Shown here piece by piece: positions 1 to 29,107 of a DNA stretch of 29,107 nucleotides; positions within the stretch are counted from its first letter, which is position 1, and every line of letters starts with the position of its first letter. This DNA is from a virus, in the IMG/VR virus record IMGVR_UViG_3300031707_001881, positions 1 through 29,107 of that record; one strand, written 5' to 3'. The notes beneath the pieces are model-generated. The model was not told the DNA's origin. It was given only the letters and a program-made list of their open reading frames with translations, and did not search any database. A program made the translations under genes and the position numbers.

Positions 1-2
1 AG

Positions 3-416
3 TTTGAGGCCATCCGTACTGTAGGTGGAAGGATACTCTTTGCTGACCCATCTGACCTTAGAGAGTATGCTCAGACTGTGCTCAATGGGGCTAATATCTG
101 GTTCGAGAAAGTTGCTGGCTTTAACTATTGGGAGGCTCAAACTCCGGACCCGAAGACCGGCAAGACCCCGCTGGAATCAAAAGGCAAATGCCCTTATACC
201 TCACTGTCACAGATGGCTTATGAAGAGGGCTTTATCATGCCTTTCCGGGAAGTAGAGAAGGCTTCTAAGTACGTCGGTTATTGCCAGATACTACCTGCTG
301 ATTGGCAGCGCTCCTTCCCGGAGAATCTGAGGACGCTGAATTATGTCTATAACAATATCGTGGAAGTCCTCAATACCCGGGGCTTATTGCCACATCTTCA
401 AGTAACTAGGTATTGA
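3..416 (+). CDS. Unknown protein, 3' end only (left edge partial)
   Basis: The frame is open from the left edge to a TGA at 414-416, giving about 137 visible residues; the true start lies outside the window. A GTG at 78 exists but the frame continues upstream of it with normal-looking protein, so I treat it as internal. The sequence is rich in aromatic residues (WFEKVAGFNYWEA, then DWQRSFPENLRTLNYVYNN) and looks like a soluble folded domain, with no membrane segment. I do not recognise the family. It is followed by a hairpin terminator, so it is probably the last gene of an upstream transcription unit. Confidence 0.6.
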   Translation, partial: FEAIRTVGGRILFADPSDLREYAQTVLNGANIWFEKVAGFNYWEAQTPDPKTGKTPLESKGKCPYTSLSQMAYEEGFIMPFREVEKASKYVGYCQILPADWQRSFPENLRTLNYVYNNIVEVLNTRGLLPHLQVTRY

Positions 417-445
417 ACTATTTTTAAATATGATATAATTAAGTC

Positions 446-530
446 AGCCTGTTCCGCACAGGCTTCTCGCTTCCTTTCGTTTTGAGCTCGGTGGCTTGGT
501 CACCACCATTCCCACCGAGCTCTTCCTTTT
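446..530 (+). ncRNA. Candidate short RNA between two hairpins
   Basis: A TATAAT at 434-439, with a TTGAAC 15 bases upstream (413-418), would start a transcript near 446. That is exactly the first base of a perfect 7-bp hairpin (446-452 with 458-464). The transcript would end at the strong terminator at 484-530, making about 85 bases with no reading frame. The spacer of 15 is short, so the promoter is weak by consensus. The alternative is that both hairpins simply belong to the 3' end of the upstream gene. Confidence 0.3.
484..530 (+). terminator. Intrinsic terminator with 11-bp perfect stem
   Basis: GAGCTCGGTGG at 484-494 pairs without mismatch with CCACCGAGCTC at 512-522, and a T-rich tract (TTCCTTTTATTATT) follows. 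The loop is 17 bases, longer than usual. It separates the unknown left-edge gene from the early operon promoter. The rest of 417-612 holds the candidate short RNA and the early promoter. Confidence 0.65.
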
Positions 531-578
531 ATTATTAGGCTAACGAACTGCGCCATTTACGATTAAAACTGCCCCCTA

Positions 579-606
579 TTGACAACCACGGGAAATAGTG
601 TATACT
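579..606 (+). promoter_or_regulatory. Consensus sigma70-type promoter of the early operon
   Basis: TTGACA at 579-584, a 16-base spacer and TATACT at 601-606. The expected start point, about 7 bases after the -10 box, is at the ATG at 613, so the first message would have no or almost no leader. The promoter faces the early gene cluster and sits just after a terminator. Confidence 0.75.
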
Positions 607-612
607 AAGGTT

Positions 613-825
613 ATGCGGAAGGAAGCCAAACCCTCTAAAGTTTCTTTTACACGGCCAGAATTGCTCTCTTTTACTAAGAAAATCCTAGATGCGTTTGCCC
701 ATGATTGTTGTCCAAGCTGCCAAGTTCTTTTAAGCTGGCGTGACTGTTACAGTGAGGACGATATTAAACGCAAGATAGAGGAAATCGTTAAGGGGGTGAA
801 GCATGACTGTGGACGAAGCCATTAG
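613..825 (+). CDS. Small cysteine-rich protein, first gene of early operon
   Basis: A 70-residue protein. I chose the ATG at 613 because the in-frame GTG at 598 lies inside the promoter and would not be transcribed. A short AAGG lies just before the ATG, but the transcript probably begins at or near the ATG itself. The protein has a basic N terminus and a cysteine group (HDCCPSC, then a Cys in WRDCY and another near the end) that could bind a metal. The stop overlaps the next gene by 23 bases, which suggests translational coupling. Family not recognised. Confidence 0.6.
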   Translation: MRKEAKPSKVSFTRPELLSFTKKILDAFAHDCCPSCQVLLSWRDCYSEDDIKRKIEEIVKGVKHDCGRSH

Positions 826-997
826 AGACTTGCAGGATAGAATAGATGGCGAGTTTTGTATTAAGGATGTTGACAACTGCGACGATATGAAGCTGGGCAT
901 TGAAGCCCTGAAGTTGGTCAAGGTAGCGAGAGACAGTCCTTATTGTCCAATTCATCTCGACCTGCCAGGAGAAACAAAGGAGGATGACCATGAGTGA
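803..997 (+). CDS. Small acidic unknown protein
   Basis: A 64-residue, acidic, probably helical protein starting MTVDEAIRDLQDRIDG. The ATG at 803 follows a GGGGGTG ribosome site at good distance. It overlaps the preceding gene by 23 bases and its stop TGA falls inside the next gene's first codons (ATGAGTGA), so the three early genes form a coupled run. No motif is recognised. Confidence 0.6.
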   Translation: MTVDEAIRDLQDRIDGEFCIKDVDNCDDMKLGIEALKLVKVARDSPYCPIHLDLPGETKEDDHE

Positions 998-2138
998 GCC
1001 GAATGGTGCGGAAATTATTGACGAGCCGATAGAGAGGCAGTTAGTCAAGGTTAGGTATATCGACGAGAGTACAGGCGAGGTAAGCGGCCGTGAATACACC
1101 TACTTTTCCGAAGAGCCCTTAAATGTAGGTGACTTTGTTACCGTACCTGTAAAAGATACCATCGGCAAGGCAAAGGTGAGTGCGGTTGATGTGCCGGAGT
1201 CCGAGATAGCCGCGTTTAAGGATAAGGTTAAGACGATACCAGCTGGCTCAATCATACATCTACCTGGTTCAGTCGTAATCCTACCGATTGATGCGCAGAT
1301 AATTCAAAGGCCACCGGAGCCTGAGCCATACGAAAAAACAGATGCCTTATTAGTAGTCGAGCAAGCGGCCGATGATATGAGTGTCCAGGTATTTATGGTG
1401 GAAGAGATTACCACTCCGGAGGTCCACCAGGATGCCGAAAAATGGCTGTCTGTAATCCGTATACAACTCCAAGACTTAGAAAAAGCTCGGGTATCCGATG
1501 TTAAGAAACCTAACGAATATGTTAAGTGGATTAACAGTAAGTACAAGGAAAAGGGTGACCTACTACGGAGAATGGAACAGCATTGTCTTAAAGTTATCGG
1601 TGTATTCCGGCAAAGAGAACGCGAACACCAGGAACATGAACAACAGAAAGCGGACCGAATTGCCGAGCGCCAGTTTGACCGCCAGGTGGACAAGGGGGAA
1701 ACGCCGGCGGTCCCGGTGCCGGTGGCCCGCAAGGTGGAAGGCTTGGCTCCAACTGCCGATACTGGCGAGGCGAAGAATATATGGATGACGGAGTGGGACT
1801 TTGAGATCGTGAAGCCCGACCTGGTGCCCAGGGAGTTTTGCGAGCCGGACGAGAAGCGTATACGGCAGTATGCAAAACTGATGATGGCGAAGGCAGTCAT
1901 GGCCGGAGTCCGATTCTTTGAAAAGGATAAAGTTCAGGTACGAAGGAGTAAGGCGGAGGAGCAAGGCGGAGGAGCCGAAATGAGAATACCACACATAAAA
2001 TGCGATTGTGGCAGAGTTATACGGCAACGAAGTAAAACCCACGTAATTTGTGCATGCGGTCGGTCATGGAGACTTTGTAAAGCTATCAAGGATATTAAAG
2101 TTGGTTTTGTAAAATCAGAGGAGGTAAATCATGGTTAA
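990..2138 (+). CDS. Phage protein with PriA-like N-terminal fold, coiled coil and zinc-binding C terminus
   Basis: A 382-residue protein. I chose the ATG at 990 rather than the one at 984 because AAAGGAGG at 976-983 sits 6 bases before it. Residues about 15-70 (VKVRYIDESTGEVSGREYTYF, then LNVGDFVTVPV) resemble the small beta domain at the N terminus of PriA-type proteins, seen in phage proteins often labelled primosomal protein N'. The middle is charged and helical (RQREREHQEHEQQKADRIAE). A segment reading WDFEIVKPDLVPREFCEPDE, then VMAGVRFFE, matches a motif common in phage proteins of unknown function. The end carries CDCGR and CACGR, a probable zinc site. It may bind DNA in the replication or recombination module, but this is inferred from domain likeness only. 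Confidence 0.7.
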   Translation: MSEPNGAEIIDEPIERQLVKVRYIDESTGEVSGREYTYFSEEPLNVGDFVTVPVKDTIGKAKVSAVDVPESEIAAFKDKVKTIPAGSIIHLPGSVVILPIDAQIIQRPPEPEPYEKTDALLVVEQAADDMSVQVFMVEEITTPEVHQDAEKWLSVIRIQLQDLEKARVSDVKKPNEYVKWINSKYKEKGDLLRRMEQHCLKVIGVFRQREREHQEHEQQKADRIAERQFDRQVDKGETPAVPVPVARKVEGLAPTADTGEAKNIWMTEWDFEIVKPDLVPREFCEPDEKRIRQYAKLMMAKAVMAGVRFFEKDKVQVRRSKAEEQGGGAEMRIPHIKCDCGRVIRQRSKTHVICACGRSWRLCKAIKDIKVGFVKSEEVNHG

Positions 2139-2295
2139 GGAAGGTAAAATCTTTATCGAGATTGTCTGTGCCAACTGTGGAGCCGTGATAAAAAACGGTT
2201 GGAGCTGGCACCCCAAGGAAGATGAAAAGACGACTTGGCCTTGCGGGTGTCCTGTCTGTAAGCAGCCGATAACGGTCGAGTTTGTGATTAACTAG
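2131..2295 (+). CDS. Small zinc-ribbon protein
   Basis: A 54-residue protein with two cysteine pairs, CANC near residue 13 and CGCPVC near residue 43, the usual spacing of a zinc ribbon. The ATG follows AGAGGAGG at 6-7 bases and the start overlaps the preceding stop by 8 bases. Such proteins often bind nucleic acid or another protein; no specific role can be given. Confidence 0.65.
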   Translation: MVKEGKIFIEIVCANCGAVIKNGWSWHPKEDEKTTWPCGCPVCKQPITVEFVIN

Positions 2296-2297
2296 AA

Positions 2298-2384
2298 CTT
2301 TGCTGGTGTCCCGATGACAGCCGAAAGGCCACGCTAAATCAATATCGGCGGTGCGGGTGAAATCGAAGCCGAGCCAGCATAAAG
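2298..2384 (+). ncRNA. Candidate multi-branched structured RNA
   Basis: The gap between genes folds compactly by eye. A closing stem pairs 2298-2306 (CTTTGCTGG) with 2374-2384 (CCAGCATAAAG), with a two-base bulge. Inside it, with no spacer, come a TGTC/GACA hairpin (2307-2319), a GCC-GAAA-GGC hairpin with a GNRA tetraloop (2320-2329), a single-stranded linker (2330-2344) and a TCGGC/GCCGA stem (2345-2349 with 2368-2372). No protein frame fits well here. It lies directly before a fragment of the HNH tail, so an intron or mobile-element remnant is one reading; a cis-regulatory leader is another. I match it to no known class. Confidence 0.35.
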
Positions 2385-2386
2385 GG

Positions 2387-2479
2387 ATGCAAACCCAATT
2401 CATTGAAGATTTGAAAAAGGAAATTAGATTATTACGTTGGGAACTGAAACAACTAACAGAGGCAAAGAAACTATGGTAA
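2387..2479 (+). pseudogene. HNH-endonuclease tail fragment (30-residue open frame)
   Basis: ATG at 2387 opens a 30-residue frame containing FIEDLKKEIRLLRWELKQL. This matches the C-terminal tail of the HNH protein encoded at 3066-3647 (IEELKKEIRLLRLQV). The frame ends at a TAA overlapping the start of the next gene (ATGGTAA). No HNH catalytic part precedes it. It could be a relic left by loss of an HNH gene, or a short leader peptide that couples translation into the exonuclease gene. GGG just before the ATG is a poor ribosome site. Confidence 0.5.
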
Positions 2480-3069
2480 ATATCAGGTACCATGAAATCC
2501 CGGGATATGATGTAAGTTTTCCCTCGGTTACATCGTTAATAGAACTCTATGCTCAATATGGACTAATCAATGTTTTTATCCCGAAGTCTGATAACAGGGC
2601 GTCTATCGGCACTACAGCCCACGCCATTATCGCCAGGATTAACAAGGGAGGGCATGTAGACGATAAAGAGTGGGATACCCTGGACAAGAGGACTCAAAGC
2701 GCTGTCATCGCTTTCCTACGCTGGCAGAAGGACACTGGATTTAAGCCAAGAATATGCGAGGAACTACTTTATTCACTGAAGTACGGCCTGGCTGGTCATG
2801 CAGATGCGATAGGGACGATTAAACATTCCGTGGGAGTTTTCGATTGGAAGCTCGGAGATATTAAATGTGAACGCGTTAAGTATCAATTGAGCGCCTATGG
2901 ATTTTTGTACTTGGAGCAATTTCCTAATCGTACACTCAATCGAGGGTTTAGAGGCGTTCATCTTGATACAGAAACTGCGACTTACAGTGAAATGATTATG
3001 GATTTTGATGAAGCATCATACTACTTCAGAAAATTCTTAGCCTTCAAAAAAGAGGTAGGCATAATATGA
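2473..3069 (+). CDS. PD-(D/E)XK superfamily exonuclease (RecB/Cas4-like)
   Basis: A 198-residue protein. The nuclease motifs are in order: GTTAH near residue 46, EE at 96-97, GHAD at 108-111, the D-x-K core FDWK at 123-126 and QLSAY (QxxxY) at 138-142. This pattern is that of RecB-like exonucleases, which in phages usually resect DNA ends for recombination with an annealing protein; a probable one lies at 4244. I prefer the ATG at 2473 over the TTG at 2437 because the upstream stretch overlaps the HNH-tail frame and looks non-coding in this frame. AGAGG lies about 11 bases upstream. The stop overlaps the next ATG (ATATGA). Confidence 0.8.
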   Translation: MVNIRYHEIPGYDVSFPSVTSLIELYAQYGLINVFIPKSDNRASIGTTAHAIIARINKGGHVDDKEWDTLDKRTQSAVIAFLRWQKDTGFKPRICEELLYSLKYGLAGHADAIGTIKHSVGVFDWKLGDIKCERVKYQLSAYGFLYLEQFPNRTLNRGFRGVHLDTETATYSEMIMDFDEASYYFRKFLAFKKEVGII

Positions 3070-3647
3070 CAATTAAACTCGGCACGATGGTTAGGGGTAC
3101 CGATATAGGTTTGAAAGATAAATACCATTACTGGGTTCGGCATTCCTGTATAGGTTGTGGTAAAGAACGATGGGTTATGTTACGGAACAGGAAACCCCAA
3201 AATTCGAAATGCTGTTCGTGTGCGAATAAAAAGGAAATGCCGAGAGGTTCTGCATCTAAAAGTTGGAATGGGGGACATCACATTACAAGAGGATACGTGA
3301 GAATCTATATTCCCTCAGATGATTTCTTTTTCCCCATGGCTGGTCATAGATGTTATATCCTTGAGCACCGTCTCGTTATGGCGAAGAAGCTAGGCAGATG
3401 TTTGCAGAAATGGGAGCACGTGCATCACAAGGGAATACGTTATGCCGACATCAGAAACAAGAGTGATAATCTAGATGACAATTTGGAACTTACCACAGTA
3501 GGAAGCCACAGTAGGGAGCACAGCAAAGGCTATCGGGACGGCTATGCTAAAGGCCTTATTGATGGCAGGAATCAACAGATAGAGGAACTGAAAAAGGAAA
3601 TCCGATTGCTCCGGTTACAAGTAAATCGTGAGGTAGGGATACTATGA
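3066..3647 (+). CDS. HNH endonuclease with N-terminal zinc ribbon and coiled-coil tail
   Basis: A 193-residue protein. The N-terminal part has CIGC (28-31) and CCSC (49-52), a zinc ribbon. The HNH core is EHRLVMAKKLGR (100-111), HVHHKG (118-123) and DNLDDNLELTTVGSHSREH (134-152), typical of free-standing phage homing-type nucleases. Residues 165-193 form a short amphipathic tail (IDGRNQQIEELKKEIRLLRL) that recurs without its gene at 2387 and 15936. It overlaps both neighbours by ATGA, so it is embedded in the early operon rather than sitting as a recent lone insertion. Likely role: DNA nicking or cutting, self-spread, or packaging support. Confidence 0.85.
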   Translation: MTIKLGTMVRGTDIGLKDKYHYWVRHSCIGCGKERWVMLRNRKPQNSKCCSCANKKEMPRGSASKSWNGGHHITRGYVRIYIPSDDFFFPMAGHRCYILEHRLVMAKKLGRCLQKWEHVHHKGIRYADIRNKSDNLDDNLELTTVGSHSREHSKGYRDGYAKGLIDGRNQQIEELKKEIRLLRLQVNREVGIL

Positions 3648-4081
3648 AGCTCGCCGAAATCTACGCACAAATTCCAGCCTCCACTTGCCCACCTAATTGT
3701 GGTGAGTACTGCGGTATTCTATGGCCTAGCATGGCTGAGATAAGAAATATTCAAGCGTGGTGCGATGGAAAACATATTGAGTTCAAAGATTTCAATATGT
3801 TCGTAGGCTTGGAGTGCCCATATCTTGATAATGAGAAACGATGCACTATCTATCCAGTTAGACCTTTCCTCTGTCGCATCGCTGGCGTGAGTTCCGACTT
3901 ACCGTGTCCGCTAGGTAAAAATGTTCCCAAGAGAATATTAAATCATGCTCAAAGTGATTATCTATACACGCAGATTTACTTACGCGGTAAAGAGAAACCG
4001 CGTACTGAAAAACATAGGAAATTATTGAGGGAAATTCTAAAGGAGGCGAGTAATGTCAAACGAGATAGAACGGGGACCTAG
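3644..4081 (+). CDS. YkgJ-family cysteine-cluster protein
   Basis: A 145-residue protein with cysteines at 15, 19 and 23, and the block CPYLDNEKRCTIYPVRPFLC (58-77), then another Cys at 88. The C-x8-C-x-IYPxRPxxCR pattern is the signature of YkgJ-type proteins, which are thought to hold a metal or Fe-S cluster. Function is not established for the family. The start overlaps the HNH stop (ATGA). The last residues overlap the next small gene, whose AGGAGG lies inside this gene. Confidence 0.75.
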   Translation: MKLAEIYAQIPASTCPPNCGEYCGILWPSMAEIRNIQAWCDGKHIEFKDFNMFVGLECPYLDNEKRCTIYPVRPFLCRIAGVSSDLPCPLGKNVPKRILNHAQSDYLYTQIYLRGKEKPRTEKHRKLLREILKEASNVKRDRTGT

Positions 4082-4229
4082 AGACGAGCCTAAAATCACT
4101 ATTGAGATACGTCCTGGACGGTGGGGAAAGATATTTCATCTGTTCGATGGATACGGAGGAGAGGTACGATTCCCACAAAAGGACGCTGTCAAGATGGCCA
4201 AGCAGATACTCAAGGAACAAAATAAATAG
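4053..4229 (+). CDS. Small unknown protein
   Basis: A 58-residue protein (begins MSNEIERGPRDEPKITIEI). AAAGGAGG sits 7-8 bases before the ATG, a strong site, which supports it as real although it is short and overlaps the preceding gene by 29 bases. It is predicted to be mostly beta strand followed by a basic C-terminal helix. No family recognised. Confidence 0.6.
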   Translation: MSNEIERGPRDEPKITIEIRPGRWGKIFHLFDGYGGEVRFPQKDAVKMAKQILKEQNK

Positions 4230-4243
4230 GAGGTTAAAATCAC

Positions 4244-5599
4244 ATGGCAATAGCAAAACAACCACCGAAGGCAACAGCCAAAGCAGTAGCAAAGGCGAAT
4301 GACCAGGCAATGCAGGATAAGGCTAGACAGAAGCAGATGGTACCGCTCCCAGCGGAGTTCAAGGCACTCGAGATAGTACGGCAGCGCGTCCGGGAGATAC
4401 GAGAGTTTATCGCTCGAGGTCTTTTGGAGAAGGGCGTTGACTACGGCAGGATACCGGGCGTAAACAAGGATATGCTCTTCAAACCAGGCTGCGAAATGCT
4501 CTTATTGAATTATTGTATCGTGGTGGACCCGCCGGAAATAGACGATAAGAGCGACTTTGAAAAGGGCATCTTCCGCTACAGGATTATGCTCCGTGGCTAT
4601 GACAAGGAAACTCGTACCTATGTAGGCATGGGAGTAGCCTCATGCAGTTCATTCGAGACTAAATACCGCTATCGCTGGTTATCATCATATCAATTACCCG
4701 ATAGCATGAGGATTTTGGGTTTTAATGCGGGAACAGGCAAGTTTGACCCTGAGATACTCAAAAAGGTTTGGGTAGCTGATAAAGGCGATGCTGCCTTTCG
4801 TTTTAAGAAAGTTGGAGAAAGTTCTTACCCTCAATGGCGGATTGAGAATCAAGATACCTGGGATTTAGAGAATACCATACTGAAACAAGGTGTTACTCGA
4901 GCGCTGCGGGCTCTCACCCTCAATGTTACCGGCGCTGACCGTCTCTTTATCAACGAGAAGGATTTGGAAGCGCTCGGAATGTCGGACCTAGACGATACCG
5001 ATTTTGTTGAAGGCGAATATAAAGAAGTGGACTCGGAAACAGGAGAAATTACCACATCGGAGAAACCCACTCAGGCAGCAGCTCCGACTCCAGCGCCAGC
5101 TCCTAAAACAGCAACTCCAGCGCCAACTCGGGCAGATACAGGAGGTGAGCCGACTCCGGCACCACGTCCGTTATCTTCTCCGACTACACAAAAACCACAG
5201 GAACACCCATGTCCGAAACACCCCGGGCAAGAGTTTAAGAACTATCCGACAAAGGCTGGCGGTACCGTATGGGCACATAAGACAGGCATGGGCTCGGACG
5301 GAAAGCCTACATGGTGTTTTGAGGATGAGGTTTTGAAAGAACAAAAAGCACAGGCACAAACACCGGCTCTGGCACCTGATGATATGGACGCGGTTGATGT
5401 TAAGAACAATGAGGAGTTTTTGTCTGTACTCAAAGAGTTAGAGGAGAAGTTGGGCTGGCATGGTGAGCAGCTCAAACACTTTCTCGAAACTAATTACCCT
5501 ACGTCCGGCACCGATGTACGTGATTTGCCGGTAGCTGTCCGTAGGCCACTGCTCAAAGACCTTCATGCGCTTTGGAAGTCCGGCCTAGTAACCAAATAA
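4244..5599 (+). CDS. Probable single-strand annealing / ssDNA-binding recombination protein
   Basis: A 451-residue protein. Residues about 60-240 contain LEKGVDYGRIPGVNKDMLFK followed by PGCEMLL, then YRIMLRGYDKETRTYVGMGV and NTILKQGVTRALRALTLNVTGA. This set is common in phage proteins found beside recombination genes, and I infer a single-strand annealing role; the exact family name is not certain. A Pro/Ala/Thr-rich linker runs from about 270 to 320. A CPKH...WAH...WCFE group near 321-365 looks like a zinc module, and a helical C-terminal domain follows. AGGAGG lies upstream of the ATG. Its position after an exonuclease fits an exonuclease/annealase pair. Confidence 0.6.
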   Translation: MAIAKQPPKATAKAVAKANDQAMQDKARQKQMVPLPAEFKALEIVRQRVREIREFIARGLLEKGVDYGRIPGVNKDMLFKPGCEMLLLNYCIVVDPPEIDDKSDFEKGIFRYRIMLRGYDKETRTYVGMGVASCSSFETKYRYRWLSSYQLPDSMRILGFNAGTGKFDPEILKKVWVADKGDAAFRFKKVGESSYPQWRIENQDTWDLENTILKQGVTRALRALTLNVTGADRLFINEKDLEALGMSDLDDTDFVEGEYKEVDSETGEITTSEKPTQAAAPTPAPAPKTATPAPTRADTGGEPTPAPRPLSSPTTQKPQEHPCPKHPGQEFKNYPTKAGGTVWAHKTGMGSDGKPTWCFEDEVLKEQKAQAQTPALAPDDMDAVDVKNNEEFLSVLKELEEKLGWHGEQLKHFLETNYPTSGTDVRDLPVAVRRPLLKDLHALWKSGLVTK

Positions 5600-5611
5600 A
5601 GGGGTGATACA

Positions 5612-6028
5612 ATGGGATTACCTTATGCTGAGGACGTACGGCATTATTGGCAAACGAGCGCATCCTCACCTGATGTTTGGATAGATAGAGCTAAAAAAAT
5701 AATCGGGGATTTGGATGGTGCTATATTGGCCGAGGGATTTGGTGAGGTGAGTGGACACGGTGCCTATATGCTGGCCTTCCGGATAAAGGATAGTAAATTC
5801 AAGGTGGTATGGCCTGTTTTGCCGTCTATTAGTGGTAAAACCCAAGCTGCAAAACGACAAGCTGCGACAATGCTATTTCACGATATTAAAGCTAAAGCCA
5901 TGACAGCAAGTGTCTTGGGTGCTGATGCTGCCTTTTTCTCTTACATGATGCTCCCCGACGGCCGAACGGCTAGTGAACTAGCAACGCCAGAGTTGTCAAA
6001 TGCTTTCCCATTACTTTTGAAGGAATAA
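5612..6028 (+). CDS. Conserved-looking phage protein, function unknown
   Basis: A 138-residue protein. Notable stretches are SGHGAYMLAFRIKDSKFKVV, then WPVLP, and AAKRQAATMLFHDIKAKAM with GADAAFFSYMMLPDGRTASE. The compact alpha/beta look resembles small phage proteins found next to the putative annealing protein, but I cannot name the family. A GGGGTGA ribosome site precedes the ATG, and the gene follows the annealing gene by 12 bases, so a role in the same recombination step is likely by context only. Confidence 0.6.
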   Translation: MGLPYAEDVRHYWQTSASSPDVWIDRAKKIIGDLDGAILAEGFGEVSGHGAYMLAFRIKDSKFKVVWPVLPSISGKTQAAKRQAATMLFHDIKAKAMTASVLGADAAFFSYMMLPDGRTASELATPELSNAFPLLLKE

Positions 6029-6029
6029 G

Positions 6030-6386
6030 ATGCCAAGACCGAGGTTAGAACATGAAAACGTTTTGCGAATCCGGCCTCAGGAGCTAAAGAAGCTAACCAT
6101 ATTCCAGCTAGGTATGCTGGTAAAGTTAGCTTCTATGGCTGCGGGATCGCCCAGGTCCGGGTATGTCTGTGGGAGCTCCGGCGCTCCGCTCACGCTTGAG
6201 CAAGTAGCCGAGGAACTGAAAACTACCTACAGCTTGGTGAGTAAAAACGTGGAACTGCTACAAAATGCCGGCTTCATCGTTTTATCGGATAGCGGTATCT
6301 CAATAATCAACTGGTCCCGGTGGCTGGATACGCGGACGGCCTACCAAAGAGAGCTAATGCGGAGACGAAGGAGGCAAACACAATGA
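6030..6386 (+). CDS. Winged-helix DNA-binding protein (replisome-organiser-like)
   Basis: A 118-residue protein. Residues about 55-100 (LTLEQVAEELKTTYSLVSKN, then VELLQNAGFIVL) form a helix-turn-helix followed by a wing, as in the N-terminal domain of phage replication initiators. The C terminus ends in a very basic tract (RRRRRQ). It lacks the C-terminal helicase-loader domain of full-length DnaD/O-type proteins. It begins one base after the preceding stop and lies just upstream of the ATPase gene, so it may recognise the repeat array at 7956-8109. That link is inference. Confidence 0.6.
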   Translation: MPRPRLEHENVLRIRPQELKKLTIFQLGMLVKLASMAAGSPRSGYVCGSSGAPLTLEQVAEELKTTYSLVSKNVELLQNAGFIVLSDSGISIINWSRWLDTRTAYQRELMRRRRRQTQ

Positions 6387-6718
6387 GCGATTATCAATGC
6401 CCTAAATGCAAGTCCGGCAACATCAGTAAAGAGGACACACGTATCCGTTGTTTCTCTTGTGGATTTTTTGAGAATTTAGAGGACTACCCGATAGCCAGAC
6501 CAGCCCCAGTGATTTATGCTCTGCCGGAGCAACTACAGAGTCTTGAGGATAGAGTGCAAAATGTTGAGGAGTTAGTAGCAACCCCAGGTAGCGTGCCATA
6601 TCAGTTCCGCCATCAGTTGCAACAAATCAAGGGGGAATTAGCATATCTTAGAACCAATGCCAAACCTATTAAGCCGCCAAAGAAACAAAAGGCTGGATTC
6701 AAAGAAATCGAGGTTTGA
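6383..6718 (+). CDS. Zinc-ribbon protein with coiled-coil segment
   Basis: A 111-residue protein. I chose the ATG at 6383 because GGAGG lies 8-9 bases upstream and it forms ATGA with the preceding stop; a longer in-frame start at 6320 would overlap the winged-helix gene by 67 bases. CPKCKSG (6-12) and CFSCG (24-28) form a zinc ribbon. Residues 55-95 (LQSLEDRVQNVEELV, then QLQQIKGELAYLR) are heptad-like. The C terminus is lysine-rich. Possibly a primase-like zinc-binding accessory protein, but no catalytic part is present. Confidence 0.65.
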   Translation: MSDYQCPKCKSGNISKEDTRIRCFSCGFFENLEDYPIARPAPVIYALPEQLQSLEDRVQNVEELVATPGSVPYQFRHQLQQIKGELAYLRTNAKPIKPPKKQKAGFKEIEV

Positions 6719-7966
6719 TTGTCAAAACCTCAAATCACCGAACTCGCAGACGGCTACGAGTATAACTGGACTGACGAGAAGCTCATCATTAAGGCTTCCC
6801 GGGTCCGTGTTCATACGTCTGACGGTAGAGTAACAGGTGAACTTCTTATTACAGGGCAGAATAATAAAGCTATCTACCCACAAACTTCATTCAATTTTAC
6901 CTCAGACCGCACCCGTGGTAGTTTAATTAAGACGCTCACAGAGAGAGGTGGACAGTGGAAGTGGGATGATATTATCAACCAACTTTGCCTTAGTGTAGTA
7001 GAGAGAGCGCGGCAGGGTGAGCCAGTTCAGGAGTTATGGACATGTGATGAAATTGAGGCTCCAGAGTTTCTTTTGGAACCTCTTATTTATAAGGGCTTGC
7101 CAACTGTGATATTCGGCGAGAAAGCAGTTTGCAAGTCTACAATCTCACTTTTAGTTTATTCCTGCCTAATCTTGCCTTGGACTGACAATCCTTTATCGTG
7201 GAAAGCACCAGTTCACCCTGTTAAAGTTTTACTCGCTGATTGGGAGGTCAATGCGGATGTGGCAAAGTATAATCTAAAACGAATACAACAAGGTATGGGT
7301 TTACCACACTTTCCTCTGATTTACCGGCGCTGTAAATTGCCTCTGGTAGACGACATCGAGCAGATAAAGAAGCATCTCGACGACACTGGTGCTGAGGTCC
7401 TTATTATTGACTCTCTAGGTTTTGCGGCTGCTGGCGACCTGAACAATGCAGACCAAGCGTTGAGATTTGCCAATGCCCTGCGGCAACTAAATTGCGCTGC
7501 CTTTATCATCGCTCAAACGAGTAAGGATAGGAAGTCCAAGGGCAAATCAGTATATGGGAGCACCTTCTTTGAGTATTTTAGCCGTAATATCTTCGAGCTA
7601 CGAAAGACTAGAGAGGATAACGAGGACTCATTTGACATCGCTATCTTCAATACGTACTGTAATCTTGGAAGGCGGGCGAAACCTATGGGTTACCATATCC
7701 AGTTTGACGACATCAAAAAAACTGTGCATATAGAGCAAGCCGAGATTACGGCGGCAGACTTGGTTGAACGCCTTGGTACATGGTCGAGGATATACGATAA
7801 ATTGAAAACTCAAACATGGAAGGCAAAGGAACTGAGCGATGAGTTAGGCATATCTCTTGACCTTGCATCCCGGACGTTAAAACGGTACCAACAAAAAGGC
7901 CAAGTGGCTAAGTTGCCGGATGGCTCCTGGGGATTGGTCGCCAGGCATGAGGAGGTGTCTAGTTAA
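6719..7966 (+). CDS. RecA/RepA-like AAA ATPase with C-terminal winged helix
   Basis: A 415-residue protein. The start is a TTG directly after the previous stop, with GAGG 6 bases upstream; no ATG lies near. Residues 133-141 (GEKAVCKST) are a Walker A loop in which the usual Gly before Lys is Cys. VLIID at 227-231 is Walker B, and FIIAQTSKD follows as a sensor-like strand. This is the plan of RepA-type hexameric helicases and related phage ATPases. The end (KAKELSDELGISLDLASRTL) is a winged helix for DNA binding. The TGTCTA array begins within its last codons, so it probably acts in replication initiation. Confidence 0.7.
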   Translation: MSKPQITELADGYEYNWTDEKLIIKASRVRVHTSDGRVTGELLITGQNNKAIYPQTSFNFTSDRTRGSLIKTLTERGGQWKWDDIINQLCLSVVERARQGEPVQELWTCDEIEAPEFLLEPLIYKGLPTVIFGEKAVCKSTISLLVYSCLILPWTDNPLSWKAPVHPVKVLLADWEVNADVAKYNLKRIQQGMGLPHFPLIYRRCKLPLVDDIEQIKKHLDDTGAEVLIIDSLGFAAAGDLNNADQALRFANALRQLNCAAFIIAQTSKDRKSKGKSVYGSTFFEYFSRNIFELRKTREDNEDSFDIAIFNTYCNLGRRAKPMGYHIQFDDIKKTVHIEQAEITAADLVERLGTWSRIYDKLKTQTWKAKELSDELGISLDLASRTLKRYQQKGQVAKLPDGSWGLVARHEEVSS

Positions 7967-8109
7967 GTGTCTACTAGACAGGGGTGTCTACTAAATGATT
8001 AAATGCTACGTTCAAAGCAATCGTGTACTAGACATGTCTACTAGACAGGTGTCTACCTACTAGACAACTAGGGAAAAACTATAGTTTTCCCTTGTCTAGT
8101 AAGTGTCTA
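7956..8109. repeat. Array of TGTCTA / TAGACA sites (candidate origin or operator region)
   Basis: Eleven exact hexamers lie in 154 bases. TGTCTA occurs at 7956, 7968, 7985, 8035, 8050, 8093 and 8104; TAGACA occurs at 7975, 8029, 8042 and 8061. Two perfect 13-base palindromes TGTCTACTAGACA lie at 7968-7980 and 8035-8047, and a wider pair is at 8050-8066. Nothing in 7967-8142 looks coding. The array sits between the ATPase gene and a small gene with a strong ribosome site. A protein dimer must be the reader; whether it starts replication or represses transcription cannot be decided from sequence. Confidence 0.75.
8071..8091. repeat. AT-rich inverted repeat inside the TGTCTA array
   Basis: GGGAAAA flanks a perfect ACTATAGT palindrome (8078-8085), followed by TTTCCC; the arms match with one extra A on the left. 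It sits between the dense half-site cluster and the last two half-sites. It could be a melting element of an origin or a short transcription hairpin, although there is no T tract suited to termination. Confidence 0.5.
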
Positions 8110-8124
8110 CTGGTGTAGTATAAA
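8092..8124 (+). promoter_or_regulatory. Possible promoter overlapping the last two TGTCTA sites
   Basis: TTGTCT at 8092-8097 is followed after 18 bases by TAGTAT (8116-8121), with an overlapping TATAAA at 8119-8124. Two TGTCTA half-sites (8093 and 8104) fall within it, so a protein binding them would block polymerase. Both boxes are poor matches to consensus. Confidence 0.3.
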
Positions 8125-8142
8125 ATAAAAGGAGGTTTAACA

Positions 8143-8352
8143 ATGGCACAGCAACCAATCGTAGTCATTAACTCAGTGGAGAACCTCAAGATGGGAACAT
8201 CGGTCGAAGAGGGGCAGATAAAGGTTAGGATAGCCTTTGACTGCAAGATGAAATCGGAGGAGATTGCTCAGGTAGCCGACATTACCAAGGCCGGGGCGGT
8301 TTCTATCTCGGTCACCACCCGGCAATTAACCTTCGGTGGGGAGGCTAAATAA
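8143..8352 (+). CDS. Small unknown protein behind the repeat array
   Basis: A 69-residue protein, begins MAQQPIVVINSVENLKMGTS. AAAGGAGG lies 8-9 bases before the ATG, one of the strongest ribosome sites in the window. It is predicted to be mainly beta strand with a central helix. It is the first gene after the TGTCTA array and so may be controlled by it. No family recognised. The stop overlaps the next ATG (AATAATGG). Confidence 0.6.
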   Translation: MAQQPIVVINSVENLKMGTSVEEGQIKVRIAFDCKMKSEEIAQVADITKAGAVSISVTTRQLTFGGEAK

Positions 8353-8747
8353 TGGCAAACGAACCAAAATTCCCGCTACATTTCAAATGCCCGAGCTGTA
8401 AGAGTGATAAAGGCACCTTGCAGTTGTGTTCTCAAAAGGAAGTGGCCGAAGGCCTCTTGCCTCAGGACGTGCCGGTGGCCACAGCGCATCATAACATACT
8501 CCTGGCTGATGAAGGGAAAATTCAATCTGGAGTTCTCGCTGGTAAAAAGGCCCGGATGCTCTTTTATTTCGCTGACATTTGCTCCAAATGCGGCAACCAG
8601 TATATTTACCTGGTGGAGATGAAGGACATTATAATGCCGGCTGGCGCTCTGCACGGTCAGGCCCCGCGTATAGTATTGCCAGGCATGGGCCCGCTTCCGC
8701 CGGACATTGGAAAGAGACACTCGAGAGGCGATGGCGGAAGTATTTAA
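8352..8747 (+). CDS. Zinc-ribbon protein, function unknown
   Basis: A 131-residue protein with CPSC (13-16) and CSKCG (77-81), a split zinc ribbon holding a beta-rich domain (AGKKARMLFYFADICSKCGN). The C terminus is rich in Pro and Gly. It starts at the last base of the previous stop and its last 17 bases overlap the VRR-NUC gene. Confidence 0.6.
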   Translation: MANEPKFPLHFKCPSCKSDKGTLQLCSQKEVAEGLLPQDVPVATAHHNILLADEGKIQSGVLAGKKARMLFYFADICSKCGNQYIYLVEMKDIIMPAGALHGQAPRIVLPGMGPLPPDIGKRHSRGDGGSI

Positions 8748-9033
8748 GCTCACCGAGAAGGACTTTCTGCGGCAGATTAAGGACCTTGCCAAGATTTGCC
8801 ATTGGCGGGTGTATCATCCTTTCTTGAGTAAATGGAGTGAGCGGGGATACCCTGATATAACCCTAGTACGTCCCCCACGCCTCATCTTTGCAGAGTTAAA
8901 GGCTGAAAAGGGTGTGCTGAGTGAAAGCCAATGTGAATGGGCGGAGTTGTTACAGGCCTGCCCTGGTGTTGAGTATTACTGCTGGAAGCCGTCTGATTTT
9001 GATGCTATAGTGGAGATATTGAAGCGATGCTAG
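8731..9033 (+). CDS. VRR-NUC domain nuclease
   Basis: A 100-residue protein from the ATG at 8731, chosen over an upstream in-frame TTG at 8707 because GAGAGG precedes it and the core domain needs no more sequence. RGYPDITLV (38-46), FAELKAEKG (53-61) and the following ESQCEW give the D, E-x-K and Q residues of the VRR-NUC branch of PD-(D/E)XK enzymes. Stand-alone VRR-NUC proteins in phages act on branched or flapped DNA such as Holliday junctions. The end overlaps the next gene by 7 bases (GCGATGCTAG). Confidence 0.85.
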   Translation: MAEVFKLTEKDFLRQIKDLAKICHWRVYHPFLSKWSERGYPDITLVRPPRLIFAELKAEKGVLSESQCEWAELLQACPGVEYYCWKPSDFDAIVEILKRC

Positions 9034-9359
9034 ACAAGAGACTACTTAAGAAGTTTACCATTGAAGATTGTAACCAGGTTAGAAGAGAACTTGGGGAATC
9101 CTTGCGGCTGACAAAGGAACGGTTAAGACGGTTAAAAAGGAAAGAGAAGGAGAATCCCTCCTGGGCGGCCTATGATAAATATGCTGACGCTTTTGTAGGG
9201 ATAGATATTCGGATTGAAGAACAGCAGGCCGTCAGGGAAGAAATCGAACAGGATATTATATTAGTAGATGGGCGAGCCTGCGAAATAATTGCAGAATCAA
9301 AGCGAGCGGTAGAAAAAGAAAGAAAAGATGGCGAAATTCAGTTGGAGTTGAAGATTTGA
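9019..9359 (+). repeat. Direct repeat, copy A (341 bp, contains a gene)
   Basis: Starts at TTGAAGCGATGCTAGACAAG and runs through the small gene; the same sequence, diverged, occurs at 10729-11069. The first 18 bases are the end of the VRR-NUC gene, and they recur in copy B where there is no VRR-NUC gene. This suggests copy B was made from copy A. Confidence 0.85.
9027..9359 (+). CDS. Helical phage protein, first of two paralogues
   Basis: A 110-residue protein, highly charged and almost wholly helical (RLTKERLRRLKRKEKENPSW, then the strongly conserved AAYDKYADAFVGIDIRIEEQ). By hand, about 87 of 110 residues match the copy at 10737, with the differences concentrated in the last 30 residues. 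The ATG overlaps the VRR-NUC stop by 7 bases. Coiled-coil oligomerisation is likely; function unknown. Confidence 0.7.
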   Translation: MLDKRLLKKFTIEDCNQVRRELGESLRLTKERLRRLKRKEKENPSWAAYDKYADAFVGIDIRIEEQQAVREEIEQDIILVDGRACEIIAESKRAVEKERKDGEIQLELKI

Positions 9360-9393
9360 GTAAGCCAATAGTTGAAAGCAGGGGGATTAAGAT

Positions 9394-9885
9394 ATGAATA
9401 ACGAATTGCCGCCGCATGACATCGAGGCTGAACAAGCAGTTCTCGGCTCCATCTTAATTGATAATGTGGATATGGGGAGAATTTCCGCATTTCTGAGGCC
9501 GGAAGATTTCTTTAATCCCGAGAACCAGTTAATCTATGAGGCCTGTATCGCCATTAACCTGCATGCTGTGGGGATAGACCAGATAACCCTGGCACGAGAA
9601 CTCTCCGGAAGGGGGAGGTTGGAGGAAGTTGGTGGGACTGCTTACCTAAGTCATTTGATTTCAATGGTTCCTACTTCACTTCACATTGTATATTATGCGC
9701 AGATAGTTTCTAAGTTGGCTATGTCCCGACGCCTTATTAGCGCTGGCAATCAAATCATGGCGCTCGGTTATGACCCCGACATTGAAGTTGATGCGGCCCT
9801 AGAAAGGGCAGGGGATATTCTGGGCAAAGTTAGACAGTTATACAATTCCAGGTACGAAACACAAGGCGGCGGGGTGGAGATGTGA
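9394..9885 (+). CDS. Isolated DnaB helicase N-terminal domain
   Basis: A 163-residue protein. It opens with LPPHDIEAEQAVLGSILIDN, the start of bacterial DnaB, and continues with FLRPEDFFNPENQLIYEA, GGTAYLSHLISMVPTS and YYAQIVSKLAMSRRLISAGN, all parts of the DnaB N-terminal and linker region. It stops where the RecA-like ATPase would begin, with no trace of it downstream. The N domain forms the collar and binds DnaG primase and loaders, so this protein could compete with or recruit host DnaB, or be the N half for the separate ATPase at 6719. An AGGGGG ribosome site precedes the ATG. It lies in a cassette between two direct repeats. Confidence 0.85.
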   Translation: MNNELPPHDIEAEQAVLGSILIDNVDMGRISAFLRPEDFFNPENQLIYEACIAINLHAVGIDQITLARELSGRGRLEEVGGTAYLSHLISMVPTSLHIVYYAQIVSKLAMSRRLISAGNQIMALGYDPDIEVDAALERAGDILGKVRQLYNSRYETQGGGVEM

Positions 9886-9922
9886 TGACACCTTACTTCC
9901 AGGATAAGAGGATAAAAATCTA

Positions 9923-10696
9923 ATGGCATTAGAACAGTTGGAACTAGAAACAGGACTTAATAAGGTGGAAGTTGCTATCACACTACTCCAAGCATGGGAA
10001 CCGCCAGAAGGTTATTATTTAGCCTTTAGTGGGGGTAAGGATAGTGTAGCGATTTATGCTCTTGCCCAAAAAGCGGGAGTAAAGTTTGATGCTCATTATT
10101 GTGTTTCTCCGATAGACCCGCCACAGATTTACCAGTTTATCAAAGAGAATTATCCCGATGTTCAATGGGATTTTCATGCTAGGGGATTTTGGAAGTTGGT
10201 TGTCGAAAAGGGATTGCCAATGCGAAACGTAAGATGGTGTTGTGAAATTATCAAGGAGGCAGGCGGGAATGGGCGAACAATAATAATGGGGAATCGCAGA
10301 GCAGAAGGTGGCAAACGAAGGAAACAATGTTATGTGGAAACTCCTGAACAGCGTGCCAAGAGTCCATATCGCCAATCGACTAAAACCTTTTTACGCCCCA
10401 TCATCAATTTCGACAACTTTGACATCTGGCAATATATCCGAGAAAACAACCTGCCCTATTGTTCGCTTTACGATGAAGGATTCAAACGACTTGGTTGTGT
10501 GTTATGCCCCTTTTCTCGGCAAATAGAACGAGAGGAACTTTACTTTCCAAAGATAGTAGCTAACTGGAAGCGGGCTTGTGAACGTATTGTAATGAGACAT
10601 AAAGCCAATGGAAATATGACTAGGAAGGGTAAACCATTGAAACATTGCTTTGAAACAGGCGAGGAATTATATCAATGGTGGACAAGCCGAAAATAG
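9923..10696 (+). CDS. PAPS-reductase-like PP-loop protein with cysteine cluster
   Basis: A 257-residue protein. SGGKDS at 36-41 is the PP-loop that binds ATP or adenylated substrate. Cysteines at 106-107, 180, 192 and 195 (PYCSLYDEGFKRLGCVLCPF) match the four-Cys set of phosphoadenylyl-sulphate reductase and DndC-type proteins, where they hold a 4Fe-4S cluster. Phages often carry this family; roles in DNA or RNA modification are proposed but not fixed. No other Dnd-type genes are seen here, so phosphorothioation cannot be claimed. It shares a cassette with the DnaB-like gene. The ribosome site (AAGAGG) is about 10 bases away. Confidence 0.85.
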   Translation: MALEQLELETGLNKVEVAITLLQAWEPPEGYYLAFSGGKDSVAIYALAQKAGVKFDAHYCVSPIDPPQIYQFIKENYPDVQWDFHARGFWKLVVEKGLPMRNVRWCCEIIKEAGGNGRTIIMGNRRAEGGKRRKQCYVETPEQRAKSPYRQSTKTFLRPIINFDNFDIWQYIRENNLPYCSLYDEGFKRLGCVLCPFSRQIEREELYFPKIVANWKRACERIVMRHKANGNMTRKGKPLKHCFETGEELYQWWTSRK

Positions 10697-10728
10697 CAGT
10701 CAAACGCTGTAGTCAAGGGGTTGTGGGG

Positions 10729-11069
10729 TTGAAGCGATGCTAGACAAGAGATTACTTAAGAAATTTACCATTGAAGATTGTAACCAAGTTAGAAGAGAAC
10801 TTGATGAGTCTTTGAAATTGACCAAAAAGCGGCTAAGGCGATTGGAAAGGAAACAGTCTGAGAATCCTGCCTGGGCAGCCTATGACAAATATGCCGATGC
10901 CTTTGTAGGTATAGACATTCGGATTGAAGAGCAACTAGCCGTCAGGGAAGAGATTGAGCAGGATATTATATTAGTAGACGAGCGAGCCGTGGAACTTACC
11001 GAACGAGTGAAGCAACTTGCGGAAAAAGAAAGACGGGAAGGCGAAGTCCAGTTAGAGCTAGGACTTTAA
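10729..11069 (+). repeat. Direct repeat, copy B (341 bp, contains a gene)
   Basis: Second copy of 9019-9359, the same length by hand. It begins with TTGAAGCGATGCTAG, the end of a VRR-NUC gene that is absent here, after 32 bases of non-coding DNA following the PAPS-reductase-like gene. Confidence 0.85.
10737..11069 (+). CDS. Helical phage protein, second of two paralogues
   Basis: A 110-residue paralogue of the gene at 9027. Residues 1-22 are identical and residues 46-81 differ at one position, while the C-terminal third has drifted (ELTERVKQLAEKERREGEVQ). Conservation with local divergence suggests that both copies are still expressed and may have partly separated roles. There is no good ribosome site beyond the copied GAAGCG, because the VRR-NUC frame that would couple it is missing. 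Confidence 0.7.
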   Translation: MLDKRLLKKFTIEDCNQVRRELDESLKLTKKRLRRLERKQSENPAWAAYDKYADAFVGIDIRIEEQLAVREEIEQDIILVDERAVELTERVKQLAEKERREGEVQLELGL

Positions 11070-11128
11070 CGCCTCTATTTTACAAAGGGTTGACGCTGAA
11101 GTATATTTAAGAAAGGGATTCTTTACTC

Positions 11129-11551
11129 ATGGTTATAGCGGTAGCGCTCATGGGTAAACTCAAGGGTAATTGGAAACTAACCGATAGGCAGTACGTTTTC
11201 TGCCGTCGTCTCTTAAATCTCTACCGTCTACATACCGGCCAGAAGCTTGACAAACGTTTACGTGGCTGGCTCTTCTTCAATCAAAAAAGCTGGCTGCCGG
11301 CTGCTGATTATTTGGCTTTTCTGCCGTTGTTTGATATTTGTGCCGATTGCGCCGAGACGCAGGGTATAGACTGTGGGACTCCGTGCCAGGATTTGAAAGT
11401 CTGTCTCGATATTTACAATATCATATCTGACCACTCGGATTATTCGCCAAGAAAAATAGGTGACTCGGACTCTAGTTATTTTTCCGAACCACCTATTTTA
11501 CACGGCCAAGCTGCGGAGCTGCTACGATTTATTGACTCGTTTGAGCTTTGA
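11129..11551 (+). CDS. Unknown protein with cysteine cluster
   Basis: A 140-residue protein. The basic N-terminal half (NWKLTDRQYVFCRRLLNLYR) is helical. CADCAETQGIDCGTPCQDLK (residues about 71-90) holds four closely spaced cysteines, likely a metal site. An ATG at 11150 is an alternative start; I keep 11129, which has AAAGGGA about 11 bases upstream. The last 30 bases overlap, tail to tail, the last gene of the minus-strand operon. Confidence 0.5.
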   Translation: MVIAVALMGKLKGNWKLTDRQYVFCRRLLNLYRLHTGQKLDKRLRGWLFFNQKSWLPAADYLAFLPLFDICADCAETQGIDCGTPCQDLKVCLDIYNIISDHSDYSPRKIGDSDSSYFSEPPILHGQAAELLRFIDSFEL

Positions 11552-11782
11552 TGGTGGCGGTTCGTCAATTACCTCAACGGGTTCTTGGACTCCCCCTACT
11601 CCGGGTGGTGCCCCTGGTATCCACCCAAGCTCTCCACACCGTGTCATGGCTACCTGGTCGAAGTCCAGCGCCAGCTCCAGGGCTGCGCTCACCCACTTTT
11701 TAAGGTTCGTCCCGTCCTCGACGCAGGCATACTTGACCTTTTTATAAAGGTCGTCATCTATTTCGATGTTAAGTTGTTTCAT
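11522..11782 (-). CDS. Ribbon-helix-helix DNA-binding protein (CopG/Arc-like)
   Basis: An 86-residue protein. The first 40 residues (MKQLNIEIDDDLYKKVKYAC, then LKKWVSAALELAL) show the strand-helix-helix order of ribbon-helix-helix repressors, which act as dimers. A Pro/Gly-rich acidic tail follows. Its ATG overlaps the stop of the AbrB-like gene upstream (ATGA), so the two are translated together. Either could be an antitoxin-type or phage regulatory protein; no toxin gene is seen beside them. Confidence 0.7.
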   Translation of the reverse strand: MKQLNIEIDDDLYKKVKYACVEDGTNLKKWVSAALELALDFDQVAMTRCGELGWIPGAPPGVGGVQEPVEVIDEPPPSKLKRVNKS

Positions 11783-11949
11783 ATTAAGTTCTTCTCCTTC
11801 TCCGGTGCGAGAACACAGAAACCATTAGGAACTATTATCACTTCGAGCTCGTCACCTTTTTTGATGTCGTGCTCTCTGCACCAGTTTTTGTCCAGCGCCA
11901 CCATTAGACGCTCTCCTACTTTTGCGACGTTACGCTTGACTATTTCCAT
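11779..11949 (-). CDS. AbrB/MazE-type DNA-binding protein
   Basis: A 56-residue protein. MEIVKRNVAKVGERLMVALD followed by KKGDELEVIIVPNGFCVLAP is the swapped-hairpin AbrB/SpoVT fold as found in short transition-state regulators and antitoxins. It is encoded between two small genes in the minus-strand operon, overlapping the one before it by 20 bases and the ribbon-helix-helix gene after it by 4. It may control the divergent promoters at 13136-13385, by inference. Confidence 0.65.
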   Translation of the reverse strand: MEIVKRNVAKVGERLMVALDKNWCREHDIKKGDELEVIIVPNGFCVLAPEKEKNLI

Positions 11950-12142
11950 TGTGCCCCCTCGCTTTCTCGATAAGGTAATAATTAGCTGCTATGTGTATCT
12001 CTTTGATGGTGGCATGGTTCCCCAGGACGGCCACCGTCTCGCCAGTTGCGGTATCGGTAATGTAAAGGTTGTGGTCGTCCTCGTGGGTGTCCAGGCCTGC
12101 TTCTCGCTGCTCCTTGGTGAGTATGTGCTTTTCCATTTTCAT
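11930..12142 (-). CDS. Small unknown protein
   Basis: A 70-residue protein (begins MKMEKHILTKEQREAGLDTH). TATGETVAVLGNHATIKEIH is a likely beta-hairpin and helix. Two ATGs lie 6 bases apart at the start, and GGGAG precedes the first. It overlaps both neighbours by a few bases, in keeping with an operon. No family recognised. Confidence 0.55.
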   Translation of the reverse strand: MKMEKHILTKEQREAGLDTHEDDHNLYITDTATGETVAVLGNHATIKEIHIAANYYLIEKARGHNGNSQA

Positions 12143-12360
12143 TCTCCCTTGCTCATTGCCTTTAAAATAGCCTGTCCTGTGCTATCAGAGCATGCAAACT
12201 CCAAACCTTGAATAAATCTATTAGCCCATTCTTGAGCATAACCATCAGAACACTTTTGCTCTTCGGTGTCAGTCCATCTTGTTTTCATGTACGTTATAAA
12301 TCTTGATTTCATTATGTCGTCCATTTGGTAGACAGTTGCGACTTCCTCATAAGTTTTCAT
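12139..12360 (-). CDS. Small unknown protein
   Basis: A 73-residue protein (MKTYEEVATVYQMDDIMKSR). I chose the ATG at 12360 over a start at 12402 because GAAAGGAGATAAG lies directly before it. It is acidic and helical, with a WTDTEEQKCSDGYAQEWANR segment. No family recognised. Confidence 0.55.
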   Translation of the reverse strand: MKTYEEVATVYQMDDIMKSRFITYMKTRWTDTEEQKCSDGYAQEWANRFIQGLEFACSDSTGQAILKAMSKGE

Positions 12361-12379
12361 CTTCTTATCTCCTTTCGTT

Positions 12380-12613
12380 TTATAGTCTCCTGCTCCAATC
12401 ATCGCGCCGGAAAGGATTGCAAACCAGGTTAAAAATGAAACGGTGGTATGTCTCCGCTCCGATGCGCTGTAATATGCCCCGGTGCTGCTCGATGTTTTGA
12501 GCTACGGCCTGAACGGTCTTACTCGGCTGCGTCTCGTAGTAGTGGCGCTGGCCGTCCTGGTCTGCCTGCTCTCCGCAGTCATGGCCAATCCTGGGCGTTA
12601 GCTCTTCCGCCAC
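12380..12613 (-). CDS. Small unknown protein with GTG start
   Basis: A 77-residue frame starting GTG with GAGGGGA upstream, overlapping the 3' end of the membrane-peptide gene. The sequence is Gln- and His-rich (HDCGEQADQDGQRHYYE) with a basic end. Gene order and overlap favour it as real, but composition gives little support. Confidence 0.4.
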   Translation of the reverse strand: MAEELTPRIGHDCGEQADQDGQRHYYETQPSKTVQAVAQNIEQHRGILQRIGAETYHRFIFNLVCNPFRRDDWSRRL

Positions 12614-12753
12614 GGCTCTTCCCCTCTCTTCACGTCTTTATTTATCTGCCGCCACTCTTTGACACGTTGTCGCAGCGCACTAATAGCGGAAGCTATCACG
12701 TAGAGCAAAGCAGCAAAGAATAAGACAGTGAAGATAACCAATATAACTTTCAT
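12598..12753 (-). CDS. One-pass membrane peptide
   Basis: A 51-residue protein. Residues 2-25 (KVILVIFTVLFFAALLYVIA) are a single hydrophobic span, followed by a basic tail (ALRQRVKEWRQINKD). AAAGGAGGTG lies 7-8 bases before the ATG. It overlaps the zinc-peptide gene (ATGA). Candidate roles are a small holin-like or spanin-like peptide or a membrane-targeting host-takeover peptide; position far from any lysis enzyme argues against lysis. Confidence 0.65.
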   Translation of the reverse strand: MKVILVIFTVLFFAALLYVIASAISALRQRVKEWRQINKDVKRGEEPWRKS

Positions 12754-12869
12754 TGTGTCTCACCTCCTTTCTGGCTGCACTCATGGCAACGACGGTACTT
12801 CTTGAGCTGGTACTTGCTTGTAGGTTTTCCGCATACCGGGCAGGTGTGGGTTTTCTTATCCTGTCGCAT
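12750..12869 (-). CDS. 39-residue zinc peptide
   Basis: CPVCGK (10-15) and CHEC (28-31) give a complete four-cysteine zinc knuckle in a basic peptide. AAAAGGAG lies upstream of the ATG and the stop overlaps the next start. Probably a nucleic-acid or protein-binding peptide. Confidence 0.6.
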   Translation of the reverse strand: MRQDKKTHTCPVCGKPTSKYQLKKYRRCHECSQKGGETQ

Positions 12870-12912
12870 TGTCTCGTTCTCCTTTTAATTCCCATGGTAG
12901 CCGACTAACTTA

Positions 12913-13083
12913 TTACTGGTTCTCATACGCTTGGCCTGACTCATTCAAGTACGTCTGGTGACAATCGAGCTTGTAGTACAGCTCTTGCAGGTCCTCCTGT
13001 TCTTTCTCAGTCAATGGCCGGCGTTTCTTTTCGGCTTCCAGTTTCTGGATAGATTCTCTCAGCGATGATTTGTAAGACTGCAT
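12913..13083 (-). CDS. Small helical protein, first gene of the minus-strand operon
   Basis: A 56-residue charged helical protein (SLRESIQKLEAEKKRRPLTE). CGAAAGGAGAGCGAG precedes the ATG. The promoter at 13136-13165 would give a leader of about 45 bases. No family recognised; the helix-turn-helix shape suggests a coiled-coil hairpin. Confidence 0.6.
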   Translation of the reverse strand: MQSYKSSLRESIQKLEAEKKRRPLTEKEQEDLQELYYKLDCHQTYLNESGQAYENQ

Positions 13084-13135
13084 TCTCGCTCTCCTTTCGT
13101 TTATTTGCCCGTACTCCGCAATACGAGCATACCTA

Positions 13136-13165
13136 ATTATAAAACTATTTTCCTAAGTATGTCAA
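13136..13165 (-). promoter_or_regulatory. Consensus sigma70-type promoter of the minus-strand operon
   Basis: On the minus strand TTGACA (13165-13160) is followed by an 18-base spacer and TATAAT (13141-13136). Both boxes match consensus exactly. The transcript would start near 13129 and run left through eight small genes to about 11522. Confidence 0.8.
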
Positions 13166-13270
13166 CTCTAGCCACGAGTGAAGCAGGAAAAAAAGAGAGA
13201 GAACAGAGGGGGGTCAGGTCCGGGGCTGTGCAGCTAGCTGTTAGCTTCGGAACTGTTGCCGGTGGCTGCC

Positions 13271-13320
13271 AACGGCCTTAAACCGACGCTCTGTGGTGAG
13301 CAAGGGAGGCCGTTAAACCG
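13271..13320. repeat. Inverted and direct repeats upstream of the small terminase gene
   Basis: AACGGCCT (13271-13278) pairs with AGGCCGTT (13307-13314). TTAAACCG occurs right after each arm (13278-13285 and 13313-13320), 35 bases apart. The surrounding 13166-13391 has no frame with a ribosome site. Phage packaging sites often lie just before or in the small terminase gene, so this is a candidate pac or cos region, by position only. Confidence 0.4.
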
Positions 13321-13379
13321 TTTATGAGGGGTAAACGTACCTGGCCACCTGGGATTAAACAGTTGGCGCTGGGAATGGG

Positions 13380-13392
13380 TATAATAGAGATA
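13380..13392 (+). promoter_or_regulatory. -10 box of a probable leaderless promoter
   Basis: TATAAT at 13380-13385, perfect consensus, ends 6 bases before the ATG at 13392, the same distance as in the early promoter. The -35 region is poor (TTAAAC at 13355-13360 with a 19-base spacer). There is no ribosome site before the ATG, which fits a transcript starting at the ATG. Confidence 0.5.
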
Positions 13393-14216
13393 TGGCGAAA
13401 GGTAAACCAGGGCAGCCGACTAAGTTCACGCCGGATAGAGTCGCAGTCATAATAGAAGAACTCAAAAAACATAACTACGCTTCCACGGCCTGCGATCAGG
13501 CCGGCGTTTCCGAAACAACATTCTATAACTGGCTGAATAAAGCAGAAGGCTATTTAACTAAGTTAATAACAGGAGATACTATAGGGGAAGAGGGGGAAAG
13601 ATATATTGAGTTCTTTGATTCCATAAAACGTACACGTGCAGAGAGCGAAAGTGGACTTCTGGGACTAATAGCGGACGCTGGCTCTAAACCGACACTGATT
13701 GAGAAGCGGACAATCGAGCACACGCTCAAGGACGGCAGTAACAAGACCGAGACAATAGAACGATGGAAGCCCGCGGACTGGACGGCTAACGCTTGGATAC
13801 TTGAGCGTACCAAGTGGGAGAAGTTCGGCCAGCACAGTAGCTTGGATATACAGCAGGCCGGCGTCGTATTCATCGAGAGACTACAACGAGCCAGGACAGC
13901 TCGTGTGGTAGATGGTGAGTTCAGAGAGATAGAAGACATCGCCAAAGAGCCAACAGTGATAGAAGAGCCAGGCCAGGCGCTTATACCAGCGCCAGCGAAG
14001 CGCAGCGAAGCTACAGAGAGACTCAGCACAGCACCCAGGCGCCGGCCAATCTTCGAGCTTATAGCCAAGACAAAAGAGAGACGGCAGCTTGCCACTTCGC
14101 AGATTGGTATTTCTGCGAACCCAGCAGACCAGGTAGAACCAGTAGAAGGGGAAGTCATTGAAGAGACGGCAGGCGTGGCAGAGCGCAGCGAGAAATTCGT
14201 GGGTGGAGAACGTTAG
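13392..14216 (+). CDS. Terminase small subunit-like protein
   Basis: A 274-residue protein. Residues about 10-55 (FTPDRVAVIIEELKKHNYAS, then ACDQAGVSETTFYNWLNKAE) contain a helix-turn-helix of the kind used by small terminases to grip the packaging site. A helical middle follows (SIKRTRAESESGLLGLIADA) with the WILERTKWEKFG end often seen in this family. The last 120 residues are Pro-, Glu- and Arg-rich and look disordered, longer than usual for this family. The large terminase lies 1.8 kb downstream rather than next door, with several small genes between. Confidence 0.75.
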   Translation: MAKGKPGQPTKFTPDRVAVIIEELKKHNYASTACDQAGVSETTFYNWLNKAEGYLTKLITGDTIGEEGERYIEFFDSIKRTRAESESGLLGLIADAGSKPTLIEKRTIEHTLKDGSNKTETIERWKPADWTANAWILERTKWEKFGQHSSLDIQQAGVVFIERLQRARTARVVDGEFREIEDIAKEPTVIEEPGQALIPAPAKRSEATERLSTAPRRRPIFELIAKTKERRQLATSQIGISANPADQVEPVEGEVIEETAGVAERSEKFVGGER

Positions 14217-14330
14217 TATTGATGAAGGCCTAGGTACATTGTGGGTGGGGAGGAGAGATTGGCTCCACCCTCGCCGAAACCTTAAAACAAAAAGAAGTCA
14301 ACAAGTAGGCAGGTAGGAAACTAGGTAGAC

Positions 14331-14720
14331 ATGAAGAAGGAGGACAAGGTGAGCAGGTTAAAGGAGCGGAAGCGGGCAAGGGAGAAGCGGCAGCGGTGGC
14401 GGAAGAGGGAGAGAAAGCGGCTCCAAAATTTGATTGCCAGCGCGGAACCGGTGGTGAACCCAGCGTGTCTGGGCATCGGCGCGGGAGTGGAGTCCTTACC
14501 CCCGCCGGAAATTCTGGAACGATTTAACATGGACGTAACGTTGTATGGCCAGGCCGCGATTGTGCCGCCGGACTTTGCGCGTGCCGGGGAGTGGATGCCG
14601 GCGTGGTGGGTAGGACTGCCAAAAATTTTGCGTGCGGTCACCTGGCCGGCCGTCTGGGTTCACAGGCGGTACTTGAAGTGGAAGTACCCGCCAACGTATA
14701 TTAAGTCGGAGGGAGATTGA
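14331..14720 (+). CDS. Basic N-terminal helical protein, unknown
   Basis: A 129-residue protein. The first 35 residues are mostly Lys and Arg (SRLKERKRAREKRQRWRKRE), a probable nucleic-acid-binding or coiled-coil helix. The C-terminal part is rich in Trp and Pro (GEWMPAWWVGLPKILRAVTW). The ribosome site is weak. The 14217-14330 gap before it holds a run of TAGG-like motifs and a weak GGGTGG/CCACCC pair, nothing firmer. Family not recognised. Confidence 0.5.
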   Translation: MKKEDKVSRLKERKRAREKRQRWRKRERKRLQNLIASAEPVVNPACLGIGAGVESLPPPEILERFNMDVTLYGQAAIVPPDFARAGEWMPAWWVGLPKILRAVTWPAVWVHRRYLKWKYPPTYIKSEGD

Positions 14721-14724
14721 TAAT

Positions 14725-15093
14725 ATGAATATCAATGAACGGCGTGCACAATTCGTTTATGATGCTGCAAGACTCGCAGCAGAAGCAGCACAAGCTCCAA
14801 TTATTCCTGTGCTCTGGAATGAACGAGAGCAAGATTTCAAAGACCAGTTTATCAAGGTAATTGAACGGCAATGTGGAGAGCAACGTTCATCTTCTCCCGA
14901 AGAGTTGCATGGTAGTTGGATGCAATCGTACTTGGCAATGGGGTGGGTTTACGGCGAAATATATGACCGAGAAAAACGTATCCATCCTGACCTCGTGCCA
15001 TATTGCCAGTTGGACAAATTAGAACGAGACAAGGATGCCGTGTTTGCGGCATTATGTGAGATTGCGAGGCAATTTATAACAGAGGGAGGTTGA
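14725..15093 (+). CDS. RyR-domain protein
   Basis: A 122-residue protein. SSPEELHGSWMQSYLAMGWV followed by YGEIYDREKRIHPDLVPYCQ and LERDKDAVF matches the RyR repeat, with its conserved W, GW, YG, HP and LVPY positions. In bacteria and phages this small domain occurs alone or fused to other domains and is thought to bind a ligand or protein. Its phage role is not known. The ribosome site (GGAGGGA) lies 9-10 bases before the ATG. Confidence 0.75.
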   Translation: MNINERRAQFVYDAARLAAEAAQAPIIPVLWNEREQDFKDQFIKVIERQCGEQRSSSPEELHGSWMQSYLAMGWVYGEIYDREKRIHPDLVPYCQLDKLERDKDAVFAALCEIARQFITEGG

Positions 15094-15094
15094 T

Positions 15095-15316
15095 ATGACA
15101 GGGAAACTATGTCACGGTAAGCGACACACACCAATAACGAGTGAGGCGCAACGAGGCTTGATGGGTGCTGAGTTGGCTCGGCGCAGGAAAGGGAAGAAGG
15201 GACGTATGCCCGGCATTACCCAGGCGGAGCTCGAGTCGCATCTGCACGAGGCAGGCGGTAAGAAACTACCAGCCAGGTCGAGAAAATCTAGCAGGAAGAG
15301 AGGCAAGAAACGATGA
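15095..15316 (+). CDS. Small basic phage protein
   Basis: A 73-residue protein, very rich in Lys, Arg and Gly. ITSEAQRGLMGAELARRRKG and MPGITQAELESHLHEAGGKK give a recurrent phage layout (a small helix, a basic loop, then an acidic helix), similar to short proteins of the DUF3008 type. The tail (RSRKSSRKRGKKR) suggests DNA or RNA binding. GGAGG precedes the ATG. Confidence 0.6.
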   Translation: MTGKLCHGKRHTPITSEAQRGLMGAELARRRKGKKGRMPGITQAELESHLHEAGGKKLPARSRKSSRKRGKKR

Positions 15317-15453
15317 AACGAACCAAGGACAAAATCAGAGGGGCACAATGTCCGGATTGCGGGAAGATGATGGAGAAGGTTGAACGCCCAATGTTTCTCG
15401 GCAAAACCGAGATTCTTTGGAGGTGCACCAACAAAAAGTGCAGCGAAAAGTAG
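15313..15453 (+). CDS. 46-residue zinc-ribbon protein
   Basis: CPDCGK (13-18) and CTNKKC (38-43) form a zinc ribbon. The start overlaps the preceding stop (ATGA), so translation is probably coupled; there is no strong ribosome site. It is the first of two neighbouring zinc-ribbon genes. Confidence 0.55.
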   Translation: MKRTKDKIRGAQCPDCGKMMEKVERPMFLGKTEILWRCTNKKCSEK

Positions 15454-15463
15454 GAGGTCTTTA

Positions 15464-15640
15464 ATGCCAAACAAGAAAAAAGTACGTTGTCACGGTTGCG
15501 GCGAGGTCTTTGACACAGAGGCAGAATCAATAATGACGCCCTGTCCGAAGTGTGGCATGAACCTCAAGGTAAACAAGCGGTGGGAGCCGGAAGGTGCGCA
15601 GTATGTGACGCCTGCAGACATGGATTTGAATAAATACTGA
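15464..15640 (+). CDS. 58-residue zinc-ribbon protein
   Basis: CHGCGE (9-14) and CPKCGM (27-32) form a zinc ribbon with spacing like that of DnaJ-type or FYDLN-type fingers. AGGAGG lies 8 bases before the ATG. The C terminus (VTPADMDLNKY) is unrelated to its neighbour. The stop shares a base with the next start. Confidence 0.65.
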   Translation: MPNKKKVRCHGCGEVFDTEAESIMTPCPKCGMNLKVNKRWEPEGAQYVTPADMDLNKY

Positions 15641-15936
15641 TGACTAAACGTAAGAACGTAGAAGTCAAAAAGAAAGCGCGACGCGTGATTGACCTGGGCC
15701 GGCTTCCGGCAAGTAAGGTAACCGTTGATGATGTTATTGAGGCGAATGATATAAACGAACTCCTGGCGGAAGTACAGTCAAAGCGAGCTAGTATTGACGG
15801 TCTACTTGTCGCCTGGCGAAATACTAATGGCACGATAAGTTACCGTTTCGTGAAAGCCACCGACACCACAGTTGTGGCTATATGCGAAATCGTTAAACAG
15901 CATTGCATACAACAAAGTTGGCTTAGAGAGGACTAA
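15640..15936 (+). CDS. Small unknown protein
   Basis: A 98-residue protein. The N terminus is basic (KRKNVEVKKKARRVIDLGR) and the rest reads as an alpha/beta fold (ASIDGLLVAWRNTNGTISYR). Start and stop are coupled to the previous gene (TGATGA). The stop lies directly before the HNH tail relic. Family not recognised. Confidence 0.55.
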   Translation: MTKRKNVEVKKKARRVIDLGRLPASKVTVDDVIEANDINELLAEVQSKRASIDGLLVAWRNTNGTISYRFVKATDTTVVAICEIVKQHCIQQSWLRED

Positions 15937-16028
15937 TCGATGGCCGAAATCAACAAATTGAGGAACTGAAAAAGGAAATCCGTTTACTACGGTGGCAGGT
16001 GAATCATTCCTATACTGACATCAGATAA
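15936..16028 (+). pseudogene. HNH-endonuclease tail relic before the large terminase
   Basis: In one frame these 93 bases read IDGRNQQIEELKKEIRLLRW followed by QVNHSYTDIR and a TAA at 16026-16028. This is the C-terminal tail of the HNH protein at 3066 (IDGRNQQIEELKKEIRLLRL, then QVN). DNA identity is also high at 3558-3628. There is no start codon or HNH core, and the frame begins right after the previous stop. It is best read as the remains of an HNH gene that once sat beside the terminase, a common site for HNH genes. Confidence 0.75.
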
Positions 16029-16032
16029 CCGT

Positions 16033-17475
16033 ATGGCCGTTCGCAAGATGATATGGGATGCCTTGCAATGGCAACCTAAAGCGGGACAATTGCCTATTAT
16101 GGTGGCTGATAATCGCTTTATCGCCATAGCCGGCGGTGAAGGTAGCGGTAAGTCTGAATGTTGCGCCATGCGAGCCATGGAATACCTGGACATTAGCAAA
16201 CTGATTTGGTTGTGTGGCGACGAGTTTCTGGATAGCCGCAAAGAGTTTGAGTATATGGCGGAGTGGGGTAAGACTCTCGGCATAGTTGCTCCGCGTGATA
16301 TTTCCTTTCCGTCAGAAGGCCAATGCCATTTCAAGGCAATAACCGGGTGCCATGTCTACACGGTAGCGACTAAAGATGTAACTAAAATAGGCCGTGAGTC
16401 TCCGGACTTGATTATTATGTGCGAGGCAGCCAGACAGTCACTCGCATCATACCAAAGACTCCGTGGCCGTATCACTCGTGAGCAAGGCGACTTATTATTG
16501 TCCGGTACTTACGAGGGTAGTCTCGGTTGGTGGCCGGAACTGGTGGAGAAGTGGAGCGGCTACAATGTTGAGGATGGAAAGAGTTTTGTCATGCCAACCT
16601 GGTCCAACACGGCAAAGTACAAACTTGGCAATTATCAGATTGTGCTCACCGATGGAACGGTTGTTAAAAACGTGGGCAAAGAACTCCACGACCTATGGTA
16701 TAACAGCAATACGCCGCCTGATATTTGCATGGAGCGCTACGCTGGTCGTCGAGTAAAGCCGGCAGGTATGGTGATACCTGAGTTTAATATTGAGTATCAT
16801 GTAGGCGAATATCCGTACAATGATAAATTCCCGGTGGACATAGCCGTGGATCCGGGTTATGGTGTACCTGGGGCTCATGCTGTCCTTGCTATTCAGATGA
16901 TGGAGGGTGGACAGCTACAAGTCGTGGATGAAATGTATTTGCAGCACATCACTACTGAGGAAATAATTGAAAAGATGCAGCGCGAGAAACAATGGGGCAA
17001 GGCCTTTTCCGATGGCGCCATTGATATAGCCGGCAAGGGACACGCTGCGATGCCGGCGCCGATTGAAGTGTGGAAGAAACTAACCGGTGTGTTGCTTAAG
17101 TGTAAAAAGGTTACCGATGTTGAGGGTGGGATTGAATTACTCCGTGGCCTGATGCTCCCGGACCGGCGTACCGGTTTCTGCAAGATTGTGTTCAACTATT
17201 CATGCTATGGAATTATATCGGAGCTCGGTGGTGGGCCGAGTCCTGTTATCGGTGGCGGACCCTGGCAAAGAAACCTACAGACAAATAAACCGCTTGAGTC
17301 TAATTGCCATTCTACCAAGGCGTTGCTCTACTACTGCGTAAGCCGGTTAGGGTATACAATTAAGAAGAGAGAGAGTCAATATGGTAAGCTATTAGTACCA
17401 CGTGGTAGGCAAGGTAGATTAGTACCGTTATCTGAATGGGAGGGTAAACACCATGCCAAAGCAATACAGCGATAG
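16033..17475 (+). CDS. Terminase large subunit
   Basis: A 480-residue protein that drives DNA into the head and cuts it. GGEGSGKS at 34-41 is Walker A. LIIMCE at 126-131 is in the Walker B place but has Cys where Asp is usual. VDIAVDPGYG near 270 and SDGAID near 325 are RNase H-like nuclease positions with their Asp residues. The start ATG follows the HNH relic by 4 bases and has no clear ribosome site; a longer start is not available in frame without using the relic. The stop overlaps the portal start by 23 bases. Confidence 0.85.
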   Translation: MAVRKMIWDALQWQPKAGQLPIMVADNRFIAIAGGEGSGKSECCAMRAMEYLDISKLIWLCGDEFLDSRKEFEYMAEWGKTLGIVAPRDISFPSEGQCHFKAITGCHVYTVATKDVTKIGRESPDLIIMCEAARQSLASYQRLRGRITREQGDLLLSGTYEGSLGWWPELVEKWSGYNVEDGKSFVMPTWSNTAKYKLGNYQIVLTDGTVVKNVGKELHDLWYNSNTPPDICMERYAGRRVKPAGMVIPEFNIEYHVGEYPYNDKFPVDIAVDPGYGVPGAHAVLAIQMMEGGQLQVVDEMYLQHITTEEIIEKMQREKQWGKAFSDGAIDIAGKGHAAMPAPIEVWKKLTGVLLKCKKVTDVEGGIELLRGLMLPDRRTGFCKIVFNYSCYGIISELGGGPSPVIGGGPWQRNLQTNKPLESNCHSTKALLYYCVSRLGYTIKKRESQYGKLLVPRGRQGRLVPLSEWEGKHHAKAIQR

Positions 17476-19312
17476 CCAGTTTTCGGCCACGAGTATAGGT
17501 GATGCGCCGGAAGCTGAAATAATCGCTCGTGACGTTGAAACAACCGAAAACGAAAGCATAGCCAAAGGCTTACAAGAACGTAAGTTCGACGAAGGCACTA
17601 TCAAGAAACTAATTGAGAATTTCGATAGTGTCCACAAAGGCCTACACGAGCGTCAGGACGAGGATATGAAACTCTACGAGCTCGAGGATTTTGAACTCGA
17701 TATTTTCAGCGACAGTATGACCTTCAATGAACCGCGCCACATGGGAGACATGGTAATTCAACTTTGCAATGGTTCTATCCTCATGCTCACCGTTGAAACC
17801 GAGGAACAGGACCAGGACCAGAACGCCGTTATTGAGCAATTCCACCTGTCCTTTTTGAAGTCTGCGGACGAGTGGCTTGGCCAAATGCTCATGTCGCAAT
17901 TGAAACAGGCGCTTTCATTCTATGGCGCCGTCCGGGGTTGGATGGTGCTTCGTGTAACCATTTACCGAGACGCAAATGGTAAATTGGTGCCGGGCCTTAT
18001 GGCATTAGACCCGCGAGAAATGAAATGGGGTGTTGGTATGGGTGGTTTTATATGGGTAGCACAGGAGACGTGGAGAACTGCGGAAGATATATTACTTGAC
18101 TACGGTAAGAGGGCGGACGGCGAGGTTGGTAAGATTACTGATTTTTGGAGCGAGAAAGCGAATGTAATCCTGTTAGATGACAAAGAAATTGAGAGATACC
18201 CACACAATATCGGCTATCCGCCATTTATTATCTTTCCATGCTCTAATCAGCCGAAGGTGATGGGCAGCGATATGAGTTCTGCAAAGAAACATTTAAGAGG
18301 ATGGGGCGAGTCAGTCTATGCAGCTAACAGAAAATTGTACCCGGTGCTCAATAAGATTTTGAGTATATGGTTATCACTCGTAGTTAAGGCACATAAGCCC
18401 GGTGGTTTTGTTGTAACGGACGACGATACTATCAACGTCGAAGAGTTACCCTATGGTAGTGGCACTGCCATGAAACTGCCTATCGGTTCGTCCTGGGTGC
18501 CGGTGCAACCGGCTGATATAGCGCGGAGTACTCCGGAGTTATTCGGCCAGATTGCAGCGGCCGTACAGCGTGGTGGCATATCCTGGGTGACGTATGGCCA
18601 ACTCTGGAAAGGCCAAGAACTCTCGGGTAATGCGCTCGAGGAACTCAAACAAGGATTGGGCAAGATTATCACTCCGATACTGGACACACTCGGTAGAGTA
18701 TTTCAAAGAGCTGCTCGCATGGTAGAAGAGCAATTTATGTCTTACGACGAAGCATGGGAAGCGGTAGGCTATGATACCAAAGGTAAACACTTTTTTAAGA
18801 CTATAGAGCCGGACGATATTTCATCTAACCATGAGATACGCTTTGAATTTCTGTCAATAACTCCACAGGAAGAGGCTGCCAATATAGCCAAGGCGCAGAT
18901 GATGAAGTCGGCGGGGCTGGCGGACGACGAGTTTATTGATAAGGAAATTATGAAATTCCAAGACCCGGCAGGCATTGAGGACCGCAAGTTAATCATGCAA
19001 GGCAAAGAACTGAGTCCGAAGATTATGCTGCTCGAGATAATTAAGGCGTATCGGAAACGTGGCAACGATATGTACGCCGATATACTATCAACCGAATTGG
19101 AGAAGGCTTTAATGATGGAGCAAATGCAACAGCAGCAGCAGGCCATGTTGCCGGCAGGTCAACCAGGAACTCCGCAAAGAGCTCTCCCGCCAGGTGAAGC
19201 ACCAACGCCGGCGCCAGCATTACCAGAAGGTTTTAGTGGACCGAGGGCACCAGCAGCAACGCAACAACCGAGGACACTGATAGCTGGACCGCCGGCACCA
19301 ACTAGGAGGTAA
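17453..19312 (+). CDS. Portal protein
   Basis: A 619-residue protein, the right size for a portal and in the right place after the large terminase. LYELEDFELDIFSDSMTFNE, VILLDDKEIERYPHNIGYPP and GQLWKGQELSGNALEELKQG (a stem and crown-type helical stretch) fit the fold. The C-terminal 60 residues are Gln- and Pro-rich and probably flexible. It forms the DNA channel at one vertex of the head. Its ATG lies inside the terminase gene, with GGAGGG upstream. Confidence 0.8.
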   Translation: MPKQYSDSQFSATSIGDAPEAEIIARDVETTENESIAKGLQERKFDEGTIKKLIENFDSVHKGLHERQDEDMKLYELEDFELDIFSDSMTFNEPRHMGDMVIQLCNGSILMLTVETEEQDQDQNAVIEQFHLSFLKSADEWLGQMLMSQLKQALSFYGAVRGWMVLRVTIYRDANGKLVPGLMALDPREMKWGVGMGGFIWVAQETWRTAEDILLDYGKRADGEVGKITDFWSEKANVILLDDKEIERYPHNIGYPPFIIFPCSNQPKVMGSDMSSAKKHLRGWGESVYAANRKLYPVLNKILSIWLSLVVKAHKPGGFVVTDDDTINVEELPYGSGTAMKLPIGSSWVPVQPADIARSTPELFGQIAAAVQRGGISWVTYGQLWKGQELSGNALEELKQGLGKIITPILDTLGRVFQRAARMVEEQFMSYDEAWEAVGYDTKGKHFFKTIEPDDISSNHEIRFEFLSITPQEEAANIAKAQMMKSAGLADDEFIDKEIMKFQDPAGIEDRKLIMQGKELSPKIMLLEIIKAYRKRGNDMYADILSTELEKALMMEQMQQQQQAMLPAGQPGTPQRALPPGEAPTPAPALPEGFSGPRAPAATQQPRTLIAGPPAPTRR

Positions 19313-19317
19313 GTCCG

Positions 19318-19698
19318 ATGAATTTTAGAACAAATGATTGGTTAAAAAAGTTAAGTACTGCCTCTCCGTCTACTCCCGGGATGCCTCAACCTGTGTCAAA
19401 TCCGATGCAGCAAACCACAGGCCGAGTAGGTGGTATTCAAACAACGGCGCAACAGACGCAACCGTTGAGTGCTCAACTTAGTGGCTGGCTTGGTCAGTCC
19501 CCAGGACAACAGAATTTGCAACCACTTGAGTCACTGATGAGTTGGCTATCTCCATATCTTACTCAGGCACTTTCCCAGCAACTTACTGGTGTTTTTGGCA
19601 ATCGAAAGCCAGGTACTCAATCCTGGACTCAGGCATTGCCACAGAATATCACAAATAAATCGCTGAAACGGAGAACGAGAACATCGAGGAGGTTCTAA
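19318..19698 (+). CDS. Gln/Ser/Pro-rich unknown protein
   Basis: A 126-residue protein with low-complexity composition (TTAQQTQPLSAQLSGWLGQS) and a basic end (SLKRRTRTSRRF). The ribosome site (GGAGG) lies 7 bases before the ATG. Its place after the portal suggests a small virion or assembly protein. Nothing else can be said. Confidence 0.5.
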   Translation: MNFRTNDWLKKLSTASPSTPGMPQPVSNPMQQTTGRVGGIQTTAQQTQPLSAQLSGWLGQSPGQQNLQPLESLMSWLSPYLTQALSQQLTGVFGNRKPGTQSWTQALPQNITNKSLKRRTRTSRRF

Positions 19699-21714
19699 AT
19701 GAACTTATACATTGACCCCAAAAAGGCCTGGGCAACTAATCCTGTGGCTGCTAAAGCTTATGGCATACCGAAACCAGCTTCCTATACTCCTGCACCTCAA
19801 TATGTAACTCCCGCTGGTTTGGCTACTTATACTGCTGCCAAGGCCGCAGGAAAAACCTATGTGGCGGGGCAGGGATATGTGACTCCAACTCCTGCACCTA
19901 CGCCTACTTACTATGATTTAGCCGCCCAACTCGCCAAAATCGCAGGGTATGTATCACCTACTTATGTTACACCACAACCCACTGAGGCGGATTACCTGCA
20001 ACGAAAGGCGGAAGCTGAAAGGGTCACATCATATTTGAGGGCTGCACCTACCCAGGCCTATGTGCAGGGACAAGGATATGTTCCTTATCAACCTGGTTTA
20101 ACTCCCTCATATCAGGAACAATTAGACCGGGTTGCCGCCTTGAAGAATCAATATTCCTGGTTGGGGACAGGAGCACCAGTTATGGCGGGAACTGCGCCAA
20201 TTGGTCAAATGCCAACGCAACAACCAACCGCATGGGATACCTTAAAGAACTGGTTTTCTCCACAGCAACCAGCACAGGTTGGAACTTGGCAATCTGCCAA
20301 AGATGTTTTCGGACAATCACAGCAAGGACAATCTTTGTTAGGTTCAATACAGGATTGGATGGGTAGTCATAAAGCGGGACTTGCGGGTGGTGTGGCACCT
20401 GTGGCACAGGCACAAGGTTCAGAAAATGTTACTGCTCCTGGTGGTGCAGTACAGGGGCAAGGTACAGTGGCAGGCGAACAAAAAGGTTTCACTCCCGAGG
20501 AATGGGCAAGTATGGGACGTCCATTAGGAGGAGCGTATGCAGGATATGGTGGGGTTCCAACTTCGGGGCTAAAAATGGCGGAAACGGCAGTTATACCCGG
20601 ACAAAAATATTGGTGGGAAGGCGGTGCAATGATGGGAGCACCAACACCAGAACAACTTAACACCCCTGAATACATACAAGGCTATTTCAAGACCTTATTT
20701 GACCCTGCAACGCATCCCGAACTTTATGATGGGGGAAAGTTAAACACAGAAGGCACGAAAGCATCTGAAGACTTCTGGGATGCGTTCACGAGTGATGCCA
20801 AGGATGGCTTTTACACTCCTGAGCAAATAAGTAAAGACCCAGAGACACATGAGGCCTTAGTAAGTGAAATGCTTATGCGGGACAAGTACGACCAACAATG
20901 GACAGAAACCCTTAAAGATGCAAGTCTTGGCAAGGTGATAACGCAGGTGGCCTCTCAAGACCCGACGAAATTACCGCCGACTATTTCACAGGAACGACTT
21001 GACGCGATGGTGCGCGGTCCTGATTTTGCAACTCTTTACGATACCGGTTATCGGTCACAGAAATATCAAGATGAGGTAACGGCTGGAATACAACAAGCGC
21101 AATCTAACGGAGCGCAGATAACTTATGACCCTGCATCCCTTAACTCATTAACGTATGCCAATATCGAAGGATTGAAGTCGCAGTTGGCCCAGATGAGTCC
21201 TGCCGAGTGGCAAAACATAATTGACGGCGGTGGCGAAATCACACTCAAGACGGAATTTTGGAAGTTTAACGAAAGAGGGGAGGCGGTAAATAAAGGTTCT
21301 TGGGATATTAACTACCCGCCGCAATCTGCAATGCAACAGAGTGAAAAAGACCGATATATCGACCAGCAACGATTTTATAACGAGTGGTATTGGAGTGACG
21401 AGGCCACGGCACAACGGCAAAAGGAACGTGAGGAAAGTTACGATTTCCAACAGGAGAAAGACCTAGAAGGTTGGAAGGAATACTACGCCACACTTGACGG
21501 AATGAAACTCTATTCTGATGCTAACGACTATTGGAGTCAAGCCGGTAAATTTGCCGAACTGCGGCGCAAGTGGGAAACTTCCGGTGGCGGTCAATCCTGG
21601 GAGGACTGGCTGAAATCGTACGACTTTGAGGGAGAATGGTATGCGAAACCCCCTGCGGAACGAGGAGAAAAGAAGTACATCTACAGTCCACGAATGATTA
21701 GACTCAACTATTGA
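19699..21714 (+). CDS. Large virion-region protein with YV-P repeats, unknown
   Basis: A 671-residue protein. The first 135 residues carry a degenerate repeat: QYVTP, TYVAGQGYVTPTP, GYVSPTYVTPQP and AYVQGQGYVPYQP. The next 160 are Gly/Gln-rich (QSLLGSIQDWMGSHKAGLAG). The rest is a charged, Trp- and Tyr-rich helical part (DFQQEKDLEGWKEYYATLDG). No membrane segment. Position between portal and scaffold suggests a head-associated or injected protein. GAGG precedes the ATG. Confidence 0.6.
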   Translation: MNLYIDPKKAWATNPVAAKAYGIPKPASYTPAPQYVTPAGLATYTAAKAAGKTYVAGQGYVTPTPAPTPTYYDLAAQLAKIAGYVSPTYVTPQPTEADYLQRKAEAERVTSYLRAAPTQAYVQGQGYVPYQPGLTPSYQEQLDRVAALKNQYSWLGTGAPVMAGTAPIGQMPTQQPTAWDTLKNWFSPQQPAQVGTWQSAKDVFGQSQQGQSLLGSIQDWMGSHKAGLAGGVAPVAQAQGSENVTAPGGAVQGQGTVAGEQKGFTPEEWASMGRPLGGAYAGYGGVPTSGLKMAETAVIPGQKYWWEGGAMMGAPTPEQLNTPEYIQGYFKTLFDPATHPELYDGGKLNTEGTKASEDFWDAFTSDAKDGFYTPEQISKDPETHEALVSEMLMRDKYDQQWTETLKDASLGKVITQVASQDPTKLPPTISQERLDAMVRGPDFATLYDTGYRSQKYQDEVTAGIQQAQSNGAQITYDPASLNSLTYANIEGLKSQLAQMSPAEWQNIIDGGGEITLKTEFWKFNERGEAVNKGSWDINYPPQSAMQQSEKDRYIDQQRFYNEWYWSDEATAQRQKEREESYDFQQEKDLEGWKEYYATLDGMKLYSDANDYWSQAGKFAELRRKWETSGGGQSWEDWLKSYDFEGEWYAKPPAERGEKKYIYSPRMIRLNY

Positions 21715-21724
21715 TGAGATAAAC

Positions 21725-24700
21725 ATGGACATTTGGGATGAGATAATCAGTTGGTTGCGAAGAACACCGCCATTAAGTGAAAAGGCGAAAACCGCTATTG
21801 CTGAAAATCCAAACGAGTTTCAACGTCTTTATCAGCAAATTAAGGTCTATACACCTGAACCTGGTTGGGGTGTGAAAGCACCTACTTATAAACCACGTCA
21901 AGTTGAGATGCGTCCTGCAACGGGACAAGAAAGACCTGTGGAGTTACCACCGTATCAACCCGACATTACAGGCAAACTTCCGAGTGATGTGTATGGATGG
22001 TTGGCGAAAGTGCCAAGTTACGCGCATCCTTATGAGACAGGTGTGGCGGCACCAGTTAGGAAGGGCATATTAGAGTGGTGGCCTGCCCCAGAACCGACAA
22101 CCATTGACACCGAAAAACTCCGAACCAATTATCCCAAATTGTATAAAGACCTAACTGATGAGCAGATTATATCGTCGTTTAGCGGTGGACTTTATGGTCT
22201 ACCATCTGCTACAAAACAAGAGAAGATTAGGCAGATGGTGGCTACCGAAATCCCATCTTTGCCATTGTGGGTTATGCCTATAGGTGGTGAAGCAAAGACT
22301 GGCAAGGTGGCTTTAGAGCAAGTAACCAAGGGTGCTGAAAAGCAATTAGCCAAAACTACTGCAAAATACCCCGAAGTATTTGATAGACCGGTTGAGGAAG
22401 TGTTGAGTAGGATTGATGATTTAACTTATGAGCAGTTGAGGCATTTTCGAGCTCGGCTTGGAGCGATACTGTCAAAGGGTATCAGAGGTGTTGAAACCAA
22501 GGGGTCGGAGAGGTATCAACAAATATCAAACCTGTGGGACGAATTTAACACGGCATTAAAGGCCAAGGAATACGGATTGGAAAAAGCAGGAGCAGCCGAG
22601 GAAGCTGGCAGATTATTACGAGGAGGTTTACAGGATCGGGCGAAAGCTGTTTGGAACGACCTTAGTTGGCGTAATTATATAATGCGCGGAGATTTCCCGG
22701 AGGCGGTGCCGGTAGACACATTTAAGAAGTGGAATGGTGGTCGTGCCCCTTCGAGCACATCAATCATTCAAAAGGGTCCGAATAAAGGCAAGGTACCAAC
22801 CGACATAGCTGCTGATGATATGCTTTCTGAGCTAGGTTACCGTGGAACGGCTACCAAAAACGCTATTGACCAACTAAAAGATGATTTCGATGTGCTTCAC
22901 AAGTTGTATATTCAACAGGGTGGTGAGGTTTTTAAGACGGTAGTAACCAGAGGACCGAGAACTGCAAAAATGCCAAAGTCACGGAGAGGCATAGAGGTTA
23001 CAGAGATTATTCCTGAAGCCCCTGTAATGCCACCAGTTGAGGCACAGAGAGGTGTAACGGCTGAAAAGGTATCAGAAGGTGTTGGTGGCATGAAACCGCC
23101 GCCAAAACCACCGCCTACAACTGTTGCACCGACTCCACCTGTACCGCCTACCGGAAATGCAGTACAAAAAGTGCAGGGGATATTACCTACTATCAAGAAA
23201 TTGACCTCGGAATATGCGGAGAAATTGCATAAGGTACGTTCTCAGAGACTTGGTGCCGCTAAAGGTGCCGGAGAAGTTGCTGGCGGTGGAGAAAAAGGAC
23301 TGTATGCTGAATTAGGGCAATTGAAGGGCAAGGTAGAAAAACCAACTTTTACTCCCACCTATGACAAATATACTCAGGGTGAAAGAGATGAATTATTCAA
23401 CCTCATTGATAAATTCGAGTTTAAGGACGGTCTTGGCGAGGTTCTACCGCATCAAGGTTATACCAGAATAGAAGTCAAAAGGGCTTTCAGGGATATTCTC
23501 GATGGAGTAAAACCAACTCCGCAGAACTTCAAATATCTTGAGCAGGTATTCGGTAAAGAGGCCATGAAACCATTGCTGAAATTTATGAGCCCGAAGTGGG
23601 GCGAGTATGTCACTGAACTATTCTACAATTCCATCCTGTCTAATCCTAAGACGCATATAGTCAATTTTGTCTCTAATACACTAACTGCGGTGATGTCCCC
23701 ATTTGAAAAAGGTGTAAGTGCCTTGGTGGAAGTCCCCTTAGCTCTTATACAGAGAAGACCAAGGCAGAGGTTTTTCGGTGAGGTAGCACAGGAGATTTTT
23801 GGTGTTCTGCGTGGTATACCTGAAGGAGTGCGAGCCGCCTTTAAGACATTAAAAAGCGGGCAAACCGTTGAGCAGTTAAGTAAATGGGAACAACGTACCG
23901 AGGCATTCAAAGGAAAAGCCGCCATAGTAATTAAATTGCCCACCCGTTTTCTCGAAGCTGCCGATGCTTTCGGCAGGGGAATAAACAGAATGATGGCTTT
24001 GAGAGCACAGGCCTATCGAGTGGCTTCTAAGGAAGGATTGAAGGGTGAGAAATTTCTGGCACGTTTGAACGAATTGATGATGAATCCTACAGAGGAGATG
24101 TTGGAAGAAGCTAGTAGGATTGCCGAGTATAGACTTTTCCGGCAAGAACCTGGTGCAGTGGTTAGTAAATTGATGAAGTTACGAGATGCTGAGGTATGGG
24201 GTATTCAACCATTACGATTTATCATACCTTTTTTGAGAACTCCTGCCAACCTAGTTAAATTTGGATTAGAACGTTCACCACTCGCTGTTTTCAATGTTCC
24301 AATGTGGAAAAATGTTGCTCAAAAGAGTCCCGAAGCTGCCGAACAAATTGCCCGGTGGGTAATGGGTTCGTCCATAGCCGCTACGATAGGGATTTATGCG
24401 GCAGATGGTAAGATTACTGGGGCTGCACCTAAAAATACATTGGAGCGTGATGCTTTTTATAGAGCCGGCAAGCAACCATACTCTGTTAAAATTGGTGATG
24501 TTTGGATAGCCTATCAAAGACTAGAACCCTTCAATCAGGTTTTAGCACAAGTCGCTGCGATAGTGGGAGCTATCAATGATAAGAAGTCAAAAGATGATAT
24601 TTTCAATCAAGCGCAACAAGTCGTCTCTACTATCGGTAATAACCTTATTAGTCAAACCTATATGAGTGGCATTGCTAATTTGATAGGAGCTTTTGAAGAC

Positions 24701-25402
24701 CCTGTAGGGGAAGGCGAATATTTACTTCAGCAATTGAGTACAGGATTTATTCCTTATAGTGGTTTGATGCGTGGTTTATCACAGGCGGTAGAACCAACCT
24801 ACCGCAAACCAAGTAATATACCAGAGACTATAATGACGGCAATACCAGGCATGGCAGGGAAAGTAAAACCGAGGACAAACATCTTTGGAGAGGTTTCAAA
24901 AAGGACAACACCCTGGTACAGTCCTTTCAATATTTCACCTGAAAGACAAACTGACCTAGATAAAGAGTTGGAAAGATTAGGGATTACTATTGGTTATCCA
25001 AGTAGCATCATTGGAACAACAAAATTGGATGAACAACAAATTTACGAATACAGGAATTTCGTGGGCCAGGCATTGATGCGGGAATTATCCACTGCTATCG
25101 AAAGTTCTACATATAAAAGACTAGGTAGTGATGTTGCGAAGTCTGATTATATAGACAGAGTTATCAGAGATACAAGGGCAGATGCTAGAGAAGAATTTGC
25201 GGAAATGGTAGGAATATCCATGCAAACAGAGAGGCAACAAAGAACTCCAACAGCAACTCCATCTATGGTGCCGGAGAGAGAGAAGGTGCCGACCCCGAGT
25301 AATATTTACACTCCGGGATATTTGCCGCGGAGAACACAAACTACTCCGTCGGCTCCGGGAACCACACCGAAAAGAAAATTACCGACGTTAGGAAGTAAAT
25401 GA
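21725..25402 (+). CDS. Very large internal-virion-type protein
   Basis: A 1225-residue protein. After a Pro-rich N terminus there is a helical part (to about 450), a Pro linker (KPPPKPPPTTVAPTPPVPPT, about 457-476), then a large helical region with LFYNSILSNPKTHIVNFVSN near 635-650. That motif is common in giant phage proteins of the polyvalent or internal-virion kind. Amphipathic segments near 770-960 could contact membrane. I infer a protein carried in the head and possibly injected with DNA, or a minor head protein; no enzyme motif is seen. It takes about an eighth of the window. Confidence 0.6.
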   Translation: MDIWDEIISWLRRTPPLSEKAKTAIAENPNEFQRLYQQIKVYTPEPGWGVKAPTYKPRQVEMRPATGQERPVELPPYQPDITGKLPSDVYGWLAKVPSYAHPYETGVAAPVRKGILEWWPAPEPTTIDTEKLRTNYPKLYKDLTDEQIISSFSGGLYGLPSATKQEKIRQMVATEIPSLPLWVMPIGGEAKTGKVALEQVTKGAEKQLAKTTAKYPEVFDRPVEEVLSRIDDLTYEQLRHFRARLGAILSKGIRGVETKGSERYQQISNLWDEFNTALKAKEYGLEKAGAAEEAGRLLRGGLQDRAKAVWNDLSWRNYIMRGDFPEAVPVDTFKKWNGGRAPSSTSIIQKGPNKGKVPTDIAADDMLSELGYRGTATKNAIDQLKDDFDVLHKLYIQQGGEVFKTVVTRGPRTAKMPKSRRGIEVTEIIPEAPVMPPVEAQRGVTAEKVSEGVGGMKPPPKPPPTTVAPTPPVPPTGNAVQKVQGILPTIKKLTSEYAEKLHKVRSQRLGAAKGAGEVAGGGEKGLYAELGQLKGKVEKPTFTPTYDKYTQGERDELFNLIDKFEFKDGLGEVLPHQGYTRIEVKRAFRDILDGVKPTPQNFKYLEQVFGKEAMKPLLKFMSPKWGEYVTELFYNSILSNPKTHIVNFVSNTLTAVMSPFEKGVSALVEVPLALIQRRPRQRFFGEVAQEIFGVLRGIPEGVRAAFKTLKSGQTVEQLSKWEQRTEAFKGKAAIVIKLPTRFLEAADAFGRGINRMMALRAQAYRVASKEGLKGEKFLARLNELMMNPTEEMLEEASRIAEYRLFRQEPGAVVSKLMKLRDAEVWGIQPLRFIIPFLRTPANLVKFGLERSPLAVFNVPMWKNVAQKSPEAAEQIARWVMGSSIAATIGIYAADGKITGAAPKNTLERDAFYRAGKQPYSVKIGDVWIAYQRLEPFNQVLAQVAAIVGAINDKKSKDDIFNQAQQVVSTIGNNLISQTYMSGIANLIGAFEDPVGEGEYLLQQLSTGFIPYSGLMRGLSQAVEPTYRKPSNIPETIMTAIPGMAGKVKPRTNIFGEVSKRTTPWYSPFNISPERQTDLDKELERLGITIGYPSSIIGTTKLDEQQIYEYRNFVGQALMRELSTAIESSTYKRLGSDVAKSDYIDRVIRDTRADAREEFAEMVGISMQTERQQRTPTATPSMVPEREKVPTPSNIYTPGYLPRRTQTTPSAPGTTPKRKLPTLGSK

Positions 25403-25446
25403 CTAGCGTTGTTATGTGATATGCTATTTATTAGAAGGAGGGAAAA

Positions 25447-26214
25447 ATGGTAACTGAAAATACTCTTGGGGAAGAACAGGAAACCCCGGGTGGCCAAAAG
25501 GGAGCCGACCAAGGAGAAGAGTTTGCCAAAGATACCGAAGAGCAACTTTTCGGTAAAGAGACAACTCAACCCGAAGGCGAGGCATCCAAAGGAAAACCGG
25601 AAGGTGGTAATGAACTTCCATTAGAGGTAATACAGGCACACCCCGCTTTTTCTAGTTTACAGGGTAAACATGACCGGCAAACGAATGTCCTGAATTATCA
25701 GAATGAGCAGATTGGACAACTTACACAGCAATTAAAGGTTTTTCGCGATAGACAAGCTGCCGACTTATTAGAGCAACTTGGAGATACGCCGGAAAATCGA
25801 AATGCGGTTAAGTTGATACAAGAGGCTGAGAATAAAGAGGCACAAGCGATGATGGTCATGCAACAGTTTGGACCGCTTCTGAAACAGGAAAAGTCCAAAG
25901 AGTTATTACTTCAAGAGGGTATCCCATCGGATTACCTCGAGGATTTAGTGGCCTCTGAGACTTTTGAGGAAGCGGTGCAAAAAGCTAGAATTATCAAGTC
26001 TGTTTTGGCTAGATTGCCGAAGCAGTCACCCGGCCAAAAGCCAAGTGGGACTACACCGAAACGTTCGCCGGCGATGGCACACGTGCCGGACAAGGCGCAA
26101 GGTTCAATAGTTCCGCAAAGTTTTGAACAGGCAGAAGAGGACTATGTTGCTGGTAAGATTACCTGGCCAAAGTATAAAGCTGCTGCGGATAAGGCCGGGG
26201 TGCAACTACAATAA
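25447..26214 (+). CDS. Probable capsid scaffolding protein
   Basis: A 255-residue protein, acidic and disordered at first, then a coiled coil (NYQNEQIGQLTQQLKVFRDR), then a basic C-terminal part with VAGKITWPKYKAAADKAGVQ, a helix-turn-helix-like end of the kind that binds coat protein. This build and its place directly before the capsid gene are typical of scaffolds. AGAAGGAGGG precedes the ATG. A TGATATGCT at 25417-25425 could be an extended -10 box giving the head genes their own promoter, but there is no good -35. Confidence 0.75.
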   Translation: MVTENTLGEEQETPGGQKGADQGEEFAKDTEEQLFGKETTQPEGEASKGKPEGGNELPLEVIQAHPAFSSLQGKHDRQTNVLNYQNEQIGQLTQQLKVFRDRQAADLLEQLGDTPENRNAVKLIQEAENKEAQAMMVMQQFGPLLKQEKSKELLLQEGIPSDYLEDLVASETFEEAVQKARIIKSVLARLPKQSPGQKPSGTTPKRSPAMAHVPDKAQGSIVPQSFEQAEEDYVAGKITWPKYKAAADKAGVQLQ

Positions 26215-26237
26215 AATAAAGAGGAGGTTTTAGTTCG

Positions 26238-27113
26238 ATGCCATATACAGGTATCACAGGTTACACTACATCTGACCTTGAGAAGATGCAACGAACCGTG
26301 ATAGGCCAAGCTAGATATACGCGCGAGCACAAAGGCTGTATGGTCGGCCTCTGCGAGCACTTTGACCTAGAAGAAGGGCAAAGTACACTGACCGTACCGA
26401 AGTTGAGCGCTTTTGATGATGCCCAGGATTTGCAAGACGGCGTTGATATGACGCAGGCACAGCAAATTGCAAACTCCTACACCGATATTACCACGGCGGA
26501 AATCGGCATAAAGGGCATTATCACGGATAAACTCATTCGGCAAATGAATGAGTCAGTGTGGCGTATGTTGGGCCGTTTGCTCGGTGACTCAATGAAGCGC
26601 AAGATTGAGAAAGATGGCCTCGACTTGCTCGATGGCTTTTCTAACTCACTTGGGGCTTACAATACTACTATCACAACCGGCTACTTAACAGCAGCTATCA
26701 CGCAGTTGCTAGGTCAGAGTGAACCAGCTCCGGAACCATTCGCTTATGTCGGGCATCCTTATCAGGTTAAACTCCTGATGGACACTGTTGCCAAAGTGGG
26801 CACTTATCCTTTGCCGGAAGGCTTCTCGGCGCAGATGGTGAAGGATTATTGGGCAGGTACTCAAGACATGTTCGGCGTTCCCGTATTCAGAAATGGTTTA
26901 ATCACCGTTCTGAGTGGTGGTGGTGCCAAAGGTGCAGTATTCTCCAAGAGTGCCCTAGGTTACGTTGTTTCAAAGGCAGCTTATACAGAGCGCCAGAGAG
27001 ACGCGAGTTTGAGAGCCTGGGAACTGGTCCATGTCCAAGATAGCGATTGGGTAGAACTGGACGACGCCTACGGCAGGGAGATGTTTTTTGCTGCCGCAAC
27101 TCCAACTTCGTAG
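26238..27113 (+). CDS. Major capsid protein
   Basis: A 291-residue protein following the scaffold. Features usual for a coat protein are TLTVPKLSAFDDAQDLQDGV, the helix around MLGRLLGDSMKRKIEKDGLD, the YVGHPYQVKLLMDTVAK region, and the WAGTQDMFGVPVFRNGLITV and end-domain stretches. Length is in the range of HK97-fold coat proteins without a long scaffold part. GAGGAGG lies upstream of the ATG. Family naming needs a profile search. Confidence 0.75.
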   Translation: MPYTGITGYTTSDLEKMQRTVIGQARYTREHKGCMVGLCEHFDLEEGQSTLTVPKLSAFDDAQDLQDGVDMTQAQQIANSYTDITTAEIGIKGIITDKLIRQMNESVWRMLGRLLGDSMKRKIEKDGLDLLDGFSNSLGAYNTTITTGYLTAAITQLLGQSEPAPEPFAYVGHPYQVKLLMDTVAKVGTYPLPEGFSAQMVKDYWAGTQDMFGVPVFRNGLITVLSGGGAKGAVFSKSALGYVVSKAAYTERQRDASLRAWELVHVQDSDWVELDDAYGREMFFAAATPTS

Positions 27114-27138
27114 TAACAAAATAAGGGGGTAGAGTAAG

Positions 27139-27636
27139 TTGGCCAAAATAGACGTAACTCCGGAACAGGAAAGGGAACTCAAAAGCAAAGGATTTGTGGC
27201 TAAGCCTGTTACTGATGTGGTAAGTAACCGCAGAAGTTATTGGGACCCGCGTAAAGACGAGGGAGACAACGTTATGGGCTGGACTCTTCCGTTACCTGGC
27301 GATACTGCCCGGATGAATTTCTATTTAAGAAAGGGTTTTAAGTTGGAGGACCCGGACGGCAACCTAGGTCCACCCCCCGGTTACTTTCGTAGGAACCTTA
27401 CGCCAATGTTGGCACCTATGAAAGCAAAGGCACATGAAGTCGGTGTCGGAAGTGGTGAAATTGTGCAAAAGAGTGATGGGATAACCCCCATACTCCGATG
27501 CCCGATTTGCCAAAAAGACTTCCCAGATGCCGATACACTTGTCCATCACATGATTTACCATCGCTCGGCTAAGTCCAAGTCGAAGGGCAGAAAACCGAAG
27601 CGAGGAAAGAAAATAAAATCTAACATAGGAGGTTAA
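27139..27636 (+). CDS. Head-region protein with a classical C2H2 zinc finger
   Basis: A 165-residue protein. The start is TTG at 27139 with AAGGGGG upstream; no ATG is near. Residues about 118-139 read CPICQKDFPDADTLVHHMIY followed by HR. The spacing is C-x2-C-x3-F-x5-L-x2-H-x3-H, the textbook C2H2 finger. A very basic tail follows (KSKSKGRKPKRGKKIKS). The N-terminal part (WDPRKDEGDNVMGWTLPLPG) is not recognised. It lies between the capsid gene and the putative decoration gene, so a DNA- or protein-binding virion part is possible. Confidence 0.7.
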   Translation: MAKIDVTPEQERELKSKGFVAKPVTDVVSNRRSYWDPRKDEGDNVMGWTLPLPGDTARMNFYLRKGFKLEDPDGNLGPPPGYFRRNLTPMLAPMKAKAHEVGVGSGEIVQKSDGITPILRCPICQKDFPDADTLVHHMIYHRSAKSKSKGRKPKRGKKIKSNIGG

Positions 27637-27637
27637 G

Positions 27638-28378
27638 ATGAGTTTTCCTTTCGTAGCAACTTTAACACCCGAAGCTGCTCACACAGCATACACGAATAAA
27701 CCTGGTGTGGGTTTAGGTACGCTCGGTATGACGCCTGATAATAGTATGTACCGCCTTTGCAAGGCGGGTGCAGCTATCACCAAGGCTGGTACAGGTGCTT
27801 ATAATGCCAATAGGCATCTAGCTGGTTTAACTGGCGAAAGTGCCGAAGCTGCTCTTACAGCAGCAATCGCTATTGGAGATAAGACCTTCACATTTGCGGA
27901 TACCACTAACCCCAGGGTCGTAGACTATTACAAGGATGGGTACATGACCACAATAGAAGACCCATTCCAGTTCCGCAAGATTGTCAGTAGCACCGCCGGT
28001 GATGGAACTTCAATTACTTGTGCTGTTGCTGACCCTTTTACCGCTGCTTGCATTGTCAGTACGGTAAACGTTTATCCTAGCCCTTGGGGAAATGTGAAAT
28101 CTGCTTGGGGTGGTGCCGCTTCTGCTTATGTGGCGTTTGTTTGCATACCAGAGATTGCCGTTGCCAGTGGCAAATACTTTTGGGGCAAAGTGCGTGGCCC
28201 ACTATGGGTTATGTGTAGCACTGGAAGTTGGCCGGGTGACGGAGCAAGCACCCTTGATGTAGTTTTCTACATTGATGGAGGCATTATGGTACGAACCAGT
28301 TACGCACAGCAACGTGCAGGGCACATGATAGTCTCTGGTAACTACGGCGATGTCTTGATAATGCTCCAGATTGAGTAA
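27638..28378 (+). CDS. Probable capsid decoration or minor head protein
   Basis: A 246-residue protein, rich in Ala, Gly and Thr and mostly beta (AAIAIGDKTFTFADTTNPRV, DVVFYIDGGIMVRTSYAQQR). The first half (LCKAGAAITKAGTGAYNANR) has the look of phage head decoration proteins, with no membrane segment or enzyme motif. AGGAGGTTAAG precedes the ATG at ideal distance. Assignment rests on position and composition only. Confidence 0.5.
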   Translation: MSFPFVATLTPEAAHTAYTNKPGVGLGTLGMTPDNSMYRLCKAGAAITKAGTGAYNANRHLAGLTGESAEAALTAAIAIGDKTFTFADTTNPRVVDYYKDGYMTTIEDPFQFRKIVSSTAGDGTSITCAVADPFTAACIVSTVNVYPSPWGNVKSAWGGAASAYVAFVCIPEIAVASGKYFWGKVRGPLWVMCSTGSWPGDGASTLDVVFYIDGGIMVRTSYAQQRAGHMIVSGNYGDVLIMLQIE

Positions 28379-28413
28379 TCGGGAATAAGTCGAAATAACC
28401 GAAGGAGGGTTCT

Positions 28414-28530
28414 ATGTCTGAGAAAGAAAAGCCTCCTGCGGATGAGAAGAAAAAGAAGTGCCCGATTTGTGGAGAGAAGAGTACAGGTAAACGCTGCAAA
28501 TGCGGTCACTACTTTAGACCATCCGACTAG
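28414..28530 (+). CDS. 38-residue zinc peptide
   Basis: CPICGE (16-21) followed by CKCG (28-31) is a compact zinc knuckle after a Lys-rich N terminus (EKEKPPADEKKKK). AAGGAGGG lies 6-7 bases before the ATG, supporting expression with the head genes. A terminator follows 10 bases after the stop. Confidence 0.65.
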   Translation: MSEKEKPPADEKKKKCPICGEKSTGKRCKCGHYFRPSD

Positions 28531-28540
28531 GGGAATGATT

Positions 28541-28564
28541 AAGGGGGCGCGAAGCCCCCTTTTT
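28541..28564 (+). terminator. Intrinsic terminator
   Basis: AAGGGGGC (28541-28548) pairs with GCCCCCTT (28554-28561) around a 5-base loop, followed by a run of T. It ends the head-gene transcript before the fibre gene. Confidence 0.9.
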
Positions 28565-28581
28565 CACAAACAGAGGTAAAT

Positions 28582-29107
28582 ATGAAACATGTTGGAGAAG
28601 TCACCAGATACATCGGGTTATCAACGGAAACCAAGCCGGCGGCACCGCCAGGGGCAGAATTTTATGAATCTGATACTGGCAAAACATATATTTGTATCGG
28701 CAATACGAATTGGGTGGAAAAAAAAAGCGACGATGAGGCCGTAGGAACCCCAGGTAAAAGTGCCTATGAGATAGCAGTTGATAATGGTTTTGAAGGCACA
28801 GAGGAGGAATGGCTTGCCTCATTAGTAGGTGTTGAAGGCACTCAAGGTGAACAAGGTTCGCCTGGTGAAATTGGTGCCACAGGAACACAAGGCACGCAGG
28901 GCATCCAGGGTGAAACTGGAAGCCAAGGCCTACAGGGAACCTCTGGTAGTAATGGACAAGACGGTGCACCAGGGCAACAGGGCAATCAAGGTGTAAAAGG
29001 GGATACTGGAGATACAGGACCAACTGGACAGACAGGTCAACAAGGTATTCAGGGCAATCCTGGGGTGAAGGGCGATAAGGGGGATACTGGTGTCCAGGGT
29101 CCTGCGG
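28582..29107 (+). CDS. Collagen-like fibre protein, 5' end only (right edge partial)
   Basis: The frame is open from ATG at 28582 to the right edge, 175 visible residues. After a 50-residue head domain (EFYESDTGKTYICIGNTNWV) comes GKSAYEIAVDNGFEGTEEEW, a short linker motif seen before collagen stretches in phage fibres. From residue 83 on, Gly recurs every third position without a break (GVEGTQGEQGSPGEIGATG). It probably forms trimers as a capsid or tail fibre for host contact. AGAGG precedes the ATG at 7-8 bases. Confidence 0.8.
   Translation, partial: MKHVGEVTRYIGLSTETKPAAPPGAEFYESDTGKTYICIGNTNWVEKKSDDEAVGTPGKSAYEIAVDNGFEGTEEEWLASLVGVEGTQGEQGSPGEIGATGTQGTQGIQGETGSQGLQGTSGSNGQDGAPGQQGNQGVKGDTGDTGPTGQTGQQGIQGNPGVKGDKGDTGVQGPA

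Follow-up and report, generated by a model that had tools for sequence, protein, structure and literature searches.

The window analysed here (the whole stretch of 29,107 nucleotides, positions 1 to 29,107 of the IMG/VR virus record IMGVR_UViG_3300031707_001881) encodes one HNH endonuclease, and the C-terminal tail of this protein recurs at two further loci that have no HNH gene, one upstream of an exonuclease gene and one upstream of the large terminase gene (terL). Are these gene-less tails what is left of HNH genes that once occupied the two junctions, or are they short modules with a use of their own? A first-pass annotation, made from the sequence without database searches, had raised both, proposing either repeated HNH insertion and loss that always leaves the 3' end, or a short element such as a coupling leader or the recognition site of the nuclease. 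The tails, the genes next to them and the start signals described below all lie on the plus strand.

The HNH gene and its protein family

The HNH gene (3066–3647; 193 aa) is the only one in the window and has ATGA overlaps with both flanking genes. Its product carries a zinc ribbon at the N-terminus, the HNH core and, at the C-terminus, a GY-DG/coiled-coil tail; core residues and profile similarity identify it as an HNH endonuclease (PHROG 20891, HNH, E = 1.3e-17). The catalytic HH, N and downstream motif are invariant across the family, this copy included, and Pfam HNH_3 matches five of seven family members, the window copy falling below the cut-off. Scans of viral contigs recovered relatives of the HNH protein at 80 loci and, in all, 92 distinct ORFs of the family. 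Zinc ribbon and core are common to them, whereas the C-terminal part comes in two forms. In one, a GY-DG-GL-DG segment leads into a K/QEIRLLRWQ coiled coil; in the other the coiled coil is shorter, of the ID-LLE type, and ends in the same way. The recurring tail is the conserved C-terminus of these free-standing phage HNH proteins, a large family of ~90 ORFs in viral contigs.

Among solved structures none closely related to the family was found. When ~85,000 genomes of bacteria and archaea were scanned, the core peptide pattern gave eight hits, at chance only and none in an HNH-like protein, and the tail as a widespread stand-alone module of cellular genomes was rejected, none of the eight being an HNH-like tail. 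Rfam gave no match at E ≤ 1 over the whole window and no intron was found, so a structured RNA or intron at the tails was rejected; nor did the catalytic RNA of a group I intron turn up around the HNH gene.

The genome is plus-strand apart from a short run of ORFs on the minus strand at 11522–12402. A 110-aa gene is duplicated (9019–9318 and 10729–11028, 1710 bases apart; 80% DNA and 79% protein identity), and the intergenic stretch 8039–8120 holds inverted and direct repeats (TACTAGACAGGTGTCTACCTACTAGACAA / TTGTCTAGTAAGTGTCTACTGGTGTAGTA) resembling an operator or replication-origin site. A further HNH gene, of a different subfamily, lies past the right end of the window in the record of a near-identical phage (L151, 878–1426).

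Three copies of the tail

Within the HNH gene the tail module (KGLIDGRNQQIEELKKEIRLLRLQVN) spans 3549–3626, as seen from repeat families, protein alignment and comparison across the family. Repeat families D3/D4 put the copies at 2402–2451, 3551–3627 and 15929–16005. The 3551 and 15929 copies are 82% identical in DNA (77 nt), and the 2402 copy is 76% identical to 15957 and 66% to 3579; alignment of the three stretches, proposed as a check in the first-pass annotation, gives 66–82% identity. The coordinates stated there are correct to within a few bases. At the protein level 15927–16004 (RGLIDGRNQQIEELKKEIRLLRWQVN) matches the tail of the HNH gene at 24 of 26 residues, and the product of 2390–2452 is 57–65% identical to each of the other two. 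Tail HMMs built from other phages, with the window left out, give the 15927 copy 42.5 bits and the 2318–2476 frame 30.2 bits, against a maximum of 9.4 in 100 dinucleotide shuffles of the window. The recurrence of the tail without its gene is therefore real at both 2351–2479 and 15927–16028, and well above chance.

Between the 15927 copy and the 3549 copy 13 of 26 codons have changed, and 11 of these 13 changes are synonymous (P = 4e-6 under neutrality). Truncation therefore came after a period of divergence in which both were coding HNH genes. Since both were protein-coding while they diverged, the 15927 piece most likely derives from a second HNH gene and is no recent copy of 3066–3647. The 2387 copy is more diverged from both others and reads RLLRW like other family members.

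The terminase junction

The tail upstream of terL (15927–16028; RGLIDGRNQQIEELKKEIRLLRWQVNHSYTDIR, then a stop) follows a 98-aa gene (15640–15936) that is 62–82% identical in two related contigs, L012 and L013, and precedes terL itself, called at 16033–17475 (PHROG 2, terminase, E = 1.3e-10) with a possible true start at 16006. The terL genes of L012 and L013 are 91–92% identical to that of the window and start directly after the TAA/TGA of the 98-aa gene, with no tail at the junction, which reads GAGGATTAA-GTG-CCT-ATA in L012 and GAGGACTGATG-ATG-CCT-ATA in L013. In the window GAGGACTAA is followed by 69 bases of HNH tail, after which comes ATT-CCT-ATA. Relative to these contigs the window has an insert of 67–69 bp (15937–16005) that consists of HNH tail and has the stop codon of the 98-aa gene at its left edge. 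An assembly error is unlikely, as the insert is shared by L010, a near-identical phage in a different record. Homology to only part of an HNH protein and insertion relative to an empty site are both seen at 15927–16028, as expected of a degenerate remnant.

The homology does not start exactly after a stop codon, as had been described, as it begins ~8 bases before 15936 and overlaps the upstream TAA (15934–15936); that it ends 4 bases before the terminase start is correct for the ATG at 16033, but not for the terL start of the relatives, nine codons earlier. The full HNH gene that was to be sought at 15936 did not turn up upstream of terL in any relative, among the only two or three contigs comparable at this junction (L010, L012 and L013). 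Searches by DNA, by protein and with the RecT-like gene for further relatives of the terL and exonuclease junctions returned these three contigs and distant terminases.

No HNH N-terminus is recognisable in the insert at 15937, whose left edge falls within a short microhomology. Both features would also fit a partial insertion, in which repair of a nuclease-induced break, with homology on one side and microhomology on the other, copied no more than the 3' part of the HNH gene into a junction where the full gene never stood. We consider this unlikely in view of the remnants in other phages described below.

The exonuclease junction

The second gene-less tail, at the junction of a 54-aa gene and the exonuclease gene, lies in a short ORF (2351–2479), is recognisable from about 2390 (QTQFIEDLKKEIRLLRWELKQ), and overlaps at its end the ATG (2473) of the exonuclease gene (2473–3069; PHROG 298, exonuclease, E = 2.1e-16). 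Here too the homology is to part of the HNH protein only, at the tail HMM score of 30.2 bits. No relatives of the 2387 junction were found in viral_contigs or phages. Exonuclease relatives occur in four HNH-bearing records, and a full HNH gene at the exonuclease junction was rejected for these, their HNH genes lying elsewhere. Judged from its letters, the 2387 copy would be an HNH remnant as well, less certainly so than the 15927 copy.

HNH genes and remnants in related phages

The terL/portal junction of L013 (2915–3083) carries an internally deleted HNH gene, in which the N-terminal 25 residues are followed by a stop and the tail is out of frame. The 5' part (MPLLGDVKRARDIGLSNRNPYRLYI, then the stop) corresponds to the HNH N-terminus (HMM 1–21; weak alone, E = 0.047), and the 3' part (IDKLLEMQKELRTEIRLLRLENQQLQRSN) is the HNH tail (HMM 156–185), which lies in a different frame and immediately precedes the portal gene. 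This site is empty in the window and in L012. Among more distant relatives, terL is separated from a portal-sized ORF by a full HNH gene in L079 and L096; L101 has one between a 485-aa ORF and a portal homologue, and L108 has no HNH there. L013 also has a complete HNH gene (570–1172) within the end of its equivalent of the window gene 15464–15640, and this HNH gene is missing from the same site in the window and L012. Presence and absence at fixed sites among close relatives, as expected of free-standing homing endonucleases, is thus seen both there and at the pre-terL insert, and between them these related phages show HNH insertion in all three states: empty, occupied and decayed.

The host of the complete HNH gene in L013 is a small zinc-ribbon gene, which carries the insertion in its coding end (378–1172 overall); the HNH ORF ends in frame with the last 14 residues of the zinc-ribbon gene (AQYVTPADMDLNKY), and the host gene gains a new stop.

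Ninety records were searched in whole for partial HNH pieces. Those found include the two window tails, the L013 remnant with its two ends, a C-terminal half in L148, and pieces from the N-terminus, about 40 residues long in L146 and about 23 in L147; weak tail-like matches in L040 proved on inspection not to be HNH tails. The proposal that loss always leaves the 3' end does not hold, as L146 and L147 have N-terminal-only pieces and L013 has both ends. Repeated insertion and loss as such is supported by the empty pre-terL sites of L012 and L013, the deleted HNH gene of L013, and the full genes at terL/portal in distant relatives. The same data speak against partial insertion, in that the L013 remnant with both HNH ends requires internal deletion of a full gene, and N-terminal-only pieces occur in other records.

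Origin of the gene-less tails

We therefore regard it as most likely that both gene-less tails are remnants of HNH genes that once stood before the two phage genes and were mostly deleted. This reading rests on the homology of the tail to the HNH C-terminus, the two empty sites and the independent deletion in L013. The genes behind the tails would have encoded free-standing, probably homing, endonucleases. Genes of this family would insert at the junctions of tightly packed genes, in many cases at the downstream start codon or close to it, and the last bases of the HNH gene would then serve the displaced gene as its ribosome-binding site. Later, the greater part of the HNH gene would be deleted. 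At 15937–16005 the deletion would have taken everything upstream of the tail, leaving ~69 bp that include an AGGTGA able to serve terL. The 5' breakpoint would fall within a short resemblance between the host junction (GAGGACTGATGATG, L013) and the HNH tail (AGGCCTTATTGATG), which suggests deletion at microhomology.

A use of the tails in their own right, as a translational-coupling leader peptide or a free coiled-coil micro-protein, is very improbable. The 2387 ORF (30 aa from its ATG) does overlap the exonuclease start, and the tail protein is conserved at 24 of 26 positions between 3549 and 15927, but the synonymous pattern is explained by time spent within a coding HNH gene. Furthermore, 15927 has no in-frame ATG, GTG or TTG before its coiled-coil part, its tail is missing from L012 and L013 where terL is intact, and among 50 mostly long HNH-bearing records no tail-only model match was found outside this phage. 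The coupling leader of the first-pass annotation thus finds no support, the tail being the family's own C-terminus. Slightly more remote still is the conjecture that the tails persist as short coiled-coil peptides which, by pairing with the tails of HNH enzymes that arrive later, keep these from re-invading the junction; if true, such a peptide would be a scar turned immunity peptide, protecting an occupied junction. It is scarcely credible that the nuclease recognises the tail DNA as its target site: nothing beyond the repetition itself was found in its favour, the HNH genes of relatives sit at junctions whose empty sites lack the tail (L013 against the window and L012), so that insertion did not need it, and a nuclease cutting the end of its own gene would cut its own genome.

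Start signals at the displaced genes

The relatives begin terL with M-P-I-L-x-x-D-N-R, and the codon at this start position is GTG in L012, ATG in L013 and ATT (16006–16008) in the window and L010. Within the tail, three bases before the ATT, lies the Shine-Dalgarno-like AGGTGA (15997–16002), with a duplex energy of -9.8 kcal/mol; the value before the ATG at 16033 is +0.4, and that codon has no Shine-Dalgarno sequence. From these signals, terL would begin either at a rare ATT with a good Shine-Dalgarno site, as may be the case, or at the ATG at 16033 without one.

More generally, in 47 of 84 HNH genes the stop and the next start are less than about 20 nt apart, with a Shine-Dalgarno site in many cases inside the HNH 3' end, and the portal start of L013 is preceded by an AAAGGAG derived from the HNH remnant (-8.2). 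The 3' tail probably survives where it supplies the Shine-Dalgarno site of the displaced gene. A deletion taking the HNH 3' end would silence the next gene, a possible plain cause of the preference for the 3' end in this phage. Compact phages commonly have gene ends that overlap and contain a Shine-Dalgarno site, so the ribosome-binding site is a weak candidate for a special reason to retain the tail.

Comparison with known systems

In lactococcal Skunavirus 56 of 268 HNH genes are incomplete and were read as partially deleted remnants, one HNH site lies between terL and portal, and, as here, free-standing HNH genes differ in presence and position between close relatives, although the HNH subfamilies there are others (I-HmuI-, PacI- and GVE2-like) (PMC12724721). 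By comparison, the pieces in the window are as small as 69 bp, too short for gene calling, and lie on the start regions of terL and an exonuclease gene. For the free-standing homing endonucleases of T4-like phages, whose genes are likewise intergenic or gene-adjacent, a cycle of gain, degeneration and deletion has been proposed; homing has been shown there, whereas for the HNH family of the window it is presumed (PMC2988022). HNH genes are known to cluster beside essential genes such as terminases, in a survey of whole genes that includes intron-borne ones, whereas Rfam finds no intron in the window (PMC10448857). The HK97-type HNH packaging nuclease, discussed in the same survey, also lies beside terL, but the absence of HNH from the terL junctions of close relatives argues that it is no fixed packaging partner in this clade.

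The finding is a further instance of known HNH decay, ordinary in kind; the size of the scar is less usual, as is the likely change of the terminase start signal by it. One selfish-gene cycle is seen empty, occupied and decayed in a small clade of uncultured phages and their distant relatives. Tiny repeated ORFs before essential phage genes can be the scars of homing genes, and such a scar can alter the start signal of a gene as essential as the terminase.

Follow-up and report, generated by a model that had tools for sequence, protein, structure and literature searches.

The C-terminal domain of SCCmec Cch2 binds direct repeats located immediately 3′ of its own gene; SaPI Rep is said to read iterons in the same manner, immediately 3′ of its helicase gene (PMC7581432). 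In the PLE satellites of Vibrio cholerae, the DNA-binding domain of RepA co-varies with ori, and replication proceeds from matched pairs only (PMC8263062). Initiator helicases with iterons just 3′ of their own gene are known already; what is notable in the locus described here is a motif found across initiator families. We analyzed an IMG/VR virus record of 29,107 bases (hereafter, the window), in which the gap after an ATPase gene is filled by a TGTCTA array. The locus offers a testable origin for a phage without close relatives, and comprises the following features:

6719–7966, + strand: RepA-like (AAA_25/RecA-fold) ATPase gene, 415 aa, TTG start; proposed initiator
7956–8109, no strand: TGTCTA/TAGACA array, 11 exact sites in mixed orientation
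7968–7980, no strand: TGTCTACTAGACA, an inverted site pair around one base
8035–8047, no strand: second, identical copy of TGTCTACTAGACA
about 8059–8100, no strand: hairpin ACTAGACAA(CTA)GGGAAAA / TTTTCCCTTGTCTAGT, with sites in both arms
8100–8142, no strand: AT-rich stretch (70–73% A+T) beside the last sites; candidate unwinding element

The 11 exact TGTCTA/TAGACA hexamers reported in a preliminary description were all recovered on recounting at 7956–8109, seven on the + strand and four on the − strand, with start-to-start spacings of 12, 7, 10, 44, 6, 7, 8, 11, 32 and 11. Only 0.061 such hexamers are expected in these 154 bases, and the Poisson probability of at least 11 is approximately 1e-21; no other hexamer exceeds four copies per 160 bases anywhere in the window, the runners-up being overlapping parts of the TGTCTA word itself. 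The copy number is thus beyond chance, as had been claimed. Across the whole window, 24 exact copies compare with an expectation of 11.5, and the 13 that fall outside the array therefore represent background. The first copy (7956–7961) lies among the final codons of the ATPase ORF (stop codon 7964–7966); the array therefore starts just before that gene ends and, contrary to its earlier description, is not wholly non-coding, although the rest of it lies in the gap. The two 13-base elements formerly called perfect palindromes are indeed identical, but the term is slightly loose, since TGTCTACTAGACA consists of inverted TGTCTA repeats around one unpaired base. Positions 8029–8034 and the second copy together form the junction TAGACATGTCTA.

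The product of the ATPase gene matches AAA_25 (PF13481) with an E-value of 4.6e-15, which upholds its earlier assignment as a RecA/RepA-like ATPase, whereas the accompanying C-terminal helix-turn-helix (HTH) is weakly detected: residues 367–401 match HTH_23 (E 0.0017) and MarR_2 (E 0.002), both below the cut-off. The winged helix is predicted at about residues 355–407, and the structure model places H-H-H-E-E at the C-terminus with low confidence (pLDDT 44), too poor for a structure search. The D5, DUF927 and VapE profiles did not match the ATPase, whose fold is AAA_25 (RecA/KaiC-like). As with Cch2 and SaPI Rep, repeats directly follow the initiator gene, here a proposed one with 11 copies, and that gene encodes a helicase-type ATPase, helicase activity being predicted for the window protein. 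The differences lie in the ATPase itself, which is D5/MCM-like AAA+ in Cch2 and SaPI Rep but AAA_25 in the window, and in the repeat, the Cch2 iteron being AAGTG rather than TGTCTA. Because a D5/MCM-like AAA+ fold was not found, the window origin would work like those of Cch2 and SaPI Rep but outside that helicase family. Among Cch2 kin, a Cch1-like protein of Scatolibacter (L274; DUF927 plus Cch HTH, NCBIfam SCCmet_Cch1 6e-24) has TGTCTAC sites 3′ of its gene, a word shared with the window. The PLE RepA_N/ori system is similar in that the DNA-binding domain and the origin iterons are swapped together as a unit whose function has been demonstrated. It is different in that this domain sits at the N-terminus, repA and ori lack the same kind of adjacency, and the iterons are long and semi-palindromic (PMC8263062).

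Taken with these comparisons, the sequence suggests that the array is probably an origin of the iteron type, with the C-terminal winged helix of the adjoining upstream ATPase as its reader. Specifically, we infer that the ATPase reads the TGTCTA array and would bind its sites through the C-terminal winged helix; it may then assemble into a ring on the array and open the neighboring AT-rich DNA or the hairpin, so that replication would start at the array. Folding of 7950–8142 as single-stranded DNA gave a z-score of −4.05, with none of 200 shuffles as low, and the fold mainly corresponds to the hairpin at about 8059–8100, whose arms contain TAGACA/TGTCTA copies. The inverted repeat at 8071–8091 had been proposed as an AT-rich melting site. 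Its arms, however, are GGGAAAA/TTTTCCC, extended by flanking TAGACA/TGTCTA into the longer hairpin, and the highest A+T content (70–73%) is found elsewhere, at 7990–8020 and 8100–8150; the repeat is better read as a hairpin than as a simple AT-rich melting site. The candidate unwinding element at 8100–8142 extends to the AGGAGG ribosome site and the start codon (ATG) at 8143, and several VapE loci likewise have AT-rich DNA beyond their last block of repeats. GC skew, suggested earlier as a check, showed no sign change at 8 kb along the window and is uninformative here, because the record is 29 kb long with nearly all genes on one strand. An Rfam search returned a chance-level match alone.

The preliminary description had left the reader of an iteron origin open between the ATPase and the product of a gene at 6030, and had offered an operator cluster as the alternative; both points turn on the genes around the array:

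6030–6386, + strand: protein of 118 aa, weakly similar to Phage_rep_org_N (PF09681, E 1.2e-4, slightly under the cut-off)
8143–8352, + strand: small gene, 69 aa, first after the array, without recognized function or relatives found
8707–9033, + strand: VRR-NUC/Holliday-junction-resolvase-like gene (phrog_93, E 4.9e-9; phrog_5702, E 5.8e-6; PF08774, E 0.0011)
9394–9885: DnaB N-terminal domain alone (PF00772), 163 aa, without helicase domain
from 9923: PAPS-reductase-like gene
13392 and 16033: terminase genes, 5–8 kb from the array

The origin reading is supported by position and comparison, and of the two candidate readers the C-terminal winged helix of the ATPase is favored. For Phage_rep_org_N initiators of the TP901-1 type, direct repeats lie inside the initiator gene or beside it. 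The 6030 product could accordingly be a winged-HTH replisome organizer of this kind that reads the array, leaving the ATPase as loader or helicase, and it does resemble both Phage_rep_org_N and the PHROG 4880 replisome organizer (phrog_4880, E 6e-5) and is encoded 1.6 kb upstream in the same gene run. We nevertheless regard this arrangement as unlikely: apart from the TGTCTA array, no repeat array was found in or beside the 6030 gene across 5600–7966, two genes separate the 6030 gene from the array while the ATPase gene touches it, and in the compared systems the array lies 3′ of the ATPase or helicase gene.

An operator cluster, in which a repressor bound to the TGTCTA sites would control the genes from 8143 on, fared somewhat worse and appears to us quite improbable. 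The gene just 3′ of the array does have a strong ribosome site, the inverted half-sites would suit a dimeric repressor, and an A+T-rich TATAAAAT-like sequence occurs at about 8118–8125. Scans of the array for sigma-70-type promoters, the promoter type covered, and for intrinsic terminators nevertheless found neither, and a phage-repressor-type gene was not recognized among the window proteins scanned, in a record that may be incomplete. In addition, 11 irregularly spaced sites exceed the usual number, and the window holds no second cluster.

Returning to the ATPase as the probable reader, we searched for its direct relatives and found none in viral contigs (pattern plus tblastn), in phage and plasmid records (tblastn, strict limits) or in 399 Bacillota genomes and seven others; the 69-aa gene and a 451-aa gene likewise had no relatives in viral contigs. 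Terminase relatives comprised one contig at 100% identity (L446, from another metagenome) and two short fragments; L446 is without the array because its overlap with the window starts at approximately 10.2 kb. As none of the collections searched yielded a close relative of the ATPase, support for the origin reading is comparative. At a loose limit (E up to 1), two weak phage matches appeared, the RepA of Streptococcus phage Javan273 and a Skermania phage primase, with pairwise E-values of 3e-7 (BLAST) and 2e-8, respectively. The Javan273 module shares with the window an AAA_25 ATPase with a C-terminal HTH, weakly detected in the window protein, a dense short-repeat array directly after the stop codon, and the layout of AAA_25 RepA gene, array in the 3′ gap, small gene and resolvase; in the window, too, the resolvase gene is the second after the array. 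It differs in the length of RepA (758 aa with a long N-terminal part, against 415 aa) and in its array word, GGGACA. Core identity between the window ATPase and streptococcal RepA is about 23–24%, and hhalign aligned 171 columns of the ATPase part only (prob 55, E 1.2e-4). By family and layout, the streptococcal RepA module thus appears to be the nearest kin of the window ATPase, at weak homology. Experiments on the origin of Javan273-type RepA were not found in the literature searched.

We assembled 32 distinct RepA relatives, fetched by protein similarity to Javan273 RepA and not by motif. All 17 proteins with an RRW recognition helix are followed 3′ by a GGACA-rich array (5–18 copies in 450 bases), whereas none of the 15 without that helix is, their GGACA count being 0–2. 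The array word (GGACA or others) therefore agrees with the C-terminal HTH type (RRW or others) in 32/32 relatives, with no mismatched pair. On a tree of the RepA core that excluded the C-terminus, HTH type switches at least six times (6–7) and the array follows each time; independent pairs were concordant in 6/6 cases (p 0.03). The partial correlation between HTH and array given the core was 0.79, against 0.01 between core and array given the HTH, and none of 1000 permutations reached this association. The association does not extend past the C-terminal residues on the protein side and a few hundred downstream bases on the DNA side, suggesting that HTH and array move as a cassette; beyond about 450 bases downstream, the sequence tracks the core again. 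Since HTH and array are adjacent, their co-variation could partly reflect physical linkage. The agreement would allow origin specificity to be predicted from the protein sequence. We also observed, at the 3′ ends of the RepA genes (L409–L445, L408), that the streptococcal ATPase core stays nearly unchanged while HTH type and array word swap together.

The word itself was followed in a scan of viral contigs for three TGTCTAC copies within short gaps, which yielded at least 120 stretches. Among the matches listed, mixed-orientation arrays of at least four sites made up 25/120, compared with 0/120 for the reversed control word CATCTGT; the remaining TGTCTAC stretches listed were mostly one-orientation tandem repeats, many with multiple-of-three spacings. 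The arrays adjoined VapE-like primase-helicase genes (L022, L051, L053, L058, L063, L091, L095, L103), D5/DUF5906-type genes (L005, L085, L059, L007), a DUF3987 gene (L108) and a PriCT_2 gene (L078), and in L030 and L047 the array lay 5′ of a D5_N gene. A genome scan found TGTCTAC with VapE in C. difficile (L302), Parablautia (L295) and a gammaproteobacterium (L278), and with DUF3987 in Cyanobacteria (L268, L348, L356), so that mixed-orientation arrays 3′ of initiators occur in Firmicutes, Cyanobacteria and one gammaproteobacterium. Like the window, many VapE-like (PF05272) replicons of Clostridia phages and prophages carry mixed-orientation TGTCTAC arrays, which begin no more than a few dozen bases from the stop codon and have AT-rich DNA beyond. 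They differ in their unrelated ATPase family, and TGTCTAC is rare among unselected Clostridia VapE genes. Literature searches on the TGTCTAC motif and on iteron-bearing VapE origins returned nothing relevant.

Mixed-orientation TGTCTAC arrays also occur beside structural genes in actinophage-like contigs (L015, L092, L093, L104, L113; G010, G012), in some records two to each. Because these arrays adjoin structural genes, TGTCTAC is not always the mark of a helicase gene, and a protein other than a helicase may read it there; the helicase reading leaves them unexplained. Such paired arrays might suggest another DNA-handling site in the window, for partition (centromere-like) or packaging, read by an unrecognized protein, but this is very improbable given a single array abutting the ATPase gene, terminase genes 5–8 kb away and no ParA/ParB-like gene recognized among the window proteins scanned. 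Matches in Chloroflexota were set aside as a different thing, dispersed 8-base GTAnACAn repeats that hold TGTCTA by chance of sequence. In Anaerolineae (L251, L259, L327, L347 and others), each genome has them at several loci, frequently arranged in two blocks that face each other, and they resemble a separate repeat family.

Since TGTCTAC itself had been searched for, its recurrence across initiator families is partly selected. We therefore sampled initiators independently of the motif. In VapE genes from 148 Clostridia genomes, chosen without regard to motif and centered on C. difficile, TGTCTAC was found in C. difficile alone, the center genome, and its universality for VapE was rejected. 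Most other sampled VapE genes had a different clustered word at the same place (TGTTCC, TGTTAC, TGTTGC, TGTAAC, TGTAAAC or TGTCCT), and similar words often begin with TG and end in AC or CC, with two to three variable bases between. With a clustered word defined as one hexamer with five or more copies in the 320 bases that follow the gene, such words followed 8/22 DUF3987, 4/14 DUF927 and 9/24 D5_N genes, against a background of 60/780 random windows; some of these five-copy words are weak. A clustered short word thus follows the majority of VapE genes and roughly one in three of the other initiator genes. TGTCTAC appeared again behind cyanobacterial DUF3987 genes (L449–L451), two of them from genomes other than the center one. 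This sampling makes TGTCTAC one of many similar words at this position. A correlation of the word specific to the C-terminus was not seen in the VapE set (partial 0.06). As a separate observation, VapE L382 has a C-terminus nearly identical to those of L383 and L398, the main difference lying in the wing (GIVSGY vs GAAAGY), and its array word is TGTTGCC, that of L383 and L398 being TGTTCCG.

What is unusual in these results, and worth pursuing, is that one word recurs behind unrelated initiators, which raises the question of whether a DNA-reading module is exchanged between unrelated enzymes. It is conceivable, if doubtful, that TGTCTAC is an origin word shared across phyla by non-homologous initiator ATPases (VapE, D5-like, DUF3987, Cch-like and AAA_25) through an interchangeable C-terminal winged-helix reader or one partner protein, with specificity traveling as a reader-plus-array cassette. 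A plain rule also emerges: a clustered word of 6–7 bases just behind an initiator ATPase gene points to candidate origins in many phage and element families.

Elsewhere in the window, two very similar 110-aa genes (MLDKRLLKKFTIEDCNQVRREL...) at 9027–9359 and 10737–11069 flank the DnaB N-terminal domain and PAPS-reductase genes, and the pair is a recent duplication. A small RyR-domain protein (PF02026, E 9e-9) is encoded at 14725–15093.

Follow-up and report, generated by a model that had tools for sequence, protein, structure and literature searches.

A probable old paralogous pair flanking a DnaB N-domain gene and a PP-loop gene in the early region of a tailed phage

Paralogous gene pairs and moron insertions are known from mosaic tailed phages, and the locus described here likewise combines a duplicated small early gene with a mobile, metabolic-type PAPS gene. 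It differs from those pairs in that the duplicated family is without relatives in the collections searched. Methanosarcina virus MetMV carries a PAPS moron (PHROG 424) of the same PP-loop family, with 42% identity over 98% of the length. The flanking genes of our locus are absent from MetMV, which shows just a weak match to another gene of the window, at 984-2138. Free-standing DnaB N-terminal domains of phages are grouped in PHROG 20000 (132 positions, annotated as unknown function), whose members, like the protein studied here, are short and lack the helicase motor. Our protein of 163 aa also has part of the linker, and its match to PHROG 20000 (E 6.8e-10) covers just 47 residues. A literature search on free-standing DnaB N-domains and on phage gene duplications returned nothing specific. 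Recombination between diverged genes has been measured for lambda Red, where 22%-diverged oxa genes gave 9.0e-5 compared to 7.3e-3 for identical genes, about 1% of the latter value, and the host RecABCD pathway in the same assay gave 8.7e-7 (PMC2327257, Table 1). That system resembles the present one in a divergence of about 20%, and direct repeats as well as an exonuclease gene are present in our phage. However, the lambda values were obtained on constructs of about 800 bp, whereas no recombinant was seen at our locus.

The DNA analysed, called the window in the following, is a virus record of 29,107 bases. A repeat search revealed a direct repeat at 9019-9359 and 10729-11069, about 80% identical at the DNA level, with a start-to-start spacing of 1710 and a 300-bp core of 80% identity in direct orientation. 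Comparing one copy with the other by blastn gave 79.3% identity across 329 bp (E about 1e-78), a similarity that exceeds chance by far. Two perfect matches of 23 bp, 9019-9041 and 9054-9076, connect the copies, and no third copy was found within the window. Both copies consist essentially of a 110-aa gene on the plus strand, copy A at 9027..9359 and copy B at 10737..11069. In the coding parts, 256 of 330 bases and 87 of 110 residues are identical. These results bear out an earlier note on this DNA, which had claimed a direct repeat of 341 bp and had arrived by hand at the same count of identical residues. Its further claim that the copies bracket an isolated DnaB N-domain and a PP-loop protein also holds, as the matches to PF00772 and PF01507 both lie inside.

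The substitutions between copy A and copy B are distributed over the three codon positions as 19/15/40, and both reading frames are intact. Using the Nei-Gojobori method with Jukes-Cantor correction, we obtained a dS of about 1.2, a dN of about 0.13 and a dN/dS of about 0.11. Synonymous sites are near saturation. With synonymous divergence this high and dN/dS this low, the copies are old, and both look selected and separately evolving. Intact frames and purifying selection on both copies are what an old paralogous pair should display; an excisable cassette should display near-identical copies kept so by exchange, which a dS of about 1.2 contradicts. The copies look like maintained genes rather than a fresh repeat that is poised to lose its cargo. 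We consider it probable that they represent an old, diverged paralogous pair that encloses two unrelated genes in the early (replication/recombination) cluster of a tailed phage. One small gene, whose helical product has about 110 residues, would have been duplicated, or else recombination with a related phage would have supplied a second version. Purifying selection would then have retained both copies in a run of genes on the same strand, where they would have diverged, while the DnaB N-domain and PAPS genes between them would be ordinary mosaic cargo. The order of these events, the co-transcription of the genes and the role of the protein are inferred. Since no single-copy relative is known, duplication in place and import of a second copy cannot be distinguished. 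The pattern of divergence matches the alternative that the earlier note had itself offered, an old stable duplication.

Directly before copy A lies a gene for a VRR-NUC or Holliday-junction-resolvase-like nuclease (8707..9033, plus strand). Its Pfam VRR_NUC match (E 0.0011) is below the Pfam cut-off, and the nuclease identity is supported by matches to PHROG 93 ‘endonuclease’ (E 4.9e-9) and PHROG 5702 ‘Holliday junction resolvase’ (E 5.8e-6). The earlier note had reported that the last 18 bases of this gene recur at copy B. The recurrence is real, with a length of 15 bases (9019-9033) instead of 18. Because the reading frames of the nuclease gene and copy A overlap, seven of the 15 bases (ATGCTAG) already belong to the start of the copied gene, which leaves TTGAAGCG (9019..9026, plus strand, repeated at 10729-10736) as the sole repeated bases 5′ of the start codon of copy A. 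The C-terminus of the nuclease can be aligned with relatives to about its end, and this end, including the eight repeated bases, is probably native to the nuclease gene. The shared tail had also been taken to show the direction of copying. On that view, copy A would have given rise to copy B by a recent transposition that took the tail of the nuclease gene along. Eight native-looking bases that are coding in the nuclease gene and recur at copy B do hint at A as the source, but they stand at the place expected of a conserved translation leader, and such a leader or a short, later conversion tract would account for them equally well. As a near-saturated synonymous divergence rules out a recent copy, we regard this history as quite improbable. 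Nor was there support for TTGAAGCG as a leader that recurs in this phage: no other exact match before an ATG was found in it, and near-matches occurred at chance level.

The first gene between the copies (9394..9885, plus strand) encodes the 163-aa protein mentioned above, a DnaB N-terminal domain (PF00772, E 1.9e-31) that stands free and includes part of the linker. NCBIfam DnaB models matched this protein over their first ~160 positions only; the C-terminal RecA-like motor domain is absent and there is no helicase domain. Elsewhere in the window (6719-7966), the phage encodes an AAA_25 (RepA-like) ATPase that lacks a DnaB N-domain, and together the two proteins possibly form a split helicase/primase-recruiting arrangement. 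Scans with the DnaB N-domain protein and with the AAA_25 protein found no relatives of the locus. The second gene (9923..10696, plus strand) encodes a PP-loop/PAPS-reductase-like protein of 257 aa (PF01507, E 2.5e-25; PHROG 424, E 6e-35). The protein falls short of the cut-offs for a true PAPS reductase (CysH), with 31.1 bits for TIGR02057 (254.2 needed) and 41.4 for TIGR00434 (165.1 needed); it is a member of the PP-loop/PAPS_reduct superfamily only. Its best match in the defence library was BrxP (E 1.5e-15). Relatives with 58-65% identity are present in four other records (L010, L011, L012 and L014). Naming the neighbours by reading the sequence, we found the PAPS relative directly after a terminase-like gene in L010 and downstream of a restriction-like gene in L014; in L011 it follows an HNH-like gene, and a relative of window gene 6320-6718 lies upstream. 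Neither the duplicated gene nor the DnaB N-domain gene was found beside the PAPS relatives in other viruses. Occurring at unrelated sites without the repeat or the DnaB N-domain, the PAPS gene behaves as a mobile moron.

This mobility among unrelated viruses bears on the order of events. Homeologous recombination at a resident copy A could have brought in copy B from another phage, together with the PAPS gene and perhaps the DnaB N-domain gene, which would make the copies xenologues and the block an insertion. Such a history is a sub-case of the old paralogous pair, with the events in another order. The high synonymous divergence between the copies would fit it, as would the similarly low G+C content of the PAPS gene and both copies (42-43%, compared to 47% for the window). 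On the other hand, an equally low G+C content is seen in several further genes of the early region, and no donor phage with a copy adjoining the PAPS gene was found. We consider an imported copy B possible but doubtful.

Relatives of the 110-aa family were sought in IMG/VR, GTDB genomes, phage and plasmid records, PDB sequences and, by fold, in BFVD, and only a near-identical contig was found. This contig, IMGVR_UViG_3300032401_000081 (L001/L004), is the sole other record with the duplicated family. Its match begins at window position 10235, within the PAPS gene, and continues to the end of the window, beyond which the contig extends for about 5.8 kb. Copy B is unchanged in it and no other copy is present, the contig starting past copy A. 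Over the 17 kb compared, the two records show six differences, none before window position 18454. Five of the six fall within 40 bases (18454-18493) of the gene at the portal position, as if a short tract had been exchanged by recombination, and the sixth is at 24789. Terminase relatives of about 91% identity are found on two 4-kb contigs (L005 and L006) that end short of the locus. The duplicated gene was absent from the fetched flanks of more distant, about 25%-identical terminases.

Homologous direct repeats flank the block, as an excisable cassette would require, and the repeat could serve as a recombination handle. A crossover by a phage annealing system or by host RecA would then delete the DnaB N-domain and PAPS genes, and the phage population would be polymorphic. 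The geometry that the earlier note described for such an event is right: 1,710 bases would be lost, and one hybrid copy would remain joined to the nuclease gene. An exonuclease gene lies nearby (2437-3069; PHROG 298, E 1.7e-16). A 451-aa protein (4244-5599), which may resemble a phage annealase, matches only PHROG 10048, annotated as unknown function. The direct orientation and the two perfect 23-bp matches are favourable to a crossover, and lambda Red recombines genes diverged by 22% (PMC2327257), but its substrates measured about 800 bp compared to about 340 bp here. The copies are also less diverged at their 5′ end, as they would be after exchange: in the first 22 codons, 3 of ~13 synonymous sites differ compared to about 40 of 58 in the rest (Fisher p 0.004, with a boundary picked after looking at the data). 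Conserved codons were non-significant both in a run test (p 0.27) and in a window test (p 0.10). The signal of gene conversion at the 5′ end is suggestive; the copies may have exchanged sequence, and the pair may not be wholly inert. However, frequent exchange should homogenise the copies, whereas they are strongly diverged. No deletion form was seen in viral or genome collections, where no other record spans the locus. It seems unlikely to us that the repeat acts as such a handle, although occasional deletion of the block by phage or host recombination enzymes is possible. That the phage uses the diverged copies as a switch, deleting a module of helicase-domain and PP-loop genes and each time retaining a hybrid copy that still functions, strikes us as very improbable.

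Returning to the old paralogous pair, we next consider what its protein may do. The 110-aa protein gave no match in Pfam, NCBIfam or PADLOC and no credible match in PHROG. An AlphaFold model of copy A shows two long helices at low confidence (mean pLDDT 70.7, pTM 0.32). The pair is likely to have an accessory role in the early cluster, as small helical proteins whose two copies have specialised; this role is inferred from the position in this cluster, right after a nuclease gene, and from the helical prediction.

The phage is otherwise poorly annotated and has very few relatives in IMG/VR. Two short stretches of the window, at 15929-16006 (77 nt at 82%) and at 2402-2451 (50 nt at 66-76%), match the 3′ end of an HNH endonuclease gene (3066-3647, counterpart at 3551-3627). 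The first of them lies between a 98-aa gene (15640-15936) and the terminase gene, and is absent there in L006 and seemingly in L005; L006 has an intact HNH gene (567-1172) one gene upstream. These stretches resemble remnants left behind as HNH genes were gained and lost. The portal-position gene of L006 is split over two overlapping frames (3083-3343 and 3280-4278), so that either the gene is frameshifted or the contig is misassembled. The gene at 21725-25402 encodes an internal virion protein of 1225 aa (PHROG 6651, E 2.7e-38).

Should reads reveal a deletion form, the locus would show homeologous recombination at 20% divergence taking place in nature. As it stands, it advises caution, in that a long direct repeat alone is not evidence of excision and the synonymous divergence marks this repeat as old. 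Read as the probable old pair, the locus would clearly exemplify the retention of paralogues in the early region of a phage, here on either side of a PAPS-type moron.
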